NCBI RefSeq assembly: GCF_037392515.1 | Contig: NC_090285.1 | Location: forward strand, 6,885,501-6,949,500 | Direction of reading: 5' to 3' | DNA from: Haliotis asinina | Lineage: Eukaryota; Mollusca; Gastropoda; Lepetellida; Haliotidae | Length of the DNA: 64,000 nucleotides | In this document: positions 1 to 64,000 of the stretch, one piece after another | Layout: every line of letters begins with the position of its first letter | Position numbering within the stretch: position 1 is the stretch's first letter | Translations under genes and position numbers: made by a program | The notes under the pieces: model-generated | Told to the model about the DNA's origin: nothing | The model's database searches: none | The model's input: the letters and a program-made list of their open reading frames with translations, nothing else

Positions 1-3000
1 TGTACACTGTACAGAACCTGCAGCCAGGAACATCGTACATGTTCCAGGTCCGAGCCAAGAACGAGATTGGCATCAGCCAGGCCAGTCCTCCCTCAGACAC
101 CATCAGGACACATAGTATGTAACATCACGTTATTGTGATTTGACCTCTATGACAAATTTTTAGTCGCTTCTGATTTAAACAGAGACCACCCAGCTTGTGA
201 CGGTGACTGTAATCTGATGGATGACTCACCTCCAAGACTGAATGTGCTTAGATAGGCCCACTTGCCTTTAGTTCAGTAAACATGCAGCTAGAGATAGTTG
301 CTATGTAGATGAGAAGTTAAAACACCATTTGCAATATCTGTAATGCACATGCTTCACCTGGGTGATTCCAAGACTAATATTTGTATGAGCATTGAAGACT
401 GTCAAGAGGTCCTTGTCATAAACTCAAGTATTAAAGAGTATCTTTTATATTAGAATAATATAGCAATGAAACAATATGAAGGTTGATATGAACACTGTCT
501 GAAAATGTTACTTCAGACAATTTAAGCTATGAACTGTTTCGTGCCTTTTTCAGACAGGGTCTACAGTGCTCCGTCCCGCCCTACTCATTTACGTCTGAGG
601 CCAAGTAGCAACAGTGTAGTTGTTGACTGGGCTCCGCCTCCACCAAGTGACCTTGTGGACGGTTATATCCTCAGCTACGGGAAGGGTATCCCTGACACCC
701 ACAGCACAGTGGTGGACAAGCATCATCTGTCATATACCATTCATCAACTAGGTGAGCGTCTGCTGTGTTACTAACCTCATTCATCCACAGAGTTCTCATG
801 GGCTTGAGGAGCCTGATATTTGGACATTTCACTATGAAGAGGACTGGAATTTGTTTTAGCCAGTGATTTGCCGAAAATGGGCAATGATTTGCAAAAAATG
901 GCCCTATATTTAGCAGGACATACCTAGCAGAAATCAGCAATTTCTCAGAATAAATAATTGTACCTCGAGATCACCCAACAAAAGGAAAACTATGTTCATT
1001 ATGATTCATGTGATGTGATTACACTTGATGTTCTGTATTCTTGTCCAACTGCAGTATTAGTCTTGGCTGTATTTTGTATATTCAGAATTCTGATCACATT
1101 GACAAACATGAATGCCAGAACTTACACTCACTTTAACATAATCATCATAGTGTAGAAATGCATGTTGAGTCTACTGAGGCTTCAGGAACGTCAGTCATCC
1201 CTCCTGTTAGATCTGTAGTCAGTCAGATGTCATCCATCTTTGTCCTCCACAGAGCCAAACACAGAGTATGTGGTGAAACTTGTTGGCTTCAACAAGATTG
1301 GAGTGGGTCAGCCTCTTTATGATGCAGTCAAGACACTCAAAAGTGAGTTTTGTGAAGAACTAACACTATCTGTTGTATAGTCCATCTTGTTTCTTGTTTT
1401 CCTGATTTTCTCCATGTTTTGTATTATTTTGTTTGTTGTTTGTTATTTAAAGCCTCAGTCATACAGCTATATGATGACAGATTGCCTATATGCCTGAAGC
1501 AGGCAATAGTTGTGTGAATATTTGACGCCTGACCCCGCAGAGTTTCGGCTTCCGGGCGAGGTGTTCGCTCTGGTGAAGGTGGCGGATACCCGGCTCCTCA
1601 TAATTCCTTCTAATTTGGCCGATGTCATGAATCCTCTCCTGTCGGGGTCTCGATCACGGTTCGATTTGCCGGAACTTGATCGTAGATACTTGATTGGAGA
1701 TCTCGGCTTATACAACCCCCCTGTGGTGGACCACTGCATTTATGTGTCGGTCACCCTGGGGGGTTTGTCCGGCAGTTCTCTGCCAAGCAGGGGCGTCGTT
1801 TACCACCATTCACTTCAAATGTTACTGCCCTCAAGTCTGCGTATCGATCTTTTGAGGAGCAGTATCGCAATGCTGCACAGTGTCTCAAAGTCACCATTCA
1901 TGCCACGTACACTTTGGTGTTACAGCGCCAGCTGGTGGACAGTGAGGGGGACGAGGGGGAGTGTGCCCCCTTGACCCTGGCACAGCAGCTTACGGAGGTG
2001 CAGTCTCATTTGCATCTCAGATGATGTCTGCTGTCATGGCCCTCTGTAGGCTTTGGCTGTCGGTGGCCCGGTATTCGCCTGCCACACAGCAGGCTCTCAT
2101 AGTGTTACCGTACCGGATGGTTTCTACCCTGTTTCCGGGAGCGGCAATGGTGATTCGAGAGGCCGCGGAGGCTGTCTCCACATTCAAGGATTTTAAAGCC
2201 TTGCTTGAGCAGCCCCACTCGTCTCGTACACGTCCCTCGACCCTTGCCTTGGCATATCCTCAGGCTCCGGCCAAGGACACTGCCAAGTGGATGCAACCAT
2301 TACAGGCGCGTAAGGGCAAGGCTGCTGGGCTTCCCAGTAGTTTGTCCTCCGGTGCCCTTGTTGACCCCGAATCAAGCAGTTGGAGTACTGCCGACGTCGG
2401 GGGTTCATTGCCTGTTACTGCACATCCCTGTGGGTGGCTGCCTTTCTCTCTTCCTGCTGGAATGGGAAAAGGTTACATCCAATCCCCAGGTCCTATCCAC
2501 ACTCAGGGACGGTCACTTACTGTGGAAGCGAGACCCACCTCTCTTTTCCGGGATCCGCTGCACTCCAGAGCCGGCTGTTCCAGAGAAGTCCAAAGTGCTC
2601 TGCGCCAAGGTCCTGTCATTACTTGTCTAGGCGGCGAACGAGGTGGTTCCAAGGGGACAGGAACAAGAGGGATTATATTCCACTTATTTCCTAGTCTCCA
2701 TAAAGGATGGAGGGTTCAGACCTATTCTAAATCTAAAGGGCCAGGAATGTCCTCCTTGGGGTACGGTCACCCACCTACCCACATTCTGTCTGATGAGTTC
2801 AGCATGAAAAGTGAGGTACAAGGTAGATGGTGAGAGTTACCTGCTCTTGGCTGTTAGGGGCCCTGTAGGGGTGGTCTCACAAAACAAAAACGAGTTTTTT
2901 GTTTTGTAAAATATTTATTCAATATTGTTACAACTGTTGTAGGCATTTTAAAATTGACATTTTATTGCTATATATGTACCCCAAGGAGGACATTCTTCAA

Positions 3001-6000
3001 AGAATTCATAACCTCTACAGGTTTGTATAAATTTTACTTTGTAATAACTACAATTTGTTATAAACATTTCAGCTAAATTATATACCAAGTGTGTCCAGGA
3101 CAAAAAGACAATTTGTTACATTCTTCTGTTTATTGTGACTGTGTTTGTGGTTTAATGTGTTAGAAACATTGCAGTTGATGCAGCATAACCCTGGTGTCTA
3201 CTTTGCCAAGTCTCTTTGTTCCAAATTTGCCTGTTCACCATGAACAATGTGACCAGCCCTGCATACGAAGTTTTGTGGCTGTATACTCCCCAGGGAGTTG
3301 AGAATGAATACCAACTTCTCCCTGATTCTTTGTCAGGTGAAACAGTTGGAGGACTTGGAGCATACATATGGATGCACTACAGCTCTGTTTTTTAAAGCTT
3401 GTTTTTTAATGCTTATACTTAAGTAAAACATTCTCAACATTGGGTCCTTCAATACTAAGTCTGAGGATCTATATTGTAAATATTTCAGCACTGAAATATT
3501 AATTTAAAAAAAATAGTATTATTGACTTGCCCATCATATACTATTTTCGAGCACTATGTTACAATATATTACTGTGAGGCTGTTCATTTTAGAGTGGCGC
3601 CGGAACAGTGCACTAACGCCACCAGTCGGGATACACGGCAGCGCCCAGTCTGAATCCTCCATCATAGTGGCGTGGACCGACGGGAACCAAAAGGCAGGGG
3701 TAGAGCTTCCTGACAACTACTTGTACCTGGTACGATACCGTCACAAGCACGAACAGTACCAGTATGTGGACACTTCTGACACCAGCGTACAGATACACAA
3801 ACTCAAGCCATTCACAGAATATGAGGTGTCGGTCCATGTTACAGATGGAAGGGAAAACTCTTCATGGAGCATGTCATCTCTGATTTTGACCCATGAATCA
3901 GGTATGGTGGAACTCATTTAGCCACATTTACAAAATACTGTGTTTGTTAGTCAGTTGTTATCAGTAATTGTTAAAAGTCATTTTTGTTAAATGCCAAAGA
4001 GAGTGAAGCCTTCTCTGACAGAAGTATATACTGGTTATACTATATAACTTAAGCTTGCTATACTTGATTCAAAAACAATTGGGTAAACTTTATAGAAATT
4101 GTTGATATTTTTACTTAAAGAGATATAGCATTTATTTGATCATCCAAAGTCCTTCATACAACCTTTTGAGTTTGTAAACAGTAAACCTTGTGTCAAGAGT
4201 ATAGACAATTCTGCTGACTCTGTAGTGGTTTAGTGATGTCATTTGATTGTGATGTCCTGAATCTGACTTGTCAAGAAGCATTGTCATGATTGTGGAGATA
4301 GCTCTTGGGAGATTTTGCTTTGGATGAAAAATTCAATATTTACAGCACCTGCCACACAACCCACAGACCTCACTGTTCTCAGCGACACACAGGACTCCAT
4401 TGCCATTTACTGGCAGCCCCCAACCCAGGCCAATGGGGTCATCACAGGTACGGTCATCTGTCTAAGACAGTAATCTTAGTTTGAATGGCATGACAATAAT
4501 GCTGTAGAAATATATTCAGGCCTTTGTTAGAGCTTCCTTGTATGTAGCCATGGTAACGTAATCCATAAATTATATATGCTCAGTGTGAGATGATCAGAGA
4601 GAGTTTACAGATGGAGTAACTGAGTTCTTTAATCCATGTTACCATTGTGTCACAAATTCATGAAACACTGTTTGCATACATTTATCCCTTGTATGTAAAA
4701 CCTCTGATTGCATGGCAGATCTCTTCTTTTCTGAAGAACTGGATGTTGACATATGGGATCTGTTGAAACATGCAAGATATTGTGATGATCATGTGTGGTA
4801 AAATTATCACTCAGAAAATACATGCTCATGTAATATAAGACCCAAAATGTTTACACACGTGTGATCTAATCACCTCAGGCTACACAGTTCTCTACACCAC
4901 TAACAAAACATTGGATGACAGAGATTGGATGGTGATGCAGGCGCTAGGCGAAGATCTGTCCACCCGCCTGAACAATGTGAAGCCAAGGCAGACGTATTAC
5001 TTCAAGGTGCAGGCTCGGAACAGGAAGGGTTATGGACCATTCTCTAATGTTGTCGCCTTCACCACCTCGGCAGCAGGTAATGTTTAACAGTCCTTGATTT
5101 GTATGTGTATGGCTTAATTTTCCCCTAGAAGCTCCAGTAATAACATTTCATGCTCATTGTCAGTGAGTGAGTGAGTGAGTTTACTGTTACGCTGCCTTTA
5201 GCAATATTTCAGCAATATCATAGTGGAGGATACCAGAAATGGGCCTCACACATTGTACCTGTGGGATGTATTGAACCCAGTCTTGGTGTAACGAGTAAAC
5301 ACTTTACCACATTGGCTACCCCAGTGGTGATGTTGTAACTGATGTTGGGATAAGTGTTATATCCAAGCAGAGTTAGGATTAATCAAGTTGTTGTTTGGTT
5401 CCCAGCTCCAGGCACAGCACCATCAGACATCACTGTGACAGTTGCAGATGACAAAGGTGACACTGCTCTGATCAGCTGGCAACCTCCTGCCATTCCTAAT
5501 GGCATCATCACAGGTAACTATGGTAACAAAGGGTGGTTCAAGACTGTGCATGTCAGAATTACCAGGGAAGTGTACAGCTGTTATGAAAGCAACAAGCACT
5601 GGTATAACAAACCCTTCATTCAAAATCTTGAGCAGGAGATCCTGGTGCTAAGAAGGGAAACAACTCCTGTGATGTTTTTTTTTTTGTGTTTTCAGAGCTG
5701 TGTAAGGTAGTGTTGTCTCTGTTGCCAAAGAGATGGTTGTGGTGTTGTCAGAGAGATGGATGCGGTGTTGTGAGAGAGAGGGATGCAGTGTTGGGAGAGA
5801 AATGGTTGTGTTGCCAGAGACATGGATATAGTGTTGTGAGAGAGATGGTTGTGGTGTTGTCAGAGATGGTTGTGGTGTTGTGAGGGATATGATTGTGTTC
5901 TCAGAGAGAAAGCTTTTGATGTTGTCAGAGAAATGTTTCTGGTATTTTCAGAGAGATGCTTGTGGTTATCTCACTGAACACACCTCCATTGCAGGCTACC

Positions 6001-9000
6001 TGATCTACTACTCCACGGATGATACAAAGCCGGACAGGGACTGGGTGTTGGAGGGCGTGCTGGGTGACACCCTGACCTCCATCATCACCGACCTCACTCC
6101 CTGCACCAAGTACTTCTTCAAGATACAAGCGCGGAATGAGGAGGGATATGGACCTCTGTCTCGCTCATCCATGATCAGAACATCTGGCACAGGTAATCTC
6201 TCCTGTAGTCTATTGCTTGATGCTTCTCATTGTCTGCAGCATATATATATTTCCTCAGTGCAACAAGTATATATACACCGCATGATTTTAGAGATTTACA
6301 AAAATTCTTTGTTTACTGCTAGACACAATTTCTTTAGTACAGTGGATGGAAGGTCAAACATACCGTCGATCAAGTATTTTGAAAATATCTTGAATATTCA
6401 AAAATAGTCTTCTATTTTCATTTGAGGCCCTGCATCATGTGTGCATATGAACTCCATACAAGGTTGTTTTATGAAGTGTGGGAAGCAGGTGTCAAATTTG
6501 GTGGTTTGCTGGGGACAAATTTGAACCCATATCTTCACACTGTTTTGTCCAAATGTCCTTTATAGGGGATGTAGTCTGCTCACCAGAGACAAGAGCCACG
6601 TACAACAAGTTACCTCCAGTGGGTCTCAAGGCCCGCAAGATTACTGCTGAATCAGCACTTCTCACCTGGAAAGACACTCAAAAGAAGGGACACCACAAAG
6701 AAAACATTGAATACATCGTCCGGTACAAGAGTGTAAAGCCATCGCTGGACTCAAGCTTTAAGAACCTATCTGTTCATGACCCATTCGTTGTGATTGGTGA
6801 GCTTGAGGCCAATACGGAATATGAGATGTCTGTCATGTCGGTACGGTATGGTGAGCACAGCCCATGGAGCATGACGCTTGCAGTCAAGACTAAAGAAACA
6901 GGTAGTTACAGCATATATTTCTATTATTTATGGTATATATATATATATATATATATTTGGCATCATCTGTGAGCGAGGACATTCAAATGTCCATCCTTCA
7001 GTGTGTCGACATCCTGTCTGATTAATTTTAAGTATGAACTAGGAAATCTACATTTTGCTGAATGCTCCTTGCAAATCTCAAAAACAATTAAAATTAGATG
7101 AGAATTAGAATTCCTCCTTTTAAAACTGCATATCAGTCACAAACGAAAACACATTCAACACATTCTAAAGTTATATAATCGTGTGATTATAAATTCAATT
7201 TCCCCCAAAATATGATAAATTTTTATTGTTTCCTGAACATTTCAAATATACTCTCTGCCTTTTTCATCCGACTGACAAAAATTAAAGAGCAATTCAAATG
7301 TAATTTTAGAGATAATTGTTCTGTCAGAGTGAGTTTGATTTACACATACATCTTGTAGGCTGTCCTTATGAATGTGTGAATATATACAGCATGTTATATA
7401 TATATATATCACAAATGAAATTGCACATGTCAAATTACCTGTGAAACATATTTTTAAATACCCATACTTTTTTTGAGCAGTATATTCACACATTCATAAG
7501 GACAGCCTACAAGATGTATATATAGTTTTATGCTGCTTTTTAGCAATATTCCAGCAACATCATGGCGGGTAATACCAGAAATAGGTTTCACACACTGTAC
7601 CTATTTGGGGAATCAAACCTGCATTTTCAGCGTGGTGAGCGAATGCTTTAGCCACTATGCTATCCCCCAATATAAACATGGAGCATCAGCTGGTACCATT
7701 ACATGCCTCGAGGGTGATATGTCGCAGGAAAATTTACACAACTGACCATCTGTTGTAGCACCTGGAGGTCCACCGGAAGACGTTACTGTGACAGCAGTCT
7801 CAGGGAGCAACCATGGCACTGTGATTGTCACTTGGCAGCCACCAGCCAAGACTAATGGTTTAATTACAGGTAGGGCAACTGTACCACAGGTAGTGATGGT
7901 GATTGATGTTGTATGTGGCTCTTTAATCTTTAAGTGTTTTATGACTTAAAAAATTCCGTGCCCAGTGATGGGATTTGAACTACAGACTTTCTGATCAGGA
8001 TCGGACACCTTGTCCACGTGACCAAAGAACTTAACAGAGCAAACTGACAAGATAGGGAAGTCCAACATGATACACCATTGTCTAATCTGTATCCATGGAA
8101 ACTGTGCATCTGCAGTTTTTTAGGGGTTTTTACGTGATGCTCCTTTGTTACCATGTTGAGTTACCATAGCAACTGTTGCTCCAGGGTACCTGGTGTACTA
8201 CACAGCGACAGAGGATGCTGAGACACAAGACTGGGTGATGGAGGGGGTTGGAGGGGATCGTCTGTCCATTGTGATCAAGGACCTGACCCCTGACACACAA
8301 TATTACATCAAGGTGCAGGCACGAAACAGGAAGGGGTTTGGTCCGATGTCAAAGGTTGTCAAGTATACTGTCTCCGAAGCAGGATGTACAGGTGAGCCAG
8401 TAACAGCATGTTATTATTGCTATAGGATATTTATAAAGCTCACATATCCAAGCAACTATTGCTTGCTCAAGGTGCCAGTATTTTGCTTCCCTGGATCATT
8501 GGATGTAAACCTCAGTGTCACATTGTATTATCAATTTGAGCTCCCTGTGGAATATACAACTCTTGCTGCCACAAGGCACATCGAGTGTATTGTGGCTCTC
8601 TCATCCTAACGAGGTACCCAGTTCACAGCTGGGTGGACTGGGACACACAGTCACTGTTCTTTGTCCAGGTTTACTGCACATTGCAACTAGGTGTTTGCAT
8701 GTATTCATGTGGCCACCATCTGGACATGTATCAACAGATTCGTAGGTTCTTTCAAGTGCACAGGGTTGTGTACTGCATACTAGTGGCTGTGACAACTTTG
8801 AAAGAATCTGCACACCAAGTTGACTCCAAGTGGGCTTGATCCCAACACCTCAATCTTGCTGGATCACAAGCCTGGCACTTTAACCACCCACTGCTTGCCC
8901 ACTGCACCCCCCATATAAGAATGTACTGTTACATAAATATTATGTGAAATGTGTGTGCATGCGTATATCTGTCTGTGTCCTTGTGGGTATTGGTGTATGA

Positions 9001-9604
9001 CTTTGGGCAGTGGGGTGGCAGTGGGGTTTCCCAAGTTGACAGATATGGGGTATCCATCATAGAATGCAACGTGCATGTGTACATGTCACTCTGCATGCCT
9101 ATATAGTGTAGTATGTGATGACATTAAAGCAGCCATATCCTTGGTCAGTCAGCTCTGATGATGACAAACAAGCATACTGCCCAATGTGCGTTATGGGTTA
9201 AAGTGGTTCCTCAGCAACAGGACGTTGTGGGAGCTGTCTACATGATCACCTGACTTGGTGACTGGATTGATGATGTGTCCTATAAGGTTATTTCTTAATA
9301 TATAGATCACTGGCTTAAAGACTGGCATACTACACCTGGAACAGTAGTCAGGAAAACCTGTATAGGGACCATAGCTAACCTGGCTAAGAATGTTTCCAGT
9401 GTTTGGCAGGATCACGTTCTTTATGAAAATATTTCTTTATCTTCAGAACCAGGATGTTCGCGTCCCACAAACCCTTGCAAGAATAGTCCTTGTCCTCGGG
9501 GTACTACCTGTGTCACCATGGAGACTGATGATGCCAGGTATGTTTGTGTGTGCAGTGATGGGAAGATGCGCACAGACTGCACTATGGAAGATGGCCTGTT
9601 GTAG
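1..9604 (+). CDS. NEO1-like: DCC/neogenin-family netrin-receptor-like protein, 3' part, with duplicated FN3 modules and a terminal EGF-like exon
   Basis: Partial gene; the 5' end lies left of the window. Exons: 1-114, 554-751, 1253-1342, 3593-3901, 4346-4447, 4879-5076, 5406-5513, 5995-6192, 6566-6901, 7759-7869, 8185-8391, 9447-9604. All have GT-AG borders and every intron is phase 1, so the frame stays open. The first exon is the C-terminal half of an FN3 domain. Next come FN4 (554-1342), FN5 (3593-3901, with the family's W-S-M strand), FN6 (4346-5076, with YYFKVQARNRKGYGP), a second FN6 (5406-6192), a second FN5 (6566-6901) and a third FN6 (7759-8391). FN4-FN6 follow vertebrate DCC/neogenin closely, as I recall those sequences. 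DCC and neogenin are membrane receptors for netrin and RGM guidance cues. Here the last exon encodes a six-cysteine EGF-like unit and a stop, with no membrane segment. A usual DCC cytoplasmic tail with P1-P3 motifs was not found. Family is confident; the end structure is less so. Confidence 0.85.
1505..3000 (+). mobile_element. DIRS-type (tyrosine-recombinase) retrotransposon fossil, 5' part
   Basis: It sits in the neogenin-like intron between 1342 and 3593 and is locally GC-richer than the surrounding intron. Two parts can be recognised: a gag-like region (about 1510-2400), and the lead-in and start of a DIRS-class reverse transcriptase (about 2450-2750) with a 'W...TSNP.VL' stretch and a 'VSIKDGGFRPILNL' strand. 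The rest of the reverse transcriptase, the RNase H and the tyrosine recombinase are absent. The sequence GTACCCCAAGGAGGACATTC near 2977-2996 is an inverted copy of sequence at about 2745-2765, in line with the inverted repeats of this class. The copy is truncated and broken, with a few breaks in what remains, and is inactive. Probably moderately old. Outer boundaries are approximate. Confidence 0.6.
5163..5323 (+). mobile_element. tRNA-headed abalone-type SINE copy
   Basis: It starts with a (GTGA)n run and then shows the recurring core (tttagcaatatttcagcaatatca), 'ccagaaatgggcctcacacattgtacc', and a degraded B-box/anticodon-arm-like end finishing 'ggctacccca'. Intronic in the neogenin-like gene. 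Divergent from the best copy at 41461-41632, hence older. Confidence 0.75.
5690..5978 (+). repeat. Intronic minisatellite, about 24-bp unit
   Basis: A degenerate tandem array of a G/T-rich unit close to agagagatggttgtggtgttgtc, repeated about 11-12 times. It fills the last part of the intron before the exon at 5995 and ends only about 17 bp from the acceptor. It therefore replaces the usual pyrimidine tract upstream of the acceptor with purine-rich DNA. Confidence 0.75.
6930..6958. repeat. (TA)n microsatellite
   Basis: A run of TA dinucleotides just inside the intron after the 6901 donor. Confidence 0.85.
7347..7519. repeat. Near-perfect inverted repeat (arms about 39-41 bp)
   Basis: Arms at 7347-7386 and 7480-7518 are reverse complements; the only difference is one extra TA pair in the left arm. 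The loop is about 93 bp. Core of the right arm: cacattcataaggacagcc. The structure abuts the SINE that begins at about 7523. It could be a foldback element or a recent inverted duplication. Confidence 0.8.
7523..7668 (+). mobile_element. tRNA-headed abalone-type SINE copy
   Basis: Core 'tttttagcaatattccagcaa', then 'gataccagaaatagg'-like sequence, a degraded 'ggggaatcaaacctgc' B-box and a 'tttagccactatgctatccccc' end. Intronic, diverged. Confidence 0.75.
7963..8035 (-). mobile_element. tRNA-like SINE head (second SINE type)
   Basis: On the minus strand it reads ...gtctgtagttcaaatcccatc..., a B-box (GTTCAAATCC) with an upstream D-arm-like segment (cacgtggacaaggtg). It lies within an intron and lacks a CCA end or a clean cloverleaf, so it is a SINE relic rather than a tRNA gene. 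Confidence 0.4.
9447..9604 (+). CDS. EGF-like terminal coding exon of the neogenin-like gene (possible secreted isoform)
   Basis: This exon joins the 8391 donor in phase 1 after a good acceptor (tttcttatcttcag). It encodes an EGF-like unit with cysteines in the order NPC, SPC, TTC, YVC, VC, TDC, plus one extra upstream Cys. The stop follows seven residues after the sixth cysteine, so the module is complete when the exon is read through. An internal CAG|GTATGT at 9537/9538 could be a donor but would cut the EGF in half and leave phase 2, unlike every other intron here. I therefore prefer read-through to the stop at 9602-9604. No membrane anchor is encoded. Confidence 0.6.
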
Positions 9605-10569
9605 TAACCACCTGTCTAGTACAGGTCTCCATCATCTCACAAGGGTGGTCAGACTACTTAAATTATGTGTTCAAATGTGTGAAGCTGAAGGTTTTATGTT
9701 GACCTTTCAAGCAAATGTTCTTGCATGAAATCTCAACTATCAGGGGACATAACTCTTGTGTACTTAAATTCAACGTCTCGTTTTGTTGGTCAGTGATGTT
9801 TGTTATGTTTTTCAGATATATTGTTGAACAAATTAAAAAGTTCTGTAAGCAGTGTATCTGATAAAAAATTCAGTTTGAAAATTTAAGCTTTGTAAACATT
9901 CCATGTCTGAATTATGAAAGGTTGGTAATTTTCGAACAAACAAGCAGAAAGCAGTCGGTGAATGAAACATAAATCATTTTGTGAAATTATTTGCTCTGAG
10001 CATTTATAAAATAAGTGTGCACTAACATTTCTTAATTGGTAACTAAACAAGTAACAATATTTTTAAAAAATTCTTATGATATTTTTTATGTGCCATAACA
10101 CCAAATTGTTAACCATCAAGTGTCACAACCAAGAGTTTGTCAACACATTGTCAACAGTTAAGGTATGAACTCTACCTGGGATGTCCCTGGTGTTGACATC
10201 ATTGTCACAAGTACATTTATGGATCATAATAATCATTGATGTATCCCTACTTAACAGGATATATTGCTTTTATAGGTGGGACATAGCAAGTTATTTTTGT
10301 ATTGTTTATATTACCTTCTATTATTTCATTTACCTGTGTTTATATACTGATGATATATGATGATATACTAATGATATATCAGGGTATAGAACTCCCAAAG
10401 ATTTCAGCCAGACCACAGGGCTGGTTACATGTAAAACTGGTCAGCCCTGACCAGAACTTACCTGCCCACAAAACATGACTGATATACAAGATAAAATTTT
10501 ATGCCAACTCCTGGACAGATACATTTGAGAATCTGGCAATCCTGTCTGGCCGATTTGGCAGGCAGGTAT

Positions 10570-10815
10570 TTCGAAGATTGGATATATGATGATTTACTGA
10601 TGATATATGATAGTATACTGATGGTATGTGATGATATATGAAAATATATTGATATACTGATGGTGTATGATGACACAAGAAGATATATCAATATGCTGAT
10701 GATATATGAAGATATATTGATATACTGATGATATATGAAGATATGTTGATATACTGATGGTATATGATAATATATGAAGATAGTTTGATATATGATGATA
10801 CACTGATATGTGATG
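10570..10815. repeat. AT-rich minisatellite (gatatatgatgatatactgatg-type unit)
   Basis: Repeated variants of 'gatatatgaagatatattgatatactgatg', roughly 20-35 bp per unit, with short outlying copies near 10340-10380. Confidence 0.7.
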
Positions 10816-11952
10816 ATATGGGATTATGTGTTGTGTTATCCATTGTCACATGTCTGTATAATGTTGGTAACAAAGTCGGAACGTAGGACGTAGGTGTTGT
10901 ATGTGCAAGTATACTCTGTACCTACTTGGACACATCAATATTTGCATATTGTGACAATACTCCTGTTATATATAACTTTCCAAAAGAGGAGGCAGTAATA
11001 CTTGTTTTTATTCTTCTATCAAAGCGATATTTGAGAAGATGAATTTGATCAATCATAAAATTAGAAAAATCAAAATAAGAAATCAATCTTGTTAATCAGT
11101 TCTAATCTAATCAAAATATATTCTCATCCAATCAAAATGCACTGTTGCTGTGGATATGTGATTCTGATGGATGTCACCACACTTTGCTGTTGGTCTTTTA
11201 GTTGCCAGAAGTTGAATGACAGATTACTGCATTGGCTAAGACAGCAACTGTGTAAGACTTCTGTTTTGTAACAGCAAGTTGCTTTCATATGCTGTCAACT
11301 TCCATTTTGTTAATTCCTCCTACATTGTATGATCATTAATCATATATGGGCATTGGATATTATAGTGTTTTAGCTACAAGTAGTGTCAGTACACATGTAA
11401 CAGTAGCTTTCACACACAGGGGTAACATACAGCCTTGACTGTTGTTTTGGTGTAACTGTGTGAATATCACTGTTAACACTGTGTGTGTGGTCGTGACACT
11501 TTCCTTGTAGAAACCTAAAAATCTCAGCTTGCCAAAACATTTTTATTATGTTGAAATTGCTTGCAGATTAGACTGGCTTTTGTTTATATTGATTTATATT
11601 GAATTACATGTTTATGTTGTGATGAGGAGAACTGGAAAAAACAAAAACAAACTCGTTACAATCTGATTTGTTACTCGGATGTCATTCCCCTTTGTAAAGA
11701 CCTGAGGAAACCTTCATAGGAGGTCATGTCAAGTGATCTTTCCAGTCAGCCAATCAGTGATGAGACCTTTTATTTCCAATATGTGCCAGCCATGAATTCA
11801 CTTTTTTCAAAAACGAAAAGAGGTCAGAATACATTGTGAGTTATGCAGATGTAGATATTTTAAGCATCTGGTTGCTTCTGAGTCTGAAGGATCAACACCC
11901 AAATTAGTTAGAAAGGGGTGTAAACATGTATTTTTTAAAACTAACTCTAGGG

Positions 11953-12056
11953 TGAATGAATGGGTTTAGTTTTACACTGCCTTTCGTAATATGGCAATGG
12001 ATCTATGGTGTGTCAAGCAAACAGTTTAACCACAAGGCTACCGCACTGCCCCAAAC
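11953..12056 (+). mobile_element. Damaged tRNA-headed SINE copy
   Basis: Recognisable start 'ggtttagttttacactgcctttcgtaatat' and end 'gtttaaccacaaggctaccgcactgcccc'; the middle third is missing. Confidence 0.6.
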
Positions 12057-13439
12057 AACAGTAGGGAAATGAGGCCATGTCATCTGACTGGCTCAAGAAC
12101 CGATGCTCCCTTCGTTTTTACAGGTGAGTATAAGTTTGTTAATGTCCACCTGATACAACTGCCAGAAAATGGTCCTCAGATCATCATTTGATGTCTGTGA
12201 CATTGCCAAATACCATAAACACAATGTTTATAGTAATATTCCACACAATTCCATTTTAGGGATGTCAGTACAACATTCTATAACAGATCTGAAACATTTC
12301 TTTGTCCGGTCCTTGTTGGTAATACAAAGAACCAAGTTGATGTACCGACAAGGTTTTTAAATGCTGTGATGTTTCTAATTGTTGCAGAGTATGGTAAAAT
12401 ATCACCTCAGACATTCTGCTATTCTCGATTATGAATAATTTATTTTAATGACTGTGGACATCATATTACAAGATGTGGTTGTTAAAAGTTTAAACACGAT
12501 GAGAAAAGTTAGTTTACGATACAGATATACAGAAATGTTCTTACCGTTCTCTCTGTGTTATGTGTGGCTTGTTATGTAGGTGTATCTAGCAAAGTAGAAT
12601 GTAATGCAGTGAACAAATATATTTTTCATTTGCAAAACAATCTGTTAAAGTTTTCCATACAGAAATTAGTTATTTGGAAAGTTTAGAATCTTGTCTATAG
12701 AGAGTTCAAAATGTCTTGTAATATCAAATATATTAATATGAGTCAATGATGGTTTCAAACTCCAAGACCCTGATGAGGATTGTTTAAGATTTTGTACGTA
12801 AGTGTTGATATATATGTATTTGATGGCAAAATATATGAGTGATTTTCCATTCATCATCCAGATTCATTCGCCCAAATTATCAGTTTGTAAACAATAATAA
12901 GCAGGGTTTTGAGTGTAAAAAGAACAGATAATCTGTTTCAGTGGCAAAGGGGTGAGTGACGTCATTTGATTGCGACGTCAATGTAAACAATATCACAATC
13001 ATGTGCAAAGCACTGTGACAAAAGTTTGAATTGTGGGAATATATCTTCCAGGAGGTACCATCTCACCCAAGCCATATCTCCTATGGAAACCATTTTAGGA
13101 TGATGAGAGGCATCTGGATGTTGACTTAAAAGTTATTTTGATGTTGTCAGCCACAACCTATGGCAGTAAATCAGTACTGTTGAAAGGTGACATGAAACAT
13201 TCCTTTTTCTAAATTTTGTTGCAGATAGTCATGCAAATATTTACTTTCAGAATGATTCCCCAATAAAGAATATTGGCAGACTGGTTATATGAAATGGTTG
13301 TGAAACTATTGAGACATATAATCTTTTCATAATTTGGTATTTTGATGTGATTTTTACATACCAATTGCAAAAATCTCATGGTGTTCAGAGATGATTTACA
13401 CATACTTTGTTTATTTGTTGATATTTTCTATTGTTTTGT

Positions 13440-13457
13440 AATAAATATATCAATAAA
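13440..13457 (+). terminator. Tandem polyadenylation signals (AATAAA x2)
   Basis: AATAAA occurs at 13440-13445 and 13452-13457, followed within 30-40 nt by the GT-rich stretch 'atatgtgtgtctattg'. Good candidate for the 3' end of the EGF-terminated transcript; not proven. Confidence 0.4.
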
Positions 13458-13530
13458 GACATCTATTAACACTGCATATGTGTGTCTATTGTAATGATAT
13501 ACATGTCTTCTTTCATTACCCTGGTTTTAG

Positions 13531-13580
13531 TGCCAGTGGTGTTTGTTGTTGTTGTAGTAGCAGTATGGCTGAGACAATAG
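13531..13580 (+). CDS. Candidate alternative terminal exon: short hydrophobic segment (membrane or GPI-type tail)
   Basis: A strong acceptor (cttctttcattaccctggttttag) precedes a phase-1 reading of PVVFVVVVVAVWLRQ and then a stop at 13578-13580. The phase matches the 8391 donor and all other introns of the gene, but not the cryptic donor inside the EGF exon. Spliced to 8391, it would give a receptor ending in about 14 hydrophobic residues plus RQ, that is, a minimal anchor or GPI-attachment-like tail. It is short for a membrane helix, and (GTT)n repeats can imitate such a segment. Confidence 0.25.
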
Positions 13581-13616
13581 AGTGTCTTCATCATCCGATA
13601 AACAATCAGTGTATTT

Positions 13617-14815
13617 AACCTCCCTGTCACAACACAGCTGTACCTTCTACCTCCCTGTCACAACACAGCTGTACCTTCTACCTCCCTGTCACAACACAGC
13701 TGAACCTTCTACCTCCCTGTTACAACACAGCTGTACCTTCTACCTCCCTGTTACAACACAGCTGTACCTTCTACCTCCCTGTCACAACACAGCTGTATCT
13801 TCTACCTCTGTCACAACATAGCTGTACCTTCTACCTCTCTTGTCACAACAGATCTGTGCCTTCTACCTCTCTGTCACAACACAGCTGTATCTCCTACCTC
13901 TCTGTCACAACAGATCTGTACCTTCTACCTCCCTGTGACAACAGGGCTGTGCCTTCTACCTCCCTGTCACAACAGGGCTGTGCCTTCACTCCCTCCCCAT
14001 GATAGAACAGGGCTATGTCTTTGTGTGTTGTCAACCTACCTGTCTGTGTTGTCAACCTCCTTGTCACAATGAGGCTGTGTCTTAAATTCCCTAACACAAT
14101 AAGGCTATGTCTTCATCCCCTGTCATTTTAAGGCCATGTATTCAACCCCCTGATACTATAAGGCCATGTATTAAACCACCCTGAAACAATAATGCAATGT
14201 ATTCAACATTCATGACACAATAAGGCCATGTTTTCAATTCCCTGACACAATAAGGCCATGTTTTCAACCCCCTGACACAATAAGACCATGCCTCCAACCT
14301 CCCTGACATAGTAAGGTCATACAATAAGGTCATGCCCTCAACCTACTTGACACTACAAGGCCATGTCTTCAACCACCCTTACACAATAAGGCCATATATC
14401 TTCATCCCTTGTTGCAATAAGGCCATGTATTCAATCCCCTGACACAATAAGGCCATGTTTTCAGCCCTCTGACACTATAAGGCCATATACCTTAATCCCC
14501 TGCAACAATAAGGCCATGTATTCAACAGCCTGACACAATAAAGCCATGCCTTCAGCCTCCGGACACAATAAGGCCATGTCATCAACCCCTGACACAATAA
14601 GGCAATATATTCAATCTCCCTGACACAATAAGACCATATATCTTCAACCTTCTGATACAATAAGGTCATGTATTTAACCCCATGATACAATAAAGACATG
14701 TATTCAACCTCCCTGATACAGTAAGGCTGCGTCATTAACACCCTAACCCAGTAGAACTGTGTGGGCATCCTCCTGGACACCGTAAGGCTGTGTTTTCATA
14801 CTCTCTGACACAACA
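13617..14815. repeat. Large 31-bp minisatellite in two related phases
   Basis: The first block (13617-13990) repeats a unit close to ctgtcacaacacagctgtac + cttctacctcc (31 bp). The second block (about 14000-14815) repeats a related unit of 30-33 bp, close to ctgacacaataaggccatgt + attcaacccc. Both share 'ctg.cacaa.a..gc.tgt.ttcaacc', so one array appears to have drifted into two subfamilies, about 37 units in all. The apparent open frames here follow from a 31-bp period and are not genes. Confidence 0.85.
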
Positions 14816-14884
14816 TGGATGTGTTTTTTGTGCCGCCAGACAGTTTGTTCCTGTGTTTAATATCCCTGACACTTTGTTTGCTCT

Positions 14885-14886
14885 TC

Positions 14887-14917
<31 letters not shown>
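14885..14917. repeat. (TAGA)n microsatellite
   Basis: Eight uninterrupted TAGA units at the right edge of the minisatellite region. Confidence 0.9.
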
Positions 14918-14939
14918 GATGGATGAGAGAGAGAGATTC

Positions 14940-16150
14940 ATTGCATCACAATACTCGAAGTATCACTAATTGGATCGTTAGTAATTTTGTAGTGTCAACG
15001 ACAGGCACGTGCATATTCAACCAACGTTACGATAACAGTAATGTTATTTCATCCACTTCATTTTTTAATTCTTTCACTTCTAATATAGTACACACACTCT
15101 TGCTGTCCCGGACTCAAAATCAGCGTTGTACCGGACCATGACGTCATGACTACACAGAGATCGCATCGTCATATCCTTTGCCGTCCGTTACGTGGTCATG
15201 ATACGGACATCTCTGTGTGGTTACTCACAAGCACCCAGTTACACGACGCAAGGCGGAAATAATGTCCTTAATCACGAAATATGAACGCATAGATACGATA
15301 GTGTTATTCCTCGAATGTACGGCAATTCAACATGCTGATATAATTTTCATACGCGGACAATAGAGTCGGTCGCTGTTTATTTCCGTAAGCAATAGAAAGT
15401 GTGTACAGGACATGTGCTTGGCTTAGTTAGGGTTCAGGGCCGCACTGAACAGTGATTGAGCTTACTTGTACGCCTCTCCCAGAGTGCTCCCAGAAACGTG
15501 TTTTATTGCTTGCATAATAATGATTGACTGACTGAGTGAGTGAGTATGCTACTGCACTGCTTCCAACAATATTCCAGCAATATCACGGCGAGGGACACCA
15601 GAAACGGGCTTCACACGTTGTACCAATGCGGAGAATCGAACACAGGTCTTTGGCATGATGAGCAAACCCTTTAACCACCAGACTACCCCATCTCCCACGC
15701 ACTGAACAGTATTCCAGTTATACTGGTGGCGTCAGCTTAATGTGGTAGGAAGAGTTGATGTGGCAGATGTGCACCACCTTGGTGATACCCACAAATATAG
15801 GTCTGGTGCTGAAATAACTAGAAACACGAGATTCAACCCACGATCACACGTTTCTGGCGGCTCCAACAATGGGGTCGTCAGGCCATCAGAAATATTCCAT
15901 TCATATGGGTCAGCCTGTATATGTTCAAGTCTAGACCAAACAACCTAGTGATCAACATCATGAACATCAATCTACGCAAATAGGATTCGATGACATGTCA
16001 ACCACCCGATCCCGTTAATCGCATCTTAAGACAAGCATACACAGATGAAGACCGATTCTAACCCGGATATTCACGTGCATTATATGACAAACCGTATGAC
16101 AAGCAATGGGTGCATCCAAAAAATAACAAACCTTAATTGTTATAGACAAA
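14940..16150. other. Intergenic stretch with SINE pieces; no gene seen
   Basis: Holds a CRE palindrome at 15139-15146, a SINE at 15530-15697, and two pieces of a second mollusc repeat (15706-15735 and about 15890-16032). The latter carries 'attccagttatactggtggcg' and 'gatgacatgtcaaccacccgatcccgtta'. Nothing else could be supported. Confidence 0.6.
15530..15697 (+). mobile_element. tRNA-headed abalone-type SINE copy
   Basis: GAGTGAGTGAGT start, 'caatattccagcaatatcacggcg' core, 'gagaatcgaacacagg' B-box and 'tttaaccaccagactacccca' end. Moderately diverged. Confidence 0.8.
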
Positions 16151-16157
16151 TGCATGC

Positions 16158-16163
16158 TTTTAT
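16158..16163 (-). terminator. Possible polyadenylation signal of the HEAT-repeat gene
   Basis: AATAAA on the minus strand about 620 nt past the stop codon, followed by 'ggtttgttattttttgg', a GT-rich tract. Confidence 0.3.
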
Positions 16164-16786
16164 TATAAAAATGACAATATCATCAGTATATTCAAACAGT
16201 CATGAATCTATATCACATGTGGTAAATGGTAATGTAGGCTTCAGCATTCTTGACAGCAGAAACTGTAGGACAAAATGAATATGGTTGGCACTCACGGTGA
16301 TGCTACCACAAGCCAAAGAAATCAGACTTCAGATTTCGGTAACATTCGTTCTAAAACGTCTGTTGGTGGAATAATGTCATGGTCGAACATATAGGTTCAA
16401 CTTCAGCAGGCGATGACATCAACAAGGCGTACGATTGAAAGCTCGGACGGAAGTTTCAACACGCAGGGCACCATTTATATGTACAAAATAAGTTACATTA
16501 ACATGCAGCCATAGCCCTTTGTGTCAATGCCTTGTTGGAGTCGACCTAAAATGCATGACACAATAAGAAACTCATGGTCCAAGTATTAACGTCGAGATAA
16601 CCCGAAGTTCGACATGACGTTGATTTACTTATGTCTGCATAACGATGTTGTTCCTCTGCTTATTCTCAAACTTGTTCCAACGGCATTTGTCATTTGTCCT
16701 AGTTCCTGACCAGCAGGACATTTAGGATGGCTACTGCCTGGATGGGAAGCCTTTCATTTTTGTTCCACGCTCCGCATCTTTCCCCA

Positions 16787-17176
16787 TCACAAGATGTTCC
16801 ACTTGCCTCTCGTTCTGTACGACGTGAGGGCTTTGTGGGCCTTTCTCCTGATTTCCTTGTTGCTGTCACGGTTGAACACCTCCAGAGCTTCCGCTACGGC
16901 GAACTCCATGTGCTGTGGAGAACCGTCGCAGAGAGTGTGCAGAACCTGCATTCGGACATTGTCTGCCTCGTCGTCAATCATCTGCACCACTCGCCGCCAG
17001 AAATCGTCAAGGTCCTTCTTCACGCGGCAAGGACACATCTCTTTCAGCGCCCTCTGGCGGACTTGAGGGTTGTCATGTTTAGACAACTCTATAATAACGT
17101 CAATGTCAGTAGTTGTCTTGCACATACGGAGGGCTTCTCCAACAGATATGGATGTCAAGGAAATAGAGTCCGACAT
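16787..17176 (-). CDS. Small HEAT-repeat protein (129 residues)
   Basis: One coding exon starting MSDSISLTSISVGEALRM and ending YRTRGKWNIL. About three HEAT-type helical pairs are visible, roughly residues 20-50, 57-85 and 90-122. They carry HEAT signatures such as NPQVRQRAL, ADNVRMQVLHTLCDGSP and NKEIRRKAHKAL. I chose the ATG at 17176 over the one at 17212 because tgtgttttccttccag (ending 17198) looks like a 3' splice site lying between them. The upstream ATG would then be intronic and the transcript would have a 5' UTR intron. HEAT repeats are protein-binding scaffolds; no catalytic residues are visible. The C-terminal 'YR..GK.N.L' ending is one I associate with a widespread HEAT family also seen outside animals, from memory and unverified. 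No signal peptide or membrane segment, so probably cytosolic or nuclear. Confidence 0.75.
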   Translation of the reverse strand: MSDSISLTSISVGEALRMCKTTTDIDVIIELSKHDNPQVRQRALKEMCPCRVKKDLDDFWRRVVQMIDDEADNVRMQVLHTLCDGSPQHMEFAVAEALEVFNRDSNKEIRRKAHKALTSYRTRGKWNIL

Positions 17177-18221
17177 GTTGAGATCAGTGGACGGTTTCTG
17201 GAAGGAAAACACATGTTCTCATTTCAAGACGTGATCATACAGATACGAGCGCGTGCATTCATGGATTAGAAAATCATGACTTGTTTCCAATTAATCCAAT
17301 TATATATTATACAGAGTTTTCACTTCACGGACGTCCGACATAAGTAACTAGTGTCGTCGTGAGGCAAAAAGACATGGAGAACGAGATCCGAATGATTCAA
17401 TTCCTCGCCAAATACCGAATTTCAGACAAACTGAACGTGAACTAAACCAGTCCTACACATTTGCCTACATTCAAACAGTCATAAAACAACATTATTGCTT
17501 GCGACCCCTAAATATTATATACATGATGAATGGAAGTACAGGATAAAACATTAAGTGAACTGTCACTCACGGTTTAACTGGGTCTTAGTTTCCCTATAAG
17601 GCATATTCATGAGAGCATAAAAATAAAAGCCAACACGGTACAACTTCCCTCAGTCGAAAATAATTGCAAGTCGGATATGCAAAGATACGTACCAACGGTA
17701 TATTGAAGATATGTTTAAATTAAAACATTCAGTCACTCCTACTGAGAAAGTGAAAGTAAGATGGATTTCTTGAACAGACTGTCAGCGGCCGCTTGTGTTG
17801 CCTCACATCCTGTCCCCCAGATCCTGTATGATGATGTTGGGCTTTAGGTGTATATATACAGCTGCCCTTGCACAACAAGCCAACAACACCCTTGATGGAA
17901 ACACTTTATTGAGCCTTACCGAGAAATCGCCGACTTGCCTGTGATTGTGAAATCGCGCAAGGGAGGTAACTCCAACCCAACAACGACTTTTGAAGCGCTA
18001 TTTTAAGCTCAGTGTATACATATAAACTTGTCTTTCGCATTACGAATTTAAGTTTATGTGTGTTGGCTGAACAGTATTCTATTCTAAAATTTAAAAAAAA
18101 AGTTGTTCATTTCTGCGATATGCATAACTGGGTGGATGGATAAACAAAACCGTGCCTTATGGACTAAATGTAGGTCAATCGATGTAAATCCTCACTGCAA
18201 TGTGTAATATATTAAAGGTAT

Positions 18222-18281
18222 GTTTGTGTTTGTGTGTGTTAATGTGTGTGTGTTAATGTGTGTGTGTGTGAGTGTGTGAGT

Positions 18282-18347
<66 letters not shown>
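18222..18347. repeat. (TG)n microsatellite
   Basis: A long TG/GTGAGTG run, imperfect at its left end and pure on the right. Confidence 0.9.
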
Positions 18348-18349
<2 letters not shown>

Positions 18350-18821
18350 TATAACATTAGTCGCCATTAATTCAAGCATACAGTGGCCTCTGTGTATGTA
18401 CAGCAAAGTGACAGTCTATCGTGAGTTCTTTACGATTGAACACAGCCCTCCTTCTGCGAAAATATAATACATGCAATATATTGGAATATACACCAACAGC
18501 CTTTGCGGGATTTTTGTTATTTATACTGTGTGATTTGTTGCACGAGAAATGTGGTAATAATCATGACGCACGTGCACCAAGCTCCGTCGAGTGTTGATGA
18601 CACTCGTTTATAAAAAAAATTATTTCAATGTCACTGTGCGTGTGTTGACCAGACCACAGGAAAAATAGATTTCTGAATACGGAGATAAAGCTATTCTTGC
18701 TTATATATTTAATCATTTTTGCTGTTATCAAAGGGTTTTATTTCTATTTCACGAACCAAATTTATTATAATAATTTTGGGATATTCATTCGAGTCCTCGT
18801 ATGTCCGGAGGATCGATAGAA

Positions 18822-18962
18822 TAGTCTAGTGGGTGATGCATTGGCTCGTCACGCCGAAAACTCGCGTTCGATTCCCCACATAGGTACAATATGTGCAGAC
18901 CATTTCTGCAGTGCCCCGACTTGATATTGTTGTAGTACTACAAAAAGCGACTCAAAAGTCAA
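18822..18962 (-). mobile_element. tRNA-headed SINE copy, minus orientation
   Basis: Reads 'tagtctagtgggtgatgcattggctcgtcacgccgaaaactcgcgttcgattcccc' forward, then 'gatattgttgtagtactacaaaaagcg': the family in reverse order with an intact GTTCGATTCC B-box. Confidence 0.7.
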
Positions 18963-19903
18963 ATACATCACTCAAGCGTATATGTAAAGATATTCATTTG
19001 AGAGTCCTTAAGAAAAAAATGTCCATCCTTGAAAGAAAGGTCATGTAAACAAGAGTTAAAAGATAACTTGATTTAATCAAGGGTATTTTTGCCTAAGGAT
19101 ATCCTGACTTTCTTTGAGAAATGCGACAACGTAACAACAAAAGATCAGAGGCCCTCGTATTTCCGTGTCCCTCCTTTGTAATAATGGCAACCACTACAAA
19201 AAATGTATAGCACACAGGGAATAATCAAGAAGGTGACTGTGTCTCCGCAGTTGTTCTGGTTTATCCCGCGGCAGTTCACGAGGCCGACCATATGGTACCT
19301 ACGAGGCCACGCGTCAACAAAGGGTTTATTACTGGGTGGCCATGATTGCTTGCGGGGCCTTGATGGAGAGGGTGATTATCGCTCACTTACCGCTCAGCGT
19401 TAATCTGTGGCGTGACGTCATTAGCTGCGAATCAACAACAGCTTACGTCAGCAACGCGTCAACACCGTGAGCTACGTGATAACACGCTAGCTGTTTGATC
19501 TCGGTTCTTCATATTTGACCTTGCATGTATTGCGATTATACATACAGGCACTGGATCAGGTAACGCGCAGTGCTAGCAGTGTCAGCTGTTTGACTGAAGA
19601 CAGAGCATGTATATATATGGAAACGGGTCGCAACACCCCACATTATAGGTAGATCTAGAGAGGGGAGGGGGATAGTTTGCAGGGATGCGCCTCTTGTCCC
19701 GAAACTTACTTAAATGACCATTGAAACTCTCGTGAAAACGGGTAAAAGTGAAGTGTGTACCCTCTATATCTCAAAAAGATGTTTCCGCTCTGATAACAAC
19801 AAAACGTTACCATTAACCGTAGAAAATCCATAGAAACCTCAATTTAAGCTATTATCTGGATACACTGATACTCAACATCTTTCCCTGCACCCCCACCCCA
19901 AAC

Positions 19904-20042
19904 AACAAATAAACAAACAAACAAACAAACAAAACCCAATCAAACAAAAAGAAAACGAACAAACAAAAAACATAAAACAAACAGTACAAAGCAAACAATA
20001 CAAACAAAAATATACAAATTAAAAAACAAAACAAAAACAACA
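19904..20042. repeat. AAAC-type simple repeat
   Basis: ACAAACAAACAAAC and related A/C-only sequence. The Phe/Leu-rich open frame on the minus strand is an artefact of it. Confidence 0.85.
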
Positions 20043-20194
20043 ACAGCATCAAATAAATTAATGGAAATAGATCGTCTCTAGGTCCGGTTCACAGTCATAT
20101 GTGGGACACCCCACACCGTTAATTAACCCCCGCCAAACGGCACTTGTTCCACGATATACACTTGTGTACATACATTGTTTCTGTGATGCTAGGG

Positions 20195-20375
20195 GCGGTG
20201 GGGGTAGCCTAGTAGTTTAAACGTTTGCGTGTCACGCCGGAAGACCCAGGTTCGATACTTCACATGGGTAAATTGTGTGGAGCCAATTTCCAGTGTATCC
20301 CCCGTGATATTGCTGGAATGTTGCTAAAAGCGTCGTAAAACTATACTCACTCAGTCACTCACTCACTCACCCACT
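20195..20375 (-). mobile_element. tRNA-headed SINE copy, minus orientation, nearly full length
   Basis: Starts 'ggggcggtgggggtagcctagtagttta', has 'ccaggttcgatacttcacatgggta' and 'gtgatattgctggaatgttgctaaaagcg', and ends in (CTCACTCA)n. Complementary to the plus-orientation copies. Confidence 0.8.
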
Positions 20376-21008
20376 CTTTGATGTCAATAGTCATGGACAA
20401 CTGATATCAACTTTCGTCCGACTAATGGCGTTTGCATGACCTCTGATTCCGGTGACGTCAAGCTTGACACTCAGCTTGTCCTGCTGCTTTGTGGTCCAAG
20501 TAAAACAGGTAGTCTAGTTCTACTCCCTGTCGATTTAAGGCCATTTCAGGTGGTTCTGTTAGACAAACGACGATGTGGAATCCACTCTGTTTTTAAAACG
20601 CCATTACACATAAACGGATACAGTGTTGTGAGAAGGGGTGTATCCTCCCGAAGTGTTGTCACTCGTGGTTGACCTGAACGCTAACGGTCGTTAGTTTACT
20701 GGTATTTTCTGGCCAATCGGCAGACAACCAACAAGTCTTGCATTCCGCATACCTTTAGCTTACTATATTTGAATGGTTGCCATTTGATGAGGCTCCATGT
20801 TTACTTATCGACAACCGAATCAAATGATTTTCCATATTATAGAGCAGTAAGAACAGTTTACAGAAACTTCATATTTGCTTGGTGACTGGTACACGTACTG
20901 CACGTGACGCTCACATGTGACCGTGGCTATGTGAGATCGGTGCCCCCGTATGGTCAGAGGAAGAGGAATCACACAAACAACATATTTCTGATTTGAGCAT
21001 ACATAACC

Positions 21009-21009
<1 letters not shown>

Positions 21010-21072
<63 letters not shown>
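21010..21072. repeat. (TA)n(TG)n microsatellite
   Basis: ATATATAT followed by about 24 GT units. Confidence 0.9.
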
Positions 21073-21075
<3 letters not shown>

Positions 21076-21747
21076 CACGGGTGTTGCGATAGATTTTCTC
21101 GTGTATATACATGTCCTGCATGTTTGTTTAACGCATGAAACGTGTGTATCAGCAGACGCTTGCTTTGGTACGTCATGGAATATCTGCATCGAGTGACTAG
21201 CGTTTGATTCTGTAGGTCACGTGATGCTTATGAACCTGAACATCTACTTGTTTCTGTGTGTCATGTTGCCATCAGCAGGTTGTTGCATCTATATATAGTG
21301 TAACGATACATTGTGCAATACTCATGAGCAGGTGCTTGTCACTGTACAACACGATACCAACAAACTGGTTTCATTTCTGCACGCCATGTTACAGAAAACG
21401 TTAGTTTCTATTCGTATGTTCGCTCGAAGACTTGACTGACTCTTCACGATGTTGATGACTAAATTGTTGCAGATTCAGTCAACAGTCGTCATAGAGCAGG
21501 ATGCAGCGTTAACCCCAGACCAGCCGTTCCTACAGCATGTTTACCATAATGACAGGAACAAGTAGCAAAGGATCATTTTGTTTAATGTTTTCAGTTAGAC
21601 ATGGTACTTTACAATTTGATCTTTGGCAGAATAGTTATAACATGATGAATGATGAATGAATTGATATCTTACAGGATTTTCCCTTGTGCCCCAAAGTAAG
21701 ATATTCGTCCTTAGTACTCCCAGAAACATGTTCCATAACCTGCATGA

Positions 21748-21918
21748 TACTGAGTGCGTGTGTGAGTATGGTTTGACGTCGCTTCTAGCAATATTCAAGC
21801 AATGCGTGGGACACCTGAAATTGGATTCACACATTGTACCCATGTAGGGAATCGAACCCGGATTTTCAGCATGACGAGCGACCTCTTTAACAACTAGGCT
21901 ACCCATCCGCCCCGCACC
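21748..21918 (+). mobile_element. tRNA-headed SINE copy
   Basis: 'tgacgtcgcttctagcaatattcaagcaat', 'gggaatcgaacccggattttcagc' and 'tttaacaactaggctaccc' mark a fairly complete copy about 215 bp past the stop of the SOCS-box gene. It may therefore lie in that gene's 3' UTR. Confidence 0.8.
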
Positions 21919-22134
21919 AAAATGTGATCGGAGTATAGCCGCGAATGGTAAAATTGTTGTTCTGTAACGATTAATGACCATCCAATATATGGCAATAGAA
22001 GCCACATTACAACCAATAATCATGACTGGTCGGAGAATACATACAGACAATTTGCTAATAACGTCAAATGGCACGACGTCTCATGTAAATTTAACTTTTT
22101 AAATTTGTGGAATTACTAGAAAAGTGATAAATAT

Positions 22135-23775
22135 TTACATCACCTCCGCGAGTATGTCTGTCTTCAAAGCTAACGGCAAGGGGAGACAACCAAAGTTTAT
22201 GACCTTCCTGCCAATTTGTGCCCATATTATTTGCATGCAGGACCTCTTCAAGCTCCATACGTGTCTAGTATAGGTCTCTATCTCCTCCAAAATTACGCCC
22301 AAACAGGCATTCCCACATGAATTCTTCTCCACGTCTTCTTTCAGCTGCCGGATATATTGTTCAGTTTCCTGTAAAGATTTCATCGTCATCCCTTTCAATA
22401 AAGGCTCCAGTCGTCTGCTGTCTGCTAGTTTCTGAAAGGTCGTGTCTTTGGTCAAATTCGTCACGTCGCCATAGAAAACTTCACAGAAGTAGCTCAGAGG
22501 CAAACAGTCTGTGTGTATGTTCGGATCCGCGCCACGACGCAAAAGCAGATGCAACGTCTGCTTGTGGAAACCAAGACGTCTGCTTGTGTCTGCCAGTGCG
22601 TGGAGACTGGTCCCGTACCGGTTCTGTCCAGTGTTGCCTATGTAGTTGACGTCTGCACCGTGATTTAAGAGGATCTCTGTACTTTTATACATGAACTTAT
22701 GGACGGTGTCCAGTTCACAGTCATCGGCTACATATGTGGCTAGAGTGTCAAAAAGACTGTGAAGCGCAGATGGGTAGGCTTTTCTACCGAAAGCAGTTTC
22801 ATATTCATTTTCATTCACGAGTTCCTCTATTTTAATTTCATCAAAATTGGGATCCGCTCTGGAATTTAACAGAAGCAGCAGACAAGCTATTCGATAAGGT
22901 GCTGATCGCTCGAGGTCGTGAAAGTGGGTGCGGCTCAGGAGGCTGTAGAGAGGAAACGTCCTGGACGGGCGAAACGCGTGAACGGAGTGTCCATGACGCA
23001 ACAACACTGACGTCACTGCCAAGAGAGACTCGTACCATGTCTTATCAAAGGAATAGCTATATGTGAACAGTACGTGGAAGAAATTCATCCCGCCAAACAC
23101 ATCCTTTTTATCAATGTCATGACGAAGCAGTGCGTCTAGGCACTCAGGCCGAGCCATCTTGAGCGCAAGAGCAACCGCTTTTTGTAGATCTGATCGAGAG
23201 GGATTCTCGCACAGAAGTAAGCGAAGGGCACTGGGAGAGTCCATTTTACACGCAAGATCAGTATAGCTCTCTGATTTTTCTTTGCTGGTTGTTTTGCTTC
23301 CTGTCTGACTGAAATCCAAAATTGCTTTCACACACATGAGGTGACCAGCCTCTGCCGCCACGTCTAGGGGCGTACATTTCTTCTGCTCATTATCTGCGTC
23401 TACACAATTTACACTGTGACGTTCGTCTCCTGGAAAGTGGAAAAGCGCTGGTTTGTTGTCGCCTGCTCTCTCCTGAAGCAGCATGATGAGGAGCGATTTG
23501 TATCCAAGGTGACACGCAAGATGGAGGTAGGGGTGACGGCCAGGTTCGTGTGGCGTTTTGAACAGACCTCTGGAGAACAAAGTACCCACTGCCACAACGT
23601 TGTTGGTCAGTATGGCATGGTGAAGAAGGTCGAGGCCACTACTATCACGCCATGACTGCAGAGCTCCAGGGGAACACGTGTCTATCGAGCTTCGGAGATT
23701 AATGCTGTCTTCGTGGTTGAGGATAGAGCGTAGAACTTCTTGTGCGTGCCTCTCCTGTTCGGTGGGAGTGCCCAT
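22135..23775 (-). CDS. Ankyrin-repeat and SOCS-box protein (ASB-like, 546 residues)
   Basis: One coding exon. The N-terminal two thirds hold ankyrin-type repeats, with motifs such as DLLHHAILTNNVVAV, PYLHLACHLGYKSLLIMLL, TPLDVAAEAGHLMCVKAIL, ILLNHGADVNYIG and LLLRRGADPNIH. A SOCS box lies at about residues 508-544: the BC-box SLKRSCMQII fits the (S/T/P)LxxxCxxx(I/L/V) elongin-C contact, and CLPLPLALK fits the LPLP-type Cullin-5 box. Proteins of this design act as substrate-receptor subunits of Cullin-RING ubiquitin ligases, with the ankyrin region binding the target. The target is unknown. The ATG at 23775 follows a clear acceptor (gatgtcttctttcag, ending 23778) by two bases, so a 5' UTR intron is likely. 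Which vertebrate ASB it matches cannot be decided by eye. The repeats are poorly conserved in the middle, as in many invertebrate family members. Confidence 0.88.
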   Translation of the reverse strand: MGTPTEQERHAQEVLRSILNHEDSINLRSSIDTCSPGALQSWRDSSGLDLLHHAILTNNVVAVGTLFSRGLFKTPHEPGRHPYLHLACHLGYKSLLIMLLQERAGDNKPALFHFPGDERHSVNCVDADNEQKKCTPLDVAAEAGHLMCVKAILDFSQTGSKTTSKEKSESYTDLACKMDSPSALRLLLCENPSRSDLQKAVALALKMARPECLDALLRHDIDKKDVFGGMNFFHVLFTYSYSFDKTWYESLLAVTSVLLRHGHSVHAFRPSRTFPLYSLLSRTHFHDLERSAPYRIACLLLLLNSRADPNFDEIKIEELVNENEYETAFGRKAYPSALHSLFDTLATYVADDCELDTVHKFMYKSTEILLNHGADVNYIGNTGQNRYGTSLHALADTSRRLGFHKQTLHLLLRRGADPNIHTDCLPLSYFCEVFYGDVTNLTKDTTFQKLADSRRLEPLLKGMTMKSLQETEQYIRQLKEDVEKNSCGNACLGVILEEIETYTRHVWSLKRSCMQIIWAQIGRKVINFGCLPLPLALKTDILAEVM

Positions 23776-24356
23776 ATCTGAAAGAAGACATCAAAGGTCT
23801 TATGGATTTTCCCGTTATGTTCACATTTTTAAAAACACTTTCGTTTTTATGACGTCATGGTGACGTAACAATGCCAGTGACATCGTAATAGTCCTGCTTG
23901 ACCCTTCCTTGCCACTTGCACCTGGGATAACACGAGCGGTTACGAAGTAATTAGGAGCGTCTTCCATTTGGCTATAATCGTCCGTTTCGAAACCCTCGTT
24001 CCGAGTGTTCGTATTGTATTCATACAAATGAATGGTTTTATACTCATACAAGCGGATACAAACTACCACGAACGTGCGTGACTTCGTATTATTAATCGTT
24101 CGAGTGAGTAAAAATAAATGGTGTGTAATGCGGCATCGGCAGTCGTTAACTTGTTTATAAACACAGCCCTGATGCTGGTCAGTATTAATGCCTACTATAT
24201 GTAAATTAGTGAGAAATGAACAAAGCATCTGTCTCTGTATAGGGCACAGTGGTTAGCAACTGCTTTGTACTCGCCTTTTCACCAGTAAATTATTTTTTAA
24301 AATGTCGTAACCATAGAGTAGAAAAACGCAACTGCTTATAATAGAAAATCTTTACA

Positions 24357-24376
24357 AAAATAAATAAATAAATACA

Positions 24377-24455
<79 letters not shown>

Positions 24456-24456
24456 A
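24357..24456. repeat. (TAAA)n microsatellite
   Basis: About 25 nearly uninterrupted AAAT/TAAA units. Confidence 0.95.
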
Positions 24457-25986
24457 GTTAACAACAAGCATGTTGAAATGTGTGCTTTCATCAGTTCGTT
24501 ATTGATACATTGTCCTACAGGCAGACCGGTCTACGCGTTTTGAAAATTGTGTTGGATGAATTGGTTGTATATCAAACATTGAACAGTTGAGGAGAAACAA
24601 TTGGACAAGACATATCTCACTGATGAAGAGTTCTTTATTCTTGTATATATGATGCGACGTTTCGATATAAATCCTAAGAACCTTGTCTCTATTGCTTGAG
24701 AACAGTATGACATGTAAGAATCTATACCGAATCATCCCCTCATGACATGACAGTCTGTCATCCACACAATATCTGTCGATTGGTGCACGATTATTGTCTT
24801 TGATTATTGACATATTTAGAGATATCTAGGTTTGATAATTATGATCAAACTGTTCTACACTTCCAGTGAGTTATGTCAAGAACGTGGTGGGAATACATTG
24901 TGATATCTCCCAACATGCAGCCTTCAGAGTAGTATCAGACTAGTCTGTTTTCAATGCAATTGAATATGTAAGTGTGCCTTTCTGTGTATGTTGCCTCAGT
25001 GGATGAAAAACTGTCAGCAAAAGAAAAGGTTATTTCAATAATTCCTTGGAAAACTGTACAACACCCACACCTGTTTCTTCTTTTTATACAGTTTCTAAAC
25101 ACTGCAGGTGAATGTCCAAAATCTAGATGTGATGTGTCCATTCATTTCTCAGTTAGAGGGTAGTTGCACATAAACCACTGGTGTGTAAAATTGTTTGTTT
25201 AAGACTGTGGACAAAAGTCACTGCAGGCAATATTAGACTGCCTCGTTTTCAAAACACGTGACCATCTTTCAAGAAAAAAAACGTACTGCAGCTCACTTGC
25301 TTAAATTTTAAATCCGCCTAGTTACGCCCCGCGCCTATATAATAACCATGTACGGCGCTTATACCATATACTTATATGTTTAAAGATTCAGGTTTATGTA
25401 TTACCAGCATAAGTTGGCGCTGGGGTATATTCTGGGAATTCTGGTTCGCTATTGCATCATATTCCATCTTACTCGTCAGGTTGACATATCATACTGGCAG
25501 TAAGTAGCATTGTCATGCCACCTCGTTTATCCAGAGCGTTACAATCCCATTCTGTTAAATTACATACTCTTGTCATGAGTCCTAATTCAACAGACTCTAG
25601 TAAAATTGCACACCTTCGTCCAATCATTGTGGTGTATATTTTACACGAAAAATATAACTTTTTGTGAACTTTAAATTTTTGTTGACATACTTTAAATTAA
25701 TATGTTATGTAGATCGAGTCGCTTTGCTTCAGAAATAATGTTGGAATAAATATATGCAAAGAAAACTGCCCTGTTCCCAGTTTCCATCGTGCGTGCGCTG
25801 ATATAAGTACTCTTTTCATCACAGGATCTCATTTCATCACATGATACATTTTCTCGCCGAAGGGGAAAATTGAGGTAGGAAAATGTTTTCTTATTCAACA
25901 TCAGGAAATCAGGAAAAAAAAATCAGGCTGGGATGGAGAAGGTAAACACGGGGAATTAAAATATGGCCAGGTCTACATATTTCAAC

Positions 25987-26206
25987 CTGTAAAAAAACCC
26001 CAAAACACACACAAAACAACAACAAAAACAAAAACAAAACAAAAACAAAAAACCCAAACAAACAAACAAACAAACACAAACAAACACAAACAAACAAAAA
26101 ACAAAACAAAAACCAAAAACAAACAAACAAACAAAAACAACAAAAACAAACAAACAAAAGAAAACAAACAAAAAACAAACAAACAAACAAAACAAACAAA
26201 CAAAAA
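25987..26206. repeat. CAAA-type simple repeat tract
   Basis: About 220 bp of almost pure A and C on the plus strand, mostly CAAA/CAAAA units. Confidence 0.9.
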
Positions 26207-28446
26207 AACGTAGCTAAAAGCACGTGCGGTCCAGTTATGTTGCTGTCATATAAGCGAGAGAAGAGTTGTGCTGTCAGAGAGGAAGGGGTGGTTACGTCAC
26301 TTCCCAACCGAAACTAATGTACCCTGGGTTTATTTATAGACATTTGTAATACACTGAATTATCGGTGTTCACAAAATCCGTCGAATCAATCATACACGAG
26401 GGAAATCGTAATCAATGCAAAGATAAAAACAACACAATTCCACGCAGTTGTTATATCGACATTAAGTTACGGCACATAACACTCAGTGTTAAATATCATG
26501 GTCGCAAACATCCCACAACATCACATTTATATATTCATAAAGCTAACATGCAACAGGTACACTGCCTTTCGGACCATGTGCTGTAATTATGCTTCATCGA
26601 TAACGCCAACTCACCTGTAATTATTGATCATGCGCAAACCTCATTACTTCAAAGTGTAAGCAACGCTAACCAAACAAACCCATGTTCCTCTTCGCCGGGC
26701 CGCCATTATGTATACCATTCACTGCAAACAAGTCAGAACTCGATTGGTGTGTTTGTAGAGAACGAGGCAATGTATATCGACCAGGCAGATATACACAGGG
26801 TGTTCACCAGCTTTCTCGTAGCCACTCACTCCTATGTATTCACGGGGTTTCAACTATACCTATCTCCCACTAATAATGATCGGTTAGCGTAACCAAGTCG
26901 ACATTTACAGCTATACCAGATGTCAATTCTGACATGTTCAGTACGTCAAAATTCTTTTATCCTAATCTTCTCTCTCTCTCTCATTTTTAAAATCATTATG
27001 TAATATAAATGAATATAAAATAAGTATTGCTATGACTTTGTTTTGAAAGATAAACAGTTCGAGAACTGAGGGTAACAGCTTTCTCCATAACACGCACTGG
27101 CGGATCCAAGTCGGTGGTTCATCAAACAAACCACCTCATACCCAACCCCCTCAATCCAGGTTGACATCAGAATGTTTAGTCAAGGATATTGACTACAATG
27201 AGACTTCTGTTTCTAACAATATTGAACAGGTACTCTGATAGAGCGCTGATTACGCTAATAGCCCTCTGACGTCAAAACCCACGTCATTGTGACGTCAAGG
27301 GATGAGGTCGAACGTCATCGTCGTCCCGTCAATAAAATACTCGGCAGAGTATGATGTCGTCTGTTGATACTTGATGAGAGTTCTTTTCTTCCTCGTCGTG
27401 ACCTTGGAGTCAAAGAAGTTGAATCTCACCAAATAGATGGTCAGGAGTAAAAGCAAAATGAATATATGCATGAAACATTTATTAAACTGAAAGTTCGTCT
27501 AAAATATAAGATTTTGTTGTCCATAATTATATCACATCTCAACGTTTCGCATCTGTATGTCAGCCTGAAATTTGAAAGATGACGGCATAAGTATATTTTA
27601 AGTCTGCGTAAGTTTAGAGTTGGTTACAGATGCCCGCCAAACTGGTTATATTTGCAGTTACTATCTCTTAGCAACATAACATTAGTGCCTAGTGACCGCG
27701 CGAGTGATGACGTCAGACCACGCCAACTGACGTCAATACTAGGCGCGTCTGTAAATGTCATTTGTCGCTGGGATATTCTCCAGGCGTTTGGTGAATATCG
27801 TTTGATGAATGCGTGTCCCCTAAACTCCATTCCTTCTACATGTCCAAATGTAATAATAAGATATCTACAATTAGTTCTATTAAACTAAGTCAGCTATGCA
27901 GCATTTACAGAAATGGTTCAGTTCCTGTTTATGTATGTTAGCAGGCTTGTCCTGGAAATTAGCCCAACGATGAAACCAGTTTATAGTCTTGACATTTAGA
28001 TAGCATTCAACGAATAGTTTATAAAGAAATCACAGAGCAATATATTCATTTCCAATGCGTGACTGCAGGTTATATATCAGTAAATATTACAATATTACAA
28101 TATGGTACACACAACGCTCTCGTGAAAATTCCATTACGTGACACCAACAACACGTGAGTCTCCGAGCACATCGGAGCACACAAAACTCAATCAATAATTT
28201 CCCTGCCTGCACGTTGACGTGACAGCAGTGACATAATCAATTCAGCGAACCGTATCCAGTAACGGGGAAAGAGGAAATACTATGACACACCGGACAAAAG
28301 CTGTAAGCCATATAAGTTGGCAATAGTAAAAACCCAACCCCAAAACGTAGCGGCTCTCAAGATATAGTAGGTACAAGGTACTTCAGTGTCCCACCACTGA
28401 TCAATGATAAAGCCGGTCACAAGCTGTTTGTGTCAGCTTTCTGCTC

Positions 28447-28899
28447 TGACGTCAGAACAAGGCGAGCTCCACACGCCGGTTTCGATCACGTTCACCTACT
28501 AAGCGCTCTCTCTATTTCTAGCCGTTGTCAAGTGGCGTGGCAATGACGTCATACTTTTGTTAGGTCGGAGCTGAGCTGTTATGAGTTTTATTCCCCCGGA
28601 AGTCGGTGCGCGCTGACTCATACTACTGTGACGAATTGAAACACTTGCGTAGTTGGGCCAGTCCATCGTGGGAGGGGAGTGGGTACACTCAACCAAACCA
28701 CATTAACGATCTACTCGATGTATCAGCGAGTTACAATTGTGTGTGAACTGTTATCGGCAGCGTTGAGGACACCATATATCTAGGCCTTCATTCGAAGAGA
28801 TGACATTTTGTTCTTAATTCATTATTCATTCACTCGATGTCGGTGTTTCTCTGAAAACACCTACGTCAGACCCTTCCATGTTTGGATCGTGTGACGTCA
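28447..28899 (+). promoter_or_regulatory. Three CRE palindromes upstream of gene A
   Basis: Full TGACGTCA sites at 28447-28454, 28544-28551 and 28892-28899. The last ends 16 bp before the gene A start codon. TGACGTCA is the consensus for CREB/ATF bZIP factors. That gene A responds to cAMP or stress signals through them is inference only. Confidence 0.5.
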
Positions 28900-28915
28900 T
28901 CATCTGAGCAACAAG

Positions 28916-31900
28916 ATGGCTCAAGCAACGACGAGTAAGTTCGACTTCAAAATGGAAAAGAGACAACACTCGGGATCACTGAGCAGTCGTTCATCCGAGG
29001 ACTTTTCTGAGACTAGTTTTGATGGTGAAACGGAAAGCCTCATAGGTTCGGCGACCCACCAGTTAGTGTTATACGCTATGACGAAAGGACACACCATTCA
29101 TAGTGTAACACACATGCCCCCTCACCAGTTGTCGGAGTTTCTCAGAGATTTTTATGGTAAGGTCAGGACCAAGCTTGAGGAGGGGCCGGTCAGATCAACT
29201 GTCAGTTTGAAAGATATCAGGCTCGGTCTGCAAAAATATTTCATGAAGGAGACCGGCTTGGACATTGTCAAAGACAAAAGTTTTGAAAATGCCAATGCGT
29301 GTTATGAGATGGCAGTTCGAATGGGACCACGCAAGTGTCATAGACTTAGAATAGAAATGGATGATTTGAGGAAAATATATTTCAGTGATGCAATGAAAAC
29401 CGACAACCCAGAAACTCTTCAAAATAAGGTGTTTTTCGATGTGAATTTATACATTGTCAACAGAGGAAAAGATTGTATGAGGGCCATGACGAAAAATGAT
29501 TTTGTTGTGTCGACTGAAGTTGACGGAAGGAAAAGTGTTTGGTTAAAATACCACCCTAAGTTCAACATCAAGGAGATGGGTGGCTATGGAGATGTAGATC
29601 ATACTGGAACAAGGCTAGGGGAGAAGATGCTTGAGAGACCAGGTAAGTCACTAACATTTTCTTAATATTGATGTCATAAAAGTTTTATAAATCTTTTCAC
29701 CCACTGCAACAACTGAACCAGTGGGTGACTTGATCCCAGCCTACATACTATAATGTCATATGTAGAAATAATAATGATTAAGTGTGTATAACTGAGTGAT
29801 ATTGTGAAATAATCAAGAAATATAGTGTGACAGTGTTATTGAGAAAGAATTCCACCCACACTCCACACCTAGGACATGCTGTCTCTTAGTAATAACTAGG
29901 TTACACAGGTGGGTGTATTGAGTGAAGGTTGTACCGCCCTAATTATAATGCTGTTATGTGGTTGACAACAGAAATCATCAAATGTTATGACACTTTGATA
30001 AATTTTATGTGTTGTACAATGTGGATTCTAATTTCTAATTAGTATATACATAATTACATGTGATGGGAAAGAGTATTTGATTTGAAAGGCAGTCTTATTG
30101 ACCATGTATACATAACTTCAGTTTATATCAATATGATGTACGACTCTGTTATTGCTTAATTGGTGTGTAAATGATATAACTGTCTTGCAGGAGATCCTCG
30201 TTGCCCTGTAGCATCGTTCTTGAGGTATCTTACCCATCTCCATCCCATGACTGAAGCATTCTGGCAACGTCCCAAGCGGAGTGTATCTCAGTCTGATTAT
30301 GTATGGTTTGACAATACCCCACTGGGAAACTCCACGCTGAGTAAAATCATGCAGAGGATATCAATTTCAGCTGGAGTTAAGGAAAACTACACAAACCACT
30401 CGATTCGTCCATCGTACATTCCTCTTATTGAAACAATATGCACAGATGCTTTGAACATTGAGAGAACTGTGCGAGTGCCCAGTGTATTGTCACAGGAAGA
30501 TTCATTTGCCGATGATAATTCGCTGGGAGACAGTTCGTCGCTTGATTCTGAGTCCCCAGATGATGACCCAGTGGATGAGAGTGTTGTTGGTAAGCTTGCC
30601 CAAGATATTGTCATAATGGCTCAATGTTCCTTAAAGAAGGTCACATGCAATGCAAAACACAACTTTTGATGCCTTTTGATATGGACTTACAGAAACAAAT
30701 TATAAAAAAAATGCAAGTTCCAGTTATAAAGTTGATAGAAAAAACATGATGGAAAAAACTCAGTGAAATCAGAGTTCAAATGATTCACTAATTGCACCCC
30801 AGTGCTGGGGTCAAGAGCTGGTTTCAACACCTGTGCTGCCCTGTGCCCATAGCACGTGATCAGTGATTAGGTTTCGTTCAATCACTGACCACGTGCAGTT
30901 TGAACTTATCCAATCGTACACCTTAAACAAAATGTATTGATTTACAGCTCATGCACATGAGTTCTGTCCCTGACACATTATATAATTACACAGACCGGAG
31001 AGTGTGACACTTGTACACATGACATGTTCTTATGTCTGCGGGTTGCAAACAAACGGCATCCATTTTTCTCGGATGACTGGATTGGATGGACACTGGAGCA
31101 AACTCAGATGGTCAGTTCCAAGTCCTGCTTCTCACTTGGACGAATGACTGTTCCCAGCCACACAGTAGTTCACCATCTCAGTATTTGTTGATTGAATTGA
31201 ACGCAAGTGCGAAGAGCATGTATTTACCTAACCCAACATCTCTGTATACAATCTTTTTGGATAACAACTTCTTCACAAGCAAGAGTGACAATGGCTTAAA
31301 AATCCATACCAAAACATCTCATCATATACAGTGAAAGAAGTTGTTATTCATTGAGAATCTTACTTTCTTATTACCCACCTTACTTCTGAAATGCCAATCA
31401 AACAGATCGTCTCTATGTACATACAGTGAGCCCTTAGTGTATATGCAAATGAACCAGCCAATGGAAGATGTCGTTACACTTGCGCTCACACTCGTCTGCT
31501 CTGACTGTTTTCGGTTTCTCGGGTGCTTCATTTCGATTGAAGTAAAGCAAAGTACAAAAGCTTGCACTTTTGATTTGCGATTATGTGCTTCTAATTTTGT
31601 TTAGCTGCTTTTCACAACCAGCAATCTATATTATTTGTCATGAATAAGTGATAGTTTGCTTTAAATTATGTTTGGGTTTTTTTTTGTTGCATGTGACCTT
31701 TAACTACATGCCAGAAATGGAAATTAACCTGTCTAAGTTAGCACATTTCTGTCACAGGTAGATACTTTGCTGAAACTGCTGGTCAACAGACATGTATCTG
31801 TTACATTTTATTAAATCTCTCTACAGACCTGCTTCTGGAGTAATTGTCTTTTTGTTGCATTTTTTATATGAGACACTTTAATATATATTGCATATGACAT

Positions 31901-32086
31901 TTTGAACATTCTTAATTACTAACTTTATCACTTGGTATGGATATTTTATAGCCTGCCTCGAGAATCTGTTAGCATGTGATTGTCAAAATACAAATTACCC
32001 AGATGCAGATTTGTGATGTTTACATATCTTGCCAAAGAAGTGAGGTGTTTTTAAGGCAGCCCATTGGAATACTGTACGCCCTATTT

Positions 32087-32146
<60 letters not shown>

Positions 32147-34755
32147 CGATTAACTTTACAGCTTCTTCAGTTCCCGTCAGAAACCATCATTATTGCATTG
32201 AACACACTGTTAAAATATCTCACATCTTGTGAGAATAAGAATTTAGGAAAGTACCAATATTTACCAAAATAAGTTTGCGTGACATGGACACTTAGTTGGG
32301 ATTTCCAGATAAATCTGTGGTATTTGTCACATTTTGTGGGAGATGCTGACTGGGTTGTATTAAAAAACTGGGTTTTATTAAAAATGAACCAAGTTTCAAA
32401 GTGGTTGCATGACAAAAGCTCTTGGATGATTGTCACTGTTACAAAATGGTTACCATGTTTTTGATTGATGTTGTTATTATGTTGTTATTAATCAGCATGG
32501 TGGCCATTGTTCCAGGTTTGAGGTCGGCCAAGATGAAGGTTTTGGAGTTGATTCGTGGCCTACTCGTGAAGGACATCAAGAAATTTGCTGACTGGCTGAA
32601 AACTGTTCGGGTGGAATACCACCAAGGAGGTAGGCAGGATTTCTGTGTCATGTTAATAATATGACCAATGAGAAACATTGCATACCAGTTATATCGTGTA
32701 TGTAGGGCATATAAGAACTAAAGTGTTTTGAAATGCGAATGTCCAAGCTGGTATGAGATGTTATCTTTGATATGTGATATGTGTTTATCTTTTGTGAGTT
32801 CTAGATTAGAATAAGTCCCCAGCAACATATACTAATCCTAATAGGCTATCAGATGATTGGGTTGTCAGAGTCATTGGTTGTGTGCACGTCATCGTCCCCC
32901 AATCTTGTTGGTCGTTGTAGTCTCCCCTCTTGTGGTTCATTGTGGTCTCTCAATCTTGTGGATCATTGTTGTTAGTGTTTGGAATGGGAAACCAAATCCA
33001 CTATCAATTATTGGTTGACTTGTTGTGAACAATTACCGATAATCGAAACTTTTAAGTGTAGTCACCATTTTTCACCATTATTTTTTCTGATTAATTATTT
33101 TTCTAACTAATACTGAAATGCAATAAATGTAAAATGTGTTCACAGACAGGTTACAGTACTCAGTATTTATCATAGTGCTGAAACTGAAACTCTGACTTTT
33201 TCACTTGATAGTGATTTTGTATCCCTTTGTCAATTGATTTTTTAATTATTTTCAAACTTCGGAAAACACCGCTAATTGTAGTCCCCCAATCTCATAGGTT
33301 ATTTTGGTCCACCAATCTTGTGGATCATTGTAGTTCCCTGTCTTTTGGATCATTGTCCCCCAATCTTGTGGACCATTGCACCTCATCTTGTGGATCATTG
33401 TCCCTCAATTATGTGAATCATCCCCCAATGTTATGGATCATTGTTATGTCCAAATCGTGTAAAAATTTTGGTATGTCAGTCATGTGGATCATTGTTGTAT
33501 CCTAATCATGGAAATAATTGTTGTACCCTAATCTTGTGGATCATTGGAGTCCCCCAATCATGTGGATTGCTGTACCCCAATAACTAGATGCCATTATTTT
33601 GCAGACTATTTTCATATAGCTGGAATATGTGGTTATTGCCATGATTAAACCATAAAAAATAAGGATGTTGACTGCAGTTGAAAATTGAGACACTTATCTT
33701 AAGATCATTTTGCCTACTGATCATGAAATTGCTTGAAGCATCTCTGTACCAGTTTGTGATTTTGATTGTTTGTTTCAGAGCTGATTGTCTTGTGTAGCCC
33801 GGTCGACCAGGAAGATGTGGCAGTGGAAGGGATGAATGGTCAAGGGGGAGACAACTCTCAGAGCAAAGTCAGTGATCAAGAAATGACCTCAATAAAAGAG
33901 AAGTTCAAACAAAATGGACCCGGTAAATTCTCATCTGCCAGTTTGGATTCACCCATGCAGAAGAAAACTGAAAAATCAGCACGAAGCGACAAGCAAGACA
34001 GTTTATCATTTATGCAGGGAATTTCCATAAAGCAAGTAGAGTTTGACTCGGTTGGCGGAACCCACTGCTCTGCCAGTGATATCTCCCCGTTAAAGGTGAC
34101 CATTCCCTCAACAGACGCACTGCTTGTGTCTGGTTTGAGTGAGAACATGCAGCTGTTGCTACACAAGAAATCCAGCAAAGAGCATCAACCGGTCCAGGAA
34201 AAACTACCAGACAGAATATTCTACTCAGAGAATGACATGGATGTTGCTGAAATTGCTGCTCTACTAGGTGCCTGTGACAGTCTTAAAAAGAATCCTGAGA
34301 AATCTGAATCAACAGTGGCTGAGATCAGTAAGGCTCTGCCTCATGCCGGCACAAGAAGCCCGAACCTAAAAGCAGACTCGATGCCAGAGATGAGGAGCGG
34401 TGCAGTTAACATTCAGAGCACAACATCCTTTGGTGGAGAAAACAAGTTGATAACTATCGGCGACAATAAACAGTCATCATTGAAACCAACAAGTCCAGCG
34501 TTGAAGAGACAGGCACGGGTGGAATGTGCGGAGCCGGCTTGTGACGAGCCTCTGAAGAAAAGACTTTGTAGTAGTGCTAGTGTGCCTACAGGAGCAGACC
34601 ACGGAATGGCCTACCCCAACTCTACCAACATTCCGAAACCACCATTGCAGTTCAGACCAGCTTCGTTAGATTCGTCGCCACTTATGAAGAAAAAGAGAGT
34701 GCGCTTTGGCAGTGGAGTTCAGACGATAACTGTTAAAGCAGAACCGGTATCATGA
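28916..34755 (+). CDS. Gene A: Crypton-derived tyrosine-recombinase-like (DUF3504-type) protein with WLK domain and disordered tail
   Basis: Exons 28916-29642, 30191-30589, 32516-32629 and 33779-34755 encode 738 residues. All introns are phase 1, and the ATG has a good context (aagATGG). Residues about 45-320 form a Crypton-type recombinase-like domain: an N-terminal helical SAM-like part (HQLSEFLRDFYGKV), a first active-site Arg in VNRGKD (R183), GDPRCPVASFLRYL, FWQRP, and YTNHSIR with the H-x-x-R pair (H312, R315). No GHR box or SYN-type tyrosine follows, so it should not recombine DNA. An acidic Ser/Asp-rich linker follows, then a 38-residue exon with DIKKFADWLK. The last exon starts ELIVLCSP and is otherwise disordered. 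It ends with KKKRVRFG (basic cluster plus RVxF, the PP1-docking pattern) and ITVKAEPVS, which contains the SUMO-type psi-K-x-E. Related to QRICH1/ZMYM/KIAA1958, Crypton-derived host genes. A nuclear regulatory role is inference. Confidence 0.8.
30631..31703 (+). mobile_element. TTAA-flanked non-autonomous DNA transposon, copy in gene A intron
   Basis: Ends TTAAAGAAGGTCACATGC and TGCATGTGACCTTTAA. The inner sequence resembles the copy at 55201-55949, for example 'gattcactaa...cagtgctgggg...tggtttcaaca' and 'gtcatgaataagtgata'. About 1.07 kb, longer than its relatives by about 300 bp of internal sequence. Inserted 41 bp after the donor of exon 2, in sense orientation relative to gene A. TTAA target sites are typical of piggyBac-type elements, but no transposase is present. 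Confidence 0.7.
32085..32146. repeat. (ACT)n microsatellite
   Basis: About 20 uninterrupted ACT units in the intron between the second and third exons of gene A. The poly-Tyr open frame here is an artefact. Confidence 0.95.
32516..32629 (+). other. WLK-domain exon of gene A
   Basis: A phase 1-1 exon of 114 bp encoding a two-helix-like segment ending in DIKKFADWLKTVRV. It matches exons 53417-53566 in gene B (DLVAFDQWLKKMKI) and 62312-62443 in gene C (DLVTVVDWLKRIDV). Common pattern: A-K-x(3)-h-x(2)-h-h-x(4)-D-h-x(2)-h-x(2)-W-L-K. I do not recognise the domain. Confidence 0.7.
32893..33580. repeat. About 25-bp minisatellite (gtcccccaatcttgtggatcattgt), split in two blocks
   Basis: Blocks at about 32893-32970 and 33285-33580 share the unit; about 310 bp of unrelated AT-rich sequence separates them. 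It lies in the last intron of gene A. The open frame across the right block is only the repeat. Confidence 0.75.
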
Positions 34756-36796
34756 AAAAGGAGGCAACGTTTCTTGGGTTTTAATTCTCATATCACTCGC
34801 AAGTGATATTTTGCCTCACGGCAAGCCAGTTTTGCAGTTGTGCTGATACGCCAACGCAACCCTATGTATTGTAAGGGTTTGCAGGTGGAGATAAGCAGAG
34901 GGCGACAACTAAGCCCATTTGAGCTGTTACCGTGGAGATGAAAGAGGAGAATTGTGGGTAAAAGAGCCCATGCGTTCACAGGTGTCTTGTGTTCAGAAAG
35001 TCAGCTAGTTGACACAAAGATGACATGCAATTACATCCGGTGATTATGATGTTTAATATGTACATATGGGATATATCATAGAATGTTGTGATATAAGATT
35101 GTACATGAAGTCGCACCTTGATGAGTGCTTCTGTTCCATCGGTGGTGCATTAGCTACAGGTGGATTAATATGTGTGTTGTGTAGCCACCTAGTGGATGAT
35201 ACTAGCTTTCTTTGCCATACAGACACCAGGTATCTGAAATGGTACCAATATTTGTCCATTTTGACATTTTTTAATATTGCTAATTATACATAACATAACA
35301 GCAACAGAGTTAAGAAATGCACCTGTATAGTGGGTTATTTCTGAATGTTGTTCGTGAAAAAGGAGGTAATCCTTGGCACTGTCCATCCTGCACATAACAA
35401 TATTGTATGGATACAACAATTTGGTAACTGTGTTTATTTTTTGTTCCTATGATTTTTCTGTTGGTAATCCTGATGTGTGCTTGAGTGAGACCACAGGTTA
35501 GTGTGTATGATAAGATGGACTGGCAGAAAACTTGAGGGACATATCATATTTTGTTTGTTGTGGATAAAACAAACCAAAATTTATGTTTTGTTAACTCTGA
35601 TGTAAACATCATGTAAGTTATAATTACTTTGTTTGGTCTCAAGATATACTTTAGATGCTGTCATATATTGTTTTTAGTGGAGTTCGATGTTTGACATTTT
35701 ACTTGTTAATAGTATTATCCAAATTATCCATATTGACCTGCTTTTTAGAATTCTTAATACCAATACTTAATCTTTTAGCATGTTTAGTGCAGACTTAAGC
35801 CTTTGGTTACAGATTAGGTGGTCAGTTCACTATGAAACTAAATAATCTGCTAGCTCTGTCACATATTGTGTAAGGACAGGAATTTGAAAGTCTTCAGAAC
35901 GTGTTTGAAAGTGCTGTTGAAATATTTGAATTTGTTATTGTGATAACTAGTGTATTATTTATTAACGACCATTTGATTTAACATTTTTAAACCCTTTTGA
36001 ACAAGTTTGTCCTTTACCAGAATTAACAAGTAGACCAATACACATTAACAAGTAGACCAACCCAGTTGTATTTGTTGTGATGTGGCCATGCTCACTTCAA
36101 CACATACACGTCATGTTTTAGTACCTTTATGTAATTATGTGATCAGAAATTGAATTTAAAGTTTTTCCCTAGAAGAAAATGACAAGACAGTCTACTTTTT
36201 TTCTCATTGCCATATTTGGCACCTGATGATTGGCATCAGTGGATGCAGCTGTTGCTGTGGTGATGACAGTTTCAGGAAATGTTCTCGCATGCATTTAACA
36301 TACATAAATCAATGAACTAAAAAATCCTATTTATTGAAGACATGTGAGAATGAAGATGTAATGTAATCAGGCAGTACAGATAACATAAACCCACATTTTC
36401 TTTGCGTTATTTGACTACATACAGTACAACTTATCATTCTTTAGGTCTAGACTTTTGTTAATAGTTTAGTGATGTTTGTAAAGATGTTGCTCGAATGAAG
36501 TAATGCTGTACAAATTTGACACATTATCTAGTTGCTTGTTACATGGCACTGTATTTTATTGCAGTTATGTCACTGTTCAATACCAACCAAAGCCATAATA
36601 TCACCAGTTATTTGATTTCTAATACCACTCAAAGGAATTTATGGACCATCAGATGCTTTCATGTTGGACTGTTGTGGCAGGGTTGATAACAATATGACAG
36701 AATCAGGTGTTTCTAAACATTTCGTGAGTAGTATACGTATAGATCTGTCTGACTTAAGTGTGGCCTCACATGCCAAGCCTATGCATTATGTCGTTC

Positions 36797-36880
36797 TGGT
36801 TGGGTAGCTCAGAGATCTGTGTGTTTGCTTACCACACCATGAGTTCCAGTTTGGTTCCCATAACTGGTCAGTGTGGGGAA
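36797..36880 (+). mobile_element. tRNA-derived SINE relic
   Basis: 'gggtagctcagagatctgtgtgtttgcttaccac' resembles a D-arm/A-box region, and 'ccagtttggttcccataactgg' a degraded B-box. Too diverged for a functional tRNA. Confidence 0.4.
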
Positions 36881-37300
36881 CATGGTAATGCAAGTTCTGA
36901 ACCTCTGTGATAACAATGTGTTTAGTTTATCTTTAGTGCAATTGAACGTTGCTGTGTTAACCCTGAGGTAAAGTTTTGATATTTTCTTTTTGGAAACAAA
37001 TTGCCTGTGTATTTTGACCACTCTTCACGGGTTATACTTACAGAATAACAAGAAAACAAAAATATTGTATTAAATGTAGGTATCACACATTTGTTCTCGT
37101 GGAGGGGTATGGTTTAAGGAGGAGAAATAGCCACTTAAGTACTAATATATCCTGACACTATACTTCATCCCTACTTGTCAATAGAAGGGTCAAAATGGGT
37201 CTGGGTCTGGCTAGGTCTAGGTTGTAGTGACCTTAGCGATCTTACAGGTATTTTTAGTGTTGCATTATTACATGGCCAGCAGGAGTGGAACACTAATATA

Positions 37301-37655
37301 CAGTGGAAGCTGTCTAAACTGGCACTCATTGGGACTGAAGAATTAATCCGGTTTAGACAATATGCCGGATTGTAGAGCTGGTGATAAATGTACAAGCCAC
37401 AATGGGACTGAGATTCTATGCCAGCGTTGACAACTTGCCGGATTGGACAGATGCTGGTTCTGGCAGAGTCCGCTGTAGCTTTGTTGGGGTCTATGGCTGA
37501 ATGCCTGCCGTTGTGGTCTGTGTCCATTCCACAATGTGGTCTTAGTGCTGTGGCATCTGTAGGTCATATATATGACAGGCTTTCTGTAAGTCTACCGGAT
37601 GCCCATTCGCCATGTTTGTTTGATGCTATCACAGCAGTATGGAATAGAGGGACTA
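37301..37655. mobile_element. Possible pogo/Tigger-type non-autonomous element
   Basis: TA then CAGTGGAAGCTGTCTAAACT at the left, matching the left end of the better element at 50501. Internal 'ccggtttagacaatatgccgg' and 'ttgccggattggaca' repeat the motif. The right end 'ggaatagagggacta' + TA is only a weak inverted match. Confidence 0.4.
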
Positions 37656-39085
37656 TAATGGAATAATGCTCAAACAAGAAGGAAATATGGTTAAACACAT
37701 TTAAACCTCAAAAAAGAATATCAAAACTATTTATAGACATTGGAAATTGGGCATGGAAATTGAAGTTCCATCATGATGTGTGGTGACATCCATCACTGAC
37801 ACATTTCAAGAGATACAGACTATTTGTTTTAACTTTGGACACTAAGAATGAATTTATGACAGCAGATATTTTGAGATCATGATACTAAAAGTTTCGTTCA
37901 TGCAATCAAGAAATGAAGAAACTAAGGAAGGATTTGTGCAAATTCCTTATCAGTGTGCTATTCCTGATTTTACGAAATTAAAGCAAGGTGTCAAGGTGAA
38001 GGTGATGTTTGATGTAAACACTTGCTGTTGGTTGAACTGCCTTGTAAAGGGGCCAGGTAGAGGTCCATGTTCACCAGCCACCACCACGCAGCAATTGTCC
38101 ACCCCACGCGTCTTGTTTTGTTAGCAACTGAATATTTTTACATTGTTTCAACTTTCAGTTTTGTCTGGCCATATTGTTTATCACGGCAGAAGTCAACTCA
38201 ACTGATCATGACCATTTTTGAGTTGTATTTATTTCAGTCAGTCTGAAATAGGTACGACAACTTTGTTCATTGAAATCCATGAATTTTGATCATCTCCTTA
38301 CAAGTTACTCATATTAAGATGTTTAATTGCAAACAACATGTCTTCTTCCTGGTTCTCTGAGATAGTTGGGTATCATGTATGTCCACAGTGGAACAAAGAC
38401 ATATTGGCTTAAAATACTGGCAGTTTTTGCACAGTCTGATTGTATGGATCTGAATTGTAGGGTTAAAACTTGAACTGTAGAAGGAAAGTGCAAACACATA
38501 TGTCAATGTGTCATTTCCATGCATGTCTGCGATGGCTAATTCCATCATCATAGTGTCGTGGAAGAAGGGCAGGAAATGGTAAAGGGTCTTTGAAGGAGCC
38601 AAAGACTTTATAAACCTGAATTTGTTCTGTAGCTACAGGAACCCGTAATTTAAATATACTAAGGTTTTCAAATGAGACGTGACTCCTCGTTATTCTATTC
38701 CGAAACTTGATTTCCAAATACATCTTGCTATACCTCTTGTAGACCTCTTACAGATTTTGACAACAGAAGTTACTTTTCTGAAAGTTTAGATCCTATTAAA
38801 GAAGAGGTTTTCGACTAATGACGTTAAGACGTCGTAGTGATAAGCATTGTTTGCCAAAGGCCACTGCTTAGTTTGTCCAAATAATATTGAAACATTTGCT
38901 AGGTGTACATATATGGTGATGGGAAGTTAAAAGATTCCAAAGGAGTCATTGGTGTAAGATGCCGAGGTTGGGTTGGTATACAATTGTTCTTTGTTTCACT
39001 GTGGACAGCTAGAAACTAGCTGGGCCAGTGTGGTTCTGAGCTGTTGGAATGAGTGCTCTCATTCATTACTTTTTCAGTTGTTACA

Positions 39086-39091
39086 AATAAA
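39086..39091 (+). terminator. Candidate polyadenylation signal of gene A
   Basis: AATAAA followed by a GT/T-rich element; the assignment to gene A rests on strand and order only. Confidence 0.3.
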
Positions 39092-39489
39092 CAATTTCTT
39101 TATAATGCCTCATGGTTTTTGTTGTTATTTAGGTGTCAGGGTGCCACTGTATAAAGTAATCTCTACAGTGACCATAACTCTCCTACGTCAGCTATAGTGG
39201 TAGCATGAAGAGCACCCAGGCCAATAAACATGGTAAAGCAGTAGGAGTTCCCACTGAATGGCTTTACTGCATGTTTCAATGTAGACACTTCACCTCAAAC
39301 TTGCTTTGCCATGTTTGTAAGTGGCCACATGATTGAGGGTAACTTTGTAACTTGCTTGGTGTTTACCTTGACCAGGATCTTCTCAATTTGGATTTGAATC
39401 ACACATTTGTTCAGATTTTTAAGAATTATACCGTGACTCATTGGTTTCAAATCAACTTGTGTCGATGTTGGAGACATTCACCCTCATAT

Positions 39490-39722
39490 TTAATTTGTTG
39501 TTTAACGCAGCACTCCGCATTATTCCAGCTATGTGCTGGTGGCGTGTAAATAATCGAGTCTGTACCAGACAAACTGTAATCAAAACCACAAGCATCAATC
39601 GATGCCATTCCAATATGATGACATATGTCAATGAAGTCATGGAGTCTGACCAACAGATCCCATCATAGCTGCCTCTTACGACAAGCATGGATTACTGAGG
39701 ACCTGGATATTCATGGGTCCAT
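39490..39722 (+). mobile_element. Second mollusc SINE-like repeat
   Basis: Carries 'gcattattccagctatgtgctggtggcg', 'gtaaataatcgagtctgtaccagacaa', 'catcaatcgatgcc' and 'cctcttacgacaagcatgg'. Sequence with the same blocks recurs at 15706-16032 and 59430-59545, so it is a dispersed family separate from the GTGAGTGAGT SINE. Confidence 0.65.
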
Positions 39723-39972
39723 GTGTAATATATGCTTGTTTCCAGGTCACAACCAAAGGCCTTGAAACTCTTTCATCAGTTTTAACTACTCTCAGCAACC
39801 AATGGTGCTAAACTTAACTTATTTGATCACGTGTGAGTTTAATTTTACCTGTAATTTAACAACATTCAAGCTTCTTAACGAGGAGACACCAGAAATTAGC
39901 TTCATGCACTGTACACATGGACACAAAGACGAAAGACAACAAAGAACACATTTCTACCAAAACCAACAATTC

Positions 39973-39978
39973 TTTATT
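39973..39978 (-). terminator. Candidate distal polyadenylation signal for gene B
   Basis: AATAAA on the minus strand with 'tgtgttctttgttgtctttcg' downstream. It lies about 9.6 kb past the gene B stop, so it belongs to gene B only if the intervening AT-rich region is one very long 3' UTR. Confidence 0.2.
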
Positions 39979-40414
39979 TTTTGTGCTGAAGAATAAACAT
40001 CTTGGGTATATGGCAAGATATCTATTACCCTCTCCCAGTAATTTAATCTGCTGTGTTTATAAAAAAAAAAAAAAGATTTTTTTTTAGTTTAATATATGTC
40101 CATAACCGGTAGCTGTGATATACAAAATGTACATGTACAATAACAACAACATCTTATAAACAAGTCATGTACGTTGTCAGAACAAATGAGTTCACGGTTC
40201 TACTGATGACGAAACATTACTGTCATTTTCAATGAAAACGCATTCGCAAAGCAGTCTTGTGACCATTTGGGATTATCACACTGTTCACAACACCACGTGT
40301 TTGAAGAAAATAACATGGAAAAGAGATTTCATACAAAACATAGCAATACTTAAGGATGTGAACATAGATATTCCATAAATCACTGAACAGTTGACAATAT
40401 GCAAAGAGGCAGAA

Positions 40415-40415
<1 letters not shown>

Positions 40416-40458
<43 letters not shown>

Positions 40459-40472
40459 CCATCATCATCATC
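40416..40472. repeat. (CAT)n microsatellite
   Basis: About 18 CAT units with one interruption; the poly-Met frame on the minus strand is an artefact. Confidence 0.95.
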
Positions 40473-41106
40473 AGTGAGATACTAGCTTCTCACAACCATT
40501 TACATGACTGCAAATAAATATGACATGTTCAATGATGGGTTTGGAACAGGCACACTATAAGTATACTTCAAGGAAAACTGAACCTTGATTCTGTACACCT
40601 ATCTGACTACTATGTACAGAAAACACTGATAAACTGCCTCTCATATTAGCAATATCTCACTGATGATTCTGATAAATTGCTTACTGGCATCAACTACATA
40701 ACAGCCACCAATAATAATAATCATAATAATAACAACAAATATCTAATATCAGTTTCAGTCATGTGTCACTGGTGACTTGTAAGTCAGATATGTATCTTAC
40801 AGCAAAAATCAGTTGCCGACAAGCTAAGTACCACACAAAGCAAAGCAAACAGGACAGTTCTAGAACATTTTCCATTGATAAATTAACAACTGCCAAGCAG
40901 TCTATATTATTTGGAAGACAATTTACCAACTAAAATATATTTTCACCCTTAACAAATGTGATCCTGTTCACCATACTAGTCTAAACATGTAAAGGATCAC
41001 TTGATTCTTTTACATTAGAATAGTCTAGCAGGGTCAGAATTTGTTTTAGCAGTAGACTTTTTAGTAGAATAGTATCCCTCCCAAACCACTCAATACCTCC
41101 ATGAGA

Positions 41107-41268
41107 GAATGAGTGTAGTTTTACACTTCTTTTAGCGATATTCCAGCAGTATCATGGCTGGGGACATCAGAAATGAGCTCCACACATAGTACACATGCAG
41201 GGAATCAAACCTGGGTTTTCAGCATGAGCCAGTGCTTTAACCTTTAGGCTACCTCACAGTCCCAGATA
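41107..41268 (+). mobile_element. tRNA-headed SINE copy
   Basis: 'tagttttacacttcttttagcgatattccagcagtatcatggc', 'gggaatcaaacctgggttttcagc' and 'ctttaacctttaggctacc': a complete but diverged copy. Confidence 0.8.
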
Positions 41269-41460
41269 CCTCAATAAATATCCAGGGTATGATGTCCTCA
41301 CTCTATCATGATAAATATCCTGAACACATTTGTTTTGAATTGAATTTAGAACTGCTAAAACCAGTCATACTTCACTCATGAAAGATACATCCTGCGGTGA
41401 GTTAGTGAAATGGTGCATCATGATGGTGATGTAATGAACCCTTGATGGTAATCAGGCCAA

Positions 41461-41632
41461 GTGAGTGAGTGAGTGAGTTTTGTTTTACGCCGCTTTTAGC
41501 AATATTCCAGCGATAGCACGGCGGGGGACACCAGAAAATGGGCCTCACACATTGTACCCATGTGGGGAATCGAACCCGGGTCTTTGGCGTGACGAGCGAA
41601 CGCTTTAACCACTAGGCTACCCCACCGCCCCG
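41461..41632 (+). mobile_element. Best-preserved tRNA-headed SINE copy
   Basis: All blocks look intact: GTGAGTGAGTGAGT, 'tttacgccgcttttagcaatattccagcgata', 'cggcgggggacaccag', 'acattgtacccatgtggggaatcgaacccgggtctttgg' and 'cgaacgctttaaccactaggctaccccaccgcccc'. It serves as the local reference for the other copies and is probably the youngest. Confidence 0.9.
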
Positions 41633-41854
41633 TAATCAGGCCAAGGATGATTATCAGAATATAACATATACCTAGGCTAATCAAGAACTTAATGAAAATA
41701 TGTTGTCTGACTGGTTTGCTTCTTGATGCAGAATCGTCCTCTCAAGTACATAATTTGAACAGTTTCTTTGGTTTTATTAAGTACCTTGCGCCCTCCATTA
41801 TGTAATCATGTCCTGACTGAACCACTGCCAGAGGAACCATATTGTAAAAAGTAT

Positions 41855-42647
41855 TTAAAGGTCACATGTGACCAAAAAATCATACACAACTAAAACATAG
41901 TTATCACTTATTCATGATATAAAATGCATTGCTGATTAAGAAAAAACAAATAAACAATATTATAAGTTGTATAATTGCAAATCAAAAGTGCAATCTTTTG
42001 TACTTGGGTTTACCTAAAAATGAAGCAGCCGGGATACCAAACCCAGTCAAAACCGGTGGGTGTGCACTCAAGTGTAACGAAGCCTTTTCATTGACCAATG
42101 GTTTATTTGCCAATACGTTTAGTCAGCTCTTTGTTTATGGCTTATTAGTGGATAGGTGTTAATTTCAAATTGCATGTGGTCAGTGACTGAAGGTGTACAT
42201 AGCATATTGTCATTAGCAGACAAGACCGGCAGACATACAGGTGTCAATAAACCAGACACTGAGTTTTCTCAGTGACAGAGTTTGCTTATCACAATCCACG
42301 TTTTTTATGTAACAAGTCGATTATTTACTTGTTTGTGTATGCAACCAAGATTAGACTGTTGATCATGACCTCATACTCTGGGCAGGCATACTGTTTCACA
42401 CTCCGCGAACCTATTCATTAGGCATACGTTAGGAATGCAGCACAACGTAGCTGTTGAAACCACTTTTTCTGCAGTGCTGGTGGAAAATTAGTGAATAATT
42501 TGAACTCTGATTTCGCAGGCTTTTTTCATTGCATTTTTTTTCAACTTTGTATGTTGAATTGGCATTTTTGATGACTTGTTTTGGTAAGTGCATACTGAAA
42601 GGTATCAGAATCTGCAAAAGTTTTTTTACTTTACATGTGACCTTTAA
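41855..42647 (-). mobile_element. TTAA-flanked non-autonomous DNA transposon, intergenic copy
   Basis: TTAA + AGGTCACATGTGACC at the left and TTTACATGTGACCT + TTAA at the right, so the ends are inverted repeats and both are flanked by TTAA. About 785 bp inside. Reverse-complementary over its length to the copy at 55201-55949; shared blocks include 'ggcttattagtgg', 'tgtcattagcagacaagaccggcagaca' and 'ccgcgaacctatt'. No open frame for a transposase. Confidence 0.8.
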
Positions 42648-45600
42648 TGAACACAGCTATTTCTGAACTACTGTGATACTACAATTTCTAGTCGTTAGTG
42701 ATAAAAGTTTAAAGCGTCAGTGTTACTTTTTTAATAAGATACAACTGGTCACTAAGGTACCAGCACATTTATTTTTCTGTGTTCCTGTGGGGCTTTGGTG
42801 ATCATTAACTTGAGCTCTCTGAACAAAGGCTCAATGAAACTTCAAAGATATGAGCTGGTGTAAATTCATCTTTGATGTGGTGCAGTTCTCAGACATGTTC
42901 TACCACAGTGAAAACTACTACCACAAGCCTGCTAAGAATCTTTGTGAGTCTGGTTATTTATTTATTTTTTGCACCTATGATATCTGGCTTGCCCAAGGGA
43001 CACAACTCTACACAGTAAACTGCTCAGACTCCGACTACTGGGCTTCTAAGTACTAACTGCCTTCATTTCTTTGAAACTGTAATCTTTCACCCAACACAGA
43101 TATCAAGGAGTTATCCCATATTACAAAGCTGATTTATGAAAATAACAATACACACAATTAATGAACTTGAAAATGAACATCCATTCAATTATTGTGAAAT
43201 TAAGTACAGATAACATCATAGTTTACGAACAATTTTGCAACATTAACCAGATAAACTCACTGAGACCTACCTACAGACCATAGCAGGCCCATTTACACTC
43301 ACTATCATTACCCAAGAATCACACTACTAAAACAAGTTGCTGTGTGCAAGCTGCTCTGTCAGGGATCCATCATTTATGATAGTGATGTTTGATCATAATG
43401 GGAGGGGCACAAAACAAGTGACACAAGTGGGGAGGGTCATGAAAGAAACATACAAAGACAAATGGGGAGGATCATCCAAAAACATGACAAGCATCAGGGT
43501 AAAGTAATCATTTTCAGTCTGTTAGCAAATCAATAACCTCTGGACCCCTTTGTAATTAATGACTGGTCCCTTCTTATTCTAAAGTAACATAGCACTAGAC
43601 TACTTAGCATCATAAAGCAATCGTACAGGGTCAAAAATGTTACTATGAGGTATCAAACTTTTATCATATACATTTCATGTAAGCACCAAAAACTGACTAG
43701 AATGTAAAATATGGCAACAAGACAAAATTGTAAGTTGGAGAGAAATGTCTACATGACATAAGTACATGAGGCAAGAAACGTGTACAGGGAAATACTACAG
43801 AAGAAAATGTCTACATAACATTAAAACAGAAGCAGCCCCATCACCTGCTTGTTTTTCTAATGTAAAAAGATTTAGCTATCCATAACATATGTACATTATT
43901 ACATACATTGTAAACTGATTCAAAACAAATATTGACGCTATGACACGTCAAGCTCATTTTATGGATACGTTAGTAATGCTTTTGATGCATTTGTTTGTTT
44001 TGTTTCAGAAAAAGGCAAAACAGATATATACCATTCAAAAATTGTAGGGGATATGCCATTTTGCGAGCACACCAAAAGTAAATGCCATTGCATATACAAA
44101 AAAGTTATGTATATCCATACACATGAAACATTTCCAAAGGAATGGAATGAATTGTCAAATTTTTCTTTAATTTCTCTTTACCATCTCTTTCCTCCTTGGC
44201 TTCATCATTTGCATTTCATGCACCATCAAAATCCAATAGCTCCTACTTCGTTTTTGAATGGTGTATGTTATACAGTATGCAAAAAGAAGTATGTGGTATT
44301 TTGTGAATCTACAGGAACAAAAATTAATGTCTGGAAATAAAAGATAGTGTTTTCTCTGATGTCATTGTGTGTTCGGTACACATCATTTCAATCAGAGGCA
44401 TCAATGGTGTTGGGAATGTCGACACCAGGATGTTGGGATTCTGAAGAAATGAGGTTAACTCTTGACTTCCATGTTCTATAAGATATGATCATAAAATTCC
44501 AAAGGAACAGAAGATTTGTCAAAACGACTTGACTTATCCCCTATATTTTTGGCATGGTAATAAAACTTAATCCCTTGGCAATTATGATCAAGGGGGCAAA
44601 TTATCTGGATAAGTTTAGTAACTAATCTGTCAAAACCAATCACATGAATATTACATCCAGAATGACATTGAAAGTTATTTAACTTGTCTTGCTGATGACC
44701 TTGACCTTAGATTGAGGTAACTTGTCCAAGGGGGTTTTGTGCTTGTCTCTCCGGACAAAGTTTCATTCACCTCCAGTGAATAAGTTGTGAATTGTTATGT
44801 GAAGTGCTAGTTAACTAGGAGAATAACTTTGATCTTTCTTGTGAAAACTGAGTATGGAATCAAATAAAAACAGCTCTGACGGAATTTTAGCAAAAACCAC
44901 TTAACTGAGGTGTTTAGTGTTACAATCAATATATGGCACACATCAATTAAAAAGGTCACATTGACCTAACACTTGTACTACACATATCTAAAAATACATC
45001 TTCAAACTTAATAACTCAAACTCAAAAAAAATAACTAAACAAGCATACCTTCAAAAATGGCCTTCAAAGGAGACATTGGTAACAGTGAAAAGCATCAGCT
45101 GTGTCAAAATTAATTCAAACTGTTCGTAAGGAAACAGAAAATAACAATCTCCATCATGTGCCTTGTCTCATTCTTTTCAAGGTCCTCAAAATAAAAATAT
45201 ATCTGAAACTCTTAGACAGCCCTACAGGATAAGGGTTCCTGGATCTGGTGGCCAGTGCTGAAATGGATGTTGTCAGGATGTTGCATGACAAAAACTGGCA
45301 TGAAATCTAACAGTAGTCAAGCAATACATTGCAAATAAACCCAAAGAATTGGTTATCACCAGTCACAAAACAATCAATCCTCTTGAAGCAACATAACAGG
45401 AAAATAAATGGTTTTCCCTGAAATGCTAGAGAAGCTTGTGACAGAACCTGGAAGCCAATACTATAACATTATTGTAAAAGGATTACTGTACCCCCGTATC
45501 TCACTTGAATAATTTTCACAAAATGGCTCCAATTTACTGAGCAACAACTAGGTCACTGTAGGGTCCTGTAACTTGATATGTCGTTCTGTTGCCAAATGAC

Positions 45601-46627
45601 GGGCTGCTATCAATCATAATATCATGTGACCTTCACAGTTGTATACTAACATAAGCTGTCTGTTTTGACTCCATTCTGTTGCCTGACGTGATTGACTGTA
45701 ATCCTCATGAGACACATTTTGGAACTATTTTGGTGGAAACATTAGTAACTTGGATGAGCTAACACTCAGCTTTTCCAGAGTGCAGCTTTTCCACAGACCG
45801 AGGTTCTGAACTTTCTTGCAGATGTAGGAATCAATCTGAGCACTTGTCATTGCTTTCCTCATAAAACCTACCAAACACTGAAAATTTATTTTCAATTAGC
45901 TTACTACACCATTTTACACTGATATTGAGTGCATCCGAGAGCAAAAGCAGATTAATGTCGGGTGACTTCTATTTAAAATTGACTAACATAATGCAGTTTA
46001 TTCACTTGATTTGTCTAGGCACTATCAAATTGGGGACAATAACTTTCAACTTTAGCTGTATCAGACACACTCTTTTTCAAGGCTGTCATTTGCAGAAGTC
46101 TGTTCTCCTTTGTCAAACAACCTTTTCTGGGTACTTTTTTGGAAAACTGACATAACATGATCTAGGGGAGATAATTCAGTACAGCTTGTGAAACTAAAAT
46201 TAATAAGACCAGTAAAATCAATACCTGTTACATGGACGACAGACACAGATATTTACAGAAGTTGACAAAGTGTCTGAACTAACATCAAAGGACTAAAGAT
46301 CTCTTACTTGAAATATATGTCAACAAAATATTTAATAATAAATAAATAGAAAGGAAACACTACTGGAATCAAAAATACAACTTATGTGAGGAAATCTAGA
46401 CTTAATAAATTATTCTACGCTGGAGTTAGATTTAAATTAATTTATTCCCAGAGTCTTGGAGACTGACTAACACAGTTTCATGAAACAGCATAACACTGAG
46501 TGCTTGAAGAAGATGAATCTATGAAATCAGAAATATATTTTACATCTTTTTATACAATATAGGTCCGATGTGTTCATCTCAAGCTGACAAACTGCTCGTT
46601 ACAAACTAAACTAGTCTTAGTTCCCTG

Positions 46628-46776
46628 GACACCTTTTCACAAAACTCTCGTAAGCCTAAGATCTCGTAAGTTTTCTCGTAGCCATTGTACCTCCTATACT
46701 GTAACACAGGAGCTATGGATGCTATGAGAAAAGTTACGAGATCTTCCGCTTAAGAGAGCTTTGTGAATAGTCTGTC
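46628..46776. mobile_element. Foldback (hairpin) MITE-like element
   Basis: The left arm (gacaccttttcacaaaactc, tcgtaagcctaagatctcgtaa) is the reverse complement, with a few mismatches, of the right arm (ttacgagatcttccgcttaa, gagagctttgtgaatag). Arms are about 50-55 bp, the loop about 35 bp. I recall similar hairpins as common in mollusc genomes. Confidence 0.75.
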
Positions 46777-49584
46777 AGAAAGCATTATTCATTGAAGACT
46801 TAGATACTTCTAGAAACTCTTATGTAACATGTAATATATTTGAAATTACAGTGACAGCAAAAACTGGCCTGTATTAATTTAGTGGAGGCATGCTTATTAC
46901 TTTGGAACATTTTTCAGGAACTTTCAAAAACATTGTGTGACAGTATGTTGAAGAAAACACAACATGGCAACCATTTCTGTTTACAATAATGACAAGGTGA
47001 CTGATGTACAGACATAAAATATTGACAGACACTTGCACATTTTGTAACTGTATGTTAGCCATGTAAGTTAAACATTCCTGGGCACTCTAGTCCCTACCTA
47101 CTATAGCCATCATTCAGGTATATCAACATCGAAAACGTTAGATCTACCTTCATTCTGTATATTCAATGAAAAATAAGTTGAAGACCTTAATGTACTTCAT
47201 TATGATTTCATGTGTTTAAATGAGAAACTGAGAAATTAACTCACGTCAAAGAACAGTCATATTATATATTGTCTGGCAAAATACCTATTTTTTGCCATGA
47301 AAAAAAGAAATATATTTCTTCCAGATTATGTACCCACAAATGTATGATTGTGCAGTTCTCATGACGTTGTACGGTGCTCCAGTGATTGTGTATCATGTAC
47401 ACTTAATGTATAATGGGCCTGTGGCCCTCTTATTGAACAAAGCTCTCTCTCTCAATATTAGTGAGTGAAAACATCGTGCAGAAGTCTTGTAAAGTTAAGT
47501 AGGTGTACTTCACAGCAGTGAAAGACTATATCATTATTCATGGTATTGATGGCGGATGGTCAGGACTTCATGTTTCAGTGGTTGAACGTTTCAGACTCCA
47601 AAGGCCTCGGTACTAACAAATAAGTAGTGTTGCACAACTGTTTGTCTCAGATAAAATAAACAGCAATAAACATTTATTACCTAGACAGTAGTCATGATGG
47701 GCAAAACCTGTGACATTTGTGAACCAATGAAGAAACATGTCACAGTAATTTATAATTTTGTATACATACCGTTATAAATATAGCGTTCTTGCCTAAAATT
47801 CACAAATATGCCATTTGTCTGCTCTCATTACACTGAGGTGAAATAAGTGACTCACAGACATGTCAGTCATAAATACAGATGAGAAATGGATGTCCACAAC
47901 ATATTCATAACAATATTAACATTAATTATTTGTGTTGCAAATGAATCTTTATCAACTAAAATGCTGATTTGAAAACATGAAAGTACAAACATGTTAAAAA
48001 CCTAAATAAAACAAAATTAGGGAAATACTCAGATTTTGTAGAAAAATATTCTTTAGAGTACACACATTTCAATGATATGATTTTTCAAGTTTCTTTTCTT
48101 CTAACGAAAGGTTCTGATATATTTTCAAATCCTTTCCATGTTATATAATGGATTTTTAAAATGTTATTTTCTGGTATACTGAATTGATACATAAATGTCA
48201 ATACACAATTTTTAAAAAATATATGTGTAAGACAACAATAACAGGAAAAACTTTATAACAATACAATCATGGATTCCACCTACGTTTTACATAGCAAAAA
48301 ATAGTGTCATGTCACTTCAGTTCACCTGGATAAGTCAACAGCGTCAAATTCATCAAATGTACATCTGCTTATCAACAGTAGCTGTCTGCATCGACATTCA
48401 TATAAACATGGAGAACAAAGACCTATTACTAAAATAGACCTGAACATGCATCATGATAGAATTTTAGAAAGCAAAGGTAGTAATATCAAGAAAAGTATAC
48501 AGATATTTGAACCCACGAGTAAGTACACGTGATTTCACTACATTACAGAAAAGAATGGTGGAGTGATACCCAGAAGATTTCAGAATGGTCAAAGTGTAAA
48601 GGTCAAACTAAGGTAAAATTTTCAGATATTGACAAAAGCAGTACATACACTTGAATCCCACTTTTTACAACACATACCTCAAATTTAAAAACATTTTGAA
48701 TGAAATGACTGAGTAATGGCCTACAACAGTGTACAAACATGCCACTCTAGGCTTTCAGCTGTAATGAACTAAGAATAAACTGAAATATTTTCCTCAGCAA
48801 TTTCCCCCCATTTATCAGCTGAGAACATTTTACAAACACAGCAGTAGGGAGGGAGGGATACTGAATTGCCAAGTGACTATCATCTGGTTCGGTTTCATCA
48901 CATTTTAAAATTGCTTGACCCCTGACAATAATTATTACTTCAGTCAATATTTTAAGTCCCGAAAGTGATTTGTGATGGAAGCTGTAACAACTAGACCCCA
49001 TCAGTGTACAAATGGACATTGCTTCATCCTAAGTGGAATGACTTGTGATCAATTAAACACATTTAAAAATCAATTCATCCCAATGAGAAACTGAACAAAT
49101 GTTCTTCAATCTGCGAGATAGTACTCAACAAATGTATTTCTTATCACAGAAATGACATATGTTTAAACTTGTAAGATTCATAAGCCGCAGGAACTAAACA
49201 TTATACATCATCAACCTCACCACAATAAAGAAACTAACTGCAGATCTAAGTATATGTCTGTATATTCCCTGTATACAGAATAAATGCATTATGGACAAGA
49301 TCACTTCCAACAGTGCTAATAATTACCTATCCGACTGGATCCTCTCACCCATCAAGATCCATCCATCCTACAAAAACCATCCACCCATCAAGATCCAACA
49401 CAGCTACTGCCCTACATCATGAATACATGTATATCACTGGGTCAATAATAATATCTTTATATAAATATGAAAAAAATCGTTGGGTGTTGACTCTTCAAAT
49501 GGTTCTTTTGGTTACATGTGAGCAAATGATGAATAACTATGAATTGGTGGCTTCAGGACTAGATATGACAGTTGTGACTTTCAT

Positions 49585-52500
49585 TCAAACTGGTTCAGGT
49601 TTGGGAAAGACCGGTCCTGAACCGGGTTCTGGTATAGGAGCTGAATGCCCATTGGTGATGCTGCTTGTAGGCTGGTGATACATGGACCGTGACAAGTACT
49701 GAGAGAAGTCTGCCTTGGCTGATGGTCGAAGGGTTTGCTGCAGGACTGTCTTGACTATGGAAGGTTCAGATCTGTGTGAGAGCGTGGAGTGGTGGGAGGA
49801 GTTGGCTGGGCGGCTGCAGTTACTGGACACAACGGTTCCATACCCTGAACTCAACTGTTTTAAGTAACTTGATCCTCCCCTGGCTGTGCTGCTGTGGGTA
49901 TAGAGTCCGTCTCTTTTTGCCACACCTGGTGAAAGACGTGAATATTTCGTTGTACTGCTTTCTGATGTAGCGTTGGGGATGATATGAATAGGATACACTG
50001 ACTTAGCTATCCCAGATGGAGTGCTGGGTTTTGTGGGTGGCAGTTTGTCTTGATTCTTGTTCTGGGTTGCACCATCATCTGGTATGTCTGTGACTGGAGG
50101 TGCTTTGGAAGTGTGGGCGGTGACAGTGACTGGTCCCCCTCCCAGAAGAGCCTGTGGGGTGAGGGAGATGTTGAGGGTGATATTGGTGGACTCTTGTAGA
50201 CCCTCTAACTTGGTCTTGTCAGGGCTGAGGTCAATGGCATCAGAATCGTGACTTCTCTTCCGCGACAGCAGTTGACTAACACTCTGCATCCCTCGTCCAT
50301 CTTCTCGAAAGACTATCTCACCTGTAAGTACAAATCATTTATTGATGCAACTTATATACTGAGGTAATACCGAGGTAATACTGAGGTAATACCGAGGTAA
50401 TACCGAGGTAATGCTGAGGTAATAAGGTAATACCGAGGTAATACTGAGGTAATAAGGTAATACCGAGGTAATACTGAGGTAAAAGAACTGTGTTCCAATA
50501 CAGTGGAAGCTCTCAAAAACCAACAGCCCTCCAATCTGGCATGCTCTCAATATCTGAACTACAATTTGGTCACGAGAGAAGCTAGTTAATTAATGAACAT
50601 TTATATGCTTTCTGATCTGGTGTCAGTTAATTCCATATTTTGGCACAACAAAGACTGTCCAATTGACTGTTTGTACTGTAACTGACCATCTTGAAACTGG
50701 TATCTTGGGTCTCCTGTTCAATGGCTGAAAGTGCCTAATAAATTGGGTATGGATATGTATTAGGCTGAAGTAGGCAAGGTATAATGGTGGGTGAAACATG
50801 TCACATGCATTAAAAATTAATTGTTGTCTCATAATTTGGCAGTCGGTCACCTGCATATGCTACTGACATGTGGAAGATCATTCTCATTTTGAAAAGGGAA
50901 AAGTTCTCTAAATTGGGACATCCTCTATACTTGCATTTTGAGCTGGTCCCAACGAATGCCTGCTCAGAAGGATTCTACTGTATATTGTAATACTGGTACT
51001 GTATACCAAGAAATTTTCAAGGTACCAAAATTTCAAGGTTTGAGACCCCCATAGCTTTCGAGGTGATTTAAATTTTAAACTGCGAGGTTTGGGGACACAA
51101 AGTTTCTAAATATTTTATCAAATTTAATTTTGAGGTTAGAGAGAAACAGGCCAGAAATATCTCTTGCTGAACAAATACTCACTGACTAGCCAGTGATAAC
51201 TGCTGTCAGCCTGGTATACCAGTCCATGGCAGCAATACTAATAATGAAAACAAACGTTTGATCCTTTGTCGTGATAAATGACCCATGAAACACTCTGTCG
51301 GCAGAGTTCAAACATGATGCCAATATTTCTCATATGATACTGTTTTCTTAACAACTATCGCCGATACAGTCCGTTTGGTAAGAGACTGACATCAAGTGTA
51401 TTGACAGTTAGTTTGACTTCACATGTTAGACACTCATTGAATTACCTACTTTTTTTGTAATGCATGTTATTCTGGACCAATAAGTACAATTAAATTGGCC
51501 TGACAGCGCATTTCTGTTGATTTTGTTTCTTACAGACCGTTAAGGGTCATTGAAAGTTCAGATTAGTTGTAAACAGGCATTACAGAGTTAATGTCAGAAA
51601 GTCATTGGCTGCCAGCAGTTGAAATTCTTATTGACAGGAAATCTAACCCAAATGTTTATAGTTAGGAAAACTTCATGGATACAGTATTTTGGAGGATGCT
51701 TTACTAACTTCGAAAATTAGATACCTAAAACATTTACCGGTATACAGCATCTGTATCGTAATCTTATGTCAGCAAAAGCTTTTAGCACTGATTGTACATG
51801 CAGATCTGATACTATGCTTAATACATTTTTACTACATCTGGAACATCAGTTTGGAAGAGAAAAGTCATTTGCGAATGAACTTCCCCAAAAACGTTTGGTG
51901 AAATGAAACAAATAATTTAACTTTTTATAAATGTTTTACAAAATAAACTGGAACACTCAAAAGACATTGCAATACATTATGTTTGAAAACCAAACAGCCC
52001 TAGTATAGATGATATATATAGAGAGAATCTCACCCAAGTGTCTACTGATATCACTTGTATCAACAGAAAATTGATAAAGTTACAAATATCATTAGACACA
52101 AGGGTGAGATTCTATGTATCATAAAAAATCACTGTTCAATAGTTTACAATGAAAAATGTACATCTCTCTACCCTGTACTACCATAAGCATAGCATCATGA
52201 CATCAAGTTCATGACGGCATAGCATTGTCAGGACACTGCACAAAATCTACCATCAAAATGAGATATCATATGATCTCACATGAGCAATGTCTCCTGTGGA
52301 ACACAGCTTTAGATGTTAAATACATATATGAGCCACACAAATTCCATCAGGTATGATTGCTATACATAACGTAAATGCAGTATTGTGAAAATAATTAATG
52401 TGCAGTGCTCCAGGATTATTGTGAGTGTTGCCAACTGGCACACAAACTACTAAAATGTGTCAATGCAGTTGAGGATTTTGCCATTCATGGTAATCATGGT

Positions 52501-55500
52501 ACAGAAAACCAGTGGATAATATAAATACAGTCAGACCTCATATATGCGAACTTAAGATATTCGAATACCTCGGTTTCCGAACATTCTTCACAAAAAACAA
52601 ATTTTTCTAGTGACAATTTACCTTGTATATCCGAATGTTTGGTTTCCGTATCCAAACGGTCAATTTTGCTAACGAAACATCAACATGTGTACACATTTGC
52701 CTCGTATATCCGAACACCAAAGCTGACATCGGCCAGATGTTGGATGTTTACCGCTTATTAACAGTGATCACTGCTTTTACCTTTGTTGTCAGCGAGACAT
52801 CAAAACACGAAGTCTATCAGGTCTACCGCTTGCCAATTCATTGTGTGTCTAGCTAGTTAATTTATCATAATGAAGACATGTATTTATCACCGGGTGTGTA
52901 GGTTAATTAGAGAGGAAACAATTGAAGTTTGACACTGAGGTGACACTGAGTCGATTTGTTGATTTTGTAAGCATAAATAATGACGGCTGGGGGTGTCAGT
53001 CGTTATGCATTTGAGCAAGATGGCTAGCACACCTGATAAACAAAAACAATCTGCCATTAGACATGTTAGAGCCGGGGAAAAGATTTTACATTCAATAAAG
53101 AATGTAAATGCTTGAATGTTGTTTTGTTTTCACGTGTAGCCGACCGCCTAGGTCCTGATTCAGACATCCGAATGATTCGTATAGCCGAACAATTCAATAA
53201 AAACCCAAAGTGTTCAGATAAACGAGGTCTGACTGTAGTCATGCAAGTGGGTACGCTCTTAGCATTGATAAAAAGTGCCATTGCATATTTTTTAGTGTGA
53301 ATGGGGCAATGGTGCTGCCTGGCTCAAACACTGAATGTATCAACTGAATGTATCAACTGAACGTCACGTAACCTGTAAAGGGTACTCTTGTCTGACAACA
53401 TGAAAGGAAACTGTACCTGTTGCAGTGTCCCGACCAATCTTCATCTTCTTTAACCACTGGTCAAATGCTACAAGATCCAAAATGTCCATCCTTTGCAAAA
53501 TGCCAGACAGCTGATGTTTAGCTGTTGCTAAATCAATGTACTCTGTATGCTCAGGATGGTGAGGTTCTGGAAGAAATATAAACATATCCAGTGTTGGAAG
53601 TAAATGTAAAACATATCCTTTTCAGGCTAATGTCAAAGCAGAGTTTTAGATGGTCCCTGCATACAATGCTCTAGCAACAAAGCAAGAGTTACGCAAGCCA
53701 TATAAAAAAAACCCCCAACAAACTTGACCAGTTGGATATTCTGTTTATGATCATGACAGGTTTCTCACATGATGAGACATTTTTAAACTCCTCATCCTTG
53801 TCATGTGTTTCCAATATGTATACAGTTCAGATATTTTAATGGAAAATATCCTAACCTCTTAGAATCAGTTACTAGAGTACTGTTGGAAATGGAAAGAAGC
53901 CATGTTTTCCAGCTGTTACTTTGTATCCCTCAAATGTACATAACTACAAATGGGACATGTCGAAATAACTCACTTTGGCGTAACTGGGCATTCAGTGGGA
54001 TGTGTAAGAGGATGTCCAGAAAAGCATAAATCAGGCAAAAGTCAGGAAATATATGAATATGAAATATGAATATGAAAACAATAGATCAGACTAGAGATGG
54101 CAATTACATCGCTCAGTCATAACAACGGAGAGGTGACTGAGTCACCTGGCATGAAATGTATGCACTACCTACATGCACAAAGGGTCATCTCATAGATATT
54201 TTTGTTTTATATGTGTTGAATATGCAACATCTATTGATTAACATCTTACGTGTCTATCTCTTATGAAGTTTATGTTACGATATGTAAAAGAGTAAGATAA
54301 TTGATACCTGATACCCATAGAAAAGCACTGTATCAAAATATATAGGTGGCATGACCAATCGAAGATCGATAGGACTGAATATTGCTATTTATGTGAGGAC
54401 ATACAGTGTACTTCTCTATTTTAATTCCCCTGTGGGACTATCATATCTCAGCTGATATCTCTATCACCAAGCCCGATCCAGCCATCATATGGTACACATG
54501 CCATGGTTTTGCTTTTGAGATGACCCATTCTACCTGGTTCTTTTTATGATAGTGACTATGTGAGACTCCATGGTAGCTATATCCTTAACAGTTTCAGCAT
54601 GAAAGAGTTATTATTTTTTATATCAGCTATCGTCTTTTTCAAAAAGACATTTAACAGGTGCCCTTTGTAATACAACATTATTGCACACTAATTTACATAA
54701 AGTCATGGTCTGTTCCAAAAAAGTTGGACTTATAAAAATCTATATTGCTCATTTCTGCACCAATCTCACCTCAGTAAAGTCCTTTTTTAACATTTCAAAT
54801 CTCACTACCACTGGAACTGTACTTAGGCCAAACCTATTTCAAAAGATTTTTCGGATTTTTGCACTGTCGCATATCAACTACATAAATTGTAGAGATAAGG
54901 TGAAAGAAAAAACAGTTTTTCTTCTATTTCTGACAGTACTAAATGATTAACATGCTAATAGTAATACAGTGCACTCTATCTAATTTGTACAGACTTAAGG
55001 GCTGATTAAAAAGTCTTAATTAGACAGGCTCGGATCGTAATTTCAGTCCAGTTTACACAGCAATCCAAGAAGGAGAGTCCAAGTTGGGCACAGTGCAATG
55101 TAGTAGTATGATAAATTAGAAGTGTATCTGTTTTGTTAAAAATTCTTACTAGTGTCACTTCATTAGTGCCTAATACTATATACAACAATAACATCAGCGC
55201 TTAAAGGCCACATGTAATGTAAAAGACAACACTGCAGAATCTGATATCTTTCAGTAAGCATTTACTGAAACAAATCATCAAAAATGCCAATTCAACCAAT
55301 AAAGTTGAAAAAAAAAAGTGATGAATGATTCACTAACTTTCCCCAAGTGCTGGGGGGGGGAAGTGGTTTCAACAGCTGTGCTCATAACGGATGCGCAGCA
55401 AATAGGTTCGCGGAGCTTGAAACAATATGACTGCTCAGACTTTGAGGTCGTGAGCTATGGTCTAATCTTGGTTGTATACATAAACAAGTAAATAATCAAC

Positions 55501-57388
55501 TTGTCACATAAAAAAAAACATGTTGATTGTGATAAGCAGATTCGGTCACTGAGAAAACTCAAAATCTGGTTAATTGACACCTATATGTCTGTCTGCCTGT
55601 TTGCTAATGACAATATGCAATGCACAACTTCAATCATTAACCACATGCAATTTTAAATAAACACTATCGGGCTTATATGCCATAAACAAAGAGCCGGATA
55701 AGCGTATTGGCAAATGAACCAGTGGCCAATGAAAAGGCTTTGTGACACTTGTGTGCACATCCACTGGCTTTGACTAGGTTTCAGCTGCTTTGTTTCAAGG
55801 GAGGTACACCCTAGTACAAAAGACTGCACTATACGTTAATAATTTTGTTTCTTCATCTCTACTTAATCAGCAATGCATTTTACATATCATGAATAAGTGA
55901 TAACTGTGTTTTAATAATGTTTGACTTTTTCATTGCATGTAACCTTTAAACAACCTGACTGAAAAAACTGACAAATTTATACTTACCATTACCAAAGTTG
56001 TCATCCGTAGAGTAGCCTGACACAGTTCCATGGCAGTTGTCAGGTTGATCAGCAACGTCATCCACTACCTCTTCATTAAATGAGAGGGACTGATGGGATA
56101 GGCTATCACTAGAGTCCAGTTCTGAATCTGGCTGTGCAATCACATGGTATGCAAGAGCATCAGACATCTTACTGTCTTGTCGACCATAACTGTCATTCTG
56201 ACTTGTGTTCAATTCTCCCTCGTCATTATCAACTGATGAGGCATTTGTTGAGTCACAGTTTGAGTCTCCATCACCAGTGACAGCAGCAGTACCCTCTAAT
56301 GGGGTCACTTGGGCAGTCATTCCTGTAAGGTCCCGAATCTGTCTCACCATCTCATTAAGTTTGTTCATACCCAGAGCACAAGGGCGATACCAAGACTGAG
56401 CTGGGGCTGGCTGATTAACATTTACACCTAGGTAGAATGGAGAGTATCTGTGATTGGCAGCAATAGGTCGTTTTTCTGCATATAGTTTGTATAAAGCCAC
56501 AGGATCTTGTTCTGGTATCTCTGGCTTGCTCCATATCATCTGCCGGGATTGACGCAAGTGACTGTTTGCTGTTCTGTGCAACATTTGTGGAGAAAACGCA
56601 AGATATTCTCTCCCAGACTCCTCTTCTACTCCTAACATTATGTCTCCCCACAACAATTTCTTGTGTTCAGTTGCTTTTCTCATTTTCAAATTCACAACAA
56701 ACACAAAGCACAGAGAAAACAGCACAGACACAGGAGTGTAAGGTCCAAATTCTTGAGATTTGCATAACTGTGACAGTCTCTGTTCCATGACATGTGATGT
56801 TGATGATATCTGTGACTTCACACCTTTACCCATTTGTTTCAACATCTGCTGCTTCAGCTTCAATGCAGCTCTTGTCTTGGCGAAGTGAATATCTCTTGTC
56901 AATGATGTTGGGTAGCATTTTAGTTTCAGGTATCTCTCAATACTAGCCAGCATTGCCCTTAAACTGCACGGTTCATATTCAGCTCCGTCAAACTTTCTTA
57001 CAACCATGAAGAAGGAGGACAGGTATTTATCAAGTTCAATTGGTGGGATGCACTCTGGTGGGCGCTTTTCATTCAAAGATTTTAAGTAGCTAACAAGAAT
57101 TTTCATATCTGCACCAGTTTTCCTGTTTGTATTTTTATTTTCCATGAGAAAATTAGACTCCTCAGGTGTTGGTATGCGTAACATGCTTGAATGCATGGTA
57201 TCAGATCCACCGTTTCCCGAACTCGAGCCGGGTACCATGTAAATATCATCGCGATCTTCGTTATCAACATCGCCGTCTTCCACGTTCTCTTCGCTGACTC
57301 CAGTGTCATGGTGCGCGTCTGAGTCCGCGACCGGCGACTTCTTCTCATTATGAGGTGATTCTTCACTTTCCTTGCTGGTAGGGTCCAT
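49585..57388 (-). CDS. Gene B: Crypton-derived DUF3504-type protein with WLK domain and disordered tail
   Basis: Exons 55987-57388, 53417-53566 and 49585-50321 (minus) encode 762 residues; both introns are phase 1. The N-terminus is acidic and disordered (1-90). Residues about 95-360 form a DUF3504/QRICH1-ZMYM-like domain: LDKYLSSFFMVVRKFDGAEY, the EYEPCSLRAMLASIERYL block, KGV, MRKATEHKKLLWGDI (first active-site Arg about 237), SPFYLGVN and WYRPCALGMNKL. It stops after RQIRDLTGM. The H-x-x-R, GHR and Tyr boxes are missing and an acidic Ser/Asn-rich segment replaces them, so recombinase activity is not expected. The second exon carries DLVAFDQWLKKMKI. The last exon starts GEIVFREDG, has LLSRKRS (possible nuclear signal), and ends GPVFPKPEPV, close to the gene A ending. 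Closest human relatives by pattern are QRICH1 and KIAA1958. It is tail-to-tail with gene A and 3.4 kb upstream of the 3' end of gene C. Confidence 0.8.
50357..50482. repeat. 11-bp minisatellite (aataccgaggt)
   Basis: About 11 units of AATACTGAGGT/AATACCGAGGT in gene B intron 2, starting 36 bp from the 3' splice site of the last exon. It gives a repetitive Tyr/Leu-rich artefact frame. Confidence 0.85.
50501..50980. mobile_element. pogo/Tigger-type non-autonomous element
   Basis: TA + CAGTGGAAGCTCTC at the left and GGATTCTACTG + TA at the right: imperfect inverted ends, TA target duplications, about 480 bp. It lies in gene B intron 2. Confidence 0.5.
52528..53235 (+). mobile_element. Tigger/pogo-type element, internally deleted (708 bp)
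   Basis: Left end CAGTCAGACCTCATATATGC and right end ATAAACGAGGTCTGACTG are inverted repeats flanked by TA, as in pogo/Tigger elements. The motif 'tatccgaac' recurs inside both ends. A short frame near 53020-53115 (MASTPDKQKQS...GEKILHS) looks like the start of a transposase and ends after about 30 codons. Non-autonomous. Lies in gene B intron 2. Confidence 0.8.
53417..53566 (-). other. WLK-domain exon of gene B
   Basis: 150 bp, phase 1-1, with acceptor ttatatttcttccag and donor ACAG|GTACAG. Encodes IDLATAKHQLSGILQRMD followed by ILDLVAFDQWLKKMKI. Same exon position and phase as in genes A and C. Confidence 0.7.
55201..55949 (+). mobile_element. TTAA-flanked non-autonomous DNA transposon, copy in gene B intron 1
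   Basis: TTAA + AGGCCACATGTAATG at the left and TGCATGTAACCT + TTAA at the right. Its near edge is 37 bp from the donor at 55987/55986. It is antisense relative to gene B, whereas the gene A copy is sense, so the two intronic insertions are independent events. Confidence 0.8.
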
Positions 57389-59429
57389 TTCTTAAACATG
57401 AAAACACAACATCACCACTAAAGTCATAATCAACACAATCTATTCAATGATTGACAGCCATGATACCGGAAGCCACCTAGTGTCGGTAAACATTGAAAGA
57501 GAGACAACTCTACAGCTGAAGGAGTTTGCTTACCGATAAAAAATGTGTTGCTTTAGTTCCAAAATGTGTTGTTCTAACACAAACACCGTTGCGAGGATCA
57601 AATATACTGGGAAGAAACGATGGATATTACTGAGCCTGTTATGATAAAGTGGTCTCGTGTCGACCAGCCTCAGAGAGAGTATCAGTCGAATACTGCCTTA
57701 TCGGAATGTTCCACGATATATGAGAACAAGAAGTTTGATATACACCTGTTACTAAAGTTAACCAACAGCCGCAAAGCGAATTATCGGGAGTGTGATACGA
57801 CTAGTTATCTACCGAATTTAGTTATTTCTGGAAACGACCGTGAGAGTTAAATATCCCTCTCCATATGCTCCCGTTCTTGTCACATCTAGGTTACTTCTCG
57901 CCACTTCCACGTATTGTTTGGAACGAAGCTGCTTTAATCAGTAACAGATATCCGTGAGCATCTTAGGCCTACTAGTGTTGAAAATACTAGCCATAACACA
58001 TCTTACACATTTATTCAATGGAATCCTACGATGTGAAATTTGATAGATCTGTCTTTGTTTAGAAGCGTTCTTATATTTCACCGAATTCACGGTATGATAA
58101 CTGAAAATTAGTCAGGACAGAATTAACTGTAAATTATATTATCTTTGAAAAGCAAGATTTCTGAGACTTTTTTAGTTTATATGCGTTTTACCAAGTTCAA
58201 TGTGCAATAACTGGTAATACGTCAAGATTGATTAAAACTGTTAACTAAAACACTTTTATTACACATGAATTTACTGGTTTTTAGCATTGAAGGGCAGGTC
58301 TGAAAATGAAGTTTGCATGAATGTATTTTTGTGTTCAACTAGTTTGTTTCTGCTGGATCATCCTTTAGCCTATAATATCTTGCCTACGTGCACATGTTAT
58401 CTAACTGTAACACGCTTTTCGTTTTTTCCGTTTCTTGACATTGGCCGGCTCAAGATATTACTTACATATGTTGAGTTCTCGTCCTTGACTCCACCTGCGG
58501 GGCGAATGGTCATCTATATCACGTCTGCATCACTACAAGCAGTAGTCCAATCCTACTGGTCTTAGTTCCGTAAAAGGGATGGAGTCAAGCCAACACAGGT
58601 GAAACGCTGTACTTTCTCAAACGGGTTGTTTTGGAATGATATAAGAAAGCAAGATTACAAGTTATGAGATCTTAATTTAGGGGAGGATAAGAGAACATTT
58701 TATAAATATATACGGTGCAAATTGAAGGAAGTGAAAGTGTATGAAACGTAAACACCCAACGAAAGTAATGGTTTAAGATTCTCGATCTTGTACATCAACA
58801 TCAGTAAATGATTTACATTTACCTCGGGAGTTAGGATCCAGGCTGCTGAACACAATATTTACCTGATCTTGTTGACTGTAATGAGCACAAATAACATTCG
58901 CCAAACTGATGATAAAAATATCAGCAGTTCACAGGCAATATACAATGTTATCCGTTAATTTAACGAACAGTCTTTAAATTTTTTGGGTGAAAATCACAGA
59001 AGTGTAAAATGCTCGTCATTAGGGTGATAGTGATTGTGTAATACCAGCTTTGTGTCATCTGGTTTGGTAAAGGAAGATATTTTAAAGCTACCCATCATCA
59101 CAGGTGTGCCGATGTATAATTGTCCAGATTGGGATTATTGTGTTCAGTAAAATAAACAGGCCGCAAACAGCCCGAGATACACGGGCCAACGTCACACCGA
59201 CAAAATACGTGCATCAGCTGACGAGATAAGCAGACAGTACACATGCGCAGATGGACTGAATGACCAACGTTTCCCTGTGATCAAATGGGGTCTGGTCTAG
59301 CTTCAAAGGGAATGCATTCTTCGTCGTCTGTATTTGAACATCCTGACGTTTCATTAGCATATTGTTTAAAATGATAAACAACTGCTACGTTTGTGTTTAA
59401 AAACCGCACCTCGTAATGTTTGGTCGTGG

Positions 59430-59545
59430 CCTGTAAATAATCGAGCCTGAACCAGACAAGCAGTAACTAGCACCGTAAGCATCGATCGACGCAATTGGAG
59501 GACATGCATCAATCAAGGTGCCTCATCACCTGAAACCGTTATTTG
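59430..59545 (+). mobile_element. Fragment of the second mollusc SINE-like repeat
   Basis: 'gtaaataatcgagcctgaaccagacaa' and 'gcatcgatcgacgcaattgg' match the copy at 39490-39722. Confidence 0.6.
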
Positions 59546-59601
59546 CGTGGCTTCCTGAAGACCAGTTGTATCATCCATTATCATTCTGTTGTTACTATCA
59601 G

Positions 59602-59745
59602 GGCGGTTGGGTAGCCTTGTGGTTAAACCGTTCGCTCGTCATGTCGATTCCTCGCAGTGGTACGATGATTGAAGGTCATATCTGGTGACCCGACCGATCT
59701 TGCTGGAATGTTGCTGAAGAGTCGTAAAAGTATACTCACTCACCC
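59602..59745 (-). mobile_element. tRNA-headed SINE copy, minus orientation
   Basis: 'ggttgggtagccttgtggttaaaccgttcgctcgtcatg' through 'cttgctggaatgttgctgaagagtcgtaaaa' and (CTCA)n; part of the B-box region is rearranged. Confidence 0.7.
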
Positions 59746-60071
59746 TCTTGTAATAATTACCACACGCAACTTTCTGCGGCCGGCAATTACGCAGTTCTGG
59801 ATCAGATAATACAGTGACTGACATTATGAGCACTGTATGGCGTAATTTAATACGACGATGTGCAGAGATCCAAGTCGCCAAGCCCCGCCATCCACTTCGA
59901 TTAACAGCCTCTTACCATCAGCACACGTTGCTGTGAATCGATGTTCTTACTCAAAATCCCCTGTATTCTTCCTCATTTTCCTTTCTTAATGGTGAGAAGA
60001 AAGAAACAGTTAATTGAAACCAACAGTTCCATAATGTATTAATGACAGGGAGTTAATATAACAAAAATGAT

Positions 60072-60077
60072 TTTATT
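60072..60077 (-). terminator. Candidate polyadenylation signal of gene C
   Basis: AATAAA on the minus strand about 670 nt after the gene C stop, followed by 'tcatttttgttatatt'. It gives a 3' UTR of ordinary length. Confidence 0.4.
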
Positions 60078-60746
60078 TCAAAATGCAATAAAACAACTTT
60101 GCAGTACCACCAACAGGGAAGCCCGAGGGTAGAACCACAATAAACTAACATGCAAACCAGAAAGGGAGACAACCGCAGGCGAAAAGTAATAATCAAAAAC
60201 GCATCTGAAGTGATCATATCAGATTAATATTGTATATGTTCTGTATCACTTAATCTTTTCGATAGTGTATTCCATGTTTAATTCAGATAAAATATTTGAT
60301 GAAGTGATAATGTTTTCTAAAGAGAAACACTGGTAACCTGAATACCTGAATATTTCAGGGATGCAGTATTTGTCATAAGTAGATCAAATATTGGACCCGT
60401 GGTGTAGATAGCAGATTATGCCTAACTTACTTCCGGGGGCAAACTATAATTACAAATCAAATTGAGGAGTTTTTTTTGTAATAGAGGAGCAACAGACAGA
60501 CACAATTTTCATTTGGATACCATTCAAATGAAGCTTGCATTCTCATCTCAAGACATAGTTTTAATGCACATTTGGAACCAGTCAGGAAGGTAAATATTGA
60601 AGCAATTTCAACAAGTGTAGAGTGCATATGTTTGAAGAATAGGCCAGCCGTATGCCATGGTGTGGAATTCTAGATGGAGTGAGCATATGGTCCGACAAGT
60701 CCTGTCTGCTAGCTATATTTCATCATGTTGAAAATGGGTGAATTTT

Positions 60747-63700
60747 CTACAAAATCTTCCACACTTTACTTTCACCGGTGACATTAGAAATTTTAAGTTT
60801 CTTTTGAGGTGATGTTGTGGATGCGGTGTTGTCACTAGCATCTATGTTGACCTGCAGCTGACCACCATACAGGACGCAGTTTCCAACTTGGGCAACTTGA
60901 CTGTATGACGTTGGGGTAGTACTGTCGTTTGCCGTCTGCTGCTGTGTACAATGACCCAGGGAGTGACCTGGTGTTATTGCCGTGACAGATGGTCTTGGAG
61001 CTATGGCAAGCTGCTTGCCAATCCTGGTACTGCTCCCAGACCCTGCTTGGTATTTCAAATGGTCCTCGTTAGTGGGTTGAGCTGTAACAGAGGCATTTAC
61101 CAAAGTTGCAGTATGTCTTGGCAGCGAGGGCTCCTGTGATGCAAGACTGTTGGCAGCCTGGCTCTGAGATGTGAATGGAAATTGGGGAAAGAAGATTGCT
61201 GCCGGACGAGGTGCAGTAGGAGCAGCAGTGTTGATAGCGTTGTTCATGTAGTACTGGGACAGTGAGAGTGGAGATGGTAGTATGTAAGGCTGGATGGCAG
61301 ACTGGGATGGCTGTGGTGGATGTACTTGTCGTGGAGTGAACTTTCGGGCTCTCAGCGGCTGTTCCATGATCCTGTATGAGTTTTCCCGACAAAACACAAT
61401 CCCTGGAATAAGAAATGAAGGATATTGAAGAATAGCAAACGCCCCCTAGCCAAATGGGGACACTGTCCAGTGACTGTCAGGATCAGGGAACCAATGGCCG
61501 CTTCATACATGGTAATGTAACATCCTGTCGTTTTTACAAATGGAGGGCCAAGGTGAAAATAATTACCTCAAACTACTAAACACTCCCCCCCTCCCCCCCC
61601 CCCCCCCCAACCGGTAGTATAACATTTATTAGGTAATATATACATGTGTTTACAGAGCAGTCAGTGGATGCTTTGCATTTGTAAAATTCGGCTTGATGTT
61701 TCCTATTTTCTTATCACCTCCCATGCATGCCTGAGTTTAGTTTTATGCAGCTTTTAGCAATGTTGCAGAGATATCAGGGTGAGGGACATCACTTTTCATG
61801 CATGTATCAGAAAAGGTTCAAAGGCAAGTTTGTCATCCCTTCACACTTGTGTGCTTTGCAATTCATATAGTTCTTGAATTGCAAGTGTTTGAATTGACAG
61901 TTTGCACTGTAGAAACAGGTTTTAGAGTTTTATTTCACTGACCAACACTGGATGGTCCAGTGATTCGTATCAACCCTGACTGCAAGAATTCCATAACCCC
62001 ATATAACTTACGAATTGCACATATGCACATAGTATGGTCGAGGAGGAAGGGGAAATGAACAGTGGCAGCAAACTGGTCAACTGGAATAACTTTGCATCCG
62101 ATGGCTGAAGGATGGTAGCAGGTGAATGCATAACACACTTTATTGTGTGAAAAATACACACAAACGGAACAGTGGCAGCAAATTGGTCAACAGGAAACAT
62201 TTTGTATCCCATGGCTGAAGGGTGGTAGCAGGTGAACGCATAACACACTTTAATGTGTGAAAACTACACACAAACGGGATCCATTATTCTGGGAGGTTGA
62301 CCATGACTTACCAGAAGTGTCTTTGAGAACATCAATCCGCTTGAGCCAGTCAACAACAGTGACGAGGTCGGAGTACACCAGGCGCTGGAAAACCCGCTTT
62401 ATCTTGGCTTTTGCTGTATTCACATCTATGGGATCAGGGCCTCCTGCAAATGTGAAGGTGCACCAATAAGTGAATACACCAACTGGAAGCTCGCGGTAAC
62501 TAGCATATGATGTACCATGATGGTACTCCCGAGTAGTAAAATAAATACTTCCAGAGTCGTGCAAAAACTGTTGGACACTGGGCGTAATGTTAATAGACTT
62601 ACAGGTTAATTTATTGTAGCATTGCTAATCTTCATGAGTTTCATTTTCGTAAGATCCAAGTCAAATTTTCCACATTTGTGAGGAATAATCTTACCTACCA
62701 TCACAAAATTTCTGTTTTTTTTCTTTTGCTTATTTATCGAACGTCAACAATTCAATCAACATATGTAATTGTACAGTGCCGTGAAGTCCTTAATATAACG
62801 ACCGATGTGATTGTGTTAAATAGTGGTTGGAAAGTTGTACTGAAATTGTATGCGCAGAACAGAGATGATTTAAAAATTTGCCCATCAAATTTTACAAAAT
62901 GTATTGTCAACTCATTTCATGAAAATTATTTAAATAATATGTAAGTCTTTGGAAATTACGTATTATTTACCAAGAATATGTTGACCTTCCCTGTCTTGTT
63001 TCGTCTGTGATTTCCGTTTGACATATGGCCTGAAAGCCCCCCTCTCCTCTTCAGTGTTGCACCCGACTGACTTGGTGGAGTCAGCGGGGAGTACGGTTGG
63101 GGGTAGTGGTCCATCAGCTGGCACAGTGCCTGGTCTTTCTGTACATGACGAATTATATGAAACCAGAGCTTGACTCTTTTGTACAGACATGACCTGATAC
63201 CTATGTTGGAAAACAAGTTCCTCCAGCGACCAGGGTGCCAGTTTCTTCATTGAAACATTCGTGTACTTCACATCAAGTTCAGCTAGTTTGGTGATCTTTC
63301 CCATCATCTGAGAAGTAAAGTTTCTGCCAATCCGTTCTGGGTGATACCACGCACTGGTTTTGTCCGGAATGGACAGTCTTGGGCGCTGGAATAGGTACTG
63401 GCAGTTAGGGTCGATTTTCGTTAGCAGCTTCTCTAGGGATAAAATTGGGCACATCTCATCACCTTTCTTCTCGTACATCCGACACCTGTCGTGTTCCTCG
63501 TCTGTTGATGCTCTCGTTGCATAACGACGTCCGTCGCTGTCGATGTCAAAGATGAAGTCTGTCGTCTTGGTGTCCCGTTGCACTTTTGACCGTTTCCTGG
63601 AGAAGTACACGCTGATTTCAAACCACACTTTAAGTAGGAGGGTGAGTGGGGTTTTGGGGCTTAATGCATCACTATTGTATATTTTCCTCAGATCCTCTGT

Positions 63701-64000
63701 TGTCATGCGGGGGCTTGTTCGTTCTGGGTTTTCCCTGGCGGCACTTTTAACAACACGTTTGAACACAACATTGGAATACCTGAATGCCCTTTCTTCAATA
63801 ATGTCCATCTTTCTGGGCGGTACCATGTTTGCGAAATACCGATTTAGCCCGTACCTTATTGCGACGATGGTATTTCTGGAATATCGTTGACCGGTTTTAC
63901 TCCGGACTTCTACGTAAAATCGACACAGAATCTGATCCAGCGCGGCAGGTTTTATGGTTTTTAGATCGACGTCAATGTTGTTTTTCTGACACCAGTCAAG
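60747..64000 (-). CDS. Gene C: Crypton-derived tyrosine-recombinase-like protein with WLK domain (5' end outside window)
   Basis: Exons 62971 to beyond 64000, 62312-62443 and 60747-61402 (minus); the 605 residues visible stay in frame to the window edge and both introns are phase 1. The first exon encodes most of a Crypton-type recombinase-like domain: LDQILCRFYVEVRSKTGQRY, the RYGLNRYF helix, MTTEDLRKIYNSD, a first active-site Arg region FSRKRSKVQRD, EMCPILSLEKLL, and YLFQRP. YTNVSMK follows, where His and Arg of the H-x-x-R pair are replaced. QHR and SYN lie further on, matching the family's GHR and catalytic-Tyr positions. The middle exon has DLVTVVDWLKRIDV. The last exon starts GIVFCREN, is Gln/Ser/Pro/Thr-rich, and has SPQKKLKIS, a possible nuclear signal. 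The domain is closer to gene A than to gene B (shared DLRKIY.SDA). Gene C lies head-to-tail with gene B. Confidence 0.78.
61585..61610. repeat. Poly-C tract
   Basis: An almost pure run of C in gene C intron 2; lengths of such tracts are often misassembled. Confidence 0.9.
61733..61795 (+). mobile_element. 5' fragment of the tRNA-headed SINE
   Basis: 'tagttttatgcagcttttagcaatgttgcagagatatcagggtgagggacatca'; the second half is absent. Confidence 0.55.
62057..62278. repeat. Two-copy tandem duplication, 110-bp unit
   Basis: Copies at 62057-62166 and 62167-62278 are about 90% alike by eye. Each carries 'gtggcagcaaa.tggtcaac.gga' and the small palindrome-like 'cacactttattgtgtg'. It lies in gene C intron 2, starting within 40 bp of the donor. 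Confidence 0.85.
62312..62443 (-). other. WLK-domain exon of gene C
   Basis: 132 bp, phase 1-1, acceptor gaaggttcacatttgcag-like (ending 62444), donor TTCTG|GTAAGT. Encodes NTAKAKIKRVFQRLV and DLVTVVDWLKRIDVLK, aligned with the exons in genes A and B. Confidence 0.7.

Follow-up and report, generated by a model that had tools for sequence, protein, structure and literature searches.

Four independent domestications of Crypton tyrosine recombinases (YR) are described for animals in PMC3212892, all of them ancient, and a role as a DNA- or protein-binding regulator is proposed there for the DUF3504 domain, for which no function had been reported at that time. In KIAA1958, one gene with two isoforms carries two unlike DUF3504 YR exons that are 26% identical, and in KCTD1 isoform b a Crypton YR was inserted upstream of an existing gene and gave it a new N-terminal part (both from PMC3212892). 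The three neighbouring genes of the abalone Haliotis asinina considered here, termed A, B and C, resemble KIAA1958, by its published description, in that two different YR domains of Crypton origin are attached to one gene context; however, they are separate neighbours with a common short exon, termed the WLK exon for its D..WLK motif, and not isoforms of one gene. The upstream insertion in KCTD1b is a published route resembling the capture proposed below, but a BTB domain follows the YR in that protein, and Pfam at E≤1 gives no BTB match in A, B or C.

As in WOC/ZMYM2-4 and QRICH1, the catalytic site of the YR has been lost, and the recombinase of B lies on the type-2 side like that of QRICH1 (type 1 and type 2 are lineage names coined in this analysis). 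The MYM zinc fingers by which WOC/ZMYM proteins are described are missing from A, B and C, the full first exon of C included (Pfam, E≤1). In QRICH1 the YR is the last domain, whereas in A, B and C it comes first, so that the order is reversed, and the WLK exon is unlike the QRICH1 N-terminus. The nearest kin of the three YR domains are Cryptons of the same genome, CryptonA-like ones of type 1 and ones of a second type, from which A, B and C differ in lacking a full tetrad, in having introns and in having tails that each occur once. The text available from PMC3212892 reports WOC-like fragments in two molluscs and no evidence for multiple WOC families in invertebrates, and describes neither such a cluster nor a WLK exon. 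The original prediction knew of no description of the three-part design or of a local cluster of it, and a search of the open-access literature likewise found none. Work on host-transposase fusions exists for vertebrates. Judged from sequence, the A/B/C cluster looks like a Crypton domestication of a new form, in which the genes appear to have a mosaic make-up rather than to be plain duplicates of a single captured gene.

The window is the whole stretch of 64,000 nucleotides that was analysed (contig NC_090285.1, positions 6,885,501 to 6,949,500), and all coordinates below count from its first base. The three predicted genes proved to be present as gene models with GT/AG splice sites, open joined frames and the recombinase, WLK exon and last exon that had been claimed for them. 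Gene A (plus strand, 28916-34755, 738 aa) has four exons: exon 1 (28916..29642) opens with Met, encodes the N-terminal part of a type-1 (CryptonA-like) recombinase and ends in phase 1; exon 2 (30191..30589), with phase 1 on both sides, holds the C-terminal recombinase part and an acidic linker; exon 3 (32516..32629) is the WLK exon; and the last exon (33779..34755) opens ELIVL and runs into a polar tail with basic runs and SUMO consensus sites. Gene B (minus strand, 57388-49585, 762 aa) has three, namely exon 1 (55987..57388) with an acidic N-terminus, a type-2 (QRICH1-side) recombinase and a linker, the WLK exon (53417..53566), for which a two-helix hairpin is predicted, and a last exon (49585..50321) opening GEIVF with an S/T/P/Q/N-rich tail. 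Gene C, also on the minus strand, is partial, with three exons and 605 aa inside the window; its exon 1 (62971..64000, the 5' part lying outside the window) holds a degenerate type-1 recombinase, ends in phase 1 and runs past base 64000 as part of an open frame that has 460 codons and a Met (locus L003), followed by the WLK exon (62312..62443) and a last exon (60747..61402) that opens GIVF and continues as a polar tail. The order is thus common to the three: a YR domain of DUF3504 type, an acidic or mixed linker, the WLK exon and a polar-rich last exon. The introns adjoining the WLK exon are all of phase 1, which makes this exon, of 114 (A), 150 (B) and 132 (C) bases or 38-50 codons, symmetric 1-1 in every gene. 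The single exon plan foreseen for the cluster therefore stands in its order and phases; it does not stand in full, as A has a further phase-1 intron within the recombinase, by which the YR is spread over two exons.

Chance open frames were judged on 60 first-order Markov copies of 28901-64000, in which the longest open stretch had a mean of 146 codons and a maximum of 253. Exon 1 of A (256 codons), the tail of A (329), exon 1 of B (481) and exon 1 of C (345 in the window) exceed that maximum, and the tail frames of B (249) and C (232) lie within it. In a codon score for which seven other long frames served as training set (six were DUF3504 genes), eight of the ten exons scored above all of 260 non-exon open stretches used as a null, the regions of which overlapped the background set; exon 2 of B was exceeded by 8 and exon 3 of C by 2 of these stretches. 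Among the six possible frames, the predicted one scored best in eight of the ten exons, the exceptions being exon 3 of B and exon 3 of C.

Against the Pfam cut-off of 29.7 bits for DUF3504, A (39.4) and B (63.9) score above and C scores below (19.3 bits; 20.2 for the whole exon); the placing of C with the domesticated Crypton YR genes therefore comes from its alignment with A (Smith-Waterman score 274, reached in 0 of 1000 shuffles) and from the trees. When aligned beside relatives from the same genome, all three genes have an incomplete R-H-R-Y tetrad in frames that are open. In A the first R and the HxxR are kept (TNHSIR in exon 2), and the GH and the catalytic Tyr are gone; in B, the domain of which stops short of box II, the first R is the sole tetrad residue kept; in C a K takes the place of the first R and the other tetrad residues are absent. 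By the YR mechanism, a recombinase without the full catalytic tetrad should not recombine DNA, and with the tetrad lost none of the three should be an active Crypton. The 1.14-Gb genome contains at least 152 DUF3504 matches (from the best 150 of 771 candidates), some with stops; close copies of A, B and C were not found among the matches elsewhere, the best being about 30-36% identical over the main length, with the values for B and C taken from among the matches listed (best 91 of 311 and best 118 of 236, respectively). Among PDB sequences the recombinase of B matches QRICH1 (E 4e-4). Matches of B to PRDM9 were dismissed as repeats with no stretch passing alone, no relatives of the first exons of A and B were confirmed in viral contigs, and an AlphaFold2 model of the B recombinase was set aside at a mean pLDDT of 35. 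At the level of sequence there is support for A, B and C as domesticated genes in which a Crypton-type recombinase, now catalytically dead, is combined with a common WLK exon; the captured and domesticated state originally claimed is borne out by the DUF3504 matches of A and B, the loss of the tetrad and the shuffle and profile tests on the WLK exon described below.

The ancestry of the recombinase part was analysed in trees that set A, B and C beside 29 of the 57 further DUF3504 loci obtained from the same genome (L011-L069 minus the window's own L040 and L057, with L027 and L066 as one place). The rows were picked from the longer open pieces, and 28 loci were omitted as broken, short or redundant, including open pieces of 245-320 codons (L011, L021, L023, L033 and L050). 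Three trees were built, one of 33 rows with a stretch of human QRICH1, one of 32 rows without it, and one of 26 rows with 23 loci from an L-INS-i alignment at 80% column filling. In every tree, A, C and the CryptonA-like elements are separated with support of 100/100 from B, dispersed elements and a gene array. Within its side B groups with L012/L013/L015, which are 95-97% identical to one another and lie at distant places of the genome (96/92 in the 33-row tree and 94/91), and with L013/L015 alone in the 26-row tree (95/90). Human QRICH1 falls weakly on B's side (49/23) on a very long branch. AU tests reject a clade of all three genes (delta lnL 112.6, p-AU 2e-110; in the other alignment 103.2, p-AU 2.5e-5), of B and C (86.4, p-AU 1.6e-5) and of A and B (97.1, p-AU 3.4e-51), and do not reject one of A and C (delta lnL 5.7 with p-AU 0.22, and 2.5 with p-AU 0.16).

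Genome searches at E≤0.001 show the same pattern of kinship. With A as query, 29 matches were obtained (80 of 80 candidates scored), C being first after A itself and B absent; with C, A was included and B was not in the 108 matches listed (best 118 of 236); with the exon of B, neither A nor C was among the 91 matches listed (best 91 of 311). All DUF3504 domains are mutually homologous, and in pairwise alignment B and C score 108 (0 of 1000 shuffles) and A and B 49 (41 of 1000). The recombinase of B is thus shown by sequence comparison to derive from a different Crypton lineage than those of A and C, in the sense of relative kinship and in trees that have long branches and a single model class, and A and C could have arisen by genuine duplication. 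The earlier description of A and C as alike and B as more similar to QRICH1 is upheld in so far as A and C belong to one deep YR lineage and B to another; its QRICH1 component is left with the weak placement just given.

The WLK exon tells a different history. Smith-Waterman scores are 79 for B and C and 54 for A and C, each reached in 0 of 3000 shuffles, and 46 for A and B, reached in 1 of 3000. Leave-one-out profiles run on the window recover each exon above all unrelated frames, with E values of 3.4e-7 for C, 4.1e-6 for B and 0.013 for A. On these comparisons homology of the exon is solid for B and C and moderate for A; as the profile match of A is only 0.013, the membership of A leans partly on exon order and phase. 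In searches of the 1.14-Gb genome at E≤10, the WLK exon of B found only itself and that of C, and the exon of C only itself and that of B, the cross-matches having an E of about 0.4 each; the exon of A retrieved itself only; since the query from A misses B and C, more diverged copies would escape such searches. The exon had no match in Pfam, its best match among PDB sequences was a designed barrel at E 0.16, and within 3 kb behind L042, the YR nearest to A by path, the best score was 5.7 bits and was not accepted. Two candidate origins were tried and rejected. A displaced N-terminal domain of QRICH1, suggested by eye, gave scores reached by 869, 176 and 255 of 3000 shuffles and a profile P of 0.23, and a relationship to the N-terminal domain of the C15 gene array gave a profile P of 0.32, both profiles being shallow (3 and 6 rows). 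The original prediction had proposed separate trees for the recombinase and the WLK exon. The recombinase trees split B from C and the WLK exon unites them, so that the recombinase and the WLK/tail scaffold of B and C differ in history.

The last exons of the three genes share their IV[FL] opening, and each tail has a short basic run and an S/T/P/Q/N content of 34-45%. Beyond the first residues no mutual similarity was detected (952, 637 and 354 of 1000 shuffles reach the respective scores), and the SUMO consensus [VILMF]Kx[ED] occurs at two sites in the tail of A and at none in those of B and C; the opening and the basic motifs foreseen for this exon are hence confirmed, but SUMO-like motifs belong to A alone and the tails are otherwise unalike. 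The tails of A and C occur a single time in the genome at E≤1, and that of B gave a second, weak match (E 0.48). Near the end of the tail of C lies the motif LYGGQLQVNI (60843..60872, minus strand), which is also present at four B-side Crypton loci: the pattern [ILV]YGG.[FLIV].[IV]N[IV], composed after C and L033 had been seen, occurs among 11,672 six-frame pieces only in the tail of C (the same as L002 and L008), L011, L025, L026 and L033, and in 0 of 200,000 shuffles of the tail of C. L025 is on B's side in the trees; L011, L026 and L033 are outside the trees, and the label type 2 is given to them because the query from B retrieved them and matches them better than that from C. A basic run follows the motif in L026 and L033, and the open piece ends earlier in L011 and L025. 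Over the tail as a whole, C scores 50 against L033 (19 of 2000 shuffles) and 38 against L011 (226 of 2000), compared with scores reached by 1354 and 1376 of 2000 shuffles against two type-1 tails. With a type-2 tail as genome query, the tail of C was not among the 150 matches listed (best 150 of 193). At motif level, these sequence comparisons hint at C being another chimera, with a tail end bearing a motif of the B-side lineage.

A mosaic origin of the genes is considered probable. The reading preferred here, with rather less confidence, is that three host genes were built on one scaffold, consisting of the symmetric WLK exon and a terminal exon that opens IV[FL], and that splicing places dead YR domains, drawn from two Crypton lineages, in front of it as the 5' exons. 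Copies of the scaffold would have spread locally and the recombinase exon would have been gained or replaced at least twice, each time after a Crypton, which has no introns, inserted upstream and a phase-1 donor came into use. A symmetric 1-1 exon is a classic shufflable unit, and it is conceivable, if rather unlikely, that the WLK exon was instead copied between two separately domesticated neighbouring recombinase genes, perhaps taking the beginning of the last exon with it; the WLK exon has phase 1 on both sides and a length that is a multiple of three in all three genes, and the tails are otherwise unrelated, but the G-x-IV[FL] after the second intron looks alike and suggests that the downstream exon travelled too. 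These similar residues favour capture or replacement of the recombinase on one scaffold, though not decisively. The local duplication of one domesticated gene followed by fast divergence of its recombinase, as first proposed, would account for the common locus, exon order and phases, for the inseparability of A and C in the AU tests and for the homology of all three YR domains at some depth. It is nevertheless strongly disfavoured already for B, given the rejected clades and the grouping of B with dispersed elements, and long branches would tend to draw A, B and C together rather than apart; two duplications of a single gene are accordingly very improbable for the cluster, and of the earlier proposal the part concerning A and C may survive. 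That the genes are decaying transposon relics whose frames are open by luck is scarcely to be expected: the genome does contain many broken DUF3504 copies, and a chance frame can be as long as the B or C tail, but the genes are multi-exonic, with seven predicted introns, their joined frames stay open over 605-762 codons, their codon usage is like that of coding sequence, and their tails were found once in the genome.

Two further readings involve the living Cryptons. Dead YR subunits might act in trans as brakes by occupying Crypton sites or poisoning recombinase multimers, and the same genome indeed has near-identical Crypton-like open frames at four loci (98.2-98.9% identical), the one scanned of which matches Phage_integrase above the cut-off, as well as at least 150 sites with a type-2 tail, so that possible targets exist in both lineages. 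This is regarded as unlikely, as not every tetrad residue is kept in all four frames and A, B and C are so diverged from their closest relatives in the genome, at the identities given above, that recognition of the same sites is doubtful. It is possible, although still on the unlikely side, that the locus is a recipient scaffold into which recombinase modules of different Crypton lineages are repeatedly spliced or swapped, with products that may restrain the source Cryptons; C, with its type-1 recombinase, WLK exon and type-2-like tail end, would then be an example of such a chimera. If the preferred reading of a two-lineage cluster on one exon scaffold is true, it would represent recurrent capture or exchange of recombinase exons at one place in a genome that is still rich in relatives of both source lineages, and the steps of capture would become testable across related species.

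As regards function, a role of the A, B and C products as nuclear DNA- or protein-binding regulators is plausible but tentative. The dead YR domain would bind DNA or partner proteins, the polar tail would carry basic signals, and the WLK exon could be a docking or dimerisation piece in the form of a helical hairpin. For the latter, AlphaFold2 run on the WLK exon alone with a three-row alignment predicts a two-helix hairpin with helices at residues 12-25 and 28-40 of 49, at a mean pLDDT of 69.5 and a pTM of 0.33, with block means of pLDDT of 77-81 over residues 11-40.

Beyond genes A, B and C, the 1.14-Gb H. asinina genome (G000) holds an array of DUF3504 genes (L028, L034, L036, L037, L038 and L039) at G000:C15:44.16-44.50 Mb, with which further places at C15:35.25-35.36 Mb, C6:49.62 Mb and C7:44.72 Mb are given. 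Common to the array genes is a strongly conserved N-terminal domain (VEVSGYVCVEIDN..KERYVLSELLQS), for which no Pfam match was found in the two proteins scanned, L028 and L036. In a search of G000, 21 of 25 matches to this domain had E<1e-10, with 19 of these 21 on C15 and none interrupted by a stop. All six array reading frames read stop short of tyrosine recombinase (YR) box II, and do so at roughly one position.

Four Crypton-like open frames of 378-379 codons (L045, L047, L048 and L049) lie far apart in the genome and share 98.2-98.9% DNA identity; L045, the only one of the four scanned against Pfam, gave both DUF3504 and Phage_integrase above cut-off. This suggests that Cryptons have been active in this genome recently. 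The C-terminal piece of type-2 Cryptons, the lineage on B's side of the YR trees, is a dispersed repeat (IYGG.F.INI..KRRR), for which no fewer than 150 matches in G000 were scored at E<=10.

Downstream of L042, the nearest recombinase to A by path, lies a 625-codon frame within L070 (G000:C7:25158981-25161980), which may be a gene of its own or part of another fusion; it carries cysteine-histidine pairs, C2H2-like as judged by eye, and has no Pfam match at E<=0.01.

Other frames in the window include two forward-strand fibronectin type III exons above cut-off (3526-3918 and 8160-8606) and, on the reverse strand, a HEAT-repeat frame barely above cut-off (16790-17218) and one long frame (22138-23790) in which ankyrin repeats lie within an unbroken 551 codons.
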